From assembly GCA_021735165.1 (NCBI GenBank), contig JAIPHP010000014.1, forward strand, positions 1 through 35,373: a DNA stretch of 35,373 nucleotides. Reading direction: 5' to 3'. Shown piece by piece: positions 1 through 35,373 of this stretch. This stretch comes from Candidatus Woesearchaeota archaeon (GTDB taxonomy: Archaea > Nanobdellota > Nanobdellia > Woesearchaeales > 21-14-0-10-32-9). The position numbers were made by a program, and so were the translations under genes. Under the pieces are notes generated by a model that was given only the letters and a program-made list of their open reading frames with translations, had not been told where the DNA came from and ran no database searches. Each line of letters begins with the position of its first letter. Within the stretch, counting starts at the first letter, position 1.

Positions 1-84
1 ATAAGGCCACACATGGCTCTTAGATTTAATGTTCTGGAAACACCAGAACAAGCCTTTCAACGAAAGTTGAAAGCGGAGGTTTAA
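1..84 (+). CDS. C-terminal end of an integrase-core transposase (cut by window edge)
   Basis: The first 27 codons read in frame 1 to a TAA stop and carry RPHMAL followed by ETPEQAF and a basic end. This is the usual last stretch of rve/integrase-core transposases (IS481/IS3-like), where RPH-x-AL and a TP motif follow the catalytic Glu. The DDE residues lie outside the window, so activity cannot be judged. A second stop follows directly. A 17-codon ORF (88-141) and the sequence ACAGGATAACACA come next; the latter may be the right terminal inverted repeat, but its partner is not visible. The exact IS family is an inference. Confidence 0.55.
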   Translation: MRPHMALRFNVLETPEQAFQRKLKAEV

Positions 85-191
85 TAAATGATAAAACGAA
101 AAAAGGTATCGAAGGGAAATACTTACAGGATAACACACTAAAATGATAAATACATAACTTTTTTAATTTGCATTAATTACAAAAACAATAA

Positions 192-1568
192 ATGCATACA
201 AAATCAATTTTCATATTCAGAAGAGACCTAAGACTAGAAGACAACACAGCACTAATAAAAGCCCTAAAAGAAACAAAAGAAGTAATCCCCATATTCATAT
301 TCTCAGAAGAACAAATAAAAAACAACGAATACAAAAGCAACAACGCAATACAATTTATGATAAACTCATTAAAAGAACTAAAAGAAGAAATAGAACAAAA
401 AAACGGATACTTAAACATATTAAACGGAAACCAATACGAAATTATAAAAAAAATTCTAAGAGAAACCAAAGCACAAACAATATACCAAAACAAAGACTAC
501 ACACCATACAGCAAAAAAAGAGATGAACAAATAAAAAAAATATGTGAAGAAACAAACACAAGATTAATACTATGTACAGATTACGTCTTAAACTCTCCAG
601 AAGAAATACTAAAAGAAAATAAACAGCCATACACAATATTTACACCATACTACCGAAAAGCAATACAAAAAGAAACAAAAAAACCAGAAAAAACCAAAAA
701 TAAAAACTATTCAAAAATAAAACTAAAAGAGACAATAAACATAAAAGAACTAAAATACGAAAAAAATCCGAACATAAAACTAAAAGGAGGAAGAAAAGAA
801 GCACTAAAAATACTAAATAACATAAAAAACTATAACAACTACAAACAAGAAAAAGACATCCCTATAAAAGACGCAACAACGCACTTATCAGCACACATAA
901 AATTCGGAACAATAAGCATACGAGAAACATATCACAAAATAAAAAAAGAATTTGGAATAACACACGAACTAATACGCCAATTAATATGGCGAGACTTCTT
1001 CACACAAATAGCACACTACTTCCCTTATGTATTTGAAAAAAGTTTCCGTAAAAAATATGACAAAATAAAATGGGAAAATAACGAACAAAAATTCACTTCG
1101 TGGAAAAAAGGAGAAACAGGGTACCCTATAATAGATGCTGGAATGAAAGAATTGAACAAAACAGGATACATGCACAATAGAACAAGAATGATTGTCGCCT
1201 CATTTCTAATAAAAGATCTCAGAATAAACTGGCAATGGGGCGAAAAATATTTCGCACAAAAACTAATAGACTACGATCCCTCAATAAATAACGGAAACTG
1301 GCAATGGGCCGCATCAACAGGATGTGATTCTCAACCATACTTTAGAATATTCAACCCAACACTTCAACAACAAAAATTCGACCCTGAATGCAAATATATA
1401 AAAAAATGGATACCAGAACTAAAAGAACTAACACCAAAACAAATACACAAACTAACAGAGCGTATTAAACTAAAAAAAGAACACAACCAAACGCAATACC
1501 CTGATCCAATAATAGACCACTACAAAGAAAAAGAAAAAACTCTAAACATGTACAAAAGCATAGAATGA
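192..1568 (+). CDS. phr: Deoxyribodipyrimidine photolyase (class I CPD type)
   Basis: Light-driven repair of cyclobutane pyrimidine dimers by reduced FAD, in the cytoplasm. At 458 residues it has normal family length. The N-terminal antenna domain opens with FIFRRDLRLEDNTAL, the family signature. The FAD-binding half contains GYPIIDAGMKEL, YMHNRTRMIVASFL, NNGNWQWAASTG and the YFRIFNP block, in the order found in E. coli PhrB. Trp residues are present in SWKKG, INWQW and GNWQW, where the electron-transfer triad is expected. The CPD class is preferred over (6-4) from overall similarity; the antenna cofactor cannot be read from sequence. It starts at ATG 192 and follows a transposase remnant, so recent transfer is possible. 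It is a single gene with its own downstream neighbour 46 bp away. Confidence 0.93.
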   Translation: MHTKSIFIFRRDLRLEDNTALIKALKETKEVIPIFIFSEEQIKNNEYKSNNAIQFMINSLKELKEEIEQKNGYLNILNGNQYEIIKKILRETKAQTIYQNKDYTPYSKKRDEQIKKICEETNTRLILCTDYVLNSPEEILKENKQPYTIFTPYYRKAIQKETKKPEKTKNKNYSKIKLKETINIKELKYEKNPNIKLKGGRKEALKILNNIKNYNNYKQEKDIPIKDATTHLSAHIKFGTISIRETYHKIKKEFGITHELIRQLIWRDFFTQIAHYFPYVFEKSFRKKYDKIKWENNEQKFTSWKKGETGYPIIDAGMKELNKTGYMHNRTRMIVASFLIKDLRINWQWGEKYFAQKLIDYDPSINNGNWQWAASTGCDSQPYFRIFNPTLQQQKFDPECKYIKKWIPELKELTPKQIHKLTERIKLKKEHNQTQYPDPIIDHYKEKEKTLNMYKSIE

Positions 1569-1614
1569 AAAAAATACACAAAGGTTAAATAATAAAACTA
1601 CTTCTCTAAAAAAC

Positions 1615-2307
1615 ATGGTCAAAGAAATAACCAAAAAAGAACTTAACAAATTAGTCGAAAACTACGAAGCAACATGGAACTCACTATTCTACAACAGAGA
1701 CTTTGTTTTAAGAAAAGAACCAGACCCACACATAAAAAATATTCTTGAAGATTTAGAAACCCAAAAAATAAATGAAATAGCAAGTGCTCCATGCGGAGAT
1801 TACGTAAACGAAAAATTACTAGAAGAAAAAGGAATAACAGTGGAAGGATACGACATAAGCGAAATAGGAATAGAAAAAGCACAAAAAAGAACACAATCAG
1901 AAATACATAAATACGACATACTCCACAAAAAACTTCCAAAAATGTACCCTGCAATACTATGCTTTGATTTTACAGTACATCTCCCTGATGAACACCTCTT
2001 AGTATTTCTAGAAAACATAAAAAAAAGCTTAAGAAAAAACGGACGACTATACATAAACTTCCTAAACCCAGAAGATGAAACAACACTAATGCACGAACTA
2101 GACAAAAACAACATAACCCTAGTAAAAAACAACGAAGTAATTCTAAAATACAGAACCAAACCAGAAATAGAAAAACTAATAGAAAAAGCAGGACTAAAAA
2201 TAATATCAATACAAAATTATGAAAGAACAGACAAAGGCCACAAGGGATTCAGATCAAAAGTAGTACCACATACCCACAAAGGATACTGCGCAATACTGGG
2301 GAAATAA
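1615..2307 (+). CDS. SAM-dependent methyltransferase, class I, substrate unknown
   Basis: This 230-residue protein has a Rossmann-type methyltransferase core. Motif I is the slightly unusual ASAPCGDYVNEKL (around residue 60), followed by an acidic strand end in VEGYDISEIGIEKA, which would bind the SAM ribose. The motif IV region reads ILCFDFTVHLPDEHL, and the post-motif IV helix and strand GRLYINFLNP look normal. The substrate cannot be inferred; the nearest general resemblance is to Methyltransf_11/25 proteins. A TATA-like GGTTAAATAATAAAAC at about 1583-1598 lies about 25 nt upstream of the ATG, so the message is probably leaderless. Its stop codon abuts the end of a decayed DHFR gene on the other strand. 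Confidence 0.75.
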   Translation: MVKEITKKELNKLVENYEATWNSLFYNRDFVLRKEPDPHIKNILEDLETQKINEIASAPCGDYVNEKLLEEKGITVEGYDISEIGIEKAQKRTQSEIHKYDILHKKLPKMYPAILCFDFTVHLPDEHLLVFLENIKKSLRKNGRLYINFLNPEDETTLMHELDKNNITLVKNNEVILKYRTKPEIEKLIEKAGLKIISIQNYERTDKGHKGFRSKVVPHTHKGYCAILGK

Positions 2308-2438
2308 TTACTTTTTTCATAACTAATAAAAGAAAAACCATCTCTTCTATCAACATTTGAAACTTTCCAAAGCTCATTATTAAACTGAGGAAAATAAGCA
2401 TCTCCATCACATTCTTTATGAATTTGAGTTAATTCCAT
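2308..2438 (-). pseudogene. folA: Remnant of dihydrofolate reductase (C-terminal fragment)
   Basis: Read from 2438 downwards, the minus strand encodes MELTQIH, then GDAYFPQF, LWKV, RRDGFSFISYEK. This is the characteristic C-terminal block of DHFR (GDxxFP..., W..., F.YER). The N-terminal two thirds, with the NADPH and folate sites, are missing. The homology begins exactly where the dispersed repeat (2438-2563) ends. At the 3' end a run of six A (plus-strand T at 2312-2317) seems to have lost one base: one extra A would restore YEKK followed by TAA at 2308-2310, a normal DHFR terminus. The fragment lies downstream of thyA on the same strand, the usual thyA-folA order. A working DHFR elsewhere in the genome is not excluded. 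Confidence 0.7.
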
Positions 2439-2563
2439 TTTATTCGCATGCCAAAAATCAAAGATTTTTGTGCAGGTCAGGGTACGACAAAAACAAAGCT
2501 TTTGTGTACAATAAATGCAAAGCATTTATTTGTATTAAACTCCTTCCGCTAGCGCGCAATAAT
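2438..2563 (+). repeat. Dispersed multi-hairpin repeat, copy A
   Basis: It is about 90% identical over 122 bp to copy B at 16031-16152. It holds three hairpins: CAAAAATC/GATTTTTG with an AAA loop; ACAAAA/TTTTGT; and AATAAATGC (2510-2518) with GCATTTATT (2522-2530), a perfect 9-bp stem with loop AAA. Linkers TTCGCATGCC, CAGGTCAGGGTACGAC and TTTGTATTAAACTCC separate them, and it ends in CTAGCGCGCAATAA. It sits between thyA and the folA remnant and replaces the front of folA. Confidence 0.8.
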
Positions 2564-2578
2564 AACAGACATTCTAAA

Positions 2579-3691
2579 TCACCCTGTAGACATAGATCTT
2601 TCAATTTTGTCATAATGATTATCTTTGTAGCCTACAACTTCAAAATCGTAAAAGCTGACAGTATCCAATAACTCTTTTGCTGGTTTTCTGTTGTTAGAGT
2701 GTATTTTCAATTGAGCTTGAGGATATTTGTTTGTATCTCTTGCTAACTGCTCTAAAACTGCTGTTACATGATCAAAATCTTCTTTCCATTCTTCTTTAGG
2801 TTTTTTTGAATACCTATCAATCCAGTTCTTTATTTTCAAAAAATCCTCTGGTTTTTTCGCATCATGTAACCTGTCTTTAAGTTTTTCTAAATTATTTGAA
2901 TACCATTCTGCTTTTTCTTCTACACCGCAGTAAATATGCGCATCCACAATATCATGTGTGAATATCCCTGGTTTTAGACCTGCATATTCTGCTACAAAAA
3001 TACCTAGTAAGCCGTATTCCCCAATATTCATTGGAACACCTAAAAAAGAATCTGCACTTCTCTGGTTCATAACAATATCTAACCTATCATTCATAACAAC
3101 AAATTGATAACCTGTAGGACAAGGAGGAAGAGCCATATTATCTATTTCGTCAACTTTCCAAGATTCTACTTTTAGTCTTCTACTATCACTTCTATTTTTC
3201 GCAGCTTCAATAACATTAGCCAATTGATCTATATGCTCACCATTAGAACCGGTCCAATCTCTCCATTGAGCCCCGTAAGGTCTATCTAGTCCACCGACTT
3301 TTTTTCTGAATTCTTTGTCAGATTTAAGCTTATATTCAAACTCTTTGAACTCTTTTTCAAATTCATTAAAATTTAATTTTCTTCCTTCTTTTTTTAAATT
3401 ATGGTTGAAAAGATCTTTATTCCAGAAATTGCATTTGTTCTCAACCATATAATCAACATGTAATTGTCCATCATTCTCAGGACCCCTCATGAACCAGACC
3501 ATTTCATGAATTAACCCCCTATAAAATAATTTTTTAGTATTTATCAGAAGAACACCTTTTGAAAGATCAAATTTCATTGCTGCGCCAGTGTTTGCAATTG
3601 TTCCACCAGCTCGACTATCTTTAAATACAGAATTCTCATCAGAAAGAATCCAAAGTAAATAATCATGATATTCTTGATTCATATTATTCAT
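2579..3691 (-). CDS. thyA: Thymidylate synthase (ThyA type, with insertions)
   Basis: Makes dTMP from dUMP with methylene-tetrahydrofolate. The catalytic loop is LPPCPTGYQF, holding the nucleophile Cys (E. coli has PCH, so the neighbour differs), followed by NQRSADSFLGVPMNIGEY and a dUMP-binding THDIVDAHIY. The C-terminus DFEVVGY is typical. At about 370 residues it is some 100 longer than E. coli ThyA. The extra length is a charged insertion after the FWNKD region and a second between DAHIY and the QLKI strand. The ATG at 3691 is chosen because it is preceded by GGGGGTAA (Shine-Dalgarno) and a TATA box at 3731-3740; an upstream in-frame ATG at 3814 would place the TATA inside the gene. A folA remnant lies downstream. 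Confidence 0.92.
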   Translation of the reverse strand: MNNMNQEYHDYLLWILSDENSVFKDSRAGGTIANTGAAMKFDLSKGVLLINTKKLFYRGLIHEMVWFMRGPENDGQLHVDYMVENKCNFWNKDLFNHNLKKEGRKLNFNEFEKEFKEFEYKLKSDKEFRKKVGGLDRPYGAQWRDWTGSNGEHIDQLANVIEAAKNRSDSRRLKVESWKVDEIDNMALPPCPTGYQFVVMNDRLDIVMNQRSADSFLGVPMNIGEYGLLGIFVAEYAGLKPGIFTHDIVDAHIYCGVEEKAEWYSNNLEKLKDRLHDAKKPEDFLKIKNWIDRYSKKPKEEWKEDFDHVTAVLEQLARDTNKYPQAQLKIHSNNRKPAKELLDTVSFYDFEVVGYKDNHYDKIERSMSTG

Positions 3692-3730
3692 TAATTTACC
3701 CCCAATAATAAAACTGTTCAAGAACAACCA

Positions 3731-3740
3731 GTATTTAAAA
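3731..3740 (-). promoter_or_regulatory. TATA box of thyA
   Basis: The minus strand reads TTTTAAATAC, about 40 nt upstream of ATG 3691, leaving a short leader with the Shine-Dalgarno GGGGGT. It decides between the two possible thyA starts. Confidence 0.6.
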
Positions 3741-3841
3741 TTTTCTTTTGAAACAACTATAAAGTGATTACAAATCCGGAAAACATCCGGTTTTTTCGAA
3801 AAAATATAAATCATAATAAATGAATAAAAAAGATAAAAAAA

Positions 3842-4405
3842 TTAAATTTTCCCAACAAGATTCATGCCTGGCTTGAGTGTCTTTTCGCCTGGCTTCCAGT
3901 TAGCTGGGCAAACCTGTCCCGGATTTTCTCTTACGAACTTGCTCGCTTGTAATTTTCTAAGAATTTCATGAGCATTTCTTCCAACACTATTATCATGAAC
4001 ATCCATAGCGACAAGTTTTCTATCAGGATCAATTATGAAACTTCCTCTAAGACTTAGCCCTTCTTCTGGTAAATAAGTACCAAATTGTCTGCAAACTTTT
4101 CCTGTTGGATCAGCAAGCATCGGATACTTAATCTTTTTTATTGATTCAGAATGATCATGCCAAGCCTTGTGAACAAAAGCAGTATCTGTACTTACCGATA
4201 ATATTTCTGCACCTTCTTTTTTGAACTCATCATACAAATCAGCTGCATCACTAAGTTCTGTAGGACAAACAAATGTGAAATCTGCTGGGTAAAAAAGCAT
4301 TATAACCCATTTACCTTTATAATCACTTAACTTAACCTTTTTTGTTTCATCATTCTGAAAAGCTTCAACTTCAAAATCTTCAACTTTTTCTCCAATAAAA
4401 ACCAT
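3842..4405 (-). CDS. Typical 2-Cys peroxiredoxin (AhpC/Prx1 group)
   Basis: Reduces hydrogen peroxide and organic peroxides in the cytoplasm. The peroxidatic Cys is C47 in DFTFVCPTE, and the resolving Cys is C166 in GQVCPANW, near the end as in typical dimer/decamer 2-Cys enzymes. The active-site Arg is probably in SLRGSFIIDP. At 187 residues it has standard AhpC length, without a long thioredoxin extension. The start is supported by GGAGG seven bases upstream of ATG 4405 and A/T-rich TATA candidates near 4445-4470 (minus strand TTTTTAAAAGG and TATTTAATAAAA). It is transcribed away from ABCE1. No dedicated AhpF-like reductase is nearby, so its electron donor is unknown. Confidence 0.95.
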   Translation of the reverse strand: MVFIGEKVEDFEVEAFQNDETKKVKLSDYKGKWVIMLFYPADFTFVCPTELSDAADLYDEFKKEGAEILSVSTDTAFVHKAWHDHSESIKKIKYPMLADPTGKVCRQFGTYLPEEGLSLRGSFIIDPDRKLVAMDVHDNSVGRNAHEILRKLQASKFVRENPGQVCPANWKPGEKTLKPGMNLVGKI

Positions 4406-4506
4406 TTTATCCCTCCATCTTTCTTAGAAATCAGAACAAAAGGCCTTTTAAAAATTTTATTAAATACTTAAAAACAACAATCAAAAACAGCTAAACTGTT
4501 AAAAAA

Positions 4507-4517
4507 CCTTTATAAAC
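4507..4517 (+). promoter_or_regulatory. TATA box of the ABCE1 gene
   Basis: CCTTTATAAAC lies about 25 nt upstream of ATG 4539 with no Shine-Dalgarno between, pointing to a leaderless transcript. Confidence 0.6.
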
Positions 4518-4538
4518 ATTTGATGAATTCGTTATTCT

Positions 4539-6311
4539 ATGAAGAAAAGAATCATGATTGTAAAAAAAGAAAAATGCAACCCAGAAGGCTGCGGAGGATA
4601 CCTTTGCATGCGAGTAAGCCCTTCAAATAGAGCCGGCAAAGAAGCAATACTAAAAGATACTGATGGCAAAGTAAAAGTAAACGAAGAAGTAATAACTGAC
4701 GCAGACAGAATAGCAGCAAACAAATGCCCTTTTGGAGCACTAACCATGGTAAACCTTCCTGATGAACTAAACCAAGACCCAATACACAGATACCCTCCAA
4801 ACGGCTTTGCACTTTACAAATTACCAATACCAATATTTGGAAAAGTAGTTGGAATAATAGGAAGAAACGGAATAGGAAAATCCACCACATTAAATATACT
4901 AGCAGGCATTCTTAAACCTAATTTAGGAGAAGATGGAAAAAAAGCAACATACAAAGATCTAATTGAAAGATTCAAAGGAACAGAAGCACAAACATTCTTT
5001 GAAAAACTAGAAAAAAAAGAAATAAAAATAGCATACAAGCCACAAATGGTAGACCAAATACCAAAAGCATTCACTGGAACAGTAAATGAACTACTAAAAA
5101 AATCAGATGAAAAAAATGAATTAGATAAAATAATAGAAGAACTACAACTAAAAAACATACTAAATCATGACATAAAAGACATATCAGGAGGAGAACTACA
5201 AAGAGTAGCAATAGCAGCAACAGTACTAAAAAAGGCAAACCTATACATGTTTGATGAACCAACATCATATCTAGACATAAAACAAAGAATAAAAATAAGC
5301 AAATTCATAAAAAAACTAGCAAACGAAAACACAGCAGTACTAGTAATAGAACACGACCTAATAATCTTAGACTACATGACGGACCTAATACATCTAATGT
5401 ATGGACAAGAAGGAGCTTACGGAATATGCTCTTTAGCAAAAACAACAAAAGCAGGAATCAACACATACCTATCAGGATACATCACAGATGAAAACATGAG
5501 ATTTAGAGATCATGAAATAAAATTCGACAAACACGCCCAAGAAAAAGAACACAAATCAGAACAACTAACAAAATGGGAACAATTCAAATACAAAATAGGA
5601 CAATTCTCCCTAGACGTAGAACAAGGAAATATAGAAAGACACGACATAATAGGAATCCTGGGTGAAAACGGAATAGGAAAAACAACATTTGCAAAAATAA
5701 TCTCAGGACAAATAAAAGAAGAAGACCACATCACACAAAAAGAAACAAACCACGGAAAACTAAAAATCTCTTATAAACCTCAATACATAGAAAAAAACGA
5801 TGAACTAGTAATAATATATCTGAAAGAAGCAATGAAATACGACTTACAATTAATAAGACCACTACAAATAAAACAATTAATGAACAAAACATTAAATCAA
5901 TTATCAGGAGGAGAACTACAAAGAGTAGCAATCGCAAAATGTCTCTCAGAAGAAGCAGACATCTACCTAATGGACGAACCCTCCGCATACCTTGACGTAG
6001 AACAAAGACTAACAATAAGCAAAGCAATAAAAGAAATGATGATAGAAAAAGGAAAATCTGCAATAATAATAGACCACGACCTACTATTCATAGACTACCT
6101 ATCAAACAAAATACTAGTCTTCGAAGGAGAACCCGCAATCAAAGGAAAAACATCAGGACCACACCCAATGGAAAACGGAATGAATAGGTTCCTTAAAGAA
6201 CTCAACATAACATTCAGAAGAGACGAAGAATCACACCGTCCAAGAGTAAACAAAATAGGCAGCCAAAAAGATCAAGAACAAAAATCAAGTGGAAAACTAT
6301 ATTATTCCTAA
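4539..6311 (+). CDS. ABCE1/Rli1 ribosome-recycling ATPase with reduced Fe-S domain
   Basis: Splits ribosomes after termination together with aRF1/Pelota. Order: N-terminal ferredoxin-like domain (1-70), NBD1 with GIIGRNGIGKST and ISGGELQR...FDEPTSYLD, NBD2 with GILGENGIGKTT and LSGGELQR...MDEPSAYLDVEQR, then a C-terminal hinge with TFRRD and RPRVNK. Both ATP sites look intact, and 590 residues is normal. The odd part is the Fe-S domain. Canonical ABCE1 has eight Cys (CxPxxCxxxCxxxCP and CxxCxxCxxxCP). Here only C13, C18, C23 and C63 remain: the first CP is VSP (S27), and the second CxxCxxC is replaced by ITDADRIAAN. Those four are the ligand set of one cluster; the other set is gone. Own promoter, monocistronic, divergent from the peroxiredoxin. 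Confidence 0.96.
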   Translation: MKKRIMIVKKEKCNPEGCGGYLCMRVSPSNRAGKEAILKDTDGKVKVNEEVITDADRIAANKCPFGALTMVNLPDELNQDPIHRYPPNGFALYKLPIPIFGKVVGIIGRNGIGKSTTLNILAGILKPNLGEDGKKATYKDLIERFKGTEAQTFFEKLEKKEIKIAYKPQMVDQIPKAFTGTVNELLKKSDEKNELDKIIEELQLKNILNHDIKDISGGELQRVAIAATVLKKANLYMFDEPTSYLDIKQRIKISKFIKKLANENTAVLVIEHDLIILDYMTDLIHLMYGQEGAYGICSLAKTTKAGINTYLSGYITDENMRFRDHEIKFDKHAQEKEHKSEQLTKWEQFKYKIGQFSLDVEQGNIERHDIIGILGENGIGKTTFAKIISGQIKEEDHITQKETNHGKLKISYKPQYIEKNDELVIIYLKEAMKYDLQLIRPLQIKQLMNKTLNQLSGGELQRVAIAKCLSEEADIYLMDEPSAYLDVEQRLTISKAIKEMMIEKGKSAIIIDHDLLFIDYLSNKILVFEGEPAIKGKTSGPHPMENGMNRFLKELNITFRRDEESHRPRVNKIGSQKDQEQKSSGKLYYS

Positions 6312-6335
6312 AAATCGAACCAAACAACACAATTG

Positions 6336-6484
6336 ACAAAATAATGAAAATCGCTGCTCCGAGTCTGCTAAGAAACTAAAAGTTTCTTGCACACAGAAAT
6401 CAAAAATGATTTCTGAGCAGAACGAAGCATTACGACTCAGTCGCCAAGACAGGAGTTTCAGATTGTTCGCTAGCGCGCAATAAA
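6336..6484 (+). repeat. Dispersed multi-hairpin repeat, copy C
   Basis: It begins with AAAATAATGAAAATCGCTGC and TCCGAGTCT, shared with copy E (26334-26361). It carries AAGAAACT/AGTTTCTT with loop AAA (6370-6388), AGAAATCA/TGATTTCT with loop AAAA (6395-6414) and a small CGACT/AGTCG hairpin near 6433. It ends with TAGCGCGCAATAA at 6471-6483. It fills the gap between ABCE1 and the next gene. Confidence 0.75.
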
Positions 6485-6541
6485 AAGAAAATAACCAAGA
6501 ATTAGAAGAAATATTAAAGCCCTATAAAAAATAAAAACAAC

Positions 6542-7192
6542 ATGAAATCAAAAATCCTTCAAAACCTAATAAAAACAACACTTATAATAAGCTTAATCCT
6601 TATTATTCTATTAACCCCCTTTCTTTTCTTTTCATATAATGAACATCATTATGAATCTCAGGCAAAGCAAAACAACATTTACCAAAAACTTGGAGAACAA
6701 ACAGCAAGACAACAAAACAAAAACACAATAAACTTCCTCTTAGGAAAAGAAGAACTCAAAGGAAACTATACTCAAGCAGAAAAACAACACATGCAAGACG
6801 TAAAAAACATTTACACAACAATAAACGCAATAACAACAATATGCTTGCTCATAGCAATCTTAGGAATAATTTACTTCACAAAAAAAAGACAAGAAAAACA
6901 AATAATAAAATCACTAAAACAATCTTCAATAACAGTGCTTTTAATAGGAATACTAATTCTTATCTTAACACTGCTCAACTTTCAAAACACATTCACAGCA
7001 TTCCACAACATATTCTTCCCACAAGGAAACTGGCAATTCCCAATAAACAGCTTATTAATAACACTTTACCCAACCCAATTCTTCACAGACACAGCAACAT
7101 ACAGCTTTTTGACAAGCACAATAATATCCCTAATGACACTAACAATCACTTTTCTTCCCAAATACCAACCCCTATTTTCTTCAAAGAAATGA
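6542..7192 (+). CDS. DUF1461-family integral membrane protein
   Basis: A 216-residue protein with four predicted membrane helices: one near the N-terminus (about 10-32), one at 92-113, one at 128-147 and one near 185-205. Between helices 1 and 2 is a soluble loop with YNEHHYE and FLLGKEEL. After helix 3 comes AFHNIFFPQGNWQFP, SLLITLYPTQFF, matching the conserved tail of DUF1461 (TIGR01906) proteins, which have a fixed order of four helices and an HxxFFxxxxW motif. Function is unknown. TATA CCTATAAAAA at 6521-6530 lies about 20 nt upstream. Its last 47 bp overlap, tail to tail, the gene on the other strand. Confidence 0.7.
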   Translation: MKSKILQNLIKTTLIISLILIILLTPFLFFSYNEHHYESQAKQNNIYQKLGEQTARQQNKNTINFLLGKEELKGNYTQAEKQHMQDVKNIYTTINAITTICLLIAILGIIYFTKKRQEKQIIKSLKQSSITVLLIGILILILTLLNFQNTFTAFHNIFFPQGNWQFPINSLLITLYPTQFFTDTATYSFLTSTIISLMTLTITFLPKYQPLFSSKK

Positions 7193-8156
7193 TGGGTTCG
7201 TCAACACCATTAGAAAAAATATCCAAATTAACAGGAGAATAAACCACCTTCCCATTAAAAGTCATCTTTTTTTCATTCAAATAAGCATATTGATTAATAA
7301 TGTGACTACACATATTCAAATAATCAAATTCCCGCTCATTAAAAGTAAAAAATAAAGTATTAATCCCATAAGATTTCAAAAAATCATAAATCTTCATAGG
7401 TTCCTTCTTAATCTCATTACACTTAGAATTTTTCTTAAGTATAGCACGCTTATCTGCAAAAAGAAGAAAATAAAAAGACCTATCAGGAAACAACTCACTT
7501 AAAGGATCAAATAAATCATCAAATAACTTAAAATATTTAGACTTCGAATTTGACTTAAAATTCAAAGTTTGAAACTTACTCTCCATAACAATCAAAGACT
7601 TATCACTCTTATACCTATAATCAAACAACCCATCTAACTCCTTAATAGGAAAGTATCCAGATAAACCTTCACCACCCTCCTTAAGAATCACCATATTAGG
7701 ATATTTCTTTATTTTCAAAATAAAATTATCTGAATGTTCAACAATAAAATTATCTCTATTATCCTTATTAAACTTCTTATTAAACAACCCACCAGACCTT
7801 CCAAAATTCTTATCAAAATGCCTCAAGAAATATTTTGTAATTCTTCTAGAAATCCTCTCTCTTAGCTCCCCCATAATATTACCAGAATTACCCCAAGAAA
7901 TCTCATAAGGTAGCTCATTAAAATCATTAACAGAAAACAAAGTATATGACAAATCACCAATCAAATACTCAATCAAAGACCTATCGTTTAATTTACAATC
8001 CTCATTAAACTTATCTTCAATATTATGCAAAACATACTTAGACAAAACACCATGATTCTTTTTCAAACAAAAAACCTCAGACCCCCTCTTTTTAAAAAGA
8101 TAGGGCTTAAAATCCATAAAAAAATCATACCTAACATCAACCATACAAATTTTCAA
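7146..8156 (-). CDS. Orphan protein with a possible PD-(D/E)XK nuclease motif
   Basis: I do not recognise the family of this 336-residue soluble protein. Around residues 173-195 it reads ELDGLFDYR then LIVMESKF, i.e. a Glu/Asp followed by a beta-strand and E-x-K, the arrangement of PD-(D/E)XK nuclease-fold active sites (Glu173 or Asp175, Glu192, Lys194). A Tyr/Phe/Lys-rich N-terminus and a positively charged middle (RERISRRITKYFLRHF) would suit nucleic-acid binding. There is no signal peptide or membrane helix. TATA candidates upstream are TTTATAG and CTTTAAAATAG (minus strand, 8165-8190). It overlaps the DUF1461 gene by 47 bp at the 3' end. The nuclease suggestion is inference from one motif. 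Confidence 0.6.
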   Translation of the reverse strand: MKICMVDVRYDFFMDFKPYLFKKRGSEVFCLKKNHGVLSKYVLHNIEDKFNEDCKLNDRSLIEYLIGDLSYTLFSVNDFNELPYEISWGNSGNIMGELRERISRRITKYFLRHFDKNFGRSGGLFNKKFNKDNRDNFIVEHSDNFILKIKKYPNMVILKEGGEGLSGYFPIKELDGLFDYRYKSDKSLIVMESKFQTLNFKSNSKSKYFKLFDDLFDPLSELFPDRSFYFLLFADKRAILKKNSKCNEIKKEPMKIYDFLKSYGINTLFFTFNEREFDYLNMCSHIINQYAYLNEKKMTFNGKVVYSPVNLDIFSNGVDEPIISLKKIGVGIWEEK

Positions 8157-8198
8157 AGAAAGAAACTATAAAAAACTAACTATTTTAAAGTAAATACA

Positions 8199-8426
8199 CT
8201 ATTTAGCGACAATCAAAGTGCTAGTCAAACGAACATCATCATGACTCCTAATATTTTCCATAATAAAAGTAGCAATATCATCTGCATCACTGCCTTTAAG
8301 CTTCAAAATCAAATCCCACTCACCAAACAAAATATGACCCTCTACGACAGACTCAAAACCTAAAAAATCATCCAAAACCCCTCTTTCATGAGCTTCTCTT
8401 AAACTTACCAAAATATACGCAAACAT
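8199..8426 (-). CDS. Stand-alone Lrp/AsnC ligand-binding (RAM) domain protein
   Basis: About 75 residues beginning MFAYILVSL, ending LTSTLIVAK, with EGHILFGEWDLILKL in the middle. This is the beta-alpha-beta-beta-alpha-beta layout of the AsnC_trans_reg (RAM) domain (compare V...G..D....v), without the usual HTH. Stand-alone RAM proteins bind small ligands such as amino acids and can assemble with full-length Lrp proteins. The start at 8426 is preferred over the longer frame (8480), since GGTGGTG lies five bases upstream and the extra N-terminus would be hydrophobic and unlike the family. It is divergent from an ABC exporter, with a palindrome in the shared region. Confidence 0.8.
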   Translation of the reverse strand: MFAYILVSLREAHERGVLDDFLGFESVVEGHILFGEWDLILKLKGSDADDIATFIMENIRSHDDVRLTSTLIVAK

Positions 8427-8468
8427 AAAACACCACCTAAAAAACAAAATAAACACCCAACTATAAAA

Positions 8469-8488
8469 ACTTTGTTGCAAAACAAAGT
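8469..8488. promoter_or_regulatory. Palindrome between divergent genes, possible operator
   Basis: ACTTTGTT, loop GCAA, AACAAAGT: a perfect 8-bp inverted repeat between the RAM-domain gene (minus) and the ABC exporter (plus), about 25 bp upstream of the exporter TATA box. It could be an operator or part of a leader RNA hairpin. Confidence 0.4.
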
Positions 8489-8512
8489 AACCATTACAGA
8501 ATAATAACTAAA

Positions 8513-8522
8513 CTTTATATGC
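8513..8522 (+). promoter_or_regulatory. TATA box of the ABC exporter operon
   Basis: CTTTATATGC lies about 25 nt upstream of ATG 8544 with no Shine-Dalgarno, as expected for a leaderless message. Confidence 0.55.
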
Positions 8523-8543
8523 ATACAAGCAAAAAAACAAAAC

Positions 8544-9500
8544 ATGTTCTTAAACCAACAAAAACCACCAATCTTAGAATTCAAAAACATAACAAAAAAA
8601 TTTGGAAACAACGAAGTACTAAAAGGAATAACTTTCAACATATACGAAGGCGAACTATTCGGACTAATAGGTAGAAGCGGAGCAGGGAAAACAACACTTC
8701 TAAGAACCCTTATGGGATACTACCCAACAGACTCAGGAAATATATTCTTTAGAGGACGAGACATATCAAAATCACTAAGAGAAATAAGAACAATATTTGG
8801 CTTTACAACACAAGACTCTTGCTTCTACGAAGAACTAACACCAATAGACAACATGGAATACTTCGGAAAAATGTATGGTATAAAAAAAAAAGAAATACAA
8901 CAAAGAACAGAAGAACTACTAAAACTAGTAGACCTATGGGATAGCAAAAACACAAAAGCAGAAGACCTATCAGGAGGAATGAAAAGACGACTAGACATGG
9001 CAATAAGCCTAATACACAAACCAAGAATACTAATCCTGGACGAACCAACAACAGGACTTGACCCAATACTAAGAAAAGGAATCTGGCAACTAATAAAAAA
9101 AGTAAACCAAACAGGAGTCACAATAATAATGTCCTCCCACCTACTAGATGAAATGGAATACTTATGCACAAACGTAGCAATGATAAAAAACGGAAAACTA
9201 CTAATAAAAGGAACCCCAAAACAACTAAAAACATTCTACTCAAGAAACCAAGAAGTCAAGCTAGAAAGCTACCCTGGAAACTATAGATCCCTAATGAAAG
9301 AACTAAAAAAACAAAATCTACAAATATACTACCCCCGCCACGAAGGAAACAAACTAGTATTCTACACACCAGACACAACAACAATTATGAGAATGCTACC
9401 AACACTACTAAAAAACATAAAAGAAACACTAACCGAAATAAGCATAGAAAAACCAAACTTAAGCGAAGTCTTTGAAGCACTATCGAGGTACAACTCATGA
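8544..9500 (+). CDS. ABC-2 type transporter, ATP-binding subunit
   Basis: A 318-residue cytoplasmic ATPase that would power the membrane partner encoded next. Walker A is GRSGAGKT (about 43-50), Q-loop TTQDS, signature LSGGMKRR, Walker B ILILDEPTTGLDP and the switch His in SSHLLDE, all intact. After the ATPase core comes a C-terminal domain of about 90 residues, as in CcmA/DrrA-type exporters. The stop overlaps the start of the permease gene by four bases (ATGA), so the two are translationally coupled. Exporters of this class move drugs, lipids or polysaccharides; the substrate cannot be read here. Confidence 0.93.
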   Translation: MFLNQQKPPILEFKNITKKFGNNEVLKGITFNIYEGELFGLIGRSGAGKTTLLRTLMGYYPTDSGNIFFRGRDISKSLREIRTIFGFTTQDSCFYEELTPIDNMEYFGKMYGIKKKEIQQRTEELLKLVDLWDSKNTKAEDLSGGMKRRLDMAISLIHKPRILILDEPTTGLDPILRKGIWQLIKKVNQTGVTIIMSSHLLDEMEYLCTNVAMIKNGKLLIKGTPKQLKTFYSRNQEVKLESYPGNYRSLMKELKKQNLQIYYPRHEGNKLVFYTPDTTTIMRMLPTLLKNIKETLTEISIEKPNLSEVFEALSRYNS

Positions 9501-11353
9501 AACTAATAACAATGACCCTTCAAATAATAACAATTGTAAAAAAAAATATTAAACGACTACTAAGCTCAAAACTGAGTGCAGCAATGGTAGTTTTTGGCCC
9601 ATTAATACTAATAGTCTTAATGGGACTAGCATTCCAAGGATCAGGTTTTTACGGAGTACAAATAGGAATATATGAAGAAGGACAAACAAACACAACTTCA
9701 GACTTACTAGACATAATGAAAAAATCAGATTTCAAAATAATCCAAACACAAAGCAAAGAACAATGCATAAACAAAGTAAAAGACGGAACAAACCACATGT
9801 GCATGATATTTCCGAAAAATTATGAAAACGAAAAAATGGAATTCTACGTAGACTACAGCAGAATGAACCTAGTATACGCAATAGTAAGCAGACTCTCAGG
9901 ACAAATCAACGAACTAAGCTCAGACATAAGCATGGGAATGACACAAGACCTACTAAATTTCATAAAACAAAGTGCAAACCTAATGGCACAAAGCTCAACA
10001 TCGCTAATAGAACTACAAAGAAGCTCAGAATTACTAAGCGCAGAACTAAGCAACATACAACAAGCAATAGGATCTTTGAACTTCAACAACACAATACAAG
10101 TACTAAACCAAATATCAAACTCGGAAAGTCCAACAAACCAACAAATACAAAACACACAAATAGAACTAAACAACGCAAAAATACAACTACAAGTAGCAGA
10201 AACACAACTAAAAGACACAGAACAAACAATAAACACACAAATAAACGAAATAAACAATGCGATGACCCAACTAAGCTGCACAGAAACAAACTCAAACGAC
10301 TTATCTAGCCAATTGAAAACGCAAGGGCTCGCAGCGCTAATACAAACCCAAGACGACCCAACATGCAGCCTCCTAATAACAATAAGAGAAACACTAAAAA
10401 AAGAAAAAGAAAAAACAAAACTCTTCCAAGAGACAACACAAAACATGCAAGATTACATAAATTCAATAATACAAAGAGTAAGCACAATACAACAACAAGC
10501 GCAAGGACAAGCAAACGAAACACAACAAAACATACAAGACATGCAACAAAACCAACAATCACTAACACAAAACCTACAAGGAATGACCCAAGCAACAAAC
10601 CAAAGCGCGCAAGCAATACAAACAATGACTCAACAACTAAACACACTACAAGAACAATTTGAAAAAATAGCGAACTCAAACGCGCAAACAATAATAAAAC
10701 CAATAAAAACAAGCATAAAATCACTGACAACAAAAAAAATAAATACGCTTGAAATGCTGTTCCCAAGCATAATAATTATGGTAATACTATTCGAAGGAAT
10801 ACTACTTGGAAATACCCTGATAATGAGAGAAAAAAAATCAAAAGCATTCTTTAGAAACCAAATACTGCCTGTAAGCGACTACCTCTTTAATATAGGAACG
10901 TACATAACTGCAATAATACTAACAAGCATACAAGTCCTAATAGTTCTAATAATAGGACTATTACTATTCAAAATAAATGTAGTATTCAACCCATTAACAA
11001 TAATACCAATACTAATACTAAGCATACTAATATTTTCAAGCATAGGTATGCTCATAGGATACCTATCCACATCGGATGAAACAGCAATACTAATCGCAGT
11101 AATACTTACAATAATACTGCTAATGTTTTCAAACTTAGTAATACCAACAGAAACAATGCAAAGACCCTTAGGAGACATAGCAAAATTCACCCCTTTCAAC
11201 ATCAGTGAAGAAGTGCTCCGCAGAACATTAATATTTGGTTCAAAACTCCTAGAAATAAAACCCCTATACACATTAGCATTCCTCACAGAACTAACAACAC
11301 TCCTTGCATGCGTACTATTAGCACACAAAAAAGCATTCTCAAAGAAAAACTAA
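9497..11353 (+). CDS. ABC-2 type permease with a long extracytoplasmic coiled coil
   Basis: A 618-residue membrane subunit. One helix near residues 25-48 is followed by a large outside region (about 50-415), then a block of five helices (about 420-615), the ABC2_membrane/YhgE-Pip layout. The outside region starts with an alpha/beta part (VQIGIYEEG...) and continues for some 250 residues as Gln/Asn/Thr-rich coiled coil with repeated IQxxQQ and TQ patterns. EKKSKAFFRN before the second helix is the typical coupling region. Its Gln-rich composition follows the A-rich plus strand. Such coiled-coil permeases are known from YhgE/Pip and type VII-associated proteins; a role in secretion or envelope contact is inference. 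Confidence 0.85.
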   Translation: MKLITMTLQIITIVKKNIKRLLSSKLSAAMVVFGPLILIVLMGLAFQGSGFYGVQIGIYEEGQTNTTSDLLDIMKKSDFKIIQTQSKEQCINKVKDGTNHMCMIFPKNYENEKMEFYVDYSRMNLVYAIVSRLSGQINELSSDISMGMTQDLLNFIKQSANLMAQSSTSLIELQRSSELLSAELSNIQQAIGSLNFNNTIQVLNQISNSESPTNQQIQNTQIELNNAKIQLQVAETQLKDTEQTINTQINEINNAMTQLSCTETNSNDLSSQLKTQGLAALIQTQDDPTCSLLITIRETLKKEKEKTKLFQETTQNMQDYINSIIQRVSTIQQQAQGQANETQQNIQDMQQNQQSLTQNLQGMTQATNQSAQAIQTMTQQLNTLQEQFEKIANSNAQTIIKPIKTSIKSLTTKKINTLEMLFPSIIIMVILFEGILLGNTLIMREKKSKAFFRNQILPVSDYLFNIGTYITAIILTSIQVLIVLIIGLLLFKINVVFNPLTIIPILILSILIFSSIGMLIGYLSTSDETAILIAVILTIILLMFSNLVIPTETMQRPLGDIAKFTPFNISEEVLRRTLIFGSKLLEIKPLYTLAFLTELTTLLACVLLAHKKAFSKKN

Positions 11354-11356
11354 AAA

Positions 11357-11367
11357 AGTATATAAAC
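11357..11367 (+). promoter_or_regulatory. TATA box of the small secreted-like gene
   Basis: AGTATATAAAC lies 21-31 nt upstream of ATG 11388. A good promoter this close supports the small downstream ORF as a real, leaderless gene. Confidence 0.6.
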
Positions 11368-11387
11368 AAAAAAAGCATCCCCCAATC

Positions 11388-11699
11388 ATGAATAAAACAA
11401 TAGCAACAATCTTCTTGACTTTCTTTCTTAACTCAGACAAATATCAAGAACAAACAATAATAAATCAGCCAAAAGAAACCAAACCAATAGAACAAATAAT
11501 AGAAATTACAAACACACAAACCAAACTTTTAGAATTCTACAGAACCATGAAAAACTACACAATCCTCTACACACAAGAAAAATTCACAGAAAATACAAGA
11601 AAACAACTAAAAATTAAAATAAAAGAATGTGAAGACAGCACAAAAAAATATGAACAAAAACTATCAAATAAAATTAGCGAATACATAAAAAACAGATAA
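11388..11699 (+). CDS. Small orphan protein, possibly secreted
   Basis: A 103-residue protein of unknown function. The N-terminus MNKTIATIFLTFFLNS is short and hydrophobic, like a weak signal peptide, with no clear cleavage site. The rest is charged and helical (FYRTMKNYTILYTQEKF, KIKECEDSTKKYEQKL), likely a short coiled coil with one Cys. The TATA box just upstream and A-ending codon use like its neighbours support it as a gene. It follows the ABC permease by 34 bp but has its own promoter. It ends five bases before the stop of trmI on the other strand. Confidence 0.5.
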   Translation: MNKTIATIFLTFFLNSDKYQEQTIINQPKETKPIEQIIEITNTQTKLLEFYRTMKNYTILYTQEKFTENTRKQLKIKIKECEDSTKKYEQKLSNKISEYIKNR

Positions 11700-11703
11700 A
11701 AAA

Positions 11704-12474
11704 CTAACATATTTTTCTAACAAAACAAAGAAAAGCAGTATGGCCAAAATCCCTAGTGACAGGCCTTAAGGTCTTCTCAGAAACATTCCAATCCCTCTCA
11801 ATAACCTCAATAGTTCTCTCAACAACTAAATTCTCAGAAAGATTTGAGACTACCTCTTGAACCTGGCTTATATGAGGAGCATAAACAACCAAAAAACCAC
11901 CCACTCTTAGAACCTTGCTAGCAGAACTCAGAGCTCGGCTTGGTTCAGGAACATCTAATAGAAATAAATCATAATCATTTTCTTCAAATAAATCTTCTTT
12001 ATATACATCCTTAATATCAAAATTAATATTCTTAATCCCTAAATTTTCAGCATTTTTCTTTGCAGTTTCCTGATGCTCAACATTAACATCAAAACTATCA
12101 ATTTCTTTCACAATGCCAGCAATAAAACAACTAAAACCCCCACTCCCCGAACCAGCTTCCATAACCTTGCTAGCTCTATTCAGACCACAATAACTAATAA
12201 TTGCACCAATATCCTTATACGTAATAATTTGAGCATTTCTCTTAATTCTTCTATACACATCATTAAAATCAGCATCAAAAATAACCAATTTATCCTTCCC
12301 AACTTCGCAAATCCCATTCTTCTGAAGAACATCCTTAGGCGCAACCAGATTTTTGCCATGAAAATCCTTAGAATCCTCAACAAAATACCTCTCCAATTTA
12401 TTCATAACAATAATCCTACCAGATTCTTCATTTTTCACAGTTCTAGGAAGCCGAAAAAGCATTTTTTTAACCAT
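11704..12474 (-). CDS. trmI: tRNA (adenine-N1)-methyltransferase, TrmI family (positions 57/58)
   Basis: Methylates A57/A58 in the T-loop of archaeal tRNAs. The 256-residue protein has the small N-terminal beta domain, then the GCD14/TrmI signature RNAQIITYKDIGAI, SAM motif I MEAGSGSGGFS, an acidic strand end in FDVNVE, motif IV DLFLLDVPEP and GGFLVVYAPH. Length and order match archaeal TrmI. The ATG at 12474 is supported by the TATA TTTATAAAA (12495-12504, minus) about 25 nt upstream; a later Met (MNKLERYF) would remove the start of the beta domain. It is divergent from a tRNA-Arg region, a fitting neighbour for a tRNA modification enzyme. Confidence 0.9.
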   Translation of the reverse strand: MVKKMLFRLPRTVKNEESGRIIVMNKLERYFVEDSKDFHGKNLVAPKDVLQKNGICEVGKDKLVIFDADFNDVYRRIKRNAQIITYKDIGAIISYCGLNRASKVMEAGSGSGGFSCFIAGIVKEIDSFDVNVEHQETAKKNAENLGIKNINFDIKDVYKEDLFEENDYDLFLLDVPEPSRALSSASKVLRVGGFLVVYAPHISQVQEVVSNLSENLVVERTIEVIERDWNVSEKTLRPVTRDFGHTAFLCFVRKIC

Positions 12475-12494
12475 AACCCACAGAAAAGCAAGCC

Positions 12495-12519
12495 ATTTTA
12501 TAAATATTTATAAATGAAT
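12495..12519. promoter_or_regulatory. Bidirectional TATA region between trmI and the RNA genes
   Basis: Overlapping TTTATAAATATTTATAAAT is nearly palindromic. The minus-strand TATA serves trmI (ATG 12474). The plus-strand TATA (about 12507-12516) would place a start near 12540, the first base of the structured RNA candidate. Confidence 0.55.
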
Positions 12520-12539
12520 ATTTTTTCCATAACAAAGTG

Positions 12540-12621
12540 TGGGTCTGTAGCTAATCCTTAACTGGTTACGCTCAGTTGACACGCAAGGTGGGTTTCTCTC
12601 CTTGCAGTCGTTCAAGCCCAT
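12540..12621 (+). ncRNA. Structured RNA candidate, tRNA-like but not a foldable tRNA
   Basis: The ends TGGGTCTG and CAAGCCCA can pair over eight positions (one GU, one mismatch), like an acceptor stem. Inside, TTAACTG/CAGTTGA forms a 7-bp hairpin, and GCAAGGTG/CTCCTTGC an 8-bp hairpin with one mismatch and a 7-nt loop. D-loop-like TGGTTA, TTGACAC (the tRNA-Val GAC loop) and GTTCAA are present, but no valid T-arm or anticodon stem can be drawn. GC content stands out from the AT-rich surroundings. A TATA box is correctly placed upstream. It may be a decayed tRNA, a tRNA with rearranged parts, or a new small RNA. Confidence 0.4.
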
Positions 12622-12637
12622 AAAAAAGAAACTACAG

Positions 12638-12760
12638 GGGCCCGTAGCCTAGCCTGGATAGGGCGACAGCCTTCTACGCGCTAGAATCTCTAGATTCGCT
12701 GGCTCTTAGCCAGAACGCAAAGAGAGCTGTAGATCGCGAGTTCGAATCTCGCCGGGCTCA
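12638..12760 (+). tRNA. tRNA-Arg(UCU) with intron
   Basis: Acceptor GGGCCCG/CGGGCTC, D-stem GCCT/GGGC, anticodon stem ACAGC/GCTGT, loop CT-TCT-A-A with anticodon UCU (12673-12675), variable AGATC, T-arm GCGAG-TTCGAAT-CTCGC, discriminator A; CCA is not encoded. A 48-nt intron lies at the usual archaeal site after base 37. The last 12 bases of the tRNA and two following bases are repeated 110 bp downstream. Confidence 0.93.
12677..12724 (+). other. Intron of tRNA-Arg(UCU)
   Basis: 48 nt between A37 and A38. It holds the hairpin CTGGCT/AGCCAG (loop CTT) and AGAATC/GATTC before it. Removal gives a standard seven-base anticodon loop, as expected for splicing endonuclease acting on a bulge-helix-bulge. 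Confidence 0.85.
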
Positions 12761-12762
12761 TA
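12749..12762 (+). repeat. Left copy of a 14-bp direct repeat at the tRNA-Arg 3' end (att-like)
   Basis: TCGCCGGGCTCATA covers the last 12 bases of the tRNA gene plus TA. The same 14 bases recur at 12859-12872. Tyrosine-recombinase integration into a tRNA leaves this kind of duplication. Confidence 0.55.
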
Positions 12763-12858
12763 AACAAATTTTATGAATCGGCAATAAGGAAAACAATTCC
12801 TAATTTGCCAGAATCATGAACTGAGACTGGTGATTCAAAAACAGGATGTTTTTGTTTA

Positions 12859-12872
12859 TCGCCGGGCTCATA
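12859..12872 (+). repeat. Right copy of the 14-bp direct repeat
   Basis: Identical to 12749-12762. The 96 bp between the copies hold two hairpins (GGCAA...TTGCC around 12780-12811, and CAAAAAC/GTTTTTG at 12837-12855) but no gene, so any former insert is almost wholly lost. Confidence 0.55.
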
Positions 12873-12887
12873 TTTTCTTCATAACAT

Positions 12888-13442
12888 TCAAGAATTAACA
12901 AAATTTCTAATCTTTTCAATTGCATCTTCATGATTATACTTATTTACTTCAACAAAAAAATCACATTCTTCTTCTGATGGTTTAGAAAAACCAGGCTCCC
13001 ATTTAATCTTAAAGTTTTCAACCCACTTAGTGTTTCCTCCACTATCCCTTTCCTTTAGTCTTTCAAGAATAACATCTTTGTCCTCAACAACATGAATAAT
13101 TATGATTGGCAAATTTATCTTTTTCTCTTTAAAAAATTGTCTCATACGCTCCCTACTCTCCTTAAATTTACCATAACCATCAACGATAAAAGAAACACCC
13201 CTAGAATAAAGTTCCTCTATGAGCTTATCTGAAGCGACCCTTACAACTCTATTAACAGAAAGTATCTTTTCATTACTATAAGATTTATCAGCGCCCTTAT
13301 AATCCAAAATATTTTCGGCAAAAAAATCTCTAAAATCATCCTTATTTATATGAGAAGCATTAAATTCTTTAACTAATTTTTTCGCAAACGTAGACTTTCC
13401 TGCAGCAGGATGCCCCGCCATCCCAAAAATGACCTGTTTCAT
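12888..13442 (-). CDS. P-loop kinase of the AAA_33/zeta-like group
   Basis: A 184-residue soluble NTPase. Walker A is GHPAAGKST near residues 10-18; INKDDFRDFF follows, a common substrate/Mg region in AAA_33 kinases; FIVDGYGKF is Walker B-like; and a lid is suggested by RLKERDSGGNTKW. Related proteins phosphorylate small molecules, nucleotides or RNA ends, and include zeta toxins; no antitoxin partner is visible beside it, so a housekeeping kinase is more likely. A TATA (minus TTTATATATG at 13461-13470) is 20-30 nt upstream of ATG 13442, within the end of the next gene. Confidence 0.75.
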   Translation of the reverse strand: MKQVIFGMAGHPAAGKSTFAKKLVKEFNASHINKDDFRDFFAENILDYKGADKSYSNEKILSVNRVVRVASDKLIEELYSRGVSFIVDGYGKFKESRERMRQFFKEKKINLPIIIIHVVEDKDVILERLKERDSGGNTKWVENFKIKWEPGFSKPSEEECDFFVEVNKYNHEDAIEKIRNFVNS

Positions 13443-13472
13443 AATAATAAAAAAATAAAATCATATATAAAT

Positions 13473-13625
13473 TTACTTCTTAGCTTTTCCAAGAATTCTG
13501 AAAACTTTAGTTCCACACTTAGGACATTCTCCTTTCATAGCATTCATGCCGTTCTTCATTTTAGTTTCTTTACCATTCTTGATTTCAACTTGTTTTTTAC
13601 ATTTCATACATCTTCCTTCAGTCAT
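13473..13625 (-). CDS. Zinc-ribbon microprotein (DUF5679-like)
   Basis: A 50-residue protein: MTEGRCMKCKKQVEI, then MKGECPKCGTKVFRILGK. Two CxxC pairs (C6/C9 and C34/C37) would bind one zinc. The core matches DUF5679-type proteins, small zinc ribbons common in archaea and some bacteria; function is unknown. The start is fixed by GGAGG at 13634-13638, eight bases upstream, and a TATA-like TTTATAGTATAG further up. It is likely transcribed just before the P-loop kinase, but the kinase has its own TATA. Confidence 0.85.
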   Translation of the reverse strand: MTEGRCMKCKKQVEIKNGKETKMKNGMNAMKGECPKCGTKVFRILGKAKK

Positions 13626-13815
13626 TTTGATTTTCCTCCGAGCGAGAATAACGCGCTATACTATAAATCTAAACGTTCCTATTCTTAAGCTTTTCTACTC
13701 CATTTATAAAGAAGACAAAGTTTTATAACTTCAACCCCCATTGAAATCTAAAAAAAGAATATTAATAAACACAACTTACTAGATTTAAAAATAAAGAAAA
13801 AAAGGTGAAAAACAC

Positions 13816-15921
13816 ATGAAAAAAAACATAATAACAATACTATTAATAACAACACTTCTAATAACAGCATGCCAAACGACAACAGACTACAAAAATGAAT
13901 TCGACCCAGAAAACACCATAAAAACAACAACATTTAGCACAACCAAAGAATATCAAGAATTCATAACTCAAAATACAAATCAAAATAGCTACTACGGATT
14001 ACTAACAGGAGCATTCAGGTCAGCAACAAACACAGCGGAAATAGCAATAGAAGACACAGCTATGAAATTAGGCGCAGCAACACAAACAACAGACTATTCT
14101 CAAACCAACGTACAAGTACAAGGAATAGACGAAGGAGACATAATTAAAACAGATGGAGAATACATATATACAATAACAGATAAAACACTATTTATAATAA
14201 ACGCGTACCCTGGAGAAGACGCAGAAATAATATCCACAATAAAACTAAAAAATACGCCTACAGGACTATTTATAGAAAAAAACAAATTAGCAATATTTGG
14301 AAACGTAGACTACAACAACATCTATGACGAAGCAAAAATAAGAATAAACAATGGAATGACATACCTTGAAATATATGATATCACAGACAAAATAACTCCT
14401 GAACTCAAAAAAACATACAAATTCGAAGGAAATTACTTAGAATCAAGAATGATAAACAACAAAATATACCTAATGACAAACACCAACCCTGAAAACAGAA
14501 TAATAACCCCTATGCCAATAATAATAGAAGATAACACAATAACGCAAATTGAACCAAAAAACATAGAATACTTCAACATAAACTACCAAAACCCAAGACT
14601 GATAGGAATACACCAAATAAATACAGAAAATAACGAACTTGACGAAAGTAAAATGATAACAGTTGAAGGACAACCAACAACTTACATGTCAAACAACAAC
14701 ATCTACCTAGCCCACACAGAATACATAAGCGAATGGGAACTAAGACAAGAAATATTACAAAAAGTAATGGAACCAGAAATGCCTGAACACTACAAAACAC
14801 TAATACAAAAAATACGAGAAGTAGACACAGACATCCTAAACTCAGCAGAAAAAACACAAAAAATAAGTCAACTCTACAACGAATACCTATACGCATTACA
14901 AGAAGAAAAAAGAGAAGAAATACAAGAACAAACAGAACAAAAACTAAAAGAAAAACTAAAAGAACTAAAATATCTAGAATACACAATAATAAATAAAGTA
15001 AACGTAGAAAACAACATACAACTACAATCAAACACAAGAATACCAGGAACCCTAAACAACCAATTCGCAATGGACGAACACAAAGAAATATTAAGAGTTG
15101 CAACCACGACAAGAGAAAGATACACGCAAGAAACAAAACAAGAACAAACAACAAATAATGAAAGACTAGATATAATGCCGATGCCTCCCATATGGAATCA
15201 AAACACAAAGAACAATGTTTACACACTTAATCAAGATTTGGAGTTACTAGGGAGCATAGAAGGACTAGCACAAGGAGAAACAATATACAGCACAAGATTC
15301 ATACAAGACAAACTCTACATGGTAACATTCAGACAAGTAGACCCGTTCTTTGTAATAGACCTATCAGACCCAAAAAATCCTGAGAATCTAGGAGAACTAA
15401 AAATACCAGGATTCTCAAGATACCTACATCCATACGATGAAAACACAATCATAGGAATAGGAAGAGATGCAACAGAAACAGGAAGACAACAAGGAATCAA
15501 AATAAGCTTGTTTGATGTAACAGATGTTACTGAACCAAAAGAAGTAGCGAAATATGTTTCAGACCAGAAATATTCAAGCACCTCAGCAGAATGGGAACAC
15601 AAAGCATTCCTTTTTAATAAAGAAAAAGAACTCCTAGTAATACCTGCATTTAACTACAACTACCAAGACCAAGATGAAAACTACAACGGAGCATTAGTAT
15701 TCAAAATAACAAAAGACGAAGTAGAACTAAGAGGCCTAATAGACCACAGCGAAGGAACAAACAACAGATGGAGCCCAAGCGTAGAAAGAAGCCTATACAT
15801 AGAAGATGAGCTGTACACAAAAAGCCCATACCTACTAAGAATAAACAACTTAGAAACACTTAAAGGTATAAAAAACATAGAATTGACAACAGAAAACACG
15901 CCAAATATACCAACATACTAA
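13816..15921 (+). CDS. Secreted lipoprotein with C-terminal beta-propeller domain (PF09826-like)
   Basis: A 701-residue extracytoplasmic protein. The signal peptide ends in a lipobox, LLITACQ, with C19 as the probable lipidation site. The domain starts near residue 95 with NVQVQGIDEGDIIKTDGEYIY, the hallmark of archaeal/bacterial beta-propeller domain proteins, followed by repeated strands such as LFIINAYPG, LEIYDIT and FVIDLSDPKNPENLGEL. A charged helical insertion (about 305-390) interrupts the propeller. The Shine-Dalgarno GGTGA lies seven bases before ATG 13816. Such proteins are thought to bind partners at the cell surface; no substrate is known. It stands alone between two intergenic regions. 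Confidence 0.85.
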   Translation: MKKNIITILLITTLLITACQTTTDYKNEFDPENTIKTTTFSTTKEYQEFITQNTNQNSYYGLLTGAFRSATNTAEIAIEDTAMKLGAATQTTDYSQTNVQVQGIDEGDIIKTDGEYIYTITDKTLFIINAYPGEDAEIISTIKLKNTPTGLFIEKNKLAIFGNVDYNNIYDEAKIRINNGMTYLEIYDITDKITPELKKTYKFEGNYLESRMINNKIYLMTNTNPENRIITPMPIIIEDNTITQIEPKNIEYFNINYQNPRLIGIHQINTENNELDESKMITVEGQPTTYMSNNNIYLAHTEYISEWELRQEILQKVMEPEMPEHYKTLIQKIREVDTDILNSAEKTQKISQLYNEYLYALQEEKREEIQEQTEQKLKEKLKELKYLEYTIINKVNVENNIQLQSNTRIPGTLNNQFAMDEHKEILRVATTTRERYTQETKQEQTTNNERLDIMPMPPIWNQNTKNNVYTLNQDLELLGSIEGLAQGETIYSTRFIQDKLYMVTFRQVDPFFVIDLSDPKNPENLGELKIPGFSRYLHPYDENTIIGIGRDATETGRQQGIKISLFDVTDVTEPKEVAKYVSDQKYSSTSAEWEHKAFLFNKEKELLVIPAFNYNYQDQDENYNGALVFKITKDEVELRGLIDHSEGTNNRWSPSVERSLYIEDELYTKSPYLLRINNLETLKGIKNIELTTENTPNIPTY

Positions 15922-15954
15922 TTTTTTTATTTTTTATTTAAAATTATTTTGTCC

Positions 15955-16153
15955 GTTTATGCATAGAAACAAAGTTTCTGGCACAACAAAAATGAACGAA
16001 CATTTTTGTGTGCAATAAAAACAAAGCTTTTATTCGCATGCCAAAAGTCAAAGATTTCTGAGTAGGACGGGGCACGACAAAAACAAAAATTTTGTGTACA
16101 ATAAATGCAAAGCATTTATTTGTATTAAACTCCCTTCACTAGCGCGCAATAAT
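15955..16153 (+). repeat. Dispersed multi-hairpin repeat, copy B (longest)
   Basis: It fills most of the 313-bp gap after the lipoprotein gene. Hairpins in order: AGAAAC/GTTTCT loop AAA (15965-15979); ACAAAAATG/CATTTTTGT loop AACGAA (15986-16009); AATAAAA/TTTTATT (16014-16034); a weakened CAAAAGTC/GATTTCTG loop AAA; ACAAAA/TTTTGT; and AATAAATGC/GCATTTATT loop AAA (16100-16120). It ends in CTAGCGCGCAATAA. The last 122 bp match copy A at about 90%. The rest of the gap (16154-16234) shows nothing. Confidence 0.8.
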
Positions 16154-16234
16154 ATTATTTCCAAGAACACTAAGATGTGTTTTGTTGATGCTTAAGCACA
16201 TAAATTTTTTATTTTACTTAAAAAAACCGACAAA

Positions 16235-16657
16235 TCACTTAAAAAAATTCTTAACAGAAATAGACTCCATAACAGAAACATCAATAACATCATAAGGACC
16301 TTTACCAATACCGACACTAACTAAATAATTTTTATCATTTAGGCTAAAACTTAAACCATTATCAGAAAGACTTACTTCCTCTAAACTAGGAACGTTCATA
16401 GCAAAATCACATATATGATCTAAAATATCCTTTTTTTCATATAATACCTTAGCACATAAATCTTTTCTAAAACAAAAACCAGTAATGTCTTCAGGTTCAC
16501 TGCCTTCCCTACGATATAAACAATAAAAGCCCTTAGTAACCCTGACTTCAGAATTACCCTCACCATAAGTATAGGCCCTATCAGTACCAAACCAATTAAT
16601 TAAATGATCCCTTAAAGAAATAACAAAATTATTCTTATTAGTCAAATCATTATTCAT
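16235..16657 (-). CDS. Small orphan protein
   Basis: A 140-residue soluble protein I do not recognise. It has an alpha/beta pattern: a helix (NFVISLRDHLINWFG), strands with AYTYGEG and VRVTKGFYCLYRREG, a helix around KDLCAKVLYEKKDILDHICDFA, then two strands (LSFSLNDKNYLVSVGIG). Three Cys are scattered and not in a metal motif. It is supported as a gene by a TATA TTTTAAATACTT (minus, 16679-16690) about 25 nt upstream of ATG 16657 and by its distinct codon-frame composition. The next gene upstream on this strand ends 44 bp away. Confidence 0.55.
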   Translation of the reverse strand: MNNDLTNKNNFVISLRDHLINWFGTDRAYTYGEGNSEVRVTKGFYCLYRREGSEPEDITGFCFRKDLCAKVLYEKKDILDHICDFAMNVPSLEEVSLSDNGLSFSLNDKNYLVSVGIGKGPYDVIDVSVMESISVKNFFK

Positions 16658-16700
16658 GAAGAAACAGAAATAAAACCAAGTATTTAAAATTTTGCCAAAT

Positions 16701-17330
16701 TCAAAAAATATATTTTACTTTTGAGTAACTAACTATAACATCTGCAAGAACCTCAAGACTATCAACCACATTTTTAGGAATTACATTATAAAACAAACTT
16801 AAGTCAGTACAACCCAAAATTATGCAGTCAGCATTTTGTTTCTTTACAAGATATTCAAACTCTTTTTTTCTTTTATCTCTAATTCCGATATTTAAAATAA
16901 TATCATCTAAAAGTTCTTGATCCTTGCCAGTCGGCAAATCAAAGCCCTCATAAATATTATGCTTTATCGTCGCTGAAGTCGCTAACAACACAATTCTAGT
17001 AAAAACATTATTTCTGACTCTTTGACTAACTTCTTTTGGTAAATCAAAGACATCGTGATTTCCTTCCCTAATTATTGCATGCAAACTGTTGCAATTAGCG
17101 AATATGTGCTTAGCACCTGCATTTTTCAGCCTTAAAATGCTTTCTTTGACCTGCGTGCCAACATAATCTGAAGTTGTCTTGGAAATAATATCATCAAAAG
17201 GTACACTGTCAATAAAAATATGTGGAAACTGCCAATCATAGAGTGCACCTTTTTCTTTGCATTTTTCAATAATTCTCAAATAAAGCTTTGCTGATGCTTC
17301 AGGTCCTGCTCCACCAATTATGCCAATCAT
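16701..17330 (-). CDS. Aspartate/glutamate racemase family protein
   Basis: A PLP-independent racemase of 209 residues. The start MIGIIGGAGPEASAKLY is the family signature. The two catalytic Cys are C80 in FANCNSLHA and C174 in ILGCTDLSL, both present, so a two-base racemase mechanism is likely. Substrate could be Asp, Glu or a related acid or amide (hydantoin racemases are relatives). The start codon overlaps the stop of the radical SAM gene by four bases, so they form a coupled operon. A tandem-Lrp regulator faces the pair, suggesting amino-acid-responsive control. Confidence 0.88.
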   Translation of the reverse strand: MIGIIGGAGPEASAKLYLRIIEKCKEKGALYDWQFPHIFIDSVPFDDIISKTTSDYVGTQVKESILRLKNAGAKHIFANCNSLHAIIREGNHDVFDLPKEVSQRVRNNVFTRIVLLATSATIKHNIYEGFDLPTGKDQELLDDIILNIGIRDKRKKEFEYLVKKQNADCIILGCTDLSLFYNVIPKNVVDSLEVLADVIVSYSKVKYIF

Positions 17331-18490
17331 TTTTTCTTAACAGTGTTTTTTAAGAACAACCTTTTAGGAAGCTTGCTTGCCAAGATGCCAAGACGACATT
17401 CAGGAAGTAAACATATATCCCTTTCCATTTGACTTTCAACATAGTCCGTAATCTTTGATCTTGTTTTTTCAATCTTATACCACACCCCCTTAACCCCATA
17501 TTTCTTGACATTATATTCTGCCATATCGTCAACAACGAAACAAACTTTTGCATTTCCATATTGATCAAGGGTCAACCCCTGAAAACTATAACAAAAATCG
17601 GTCGTGCCAATCCTGTCATAAAAAAATTCTTTTCCCAAAATACCTTCCAATTTATTTTCCAGCCAAACTTTTTCCTTAGAACTTAATTTCAACTTTGATT
17701 CTTTTTGTATAGCATCTCCTGCAATCTCCAAACCTTCAATGTTAGGATATATGCCGTTTTCCACACACCATTCAGTCACTCTTGGAATATCTTTGTAATT
17801 TTGTTTAAACATGTTAACTTCAACACCTAGATTTGTAACTGATTTACCCAATTCTTTTTTTACTTCCTGAAAACCATTTTTTATTAAGTTATGAAGCCCT
17901 ATAGGGATATATTCATTGTTTCCAACCCGCACACAATTTATTTTTGAATATTTTCCTTTCCCTCCAACTAGTTTATCATGCAATTCAGGGTTAAGAGTGT
18001 GCAACTTCCCAATAACGCTAAGGTTATCTTTTCTTTTGACTAATTCATTTGCAAGAGTTTCATCATAAAGCGCAGTCATATTAGTAAAAAAAGTCCAGTG
18101 CAACCCCAATTCAACAGCATAATCAAGGAGAGGAAATAAAGATCCTGTAACCTTATTTAAAAAAGTTTTTCTATTATAAAAAAGAGAATCTAAAAATGGT
18201 TCTCCCGGACCTGCTGTAATAACATATTTACCTCCAATATTTTTGAATTTTTTTATGATTTCACACGCATCTTCCATAGAAAGCTTTTTTTTGTTCTCGA
18301 ATTTTTCGCAACTATCATTTCTAAGATTCACAGCATAACAACCTTCACAAGCCAAATCACAAATTCTGCCGCGACTCCCTTTTGCACCCAACGACAATGA
18401 AAGTGTTAGAGGATATCCTTTCCGTTTAGCCGTTTCTTGCTCATCTTGCGACGGCCGTCCATTGAAATAAATCCGATTATTGAAATTCAT
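17327..18490 (-). CDS. Radical SAM protein with SPASM-like C-terminal cysteines
   Basis: About 387 residues. The radical SAM cluster motif is CDLACEGCYA (CxxxCxxC, about residues 44-51), followed by VITAGPGEPFLD, the SAM-binding strand. The C-terminal part has further Cys: DFCYSFQGLTLDQYGNAKVCFVVDD and CLLPECRLG, which could hold one auxiliary cluster in the manner of SPASM/twitch enzymes. Those act on peptides, proteins or sulfatases, but the substrate here is unknown. ATG 18490 is chosen over the GTG one codon upstream. It is the first gene of a two-gene operon with the racemase and has a TATA on the minus strand in 18511-18526. Confidence 0.88.
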   Translation of the reverse strand: MNFNNRIYFNGRPSQDEQETAKRKGYPLTLSLSLGAKGSRGRICDLACEGCYAVNLRNDSCEKFENKKKLSMEDACEIIKKFKNIGGKYVITAGPGEPFLDSLFYNRKTFLNKVTGSLFPLLDYAVELGLHWTFFTNMTALYDETLANELVKRKDNLSVIGKLHTLNPELHDKLVGGKGKYSKINCVRVGNNEYIPIGLHNLIKNGFQEVKKELGKSVTNLGVEVNMFKQNYKDIPRVTEWCVENGIYPNIEGLEIAGDAIQKESKLKLSSKEKVWLENKLEGILGKEFFYDRIGTTDFCYSFQGLTLDQYGNAKVCFVVDDMAEYNVKKYGVKGVWYKIEKTRSKITDYVESQMERDICLLPECRLGILASKLPKRLFLKNTVKKK

Positions 18491-18591
18491 CACTATTTTG
18501 TAGTCAACACAACTATATTAAATATGTTCTTAAAAATTAGTAAATATTACGACACATTTATATAATAGAAATAGCTTATTGACTAAATAAC
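18491..18591. promoter_or_regulatory. Divergent promoter region with inverted TAGTCAA boxes
   Basis: The left TATA (minus CATATTTAATATAG, about 18512-18525) serves the radical SAM operon. The right one (CATTTATATAATAG, about 18555-18568) serves the tandem-Lrp gene. TAGTCAA at 18501-18507 and TTGACTA at 18579-18585 form an inverted pair, each just downstream of one TATA near the expected start site. This is a plausible operator for the adjacent regulator. Confidence 0.5.
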
Positions 18592-19572
18592 ATGATTTCC
18601 TTAGACAAATATGACAAAAGAATACTCTTTGAATTAGACCAAAATGCGAGAATCGCAGAAACTCAGCTAGCCAAAAAAATAAACAGGTCAAAAGAATCTG
18701 CACGTTACAGAATCAGACAGCTTGAAAAAAAAGGAATCATAACAAGATATTTTACATGGATAGATCCGCCAAAACTAGGCTATCAAGTATATAAGTTATA
18801 TTTAAAACTAGTAAACATACCTGAAGAACGCAACAGATTCTACGAGTATGTAAAAAATGAGAAAACCCTATTCTGGTTAGGTATAGGGGATGGAGTATTC
18901 ACAACAGGACTAACATTCTTCTCATATACAAATACAGATTTCTATGATTTTAAGCAAAGATTATTTTCAGAATTCAAAGAACTTATCCTGACACAAACCG
19001 CAGCAATAGTAGTTGATGCAAAAGTCTATTCAAAAAATTTTCTTGCAAAAGACAAAATTTCAGAATACAAGCTTTTTGGAAATCCTGAAAAAAATAACAT
19101 AGACTCTCTTGATAAAAACATACTTGCAAGCATTTTTCAAAATTCAAAAATGTCTACTGTAAATCTAGCAAATAAATTCAAAGTCAGTTCAGACACGATA
19201 AGAAACAGAATAAAAAAAATAGAGAAACTTGGAATAGTTCTCCAATACAAAACTGAAATAGATTTTCACAGTCTAGGATATGAATTTTTTAAGACATTTA
19301 TCTATTTCAAGAACCTGACAAAAAAAGAAGAAAGCCGCTTTCTAGAATTCATAAAACAACATCCAAACATAATACACTCACTTAGAACAATCGCTCCTTG
19401 GGACATGGAACTTGAAGTTATTGTAGAAAACTACAACGAATACAACACAATAATAAACCAAATTGAAAGAGAATTCGCGTCTAGCATAACACACATGGAA
19501 TCTACAATACTTTCAGAAGATCACATATATCCCTCTAAAAAAATAGTCTTCAGCAGTTTCGGAAGTTCTTAG
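18592..19572 (+). CDS. Tandem Lrp/AsnC-type regulator (two HTH-RAM units)
   Basis: 326 residues made of two Lrp units. Unit 1: LDKYDKRILFELDQNARIAE, HTH INRSKESARYRIRQLEKKGIITRY, then an AsnC-like beta-alpha domain to about 150. Unit 2: IDSLDKNILASIFQNSKMS, HTH FKVSSDTIRNRIKKIEKLGIV, and a second ligand-binding-like domain. Normal Lrp is about 150 residues, so this is an internal duplication or fusion. It starts at ATG 18592 with a TATA about 25-35 nt upstream. It faces the racemase/radical SAM operon and likely controls it and itself. A second protein of the same build is at 32628-33644. Confidence 0.85.
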   Translation: MISLDKYDKRILFELDQNARIAETQLAKKINRSKESARYRIRQLEKKGIITRYFTWIDPPKLGYQVYKLYLKLVNIPEERNRFYEYVKNEKTLFWLGIGDGVFTTGLTFFSYTNTDFYDFKQRLFSEFKELILTQTAAIVVDAKVYSKNFLAKDKISEYKLFGNPEKNNIDSLDKNILASIFQNSKMSTVNLANKFKVSSDTIRNRIKKIEKLGIVLQYKTEIDFHSLGYEFFKTFIYFKNLTKKEESRFLEFIKQHPNIIHSLRTIAPWDMELEVIVENYNEYNTIINQIEREFASSITHMESTILSEDHIYPSKKIVFSSFGSS

Positions 19573-19609
19573 AAAACATCACAACATTTGCAAATCACAA
19601 ACAATGTAA

Positions 19610-19640
19610 CCCGCATGCAGAAAAAAATAGCGCGCAATAA
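19610..19640 (+). repeat. Dispersed repeat, minimal copy F
   Basis: CCCGCATGCAG, an A run, then TAGCGCGCAATAA (19628-19640). Only the CGCATGC linker and the 3' end module of the family remain. Weak pairing ACATT/AATGT (around 19583-19607) precedes it. Confidence 0.5.
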
Positions 19641-19695
19641 ACAAGATCAAACAAATACACACATCATTAAACGAAAAGAATTTAAAGTGAACAAA

Positions 19696-19851
19696 ATGCC
19701 TTCTAAATACGACAAAACAACAAGAATATATTTAAGTGAAGAACAAATGCTTAAAAAATGGGTTGATGAAATAGGTTTCAGCGATCCAAAAACAATATCC
19801 AAATTTATTTTTTGGAAAAATAACAAGTTACCTTCCAAGAATAAGCCCTAA
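19696..19851 (+). CDS. Small orphan protein, possible DNA-binding type
   Basis: A 51-residue ORF: MPSKYDKTTRIYLSEEQMLKK, WVDEIGFSDPKTISKFIFWKN. The pattern of a short basic strand with alternating residues (TTRIYLS) followed by two helices recalls ribbon-helix-helix proteins, but this is only a suggestion. A longer frame begins at 19588, but its N-terminal part runs through the end module of a dispersed repeat, so ATG 19696 is preferred; GTGA eight bases upstream could be a weak Shine-Dalgarno. It lies between the tandem-Lrp gene and tRNA-Cys. Confidence as a gene is moderate. Confidence 0.4.
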   Translation: MPSKYDKTTRIYLSEEQMLKKWVDEIGFSDPKTISKFIFWKNNKLPSKNKP

Positions 19852-19870
19852 TGTAAAAAAATTCATAAAT

Positions 19871-20010
19871 GCGGACGTAGCCAAGCGGTCTAAGGCGACC
19901 GCCTGCAGAACACAAGCAGAAACTGCTATGATGAGTTCACAACTAAAGTATGTGAACGATGATAAAAAGCTGATAGCGGTTATTCGGGGGTTCAAATCCC
20001 TCCGTCCGCT
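19871..20010 (+). tRNA. tRNA-Cys(GCA) with intron
   Basis: Acceptor GCGGACG/CGTCCGC, D-stem GCC/GGC, anticodon stem ACCGC/GCGGT, loop CT-GCA-G-A with anticodon GCA (19905-19907), variable TATTC, T-arm GGGGG-TTCAAAT-CCCTC, discriminator T73 as expected for Cys. CCA is not encoded. A 66-nt intron follows base 37. Confidence 0.93.
19909..19974 (+). other. Intron of tRNA-Cys(GCA)
   Basis: 66 nt with hairpins AGCAG/CTGCT (loop AAA) and GTTCAC/GTGAAC (11-nt loop). It contains ATGATGA at 19928-19934 (perfect box C) and CTGA at 19970-19973 (perfect box D), so a C/D guide-like RNA is possible. However, the GTTCAC hairpin occupies the expected guide segment. Confidence 0.75.
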
Positions 20011-20018
20011 TTTTTTTT
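20011..20018 (+). terminator. T-run terminator after tRNA-Cys
   Basis: Eight T directly after the discriminator base, the usual archaeal termination signal. Confidence 0.6.
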
Positions 20019-20124
20019 CTTTAAAAAAAATAAGAACAATAAAAATACAAGCAACCACCCATTTTTTCACACAACCAAACCCGATACAAAAAAAGTATTA
20101 ACTTCTAAGTGGTAAAGAATGAAA

Positions 20125-20169
20125 AGTATATAAGTCATCATTAATTACCTGTCTATGAAAACAAAGTGA
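20125..20169 (+). promoter_or_regulatory. TATA box and four-codon leader ORF before the 20166 gene
   Basis: TATA AGTATATAAG (20125-20134) predicts a start near 20152-20158. The first ATG (20155) reads ATG AAA ACA AAG TGA, a four-codon ORF. Its stop overlaps the GTG start of the main gene (GTGA at 20166-20169). AAAACAAA occurs twice around the junction. Confidence 0.5.
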
Positions 20170-20705
20170 AAACAAAATTTCAAGGAATAAAAGATTATGA
20201 TTCTCTTATCAAGTTACAACATTTAGAAGAAAAAAACGAGAGAAAAAGCAAAATATCAGCATATGGATTTGCAACTGCAGGAGCAGTTACTGCAGGAATC
20301 ACATTCTCGCTATCACCCCTACATAAAGATATAGCAGACTCATATGAAATGAAACTATACAAAGCTCACAAATCAAAACTTGAAGAAATTCAAGAAAAAA
20401 AATCTATAATAAACCAAGAAATAACCTCCCTGAAAATCCCAAATACAACAATAGACAAACTAATAGACGAAAAAATAAATTCTATCAAAAAAGAAATAAT
20501 CACAATACAAAAAACAGAACAATACAAAATGTTTGAACACACTCAAAACAAGATAAAAGATTTAAAATCGCCTGGTTTAATTCTAAGCGCTGCATTAATA
20601 ATAATAGGAACATACAAATTCATACAATCTAAAATGTACAAAAAGAGTGCGGAAAACTTAGCAAAAAGGACAAACCATGCCTATCGCACACAAAAATCTT
20701 CTTAG
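20166..20705 (+). CDS. Membrane protein with a coiled coil between two helices (orphan)
   Basis: 179 residues, unknown function. One membrane helix lies at about 30-50 (SAYGFATAGAVTAGITFSL) and a second near 137-155 (GLILSAALIIIGTYKFI). Between them a charged stretch of about 85 residues (KSKLEEIQEKKSIINQE, KLIDEKINSIKKEI) is predicted coiled coil. If both helices span the membrane, the coil lies outside or inside as a hairpin. The start is GTG 20166, the only start that keeps the whole frame; the ATG eleven bases upstream is out of frame and forms a tiny leader ORF. Confidence 0.55.
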   Translation: MKTKFQGIKDYDSLIKLQHLEEKNERKSKISAYGFATAGAVTAGITFSLSPLHKDIADSYEMKLYKAHKSKLEEIQEKKSIINQEITSLKIPNTTIDKLIDEKINSIKKEIITIQKTEQYKMFEHTQNKIKDLKSPGLILSAALIIIGTYKFIQSKMYKKSAENLAKRTNHAYRTQKSS

Positions 20706-20765
20706 AAAAAACACATTAACTTTCACCCAAAAATTTATTAAACGCAATTTAACACCACAATTCTT

Positions 20766-21275
20766 ATGAACTCCCTAAATTTAAAAAAAATTACAGAAAC
20801 TGAATACGAAATATTTCACAAAACCACAAAACTTGGCCATGGACAAGTAAGAGCAAACCTATTATTCTTAAGAATAGACACAATACAAGGCCTAGATTCA
20901 ACTCCAAAACCAAAAACAAGAATACAAGGATATAAAATATTCAACCAAATATATGAAAACTTAGAAAATAAAATAATAGGATATTATGCGGACATAAATT
21001 ATGGATATGACCTAAAAAAAATAAATGAAACCATAAAAAAAGAAAAAAGCACTCCTGAAGAAGCGATAAAAAAAACATGGAGTTACCACATGGCGCAAAT
21101 AAAAAATATGAATTCATTCATAATTCTAAACTCAACAAAACATAAAAAACAAAACATAAAAAACAAACACAACAATAACAACGAAAAATACAAATCAATA
21201 GACATAATATTTTATAACAAAAAAAACGAAGAACAAATACAACAAAAAATAAAAACCATGACTGAGTGGCTGTAA
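20766..21275 (+). CDS. Orphan soluble protein
   Basis: 169 residues, not recognised. It looks like a single alpha/beta domain: LKKITETEYEIFHKT, QVRANLLFLRIDTIQG, a helix GYKIFNQIYENLENK, the strand IIGYYADINYGYDL, then a Lys/Asn-rich low-complexity linker (about 125-145) and a last strand-helix unit (SIDIIFYNKK...). The linker's Lys/Asn content follows the local A-rich plus strand. TATA-like TTTATTAAAC about 25-35 nt upstream of ATG 20766 supports a leaderless start. It is followed at once by a zinc-finger gene, probably in one operon. Confidence 0.5.
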   Translation: MNSLNLKKITETEYEIFHKTTKLGHGQVRANLLFLRIDTIQGLDSTPKPKTRIQGYKIFNQIYENLENKIIGYYADINYGYDLKKINETIKKEKSTPEEAIKKTWSYHMAQIKNMNSFIILNSTKHKKQNIKNKHNNNNEKYKSIDIIFYNKKNEEQIQQKIKTMTEWL

Positions 21276-21277
21276 AA

Positions 21278-21550
21278 ATGTTCAGAAAAAAAATATATGG
21301 AGCATCAAAAATAGACGAATGTTTCATCTGCGGAGAACAATCAACAATAAAGAACAAGCAAGGACTAACAACCTGTCAAAAACACAAAGATGAAGAATTA
21401 TTAGATGTAAAATGTGCCTGCGGAGACTGGCTAGACATCAAACAAGGAAAATACGGAACCTTTTTTCTTTGCATGCAATGCGGACCAATAAACCTAAAAA
21501 AAGGCCTTGAAATAAATGGCTACCCCTTAAAAACAGCAGATCAACTATAA
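21278..21550 (+). CDS. Small zinc-binding protein (two metal-binding motifs)
   Basis: About 90 residues. A first motif reads CFICGEQ...TTCQKH (CxxC then CxxH, about 15 residues apart) and a second reads CACGDWLDI...FLCMQCG (CxC then CxxC), resembling treble-clef/topoisomerase-type zinc ribbons. It probably binds nucleic acid or protein, but no specific family is recognised. ATG 21278 is favoured; a GTG at 21266 would overlap the previous gene by ten bases. It lies two bases after the previous gene's stop and 57 bp before valS, which has its own TATA (CTATATAAATA, about 21563-21573). Confidence 0.6.
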   Translation: MFRKKIYGASKIDECFICGEQSTIKNKQGLTTCQKHKDEELLDVKCACGDWLDIKQGKYGTFFLCMQCGPINLKKGLEINGYPLKTADQL

Positions 21551-21607
21551 ACATCCAAAAAACTATATAAATAACATCTAAATCTAAACAATTAAGAGGG
21601 AACTTAA

Positions 21608-24034
21608 GTGGAATTACCAAAAAGATACGAACCAAAAGAATCAGAAGAAAAATGGATGAAATACTGGGCTGAAAAAAACATTTTTACATTCAAAGAACAA
21701 AGCCTGGATGAAACTAAAGAAATCTATTCAATAGATACGCCTCCGCCAACAGTTAGCGGAAAAATGCACATCGGACACGCATTCTCCTATGCACAAGGAG
21801 ACATGATAGTAAGATTCCACAGAATGAAAGGAAAAATAATATTCTACCCATTTGGAACAGATGACAATGGACTGCCAACTGAACGACTTATAGAAAAAAC
21901 AAAAAAAGTAAAATCCACAAAAATGGAAAGATCAGAATTCATAGAACTCTGTGAAAAAACAATAGAAGAAATAAAACCGGAATTCATAGCAGACTGGGAA
22001 AAACTCGGAATAAGCGCAGATTACAAAAAATCTTATTCAACAATAAGCAAACATTCAATAAAAACATCACAAAAAAGTTTCATAGAATTATACAAAAAAG
22101 GAAGAATCTACGAACAAGAAAGTCCGATGAGCTGGTGCCCAAAATGTCAAACAGCGATCGCTCAAGCAGAATTTGAAAATGTAGAAATGACATCACACTT
22201 CTCAGACATAATATTCAAACAAGGACAAAAAGACCTTATAATAGCAACAACAAGACCTGAGATGATACCTTCCTGTGTAGCACTATTCGCGCATCCAGAC
22301 GATGAGAGATATAAAGAATTAAAAGGAAAATTCGCGACAGTACCTCTATTTAATTATGAAGTACCAATAATGTTTGACGAATCAGTAACAATGGACAAAG
22401 GAACAGGACTCATGATGGTTTGCACCTTCGGAGACAAAGAAGACGTAGAAAAATGGCATAAATACAAACTCTCTTTAAAAACAGTATTTACAAAAGATGG
22501 AAGAATGAACAAAGAAGCAGGAAAATATGAAGGACTCGAAATAAAGGAAGCAAGAAAAGCAATCCTTGAAGACCTAAAAAAAGAAGGATTCCTATTAAAA
22601 CAAAAAGAAATAAAACACGCAGTCAACGTACACGACAAATGCGGAACAGAAATAGAAATACTAAAAACAAAACAATGGTTCATACGAGTGTTAGATAAAA
22701 AACAAGAACTAATAGAAGCAGCAGACAAAATAACTTGGCACCCTGAATTCATGAAAAAAAGATACATACACTGGGTAGAAAATCTTCAATGGGATTGGTG
22801 CATAAGCAGACAAAGACACTTTGGAGCGCCATTTCCTGTATGGAGAAATAAAGATACAGGAGAAATAATACTTGCAGAAGAACCACAACTACCAGTATAC
22901 CCTCTAAAAGATAAACCTAAAGGACATGAAACTGAAAATATCATTCCAGAAACAGACGTTATGGATACATGGGCAACATCCTCATTAACACCACAAATAG
23001 CATTAGACTGGACGAACAATTCTGAAAAGTTCAAAAAAATGTACCCTGAAACAATAAGATTACAATCCCACGACATAATAAGAACCTGGGCATTTTACAC
23101 AATAACAAAAGGCATATACCACCACAATCAAGTACCCTGGAAACAAATAATGATCTCAGGATTCGTCTTAGATCCAAAAGGAAACAAGATGAGCAAAAGC
23201 AAAGGGAATACAATAAGCCCGCAAGACATAACAGAAAAATACGGATCAGACAGCATAAGATACTGGGCAGCAGGATCAAGACTTGGAGAAGACACACCAT
23301 ACCAAGAAAAAGATGTGCAAACAGGAAAAAAAACAATCACAAAATTATTCAACGCTTCAAAATTCACCATGATGAACTTAGAAGGCTACAAACCAGACCA
23401 CGATTCAAATACCAACACTCTAAAAACAGATTCATTAGAAATCATGGATAAATGGCTCTTATCAAAACTCCAAAAAACAATAAAAAAATCCACGGAAGGA
23501 TTTGAAGAATACGAATACAGCAAATCAAAACACGAAACAGACAAATTTTTCTGGCAAAAATTCTGCGACAACTACTTAGAATTCGTAAAACACAGAACAT
23601 ACGGAGAAGAAACAAATATAAAATCAAAAACCGCGGCACAAACAACACTATACCATACATTACTCACACAAATAAAGTTATTTGCACCAATAATGCCCTT
23701 CATAACAGAAGAAATATACCACGCATACTTCAAAGATTTTGAAAAACAAAAAAGCATACATATAACAAAGTGGCCAGAATACAATCCAGAATTAGTTGAT
23801 GAAGAAGCAGAAAAAACAGGCGACTTAGCAGTAGAAATCATAGCAGAAATAAGAAAATATAAATCAGAAAACAAATTAAGCCTTAAAGAAGAACTTCAAG
23901 AAATAACAATACACTGTGCCGAAGAAAAACAAAAAAATATACAACTCATAGAAGAAGACATAAAAAAAGTCGGAATAATAAACATAATAAACTATAAAAA
24001 ATCAGAAGAACTAAAAATAGAAATACAAAAATGA
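21608..24034 (+). CDS. valS: Valyl-tRNA synthetase
   Basis: Charges tRNA-Val with valine. The class I signatures are both present: HIGH at residues 54-57 (GKMHIGHAFSY) and KMSKS at about 527-531 (GNKMSKSKGN). The editing (CP1) domain contains TTRPEMIPSCVALFAHPDD and the MDKGTGLMMVCTFGDKED block typical of archaeal ValRS. The anticodon-binding domain follows, with YAEF-like region NYLEFVKHRTYGEE. At 808 residues it lacks the C-terminal coiled-coil arm of bacterial enzymes, as usual for archaea. It starts with GTG 21608, preceded by GAGGG at a good distance. Monocistronic. Confidence 0.96.
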   Translation: MELPKRYEPKESEEKWMKYWAEKNIFTFKEQSLDETKEIYSIDTPPPTVSGKMHIGHAFSYAQGDMIVRFHRMKGKIIFYPFGTDDNGLPTERLIEKTKKVKSTKMERSEFIELCEKTIEEIKPEFIADWEKLGISADYKKSYSTISKHSIKTSQKSFIELYKKGRIYEQESPMSWCPKCQTAIAQAEFENVEMTSHFSDIIFKQGQKDLIIATTRPEMIPSCVALFAHPDDERYKELKGKFATVPLFNYEVPIMFDESVTMDKGTGLMMVCTFGDKEDVEKWHKYKLSLKTVFTKDGRMNKEAGKYEGLEIKEARKAILEDLKKEGFLLKQKEIKHAVNVHDKCGTEIEILKTKQWFIRVLDKKQELIEAADKITWHPEFMKKRYIHWVENLQWDWCISRQRHFGAPFPVWRNKDTGEIILAEEPQLPVYPLKDKPKGHETENIIPETDVMDTWATSSLTPQIALDWTNNSEKFKKMYPETIRLQSHDIIRTWAFYTITKGIYHHNQVPWKQIMISGFVLDPKGNKMSKSKGNTISPQDITEKYGSDSIRYWAAGSRLGEDTPYQEKDVQTGKKTITKLFNASKFTMMNLEGYKPDHDSNTNTLKTDSLEIMDKWLLSKLQKTIKKSTEGFEEYEYSKSKHETDKFFWQKFCDNYLEFVKHRTYGEETNIKSKTAAQTTLYHTLLTQIKLFAPIMPFITEEIYHAYFKDFEKQKSIHITKWPEYNPELVDEEAEKTGDLAVEIIAEIRKYKSENKLSLKEELQEITIHCAEEKQKNIQLIEEDIKKVGIINIINYKKSEELKIEIQK

Positions 24035-24620
24035 AACGAATTATAATAAGCAGAGACTTTAGTCCAAAATATAAATGACACGTAAAAAAAATTGCTGAAA
24101 CAATCCATCCCCGCCTTAAAAAGCCGAACTTTAACAATTGTTTCTTAATCACAAATTTTTGAACATACTAAGCAAAGTACCATTCATATCCATCTTAAAA
24201 GATATTACCTTTCTGGCGTTCATATGTAAAATTGATGAAAGAAACAAAGAAACCCAAAGATTTCTTAATAACGACAATAAACAACCATAATTAGCTAACA
24301 AAAAAATAAAATTACAAATTCATACAAGAACACAAATTATGAAAAGAACTAAAAATAGATATGAAATTCAACGTAGGCAGAGAAAAAATACAATCAAGCT
24401 CTAAATTAGTTAAAAAAAACGCAAGAAAAAATTCAAAAATCTAAGAAAAACTTAAATACTTCTAAATAAAAAGAACCACTCTTCATAAAAAAGAACAAGA
24501 AACATAGATATAAAAATGCAGAATTTTCACTCAACAGTAAATACAAAATGGAAATGTTTATAAATAACCTCAAACACACAAACCTAAAACCTAAAACGAA
24601 CACAACGGAGGAAACACACA
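24035..24620. other. 586-bp intergenic region, no convincing gene
   Basis: At its start an ATG overlapping the valS stop (ATGA at 24031-24034) opens MKRIIISRDF... but meets a stop after 15 codons; the same frame continues open for another 26 codons, so a decayed gene is possible. Two tiny overlapping ORFs (24339-24404 and 24361-24444) encode 21 and 27 basic residues, with no similarity I recognise. A TATA-like CTTAAATA near 24449 could start a small transcript. The final 65 bp hold the promoter of the next gene. Confidence 0.45.
24555..24611 (+). promoter_or_regulatory. TATA box, leader and Shine-Dalgarno of the 24621 gene
   Basis: TGTTTATAAATAA (about 24555-24567) and GGAGG (24607-24611) nine bases before ATG 24621. 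This is one of the few genes here with a clear leader of roughly 30 nt. Confidence 0.6.
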
Positions 24621-25412
24621 ATGATAATAAAACACTTTGTTCTTGATAACAATAAAATAATAACAACAAACAAAATAACACAAGAAGAAAAAGAATTCAC
24701 AGAAATGTTTCTAAAAGAAGCAAAAAAAAGTAACAAAAGAGGAGCACCATACATAAAAAACACAATTCCTTTTGAAAACAAAAATCTAACAAACTGGAAA
24801 GCAATAGAATTAACAAAAGAAGGAACAGAATTCATAAAAGACATTTATGAAACACCCGTATTCTACGATAAACAAACCAAGACAAAAATAACAAAAATAA
24901 AAGGAGATAACTTAGAACTAAAAATATTTCCCAAAGACATAGACTTCCTATACTTATTAAAAGCAGAATCAGACTACAAAAAAATAACTACAGGAATAGG
25001 ATTCATAAAAAACATAGGTTTCGGAGAAAAAACAAACGAATTAACATACATACTTGAAAAAGAAGGCATTGACTGGATTAAAAAAAATTACTTAGACGAC
25101 CCAAAAGAAGACATAGAAACTTACAACCACGAAGACATACTTAGAACAACAGCAATACAAGACATATTTGAGCTAGAACCAATAGAAGTTGATGAAGCTG
25201 GCAAACTAGTTTATGGAATAGAAACCGCGGAAGTTAAAATAAGCCACATAAACAACGACAAAAAATACCTACCAATACTAGCAAATAATATGTGGCCCTC
25301 TCTTGGAACCTATGATTCAAAAGACATAAGAGACATACATGAAAATTTTATATTTGGAACGGACGAAGTCACAGACATGGACAATATATACAATAAAGAA
25401 AACGTGAATTAA
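24621..25412 (+). CDS. Orphan soluble protein
   Basis: 263 residues with strong initiation signals (TATA plus GGAGG) but no family that I recognise. It is acidic-to-neutral and alpha/beta: helices in ITQEEKEFTEMFLKEAKK and NWKAIELTKEGTEFIKDIY, strands in NLELKIFPKDIDFLYLLK and KLVYGIETAEVKISHI, ending in an Asp/Glu-rich tail (TDEVTDMDN). No membrane helix, signal peptide or metal motif is visible. The strong Shine-Dalgarno suggests it is well translated. It is followed by a dispersed repeat. Confidence 0.55.
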   Translation: MIIKHFVLDNNKIITTNKITQEEKEFTEMFLKEAKKSNKRGAPYIKNTIPFENKNLTNWKAIELTKEGTEFIKDIYETPVFYDKQTKTKITKIKGDNLELKIFPKDIDFLYLLKAESDYKKITTGIGFIKNIGFGEKTNELTYILEKEGIDWIKKNYLDDPKEDIETYNHEDILRTTAIQDIFELEPIEVDEAGKLVYGIETAEVKISHINNDKKYLPILANNMWPSLGTYDSKDIRDIHENFIFGTDEVTDMDNIYNKENVN

Positions 25413-25435
25413 TCCCCAACCTAAATGCAAAAACA

Positions 25436-25545
25436 ACAAGAAATCTAAAAAGATTTTTGTACACTAAAAAGCAAGCTTTTTACGTGAAGCAAAGCTATCT
25501 GTATGTCAAAAATTCAAAGAATTTCTAAACAGGCCAGGGCATTAA
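25436..25545 (+). repeat. Dispersed multi-hairpin repeat, divergent copy D
   Basis: Hairpins: AAATCT/AGATTT loop AAAA (25441-25456); AAAAAGC/GCTTTTT loop AA (25466-25481); AAATTC/GAATTT loop AAA (25510-25524). The linker CAGGCCAGGGCA matches CAGGTCAGGGTA of copy A. It lacks the TAGCGCGCAATAA end, so it is a truncated or older member. The remaining gap to 25606 shows nothing clear. Confidence 0.6.
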
Positions 25546-25606
25546 ACCTTTTGTTGCTAAAATTCAATAAAAACGGAAAAAAGTGACTGCTAAAAAAAAT
25601 ATTTTT

Positions 25607-26281
25607 TTATAGTTTTATTTTATCAAAAGAATTCTTCCATAAATCAAATCTCAAAAGTTCTTTAGAATACTCTTTCCCAAGCAAAAATTTAACAGTTTCA
25701 GAAACCTGAATACTTGAAACCAAAGAACAAACAGGACTAAAAACGCCAACATCTGAACAACTATCAAAAGTCTCCCCCGTTCTAAAAAAAGAACTAAACT
25801 TCTCAGCATCATCAATAACAGCAACATTACCTCTCACAGAAGATGCAGCAGCATAAATCCAAGTTTTCCCAAAACGAAAACAAAAATCATTAATAACCTG
25901 CCGAGCTTTCATATTATCAGTACAATCCAAAATCAAATCAAACCCAAAAAGCAACACATCCACATTATCTTCATTTAAAAATTCATCAACAACATCAACT
26001 TTTACACTTGAATTCAGCCTACCTAATTTCTCCTTTGCAACCAAAACCTTCAACTTATCAACATCATCTTCACAAAACAAAACCTGCCTATGAAGATTGA
26101 CAAGAGAAACCCTATCCCCATCAACCAAACAAACCTTGCCAATACCCATCCTCACTAAAATTTCAGCAGACAAAGTTCCAAGCGCTCCTACACCAACAAC
26201 AACCACAGAACTATCTCTAAGTTTCCTTTGACCTTCTACTCCAATCTCCGAAAGTTTAATCTGACGAACATACCTATCCAT
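25607..26281 (-). CDS. E1-like adenylyltransferase (ThiF/MoeB/HesA family)
   Basis: Adenylates the C-terminal Gly of a ubiquitin-like or sulfur-carrier protein (ThiS/MoaD/SAMP type). 224 residues beginning MDRYVRQIKLSEIG, then the ATP site VVVGVGALGTLSAEIL, the acidic/Arg loop LVDGDRVSLVNLHRQ and the CTDNMKARQVIND motif, all standard. The tail has CSDVGVFSPVC but lacks both CxxC zinc pairs of MoeB/ThiF. No clear sulfur-accepting catalytic Cys in the crossover loop can be assigned. ATG 26281 is chosen over 26299, because a TATA (minus AATATAAATTAG, about 26303-26314) lies about 25 nt upstream. No carrier-protein gene is adjacent. Confidence 0.85.
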   Translation of the reverse strand: MDRYVRQIKLSEIGVEGQRKLRDSSVVVVGVGALGTLSAEILVRMGIGKVCLVDGDRVSLVNLHRQVLFCEDDVDKLKVLVAKEKLGRLNSSVKVDVVDEFLNEDNVDVLLFGFDLILDCTDNMKARQVINDFCFRFGKTWIYAAASSVRGNVAVIDDAEKFSSFFRTGETFDSCSDVGVFSPVCSLVSSIQVSETVKFLLGKEYSKELLRFDLWKNSFDKIKL

Positions 26282-26333
26282 GAAAAAACAGAACAACAAC
26301 TAATTTATATTAATTCTTATAAAATAACCACTA

Positions 26334-26396
26334 AAATAATGAAAATCGCTGCTCCAAGTCTCTTAGAAACGCAAAAGCGTATCTAGCGCGCAATAA
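26334..26396 (+). repeat. Dispersed repeat, single-hairpin copy E
   Basis: The shortest complete copy: AAAATAATGAAAATCGCTGC plus TCCAAGTCT (shared with copy C), one hairpin AGAAACGC/GCGTATCT (loop AAAA, one mismatch; 26365-26384), then TAGCGCGCAATAA (26384-26396). It defines the two ends of the element. Confidence 0.75.
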
Positions 26397-26401
26397 AGAA
26401 A

Positions 26402-26413
26402 AAAATATAAATA
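26402..26413 (+). promoter_or_regulatory. TATA box deciding a TTG start
   Basis: AAATATAAATAC ends 21 nt before TTG 26434. The next in-frame ATG lies some 80 bp further and would cut off the membrane anchor, so the TTG is preferred. The repeat copy E ends six bases before this box. Confidence 0.5.
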
Positions 26414-26433
26414 CAACAACAAAAACAACGCTC

Positions 26434-27402
26434 TTGAACAAAATAAAACTTTCTCAAAAAAACACATACCTAACACTAACAATAATATTCTTCATAACAA
26501 CAATAATACTCGCAATGATTATTCTTACAGAAAACAAAACAAGCCAAGAAGAATACGACCTACTAAACCCGCACATAGCAAACAAAGAAATAGAAGACTT
26601 TCAAAAATTTCAAGAAAATGCAATAATAACATATAAACCGCTAGAACAAAAACTCCAAGAAATAACAAATAAAACCCAAGGAACCTACAGCATATACTTT
26701 GAAGACTTAAAAACAGGAGCATCACTAGAAATAAATGGAAAAGAAAAATACACTCCTGCAAGTCTCCTAAAAATACCAACAACCGCAGCAATACTCAAAA
26801 TGGTAGAAGAAAAAAAACTGACAATGAATAAAACAATAAAAATAACACAACTAGACATAGATATGAGCTCAGGACAATTCCTCGGAGTTCTAACAGAAAA
26901 AGACATAGGAACAGACAAAACAATAGAAGAATTACTAAAAATATCCCTACAAAAATCAGATAATTCTGCAAACCACGCACTATTTAGAAATTTGCCTACT
27001 GAAAAATACATAGAAGCAAGATTATCTATGGGCATGCCCCTAACAACAACAATACTAAAACCAGAAGGCACAACAAAAATGACCCCAAAACAATACACAA
27101 ACATATTTAGATCACTATATTTATCAAGCTACTTAAGAAAACCATATTCTCAATGGATACTACGAACACTAACAAACACAATACATAACAAATGGATACC
27201 CTCAGGACTTCCAAAAGGAACAACAATAAGTCACAAAATCGGATTTTGGAAAGAAGAAGAAAGTTACCATGACTGCGGAATAATATACACACAAAAAACA
27301 AATTACATTTTATGCATAATGAGCAAAAACACAACAGAACCAGAATCAATAGAAACAATGAAACAGATATCAAAAGAAATATACGAATACATCAAAAAAT
27401 AA
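26434..27402 (+). CDS. Membrane-anchored serine hydrolase of the class A beta-lactamase/PBP fold
   Basis: 322 residues. One N-terminal helix (about 12-31) anchors it, with the enzyme outside. The catalytic motifs of the family are all present: S110-x-x-K113 in PASLLKIP, S175-D-N177 in KSDNSANH, and K268-I-G270 in SHKIGFW, which corresponds to KTG. Lack of an obvious Glu166 loop makes a true beta-lactamase less certain. Archaea lack murein, so a DD-peptidase role is unlikely; a peptidase, esterase or defence against lactams from neighbours are options. It probably starts at TTG 26434, leaderless, just after a dispersed repeat. Confidence 0.82.
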   Translation: MNKIKLSQKNTYLTLTIIFFITTIILAMIILTENKTSQEEYDLLNPHIANKEIEDFQKFQENAIITYKPLEQKLQEITNKTQGTYSIYFEDLKTGASLEINGKEKYTPASLLKIPTTAAILKMVEEKKLTMNKTIKITQLDIDMSSGQFLGVLTEKDIGTDKTIEELLKISLQKSDNSANHALFRNLPTEKYIEARLSMGMPLTTTILKPEGTTKMTPKQYTNIFRSLYLSSYLRKPYSQWILRTLTNTIHNKWIPSGLPKGTTISHKIGFWKEEESYHDCGIIYTQKTNYILCIMSKNTTEPESIETMKQISKEIYEYIKK

Positions 27403-27419
27403 ATGAACTCCCAAAAAAA

Positions 27420-28094
27420 TCATTTCTTTTTAACTACAAAAAAAGCATGATCTTTCTCAAAAGGATCTAATTCACGATAATCAACAACAAAATATTTTTT
27501 CTCCAAAAAAGTCCTAGTTTCCTTAAAAATATCCTTAGGCTTCCTACTCACATCAACACTTCTAGCTTTCAAAGCCAAAAGACCAAAACCTCCAGGCTTC
27601 AAAAAATAATCACAATTCTTAACAAAAATTTCAACCTGGTTTCTTTGAGCAATATCTTGAAACACAACATCTACCTTACCAGGCACAGAAGTCTTAAAAG
27701 TGTTAATCTGAAATGCATCAGCAAGAACAGGAGCCATATTAGCTCTTTTTTCACAAACAAACACTAAATCACGAACAACACGAGGCGCAAAATCTAAACA
27801 AAAAACAAAACCACTCTCACCGACAATATCGCTAATAAAACTAGGCGTATAACCATGGCTAGCACCAAGGTATAAAACAACACTGCCTTCTCTAATCCCT
27901 GTCTGACTCAAACCTTTAGCAATAGCAGCTATAAACTTGCTACGCATAGGACTAACTTCTCGAAAAACATCACTGCCCTGCCTAAATAATTTTTCATCAA
28001 AACCCACAAATTTAAGATAAATGCTCTTAGTAAAATAAGAAGACTTCTTACCTTTACCAATCTTAAAAACCCTAAATTTATTTACTTCATCCAT
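27420..28094 (-). CDS. flpA: Fibrillarin-like rRNA/tRNA 2'-O-methyltransferase
   Basis: Catalytic subunit of the archaeal box C/D RNP, methylating rRNA and tRNA riboses guided by sRNAs. About 224 residues with the small N-terminal domain, SPMRSKFIAAIAKGL, SAM motif LYLGASHGYTPSFISDIVG, acidic strand end FCLDFAP, the VDVVFQDIAQRNQVEIF block and GGFGLLALKARSVD. All match archaeal fibrillarin. ATG 28094 is chosen over a TTG three codons upstream, and the gene overlaps the end of nop5 by eight bases. The operon nop5-flpA is the usual archaeal order. Confidence 0.95.
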   Translation of the reverse strand: MDEVNKFRVFKIGKGKKSSYFTKSIYLKFVGFDEKLFRQGSDVFREVSPMRSKFIAAIAKGLSQTGIREGSVVLYLGASHGYTPSFISDIVGESGFVFCLDFAPRVVRDLVFVCEKRANMAPVLADAFQINTFKTSVPGKVDVVFQDIAQRNQVEIFVKNCDYFLKPGGFGLLALKARSVDVSRKPKDIFKETRTFLEKKYFVVDYRELDPFEKDHAFFVVKKK

Positions 28095-28809
28095 TCTTAT
28101 CAAAACGCTCCTTTAACTCAGAATAATATTCCTCAGCTTTAAATTCGCCCTTAAAATAATCCAAACGCGCACACATACTTAATTTATCACCAAGCATCCT
28201 TGCAGCCTTACCTTTATCCCCAGCAGAACACGCAATAATAATCGGGTGATTGACAATATGACCATATTTAGGACTCTTAGCACCTGATTTTAAATGCCTA
28301 AACAATGCTTTTTCAGCACCAAGTAACTGAACAGTAGAGCTCTGGAACAAAGCAAGCCTCTTCAAACTCCCCGCCTCTCTAATAAGTTTTGCACCAATAG
28401 TCTTCCCAGCCAAAGCAAGAATATTTGGACAAACAACACCCATTGTTTTTTCCAAATAAACAAGCAAAAAATTCTTTGTCTGAATCAAACCATGAATGCT
28501 AATTGCTAAAGCTTTGACTGCTTTTTCATCATCCTCATCAAAAGAACCACCCATCAAAGAACCAGTACCCTCAAAAGACAAAACTTTAGAAACAAAAAAT
28601 TCATTATCGGAAACCTCATCTTCAAGTTCAGGATCCTCATTAGCAAACCACTCCCTCAAACGTCCAACTAAAACATTAATTATCCTTTCTAGTTCCTCAA
28701 TGTTATTAATAGCATGAACAATCATCAAATCTTTTGATACAGAATTCTTAATTTGTCTCTTTACAAACTCAATATTTTTTTCCCTTAAAGCTTTAAAATC
28801 ATCCATCAT
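28087..28809 (-). CDS. nop5: Nop5 (Nop56/58), box C/D RNP core protein lacking the N-terminal domain
   Basis: 240 residues; archaeal Nop5 is normally about 350-400. The coiled-coil region (RRQ-like KRQIKNSVSKDLMIVHAI, RLREWFANEDPEL) and the Nop domain (GVVCPNILALAG, GSLKRLALFQSST, LLGAEKALFRHLKSG, SPKYG) are intact, and the C-terminus is normal apart from a short tail. The N-terminal domain of roughly 110 residues, which binds fibrillarin, is absent. Upstream DNA to the next gene (63 bp) cannot encode it, and TTTTTAAG on the minus strand about 25 nt upstream fits a genuine start. How fibrillarin is recruited is therefore open. Confidence 0.92.
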   Translation of the reverse strand: MMDDFKALREKNIEFVKRQIKNSVSKDLMIVHAINNIEELERIINVLVGRLREWFANEDPELEDEVSDNEFFVSKVLSFEGTGSLMGGSFDEDDEKAVKALAISIHGLIQTKNFLLVYLEKTMGVVCPNILALAGKTIGAKLIREAGSLKRLALFQSSTVQLLGAEKALFRHLKSGAKSPKYGHIVNHPIIIACSAGDKGKAARMLGDKLSMCARLDYFKGEFKAEEYYSELKERFDKNG

Positions 28810-28872
28810 AAAAAAAAGAAATTAAATCCACTTAAAAATGTTATTAGTAAACAAAACAATAAACAACAAATT

Positions 28873-30093
28873 TCAAACTAAACCACTAAAAATTTCCCTT
28901 AAAATAGGCATAACAACCAAGAAAATCAACAAAATGACAAGAATCAAAGCAGTTTTAGACCAAATCAACATAGCCTTATCATTTTTAAAAAACTTCTGCA
29001 ACGCTAACAAATACATCCTACCACCATCCGTAGGACCAATAGGCAACAAATTAACCAACCCAATACCTAAACTTAAAACATACAACAAGCCAAGCACGCC
29101 AAGCCTGGGAATAAAACCAGTATCATAAGGATTGCCAACAAACCACAAATAAACAGGCTTAATAACGCCCATAAACGCATTACTAGCATCAAGTCTATGA
29201 TTGGCAATTATACCTACAACAGGAACGCTACCATTTAAAGCATGAGCATCCAAAACTATTTCTTTCTCAAAAAAATCCGTTTTAATCAAAACAACATCGC
29301 CTGGAGACTTATTCACTAAAGAATCAGATAACTCCCAAACCCCGCCAACAGAAACATTATCAACACCAATAATAACATCACCCTTAGAAAACCCTGCCAA
29401 TCTACCACTAGCTAAAACATCCTCTTTATTAGTAAAATCCTCAATCACAACACCTGTAGGCGTATAACTTGAAGCAGTTAAAAAAACAAAACCATTTAAC
29501 AACAACAAAAAAATAAATGCCGCAATAATATTAGACCAAGGACCCGCAGCAAAAATACTAAGCTGAACTTTTTTACTCTTTTTCTTAAGCTGTTTTTCAT
29601 CAGGCTCAACAAAAGCACCAGGAATAGGCCCAATCATAACAAAACCGCTATTATTAACCTTAATACCATGCGCCCTAGCAACAACACCGTGACTAAATTC
29701 ATGAATAACAACAACAATAAACAAAGACAATAAACCTTCAAATAAAGGAAACTTAAAAGGACTTCCAGGAATCTGAAACCCGGGAATTACAGGACTAAAC
29801 ATAGGAGGTGCAGAAGGAACAAACACTAATTGATAAGTCCCAAAAAACATAAACCCAATCATCACAAGCATACCTAAAAAACCAACATAAATACCAACAT
29901 TACCTAAAAAACCAATAAATTTAGGGTGCTTAGCACCAATAAAGTTCATCAGTTTCAAACCAAACTTAGTCCTATACAAAGCAATTACTTTATGCTCTAT
30001 ATCAAATTTCTTCCTATTAAAATAGATTAACAAAATGATTATAATGTAAAAAAGAGCAGCTATGCCCCAATCCCAAAACCATTCAAAGCTCAT
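28873..30093 (-). CDS. Site-2 protease family intramembrane metalloprotease with PDZ domain
   Basis: 406 residues, several membrane helices. The zinc motif HEFSH (H131, E132, H135) lies in a helix (FIVVVIHEFSHGVVARAHG), and the third ligand is in LLPIGPTDGGRM, the NxxPxxxxDGG motif of group S2P. One PDZ domain between them covers about residues 215-300 (GVVIEDFTN, GFSKGDVIIGVDNVSV). It would cleave membrane-bound regulators or remnant signal peptides within the bilayer. The start is backed by a TATA ATTTATAAAGTA (minus, 30116-30127) at leaderless distance. It is upstream of nop5-flpA on the same strand with a 63-bp gap. Confidence 0.92.
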   Translation of the reverse strand: MSFEWFWDWGIAALFYIIIILLIYFNRKKFDIEHKVIALYRTKFGLKLMNFIGAKHPKFIGFLGNVGIYVGFLGMLVMIGFMFFGTYQLVFVPSAPPMFSPVIPGFQIPGSPFKFPLFEGLLSLFIVVVIHEFSHGVVARAHGIKVNNSGFVMIGPIPGAFVEPDEKQLKKKSKKVQLSIFAAGPWSNIIAAFIFLLLLNGFVFLTASSYTPTGVVIEDFTNKEDVLASGRLAGFSKGDVIIGVDNVSVGGVWELSDSLVNKSPGDVVLIKTDFFEKEIVLDAHALNGSVPVVGIIANHRLDASNAFMGVIKPVYLWFVGNPYDTGFIPRLGVLGLLYVLSLGIGLVNLLPIGPTDGGRMYLLALQKFFKNDKAMLIWSKTALILVILLIFLVVMPILREIFSGLV

Positions 30094-30191
30094 AAAAAGA
30101 AAAACGAAACAATTACTTTATAAATGTTATTATTAAAATGACCCGTCACAACACAAAGTTACTTTAAAAAAAAACAAAAAAACAAAAAAAT

Positions 30192-31742
30192 TTATCCTTC
30201 TAACTCGCCATCAATTATCTCCTGAAAATCAGAAAAAGGATGCGCGCCAATTAATTCAACATCATTAATAAAAAATGTTGGAGTTCCTGTTATACCAAGG
30301 TCATCTCCTTCTTCAATCTCCTCAAAAATTTGATTTAAAGCGTAATCATCTTGCAAACAATCTATAAAATCGTCTTCATCCAAACCCAATTCAGAAGCAA
30401 CTTCAACATAATTAACTGAATCTAAATTATCTAAATTAAATAATTCAAAAGAATACTCCCAAAATTTTCCTTGATGAGCTGCACACTCAGCGGCAACTGA
30501 AGCATTCAAAGAATTAGGCTGGATACCAATCAAAGGATAATTTTTAAAAACAAATAAAACATCTTCAGATTCAATATATTCATCAATAATCAAACCAAAA
30601 GTATTAGTCATAAACTGCTTAGAGTACGGATCTTCAAACCCTGCAAACATAGTTATCGTGACAGGAGCATCTGAATCACCTAACACTTTATCGCCCATAT
30701 ATTCACCTGAGTCTCCTCCAGTGTCATTAGTAGCACTATCTACTGGTTGAGTGAACAAATTACCATTATCATCAACCTTTAACAACCAGGAATTCCCATT
30801 TGACGACCGCAAAACAACACCATCATTTGAATCAAACAAAAGATCTCCATCAAGATTAATATTTCCATCAATATTTATTGGAGTTTCAGATTCTAAAGTT
30901 ATTCCCTCTGCATTCAAATAAAAGTCTTCTCCAACATCAACAACTAAATCTTCATCAGTTTCAACATCGACACCTTCTTCAAAAACCATGCTGATATCAT
31001 CTTCAGAAATTAATTCTTCAACATTCAGCTCAAAATCAGAAGCGCTAAGTGAAAAAGTATCATAATTCAACTCAAGGAAGTCACCATAACCTTGAACACT
31101 ATCTGATTCAATTAAAAAATCATCTGAACCAAGCGTTATTAAATTAGAACCGTCGATATTAATTACATTTCCAGTTAAATCCATCCTTCCATCTGCATCT
31201 AATTGAATATTATTCTGAGAATTAAAAGCAAAATTATCTGCAACCATCTCAATGTTTTCTCTTGCGTTCAAAAAGGCATTATCTATTCTTAAATCAAAAT
31301 CTTCAGCATCAACATTTAAGTTCGAACTAGTAGAAAAACCATAAGAACCATCCCTATCAAATGAAGCCAAAGCATAATCCTCATCATGCATTTGCATTAA
31401 ATGAGTTGTGTCCAAAACCAAATAGTTACCTATAAGAGGCGCTATATAATTAGTATAAATATAAAAGAACCTATTATTAGATTTTATATCTGCATTATCT
31501 TTCAATTCAGACCTTATTTTTTCTACTATATCATCAACATCTTTAGCATTGTCAGAAACAACCTTCTTTTTTTCAATATCTTTAACTTCAAGCTGAGTTA
31601 CTTTAAAATCCTTTTTTGCATTTTCAGGAACAACATATGCATCAGATCCTACTTCATATGTAACTTTCAAAGACATCACGCTTGGAATAAATATTAATCC
31701 GAAGACAAACAAAAGAATTGCAAATTTAAATTTTATTTTCAT
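30192..31742 (-). CDS. Secreted two-part protein: beta-repeat domain plus DsbA-like domain without CxxC
   Basis: 516 residues with a signal peptide (FKFAILLFVFGLIFIPSVMS). Residues about 115-330 are Asp/Asn-rich short strands in a regular rhythm (NVDAEDFDLRI, NIQLDADGRMDL, VINIDGSNLITL), probably a beta-helix/solenoid. The C-terminus (about 345-516) is a DsbA/thioredoxin_4 domain: VTITMFAGFEDPYSKQF, FVFKNYPL, AAECAAHQGKFWEY and GITGTPTFFIN with the cis-Pro. The active site, normally CPxC, is DPYS, so the redox Cys are gone. ATG 31742 is preferred over TTG 31745 because GGTGAT lies four bases upstream. A binding or scaffold role outside the cell is inference. Confidence 0.8.
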   Translation of the reverse strand: MKIKFKFAILLFVFGLIFIPSVMSLKVTYEVGSDAYVVPENAKKDFKVTQLEVKDIEKKKVVSDNAKDVDDIVEKIRSELKDNADIKSNNRFFYIYTNYIAPLIGNYLVLDTTHLMQMHDEDYALASFDRDGSYGFSTSSNLNVDAEDFDLRIDNAFLNARENIEMVADNFAFNSQNNIQLDADGRMDLTGNVINIDGSNLITLGSDDFLIESDSVQGYGDFLELNYDTFSLSASDFELNVEELISEDDISMVFEEGVDVETDEDLVVDVGEDFYLNAEGITLESETPINIDGNINLDGDLLFDSNDGVVLRSSNGNSWLLKVDDNGNLFTQPVDSATNDTGGDSGEYMGDKVLGDSDAPVTITMFAGFEDPYSKQFMTNTFGLIIDEYIESEDVLFVFKNYPLIGIQPNSLNASVAAECAAHQGKFWEYSFELFNLDNLDSVNYVEVASELGLDEDDFIDCLQDDYALNQIFEEIEEGDDLGITGTPTFFINDVELIGAHPFSDFQEIIDGELEG

Positions 31743-31975
31743 CAAATCACCTTTTAATTTTTTAAAAACATAAACTTAAAATATAGAAAACAAAACACCT
31801 TTAAATAATTTGTCATTAGAGAGTAGCTATTGTGCTTTTATTTGTTAAAAAGCAAAAAACCACCAATAAATATGCTAAAATTCTAGAAATCGCAAATCTA
31901 AAACATCAAAAAGAAAACAAAACCACAAAAAAACCAAAAAGTGCCCAAAAAAAAACAAAACTACAAAAAAATAAT

Positions 31976-32137
31976 CTACTTTTTCCTAGCAGGTCTCAAA
32001 GCCTTACCACTACACTTCCTACACCTGACTTTACCGCCAAGAACTCTAAGATTAGTAGTTCTAACTTTCGACTTGCAATCCTTGCAAACAAAAATATTAT
32101 CTAAAATTCTAGCCGCAGCTTCTGGAAATTTACCCAT
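31976..32137 (-). CDS. rpl40e: Ribosomal protein L40e
   Basis: A 53-residue basic zinc protein of the large subunit. The sequence starts MGKFPEAAARILDNIFVC; CKDC and CRKC pairs bind zinc, and the tail RPARKK is basic. Length and layout match archaeal L40e. A GAGGAT Shine-Dalgarno lies six bases upstream of ATG 32137. The gene is 16 bp downstream of aIF5A on the same strand, so the two translation genes form an operon. No eukaryote-style ubiquitin fusion is present. Confidence 0.92.
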   Translation of the reverse strand: MGKFPEAAARILDNIFVCKDCKSKVRTTNLRVLGGKVRCRKCSGKALRPARKK

Positions 32138-32153
32138 AATAATCAATCCTCAA

Positions 32154-32555
32154 CTAATCACTCTTTATTTGTTTTAAAACTCTATCCTGTAAAATGACCC
32201 AATACACAACAGTTTGACCATCCTGAATTTCTCCCTTTAATTCATCAGGAATTTCAAGATCAAAATTCTCATAAGTTTCCGTATCCATAACACTTGCAAT
32301 CTTAGCATCATGATGAAGAACTTGAGCATTTCTCTTATCAATAACAGGAACCTCAACATGATCATGCCCCGGACAAACCATGTTTCTTTTTTTACCATCT
32401 AAAATGCCAACAGCCATCAAATTGACCTTCGCATGACCGTGCTTTCCCGGTCTTGAAACTGAAACGTCTGAAACCGTACAAGCCACCCCTTCTACAACGA
32501 CATAGTTACCTTTCTGTAAACTTCCTGCTGATTTATGAGTTATTTCTCCTGACAT
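32154..32555 (-). CDS. eif5a: Translation factor aIF5A
   Basis: Promotes peptide-bond formation at hard sequences such as polyproline, and helps termination. The 133-residue protein has the N-terminal SH3-like domain with the hypusine loop SRPGKHGHAK (K38 is the modified Lys) and a C-terminal OB fold ending VYWVILQDRVLKQIK. Size matches archaeal aIF5A. GAGGGGAT lies upstream of ATG 32555, and TATA-like TTTAATATAATTTAAG is found at about 32573-32590 on the minus strand. First gene of an operon with rpl40e. Confidence 0.96.
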   Translation of the reverse strand: MSGEITHKSAGSLQKGNYVVVEGVACTVSDVSVSRPGKHGHAKVNLMAVGILDGKKRNMVCPGHDHVEVPVIDKRNAQVLHHDAKIASVMDTETYENFDLEIPDELKGEIQDGQTVVYWVILQDRVLKQIKSD

Positions 32556-32627
32556 CTTAAAAATCCCCTCTTAAATTATATTAAATTAAACACAATACTA
32601 AAAGGAAAAGAAAACCATTTATAAAGC

Positions 32628-33644
32628 TTACTTTTTCAAAGCGGAATACAATCCTGCAGTAAACTGCTTCCAAAAATGCACCTTATCTTGAACCAACAAA
32701 TCATAATGAATTATATATTCTTCAATATCTTTCTTAAACAACTCAATACTTGAATTAAGCTCTTGCGGATTCCTAGCATTCAAGTAAAGAATCAAATCAT
32801 AATCTCCAAGCATTTTACCTGCATAAAAAATATTTTGAAGCCTCTCAAAAGGTCTTTTTAAAACATTATAAGGTATATCCTGCTTAAGGCGAACAAGCAA
32901 ATAATAAGTTACAAACCCTAGTTTTTCTAAATTAGGACTTATTGCAAAACTAAGAATTATTTTATCTTTAATTAAAGCTGCAATTCTTTTCTTAGCAGTA
33001 ATTCGATCAACACCTATATTTTTACCAAGATTTATAAGAGATTTTCTTGGATCATCAGATAATTCCTTGAGTAATTCAACTTCAGTTTCTGAAACATGCT
33101 GTCTTTCAAAATGAGGACTAACAGGAAAGTTTCTGTTATTGATAAGTGCGCTAAATGAATGATCCATTTTTTTCTGAAAATCAACATCTTCATAAATAGA
33201 AGGATTAAGCTGTGTAAATTCCAAATCATATAAATGAGTTAGAACAACGTACCCCTTAATCTTATTTTTACATACACTAAATAGATCTTCCTTTATACGG
33301 TTAAGATGAAATCCATCCCACGCATCAACAATTATCTGAGCATCATATCTACCTATAAAACTATTTATCCACATCACAAAAGGATGTTTAGCCAATTCTA
33401 AATACAAATCACCATATTTCTTCAAATCTGCATCAAAACTAACAAGAATATGATATCTTGTAAATCCAAGTCTCCTCGCATCAATAAACAAAACATATTG
33501 TTTAATCATTTCTGAAATTTCTAACTTTCTTATTCTATACAAAACAGCATCTTTTGATAATTTTAAAGCACTCCCTATAGTACTATGAGGAATTCTACAA
33601 TTTCTACCTAAAAGTTCCATTATTTGATAGTCTTTTTTATCCAA
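32628..33644 (-). CDS. Tandem Lrp/AsnC-type regulator, second paralogue
   Basis: 338 residues built as two Lrp units like the protein at 18592. Unit 1: DKKDYQIMELLGRNCRIPHSTIG, HTH LKLSKDAVLYRIRKLEISEMI, ligand-like domain to about 145. Unit 2 starts near 185: SETEVELLKELSDDPRKSLINLG, HTH IGVDRITAKKRIAALIKDKII, and a second beta-alpha domain. The start appears to be TTG 33644 (LDKKD), about 25 nt after a TATA (minus, 33655-33672). Apart from its fold, no target is evident. The nearest genes are the divergent cyclodipeptide synthase (95 bp away) and aIF5A, which it follows on the same strand side. Confidence 0.85.
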   Translation of the reverse strand: MDKKDYQIMELLGRNCRIPHSTIGSALKLSKDAVLYRIRKLEISEMIKQYVLFIDARRLGFTRYHILVSFDADLKKYGDLYLELAKHPFVMWINSFIGRYDAQIIVDAWDGFHLNRIKEDLFSVCKNKIKGYVVLTHLYDLEFTQLNPSIYEDVDFQKKMDHSFSALINNRNFPVSPHFERQHVSETEVELLKELSDDPRKSLINLGKNIGVDRITAKKRIAALIKDKIILSFAISPNLEKLGFVTYYLLVRLKQDIPYNVLKRPFERLQNIFYAGKMLGDYDLILYLNARNPQELNSSIELFKKDIEEYIIHYDLLVQDKVHFWKQFTAGLYSALKK

Positions 33645-33739
33645 TATAATCTAAATGTTTAATTTAATATAAAAATATATCGCATTATTCTTAAAATACA
33701 ACAACAAAATTCATATATTTTAAACACCACTAAATAGTA

Positions 33740-34357
33740 ATGAAAACAAAAGAAAAATTGGTTAAGGAACAAGAAACACTAATAATAGGAATCAGCATAG
33801 AAAACAGCTACTACAACAAAGAAAACATAGAAACAATAATAACACAAACCAAAGACAAATACAAAACAATCAAAATAATGATCCCAGACAAACCAATGAT
33901 CCACACATACACTGGGATGGGATACACAAAACAAAAAGCACAGAAAAAAGCAAGAAAAAAAGGAAACTACCTAAAAAACAAAATAAAAGAAATAATACAA
34001 AACAAAAACATCAACAACATAGAAATAATAAACTGGGAAACAGACATAGAAACAAAACAAGAATACAAACAAAACTACAAAAAAATAATAAGACTATACA
34101 AAACAAACAAACAATTCCAACAAGACATAAACAACACAACAAAAGAAGTAATCCAAAACAAAACAAAATCAGACAACTACAAAAAAGCAACACCCTTTAT
34201 CCTAAAAGAAATAGCATACATAACAGCAAGCCAAGAAATAAACGAAGAAAAAACAACATACACATACCACAAAAATTGGCCAATCTACGAAAACATACTC
34301 CAAAAAAAATACGGAACAATAAAAGAAACACTACCCAAATTCAAAATAATAAACTAA
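33740..34357 (+). CDS. Cyclodipeptide synthase
   Basis: Uses two aminoacyl-tRNAs to make a cyclic dipeptide (diketopiperazine). 205 residues, short for the family (about 220-250). The N-terminal GISIENSYYNKENIE matches the GxSxxNSYF motif, with S19 the likely nucleophile that receives the first aminoacyl group. PDKPMIHTYTGMGYTKQKAQKKARKKGN follows in pattern the P-x-x-TxxAxGY...A..KA...GN region. F153-x-x-x-E157 (PFILKEIAY) corresponds to Y178/E182 of AlbC, with Tyr replaced by Phe. Y176-H177 aligns with Y202/203, N22 with N40, pointing to an NYH-like group. Very Lys/Asn-rich, as other plus-strand genes. No oxidase or methyltransferase for tailoring is beside it. Divergent from the second tandem-Lrp gene. 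Confidence 0.82.
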   Translation: MKTKEKLVKEQETLIIGISIENSYYNKENIETIITQTKDKYKTIKIMIPDKPMIHTYTGMGYTKQKAQKKARKKGNYLKNKIKEIIQNKNINNIEIINWETDIETKQEYKQNYKKIIRLYKTNKQFQQDINNTTKEVIQNKTKSDNYKKATPFILKEIAYITASQEINEEKTTYTYHKNWPIYENILQKKYGTIKETLPKFKIIN

Positions 34358-34363
34358 AAAACT

Positions 34364-34702
34364 CTACTTCAAAGCAATACTCAAAGAATCCAAAGTAATA
34401 TCATGATGATCAGCATCCCAAACAACACCCTTATCTTTAAACAACAAAACCTGAGGAGACTCATGCTTAACACCAGAAAACTCAGCAGCAAAATCACTAA
34501 CATCTCTATGCTCCTGAATAATAATCGCAGCAAAACTCAAATCCGGATTATCCTTATTCTTCAACATAAAATTAGTAAAAATCTTATAAGCAGAAGCACT
34601 AACAGGACAAGCAACACTATGCTTAAAAACAAAGACAGGATGCTTAGAACTCTCATCAACAACGTGCTTAAACTCCTCAACAGAATCAATTCTATGAATC
34701 AT
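34364..34702 (-). CDS. Monothiol bacilliredoxin-like protein (YtxJ/BrxC, DUF2847)
   Basis: 112 residues with a thioredoxin fold. VFVFKHSVACPVSASAY contains a single active Cys (C32) in the place of CPxC, and HESPQVLLF with the cis-Pro is nearly invariant in YtxJ; HRDVSDFAAEF and HHDITLDSL also match. YtxJ removes bacillithiol from protein thiols in Firmicutes. Archaea are not generally known to make bacillithiol, so the partner thiol here is unknown (coenzyme A or another). TATA GTTTTAAAGTATT (minus, about 34720-34733) is at leaderless distance from ATG 34702. It is convergent with the cyclodipeptide synthase, six bases apart. Confidence 0.82.
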   Translation of the reverse strand: MIHRIDSVEEFKHVVDESSKHPVFVFKHSVACPVSASAYKIFTNFMLKNKDNPDLSFAAIIIQEHRDVSDFAAEFSGVKHESPQVLLFKDKGVVWDADHHDITLDSLSIALK

Positions 34703-34977
34703 AAAAACAAAAACAAAAATAATACTTTAAAACATTTATGAACTAAAAATTCATGACAAAAACAAAACATAATAGATTTGTCATTCTCAAAACAACATAC
34801 AACAAGTATTAGATTCTCGCACCCATTACAAACAATAAAATTTCAAAATTCTAACCTAAGAAAAAGAAACTAAACCTAAAAACACACATCAAAAAAAACA
34901 AAAAAATATTCTCCAAAACAAAAGTTTTGAAAAAAAAGAAAAAACCATGCATAATAATCCTGACTCCCTAGACCTTT

Positions 34978-34985
34978 AAAAAAAA
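34978..34985 (-). terminator. T-run terminator after 23S rRNA
   Basis: The minus strand carries eight T immediately after the expected 3' end of the rRNA. The 34703-34977 stretch beyond it holds only A-rich sequence and a CAAAAC/GTTTTG hairpin near 34916; no 5S rRNA is seen. Confidence 0.45.
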
Positions 34986-34989
34986 GAGG

Positions 34990-35373
34990 AAATGACGTTT
35001 AGTAATTGCGGGCTAAATACCTCGTTGCCTTGGTACGTACACCCCAATTCTATCAAACCCATCTTCTATAGGCGTCTAAGAGATCTCTTTTCAGGGCTGG
35101 TTTCGTGCTTAGATGCATTCAGCACTTATCCATTAGCGCGTAGCTGCCCAGCGTGCCTTGTCAGACAACTGGTCGACCAGTGGCGCCGATTCCTCGTTCC
35201 TCTCGTACTAAAGGATTCTTCCCTTCAGATCTCAAACACTTCCAGTAGATATCAAACAAACTGCCTCACAGCGTTCTGAACCCAGCTCACGATCCCTTTT
35301 AATGGGTGAACACCCCCACCCTTGGACGCTTCTGCACGCCCAGGATAGGAAGAGCCGACATCGATGTAGCAAG
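34990..35373 (-). rRNA. 23S ribosomal RNA, 3' end (partial)
   Basis: The reverse complement carries the conserved domain VI: AGTACGAGAGGAAC, the sarcin-ricin loop (plus-strand 35196-35209), GAGCTGGGTTCAGAACG, and TGCTGAATGCATCTAAGC near the 3' end. The GC content is far higher than the surroundings. The 5' part lies beyond the window; the 3' end at about 34990 is approximate. Confidence 0.95.

Follow-up and report, generated by a model that had tools for sequence, protein, structure and literature searches.

Hairpin-rich repeats of a Woesearchaeota genome are very likely non-autonomous, PATE-like single-stranded DNA transposable elements with nested double-hairpin modules

What are the hairpin-bearing repeats dispersed along this archaeal contig, whose arms change in sequence from copy to copy while staying complementary? 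The window (the whole stretch of 35,373 nt that was analysed) is a contig from a Woesearchaeota genome of 1.1 Mb (G000), in which the repeat has about 47 copies. A first-pass annotation of the sequence had listed six loci (A–F) sharing an end module, and had offered a non-autonomous mobile element, an integron-like cassette site or a transcript-end structure as explanations. All six loci were confirmed at the positions given there, as were its statements that the repeats are neither CRISPR (the units are unequal) nor a protein-coding element (no conserved coding). Rfam families scored above their gathering thresholds only for rRNA and two tRNAs in the window, leaving the repeats unmatched. The end module TAGCGCGCAATAA has five exact occurrences in the window and six matches with up to two mismatches, against 0.33 expected. 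Genome-wide it occurs 24 times and the 5′ start TGAAAATCGCTGCTCCGAGTC 37 times (up to three mismatches); the reversed control gave 0 in both searches.

All window copies lie on the + strand. Two of them retain the 5′ end, and their starts had to be moved to the TG that follows the target ATAA: copy C (6345–6483, 139 nt), which lies directly 3′ of its target at 6341–6344 (TTAT on the tnpA strand), and copy E (26340–26396), whose ATAA is at 26336–26339. Copy C is internally deleted, with a double-hairpin module (M1) after GAGTC, a short remnant of the D1 domain described below and the 3′ end TAGCGCGCAATAA, while copy E is a 57-nt internal-deletion derivative consisting of the 5′ end, one hairpin and the 3′ end. 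The 5′ part is missing from copies A, B and D. What is left of copy A (2438–2562) is a hairpin running from CATGCC to AGCAGGTC, module M4 and the end module; it is 91% identical to positions 16028–16154 in the region of copy B (15955–16152), which carries modules M2, M5 and M4 and the end module. M4 is a double hairpin (2485–2534 in copy A, 16075–16124 in copy B) that in copy A separates GGGTA from TTAAACTCC of domain D2, the same insertion point as in other copies. Copy D (25422–25560) is a core remnant that has lost its 3′ end as well, with hairpins of the type found in a copy of the same-genus genome G001 (L125), and copy F (19628–19640) is a 3′-end remnant, TAGCGCGCAATAA.

Full copies measure 136–424 nt, start with TG right after ATAA and end in CAATAA. 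They are built on a core of 136 nt with two palindromic domains, D1 and D2; the intact core is absent from all window copies and is clearest on two other contigs of the genome (C25:15079–15214 and C27:4–139). Extra hairpins, mostly paired, sit at fixed points inside the D1 and D2 palindromes: they are nested in this two-domain core, not arranged in the simple string first described. Loops are predominantly AAA (66 cases) or AAAA (12), as had been noted, and the copies fold strongly (median folding z of −4.9). The compensatory change reported for the arms was borne out in the core, where 8 pairs are altered on both sides compared with 2.7 ± 1.2 in shuffles (0/500); these counts were made on the core, and indels in module M1 misalign arms in the RNAalifold alignment. 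The stems covary, as the proposed selection on structure would have it, and single-stranded hairpin ends of a transposable element would explain this.

The repeats are mobile, with exact ends and a defined target, because an exact empty site exists in a relative and because removal of a second copy restores a reading frame. The orthologous locus of G001 reads ATGGAAAATCAAAATAACGG, compared with joined flanks of ATGGTAAATAA and AAATAATGG in G000. The second copy splits a frame, and joining contigs C17 and C27 through it, with the copy removed, restores the open frame. Contigs of G000 break inside identical copies. Of the 29 copies whose flank is complete over 12 nt, the 5′ flank ends in ATAA in 26, and position −5 is A or T in all 29. 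The element's own end is also ATAA and is constant, while the flanking ATAA varies in a few copies; the empty site holds a single TTAT. Empty site, fixed target, multicopy spread and broken contigs all agree with the first of the three explanations offered, a non-autonomous mobile element.

The ATAA at both flanks could be read as the target-site duplication of a DDE-type MITE with terminal inverted repeats, moved by a cut-and-paste transposase, and an abundant G000 repeat found at many contig ends, its own ends conserved as TGTGTTATCC, is presumably a DDE insertion sequence. We consider this very improbable and rejected it, as the defining terminal inverted repeats are absent: the ends are two separate palindromes and not mutual inverted repeats (TGAAAATCGC vs. 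TTATTGCGCGC). Variation is seen in the left flank, at −5 (A or T) and elsewhere, whereas the right end is constantly CAATAA; D2 is homologous to the end of a Y1 insertion sequence (IS), and the resident repeat with TGTGTTATCC ends is unrelated. The integron-like (attC-like) site of a tyrosine recombinase shares with the repeats folded single-strand hairpins, structure conserved over sequence, intergenic position and uniform orientation, but is contradicted by the whole-unit empty site: the complete unit enters ATAA by itself and not between cassettes, a cassette array is absent and the ends are homologous to a Y1 IS. It was rejected as next to impossible.

In sequence, the end of the element is homologous to that of a Y1 IS of the same genome. 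D2 matches, at 29 of 31 nt, sequence lying upstream of the Y1 tnpA gene of genome G024 (E = 1e-8); contig ends C16 and C19 of G000 carry the left end of a Y1 IS homologous to D2, and on C31 lies the right end of this IS together with the final 33 residues of TnpA, 79% identical. The TnpA protein belongs to PF01797 (E = 3e-24). D1 resembles the Y1 IS right end solely in a hairpin with a TTTA loop. The first-pass annotation had held that a known IS terminal sequence accounting for the shared parts would refute its reading, and half of this is the case: the end domain is homologous to an IS200/IS605-type end, which names the kind of element without making the elaborated repeat trivial. The copies (57–424 nt) encode no transposase, and a Pfam HMM search of G000 found no tnpA; the gene is present there only as fragments at contig ends. 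We dropped this lack as evidence against an IS200 model and attribute it to assembly collapse, because tblastn located the C-terminal 33 TnpA residues at a G000 contig end and at about nine G001 contig ends. The sole resident Y1 IS seen with both ends has target TTAA and guide AATT, unlike the TTAT and AATA of the element, which counts against the link.

In the tnpA-strand orientation, TTAT precedes the copies, which contain AATA within a conserved GGGGTTTAATACCCC hairpin. In a sample that takes in copies related by descent, and whose clearest independent switch is a single case, TTAT precedes families with AATA in 64 of 71 pattern matches (five of the seven exceptions are internal arm matches by inspection) and TTAA precedes families with AATT in 12 of 13; related Y1 elements with AATT have TTAA as their target. 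The TnpA proteins of G156 (AATA/TTAT) and G024 (AATT/TTAA) are 91% identical, with differing guides and targets. For IS608, pairing between the target and a guide next to the hairpin, and the re-programming of that guide, have been described (PMC5934647). The agreement of guide and target in our families appears to be the same IS200/IS605 guide recognition, and would represent a natural example of the code engineered in IS608, with one guide base changed and the target changed accordingly.

We therefore regard the repeats, with high confidence, as non-autonomous single-stranded DNA transposable elements of the IS200/IS605 kind that very probably move as single strands, with an internal guide of four letters choosing where they land. 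What is transposed is most likely the strand complementary to the one read in the window. An early idea, backed by the A/T at −5, took the + strand as transposed and the target on the left flank; it was abandoned for the tnpA-strand reading because left ends of the resident IS were seen, and the A/T preference just outside D1 (29/29) is unaccounted for with a target 5′ of D2, which counts against this reading. On the tnpA strand the element would lie directly 3′ of its TTAT target, its left end being the palindromic D2 with GGGGTTTAATACCCC and GACCTTTAGGTC, and its right end the palindromic D1, with AATAC at the hairpin foot and the terminus TTTTCATTAT. The folded ends would be bound in trans by a Y1 (HUH) transposase, presumably that of a resident IS200-like element. 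With AATA pairing to TTAT in the target as well as at either end, the element would be cut out and inserted anew in the form of single-stranded DNA. Recombination between repeated modules may have produced the truncated and internally deleted copies.

The uniform orientation reported earlier holds within the window, and 40 of 42 copies lie on the majority strand of their contig (p about 2e-5), but both orientations occur genome-wide. Insertion following the replicating strand (PMC6006769) would give such a contig-wise orientation; examined with GC skew and third-codon-position skew, orientation showed no significant correlation with GC skew (26/41 copies, p = 0.12; 10/20 regions). Strong folding, covariation and mostly intergenic copies would also suit structures kept mainly as host RNA, as transcript-end or mRNA-stabilising hairpins with mobility secondary, and in 6 of 30 copies an upstream frame of 113–295 codons terminates at the TAA of the target. 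We judge this improbable. The stop-codon preference follows from the target being ATAA, recognition of single-stranded ends already accounts for the covarying folds, some copies interrupt coding frames (C27:10624, C17/C27) or occupy divergent regions (copy E), and orientation tracks the contig and not the nearest gene. A transcript-end structure is superfluous for explaining the spread, but may be a side effect where copies, as some do, stand directly behind stop codons.

Under the single-stranded transposition model, the core would have grown by gaining double-hairpin modules of about 50–57 nt with AAA loops, which would have entered preferentially at apical TAAA loops, at the foot beside the guide and at other junctions inside the palindromes. 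Plus and minus alleles of modules exist: in G139, two alleles differ by a double hairpin of 55 nt that immediately adjoins the guide and is flanked on either side by a TAC repeat, at the insertion point of M4 in G000. Modules of one format (hairpin-TTGTACA-hairpin) recur next to the AATAC guide in G000, G001, G032, G041 and G139, five genomes in all, and M2 and M3 are nearly identical 50-nt sequences in two different palindromes of one element. We tentatively suggest that mobile DNA exists here in a second, smaller class, the double-hairpin modules, which would move as folded single strands and might conceivably enter loops and feet of IS200/IS605-type terminal palindromes across Woesearchaeota. 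For the origin of the modules alone, another uncertain possibility is that single-stranded palindromes were miscopied locally, by template switching or snap-back synthesis, giving rise to the extra hairpins, consistent with their nature as inverted repeats with very short A-rich loops and with arms that differ between genomes at equal positions; the recurrence of M2/M3 in two palindromes and the shared format beside the guide argue against it. If the mobile-module reading is true, these elements are layered, self-elaborating single-stranded DNA structures.

Elements of the same architecture with unrelated arms are found in eleven other Woesearchaeota genomes, including other genera, and the guide hairpin in 16 of 193 genomes of the order (one match overall in the reversed control). 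The exact 22-nt pattern had no match in a genome contig collection; the 3′-end pattern was found in eight genome contigs from two Woesearchaeota genomes and in none of the viral contigs. The hosts are lake-dwelling Woesearchaeota, and these largely uncultivated archaea thereby gain a family of single-strand transposable elements that spans several genera and whose growth can be followed in steps, raising the question of how DNA that needs folds to move gains more folds yet keeps its function.

Several known systems invite comparison. BOX elements of Streptococcus pneumoniae are modular intergenic repeats with a variable number of hairpin modules between fixed ends; the likeness lies in the described layout, but their modules are arranged in tandem, whereas those of the present repeats are nested in two terminal palindromes. 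REP/REPIN sequences with TnpA-REP (RAYT) are likewise dispersed, palindromic, non-coding and tied to Y1 HUH enzymes, but REPs are 20–40 nt long with GTAG/GTGG at the foot (PMC3733652, PMC6006769), whereas the foot here is AATAC (D1 and D2, in the families examined) and the unit is at least 136 nt with defined target and ends. IS200/IS605 elements (IS608, ISDra2), of whose Y1 transposases relatives occur in G000, resemble the repeats in having subterminal palindromes, a fixed tetranucleotide 3′ of which they insert and a guide tetranucleotide by the hairpin (PMC5934647); unlike them, the element is non-coding, both end palindromes are elaborated and the left-end guide lies in a GGGG/CCCC hairpin loop at about +23 to +26, not +16. 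Closest are the PATEs of Haloquadratum walsbyi (PMC3119063): archaeal, too short for a transposase, with IS605-related near-terminal palindromes and neither terminal inverted repeats nor target duplication, and reduced by internal deletions to terminal-only copies of about 50 nt (copy E has 57 nt). The present repeats likewise lack terminal inverted repeats, have palindromes near both ends and insert 3′ of a fixed short target without duplicating it. They differ in phylum, in the TTAT target matched by an explicit AATA guide in each domain, and in palindromes that hold strings of double-hairpin modules, full copies reaching 136–424 nt. SMR-A, a short mobile repeat whose insertion sites are palindromes near the ends of PATEs and IS605 elements (PMC3119063), parallels our modules in being a short mobile sequence within such palindromes; it is about 110 bp long with prominent terminal inverted repeats, compared with double hairpins of about 50–57 nt here, which unlike SMR-A leave the host palindrome paired and recur at fixed internal positions. 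The repeats are best filed as PATE-like non-autonomous IS200/IS605 elements, and what is new in them is the nested double-hairpin modules.

The six intergenic loci described in the window by the first-pass annotation, A (2438-2563), B (15955-16153), C (6336-6484), D (25436-25545), E (26334-26396) and F (19610-19640), are all present as reported there. Truncation at the 5' end affects copies A, B and D, and D has lost its 3' end as well; C and E carry internal deletions and F is a remnant. The window is contig C14 of an archaeal genome of 1.1 Mb and holds an archaeal 23S rRNA (34980-35373). The end module occurs well above chance expectation in the window and 24 times in the source genome (0 for the reversed pattern), where the 5' start is found 37 times (0 in the control). 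A 295-nt composite query returned 77 pieces, and the genome total is about 47, copies and remnants together.

The smallest complete copies, at C25:15079-15214 and C27:4-139 on two other contigs of this genome, are 136 nt long and consist of two palindromic domains. D1 is TGAAAATCGC...GCGATTTTCA, with GAGTC/GACTC and CTCCGCCC-TAAA-GGACGGAG inside, and is followed 3' by D2, GATTGCGTGCTA...TAGCGCGCAAT, which encloses GACC-TAAA-GGTC and GGGG-TATTA-AACCCC; AA then closes the element. The two ends of the element have no inverted-repeat relation; AATA lies in D2, AATAC at the foot of the D1 hairpin and TTAT at both element boundaries. The structure is under constraint: for eight core copies drawn from two species, 95% of cells are paired and two-sided changes fall at 8 pairs. 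Shuffled controls give 2.7 such pairs (0 of 500), and sliding the partners gives 0-3. Folding of the copies is more stable than that of dinucleotide-shuffled sequence (median z -4.9), and across genera the two-domain plan is kept while the arms are unrelated.

Larger copies, up to 424 nt with eleven hairpins, contain hairpin modules inserted at fixed positions: M1 between GAGTC and TATCTCC, M2 and M3 (nearly identical, 50 nt) in the two TAAA loops, M4 in GGGGTA^TTAAACCCC, M5 within M2, and M6 in the 3' arm of D1. Most inserts are two adjacent hairpins with AAA loops. Alleles with and without a module were found in the source genome (TAAA loop with or without M2) and in two other Woesearchaeota, G139 (a double hairpin of 55 nt separating AATAC from CCCC, flanked on both sides by TAC) and G188 (four hairpins at GTA). 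A hairpin-TTGTACA-hairpin format adjoins the guide, the tetranucleotide near the end hairpin, in G000 (the source genome), G001 (a relative of the same genus), G032, G041 and G139, with differing arms. The modules may be mobile units, or they may have arisen through copying errors. Outside the element, CCAAAAATCAAAGATTTTTGAGCA-type modules or comparable double hairpins are present in numerous further genomes of the order (stretches L091, L092, L097, L098, L100, L101, L119 and L141), some within larger palindromic elements such as AAAACCACCAATC... in G040.

The element moves. One copy of 240 nt (C27:10624-10863) sits in the opening part of a DUF4190 gene whose G001 ortholog has no element, aligns base for base over the junction and carries one AATAA-like site. 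The frame stays open through this copy (L025:1495-2100, G000 C27:10613-) as an 80-codon insertion with no stop, which may give a fusion protein. Contigs C17 and C27 both start with a 136-nt copy, and joining its flanks with one AATAA restores ...ECEEITNEEFPVDKYAFE.... The 5' flank is ATAA (TTAT on the tnpA strand) in 26 of the 29 copies having a full 12-nt flank, position -5 is A or T in all 29, and the opposite flank is free. Two copies (C20:21200-21333 and C3:131-262) are broken at contig ends by other repeats, one with a Y1-type end, TTCATTACATTGTTTGATTACGG..., the other GAGCACCCACCTCTGAAGAAGTGGG..., so that repeats are nested in repeats. Immediately upstream of the copy at C5:7755 (L008) lies a second, more diverged hairpin string, TGCAAAGAAAAATCTTATTTTTCTTGCA...GAGCATAATGGGCC, which is likely to be an older element from a different family.

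In IS608, a tetranucleotide beside each end hairpin pairs with the target and both cleavage sites, and altering it redirects insertion (PMC5934647). Of the 193 genomes in this order, 16 contain the motif GGGGTTTAATWCCCC (one hit in total for the reversed control), and left flanks were read for copies carrying motifs of this type. TTAT precedes 64 of 71 matches in families with the guide AATA, and TTAA 12 of 13 in AATT families, counts that include copies related by descent and correspond to few independent switches. Five of the seven AATA exceptions are internal arm matches; the others have TTTT and TTGT, once each. The TnpA proteins of G156 (AATA, TTAT) and G024 (AATT, TTAA) share 91% identity across 135 residues; within one transposase lineage, guide and target have therefore changed jointly.

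PF01797 has no match in the source genome, yet tblastn with the G024 TnpA placed the protein's final 33 residues at one end of contig C31. In G001, about nine contig ends hold fragments like it, the mark of a multicopy IS collapsed in assembly. The resident IS left end read from contig ends of the source genome, TTAA|TGCGAACGTAGTGAGTTCTGGGGTTTAATTCCCCGACCTTTAGGTCG, aligns with D2 taken as its reverse complement, TTAT|TGCGCGCTAGCGAAGGGGGTTTAATACCCCGACCTTTAGGTCG. In G024 an intact Y1 tnpA is preceded by the same left end, identical to D2 at 29 of 31 nt. By inspection, contig ends also hold at least two other Y1-type end sequences. Separately, the first 137 nt of the window (1-137, minus strand) fall in the end of a repeat, TGTGTTATCCTGTAAG..., which about ten other contig ends also carry, with 99-100% identity over about 136 nt. 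Another end type, TGTGTTATCCCAAAAC..., occurs at eight contig ends, and the repeat is probably a highly multicopy, assembly-collapsed IS.

Elements of the same plan occur in G000, G001, G010, G014, G024, G032, G041, G049, G062, G139, G151 and G188, and in several of these contigs break inside elements, as expected for recent multicopy elements. The nearest named genomes that share the element end are Candidatus Woesearchaeota MAGs, one labelled sediment. Strand is constant per contig in 40 of 42 copies (p about 2e-5). IS608 and ISDra2 are known to target a single template strand at the replication fork (PMC6006769), and this orientation fits such a behavior; its association with GC skew was not significant. 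The window as a whole is strongly strand-asymmetric, with a GC skew of about -0.26 and, in genes on both strands, a third-codon-position skew of about -0.54, which points to replication rather than transcription. It also has two Rfam tRNA matches (12638-12760, 123 nt; 19871-20010, 140 nt), neither called by ARAGORN, which are probably archaeal tRNAs with introns.

The family is PATE-like and IS200/IS605-derived, with the computationally checkable features of membership found; the one IS200/IS605 feature missing is an encoded transposase, which makes the element non-autonomous by definition. No published description was found in the open-licence papers searched. Three things are new here: double-hairpin modules in a nested arrangement, an order-wide distribution in Woesearchaeota and a guide/target switch that occurred naturally. 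The element within the DUF4190 gene is similar in kind to the in-frame insertions of REP, and the modules have a possible parallel in Haloquadratum, where the palindromes of PATEs (palindrome-associated transposable elements) receive insertions of SMR-A repeats (PMC3119063).

Follow-up and report, generated by a model that had tools for sequence, protein, structure and literature searches.

A cyclodipeptide synthase gene divergent from a tandem-Lrp regulator gene in a small archaeal genome

The window, meaning the whole stretch of 35,373 nucleotides analysed here, belongs to a Candidatus Woesearchaeota genome of 1.10 Mb in 31 contigs (97.9% complete), and the archaeon is probably dependent on a host. 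Two divergent genes and the region between them form the locus of interest.

32628-33644, minus strand: tandem-Lrp/AsnC-type regulator, 338 aa, TTG start, with two HTH_AsnC stretches, divergent from the synthase gene
33645-33739, between the genes: divergent promoter region of 95 bases, conserved in the alignment of nine Lrp orthologues
~33668-33676, between the genes: TATA-like box on the Lrp side, from the alignment
~33681-33704, between the genes: conserved spacer and possible operator, from the alignment
~33709-33721, between the genes: TATA-like box on the synthase side, roughly 20-30 bases before the ATG, from the alignment
33740-34357, plus strand: cyclodipeptide synthase (CDPS) of NYH type, 205 aa, ATG start, intact open reading frame

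The CDPS reading frame scored 92.2 bits against the Pfam profile PF16715 (cut-off 27) and 119.8 bits against the NCBIfam profile TIGR04539 tRNA_cyclodipep (cut-off 45). PF16715 matched once in the source genome and never in 14 control genomes, and the solved-structure relatives retrieved by sequence search were CDPSs without exception. A first-pass annotation had proposed a cyclodipeptide synthase in a small archaeal genome and had named a profile search and a tree as checks; both family cut-offs were passed, the protein fell with the NYH and not with the XYP enzymes, and the observation of a cyclodipeptide synthase gene is confirmed. The protein had also been called short, which is correct as to its 205 residues but describes a typical length, most archaeal and CPR-like NYH relatives having 199-226 aa. 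An origin from viruses was rejected, as the protein had no relatives in viral contigs, and so was one from plasmids or phages, in which the window CDPS likewise had no relatives; a search of plasmids with the CDPS of a relative returned distant bacterial plasmid CDPSs only. A role in defence was discarded, there being no PADLOC or PHROGs match.

Alignment to AlbC placed the active-site positions as follows.

33794-33796, plus strand: S19, equivalent to AlbC S37
33803-33805, plus strand: N22, equivalent to AlbC N40
33887-33889, plus strand: D50, equivalent to AlbC D68
34196-34198, plus strand: F153, codon TTT, equivalent to AlbC Y178
34208-34210, plus strand: E157, equivalent to AlbC E182
34265-34270, plus strand: Y176-H177, equivalent to AlbC Y202 and H203

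The landmark motifs listed in the first-pass annotation all aligned with AlbC (G17-I-S19-I-E-N22-S-Y24-Y25; G61-Y62, K70-A71 and G75-N76; E157; Y176-H177). The strictly conserved CDPS residues S37, Y202 and E182 (AlbC numbering) are matched by S19, Y176 and E157, and the NYH-subfamily residues N40, Y202 and H203 by N22, Y176 and H177. Equivalents of S37, N40, E182, Y202 and H203 are shared with the NYH CDPSs AlbC, Rv2275, YvmC, BtCDPS and 6ez3, and the active-site S, N, E, Y and H are retained among relatives of just 25-40% identity. The family residue that is not matched is Y178, at which the window CDPS, as had been annotated, carries Phe (Phe153, codon TTT), whereas the known NYH CDPSs carry Tyr. 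Because of Phe153, the window protein is, as judged from its sequence, a variant of the CDPS family and not a standard member.

AlbC Y178 is well conserved but has not been described as strictly conserved, and the AlbC Y178F substitution substantially impairs loading and activity (PMC5935735). Phe153 could therefore signify a CDPS homologue with a lost or changed reaction, be it slow loading, hydrolysis of aminoacyl-tRNA only, or decay, and the long branch and K/I/T/N-rich composition of the protein point the same way. We nevertheless regard this as unlikely. The frame is intact, the remaining catalytic residues are all retained, and the composition follows that of other plus-strand genes. Tyr occupies the position in most relatives, but Phe recurs in three CPR-like CDPSs (L021, L050 and L051) and in the archaeal L004 and L014, and with five other CDPSs carrying it, Phe is not unique to the window protein. 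In addition, the TTT codon opposes the A bias of the plus strand, on which T3 is just 2%. We would read Phe at this position as a recurrent natural variant.

The pocket motifs of the window CDPS are IGMPWYIY (P1) and TEVNKWP (P2). Published motifs of P1 pockets that accept Pro or Leu include LGLPWLFF and LGFPWLVF (PMC5816076), and the likeness of IGMPWYIY to them gives a weak hint of a Pro- or Leu-containing product, an assignment that we make very tentatively. Among the relatives, Cys was observed at the catalytic Ser in three CDPS homologues above the family cut-offs (L076 5311-6060, minus strand, in G096; L049 7638-8315, plus strand, in G730; L030 1381-2163, plus strand, in G684), two of which also have Tyr for His203. 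These are possibly a Cys-nucleophile branch of CDPSs; a 2018 survey of the family dropped sequences lacking the Ser (PMC5816076).

An AlphaFold2 model of the window CDPS, built from an 11-sequence alignment, had a pLDDT of 89.3 and a pTM of 0.86. The top 46 PDB matches in a Foldseek search were CDPS chains (query TM 0.64-0.84), and TyrRS-derived chains followed at a TM of ~0.55. The model had the same fold as the NYH CDPSs 6ez3 of S. haemolyticus, BtCDPS, YvmC and AlbC (TM ~0.75-0.84), with 13-23% structural sequence identity to known NYH CDPSs. The first-pass annotation had made its call dependent on a class-I aaRS-like fold, and this fold was recovered, CDPS chains ranking first. Its homologous position after the first strand suggests that S19 lies in the pocket.

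PF16715 was carried by 5 of 99 near relatives, 12 of 305 genomes of the order and 17 of 371 genomes of the phylum, as well as by 2 of 145 genomes in the phylum of an Aenigmatarchaeota-labelled genome and 5 of 287 in the phylum of L021, a small-genome bacterium whose "CPR" label, like that of L050, L051 and L030, is one that we infer. Archaeal CDPSs are sporadic, not singular. The earlier statement that few are known is accurate for the literature, in which surveys listed none in 2014 (PMC4159871), none in 2015 (PMC4609331) and, among ~800 CDPSs in 2018, one metagenomic sequence of XYP type (PMC5816076); as a statement of rarity it goes too far, given the counts in the order and phylum. The NYH enzymes of the 2018 survey came from Actinobacteria, Firmicutes, Proteobacteria and a few animals (PMC5816076), and the window CDPS differs from known NYH CDPSs in being archaeal. 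No report of a CDPS with DPANN, Woesearchaeota or Nanoarchaeota was found in the literature covered, which mostly excludes subscription journals.

The NYH/XYP split was supported at 100/97 in one tree and 98/95 in another. The window CDPS grouped with DPANN and CPR-like sequences (support 79/82 and 80/81, or 79-80% bootstrap), whereas the sampled classical bacterial NYH enzymes formed a separate group (100/99-100). Since the bacterial rows came from plasmids and the PDB only, with Bacteroidota present as one partial row (9gun), the apparent separation of the DPANN/CPR-like group from bacterial NYH enzymes is provisional. ParcuCDPS of Parcubacteria RAAC4_OD1_1, in which S26 and D58 are the equivalents of S19 and D50, lay apart from the window CDPS, among the XYP enzymes. 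The archaeal AQS34941, classified as XYP-type (PMC5816076), was outside the set of sequences compared here; it and ParcuCDPS come, like the window CDPS, from small-genome or metagenomic lineages. The branch of the window sequence is long and its composition skewed, and placing it within the group of archaeal CDPSs linked to the Lrp gave AU p values of 0.13-0.16; a single clade of the four Lrp-linked CDPSs tested was rejected (p ~1e-4). The six-row CDPS alignment is too divergent for pattern scans. Codon usage of the CDPS is like that of neighbouring plus-strand genes, and therefore the gene would not be a very recent arrival in the genome. At the loci of the CPR-like NYH CDPSs L050 (6680-7390, minus strand) and L051 (1830-2555, plus strand), a SAM-methyltransferase gene was observed beside the CDPS or within ~0.6 kb of it, which suggests methylated products there.

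The facing gene was confirmed as the tandem-Lrp regulator that had been annotated: PF13404, the AsnC-type HTH, matched two stretches (63.2 bits, cut-off 27), and the RAM/AsnC_trans_reg domain PF01037 reached 22.5 bits, under its cut-off of 25. The source genome encodes seven further tandem-Lrp proteins, so an adjoining Lrp by itself means little, and we dismissed the notion that every tandem Lrp is noteworthy. What upholds the importance given to this one is that it belongs to a separate orthologue set, mostly divergent from a CDPS and with a conserved promoter region. A profile search found orthologues in 9 of 353 genomes of the order (553-686 bits); next below were paralogues in G949 and G916 (298-376 bits), and in a phylum-wide search other genomes gave <=152 bits. 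The orthologues formed a clade with 100/100 support, apart from the seven paralogues of the source genome, on a stem of 1.48 compared with tips of 0.13-0.45.

Six of the nine orthologues are divergent from an adjoining CDPS, under six different family codes: those of the window, G120 (L018), G063 (L019), G096 (L076), G904 (L093) and G949 (L096). The same-order relative 'Candidatus Woesearchaeota archaeon CG10 37_12' is represented by L018, which is one contig with L006/G120. In the phylum sample, 5 Lrp carriers and 17 CDPS carriers overlapped in four genomes (hypergeometric p 1.5e-5, and 2.6e-4 without the window genome). Across four loci compared, the Lrps were 59-71% identical and the CDPSs 25-43%; fibrillarin, a housekeeping protein, of the window genome was 55% identical to that of G063 and 62% to that of G096. 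Because the other three orthologues face another gene, this Lrp cannot be regarded strictly as a regulator of CDPSs. Their partners are a 120-130-aa protein in G258 and G916 and a 145-aa lipoprotein-like protein in G929, none with a Pfam match, and no CDPS remnant was found beside the orphan Lrp of G258. The partners in G258 (L075 4962-5324, minus strand) and G916 (L094 5947-6339, plus strand) are similar to each other and look like a membrane protein, and the Lrp orthologues that they face have the same promoter spacer.

When numbered from the start of the Lrp gene, the intergenic regions of all nine loci could be aligned across 77 bases, interrupted by no more than one gap of one base. Conserved blocks were TATATAAA on the Lrp side, CATTATTCTTAAAAATA within the spacer and TTTATTATATTGT on the partner side, the window copy being less exact on both boxes. 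Mean identity reached 0.65 among the six loci with a CDPS and 0.67 over the full nine, compared with 0.37 for dinucleotide shuffles (z of 22 and 36). Shuffling takes no account of shared descent; fourfold sites of the neighbouring Lrp gene served as a second yardstick. Since these sites were just 36% identical, compared with 65% in the promoter region, selection appears to maintain the latter. Inspection of the spacer by eye for a palindromic operator did not establish one.

The pair was missing from a same-genus genome, G001, whose contig L047 is otherwise collinear with the window (fibrillarin, Nop, M50 peptidase, zinc ribbon, IF5A, BrxC-like and 23S) and conserved in both flanks.

32642-34367, spanning both genes: segment absent from G001 and carrying exactly the Lrp and the CDPS, from blastn/blastp of L047 against the window

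At this site G001 has 587 unrelated bases without any CDPS remnant. These comparisons indicate that gain or loss affected the Lrp and CDPS together, as one unit of two genes. A DsbA-like gene (30192-31745) is also absent from the G001 contig. Within L047, at the site of the pair, we noted a GC-richer stretch (~5487-5640) with an inverted repeat, GGCTCTGGCCGG ... CCGGCTAGAGCC, possibly a non-coding RNA, for which there was no Rfam match.

A patchy distribution and joint gain or loss would also be expected if the two genes were mere travelling companions on a mobile segment, with the Lrp regulating itself or other genes and not the CDPS. The three orthologues that face other genes, and the Lrp-linked CDPSs not forming one clade, fit that explanation as well. 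We judge it improbable, however, because the partner-side TATA box and the spacer stand at a fixed distance in 6 of 6 CDPS loci, the promoter region is far more conserved than fourfold sites, the orientation is divergent in every case while the chromosomal surroundings differ among the six genomes, and no integrase or transposase adjoins the window pair.

We consider it probable that the locus encodes a stand-alone NYH-type CDPS pathway whose transcription is controlled by the divergent tandem Lrp, and the gene pair has the look of a genuine, regulated small-molecule pathway and not of a stray gene. By homology to AlbC, the CDPS would bind two aminoacyl-tRNAs and load the first amino acid on Ser19, with Phe153 in place of the Tyr that normally helps to position the first aminoacyl group; the second amino acid would then be added and the cyclic dipeptide released, with Tyr176 as proton relay. 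The tandem Lrp would occupy the stretch that separates the two TATA boxes, control transcription of the CDPS and respond to an amino acid or related ligand. No tailoring gene lies beside the window CDPS, and because no tailoring, exporter or receptor gene common to the inspected Lrp-CDPS loci was seen by eye, a free cyclodipeptide may be the product.

The nearest functional analogue, by arrangement, is yvmB-yvmC of B. subtilis, in which the divergent MarR-type YvmB represses both genes (PMC4992311). Both systems have a regulator divergent from the CDPS and a common control region (PMC4992311), but the window regulator is a tandem Lrp and not MarR, there is no P450 (cypX) partner, and the window locus is not a member of yvmB-yvmC. 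A host-signalling role of the cyclodipeptide is speculation. We think it rather improbable that in host-dependent archaea the Lrp and CDPS form a circuit gated by an amino acid or by the cyclodipeptide, in which the tandem Lrp senses one of these and adjusts production of a diffusible cyclic dipeptide acting on the same cells or the host, and that Phe178 and the Cys nucleophile of some relatives mark a distinct DPANN/CPR branch of NYH enzymes. If the window enzyme is active, tRNA-dependent cyclodipeptide synthesis of the NYH kind extends to archaea with ~1-Mb genomes, in which few small-molecule pathways are expected; its product would then be a concrete candidate for a molecule by which DPANN archaea interact with other cells or a host, and the enzyme a natural experiment on the need for AlbC Tyr178. 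The locus is compact and directly testable, with two genes and, between them, 95 bases of promoter region that are conserved from family to family.

The contig is archaeal, as it bears, besides fibrillarin, Nop and IF5A-like genes and synteny with the same-genus genome, the following feature.

34980-35373, minus strand: archaeal 23S rRNA

Contamination by a bacterial CDPS gene binned into an archaeal genome, which the mostly bacterial origin of the CDPSs described so far (PMC5816076) might suggest, is extremely improbable in view of these archaeal genes, the collinear contig of the same-genus genome, the Lrp-CDPS pairs in five further genomes of the order and a codon usage like that of neighbouring plus-strand genes.

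Across the window (1-35373), plus-strand genes are A-/C-rich, with A at third positions of ~0.6, and minus-strand genes T-/G-rich, which is consistent with replication-linked skew; this skew probably drives the K/I/T/N-rich composition of the CDPS. Rfam tRNA matches at 12638-12760 (plus strand, 123 bases) and 19871-20010 (plus strand, 140 bases), both missed by ARAGORN, look like intron-containing tRNAs, and the insert of the second has box C/D-like UGAUGA and CUGA elements and is perhaps an intron-borne guide RNA. A monothiol bacilliredoxin-like protein is encoded at 34364-34702 on the minus strand (PF11009 102 bits, TIGR04019 above cut-off); it is 72% identical to its counterpart in the same-genus genome, and few relatives have one. 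Finally, the plus-strand gene at 26434-27402 encodes a protein of the Beta-lactamase2 family (117 bits) in this small archaeal genome.
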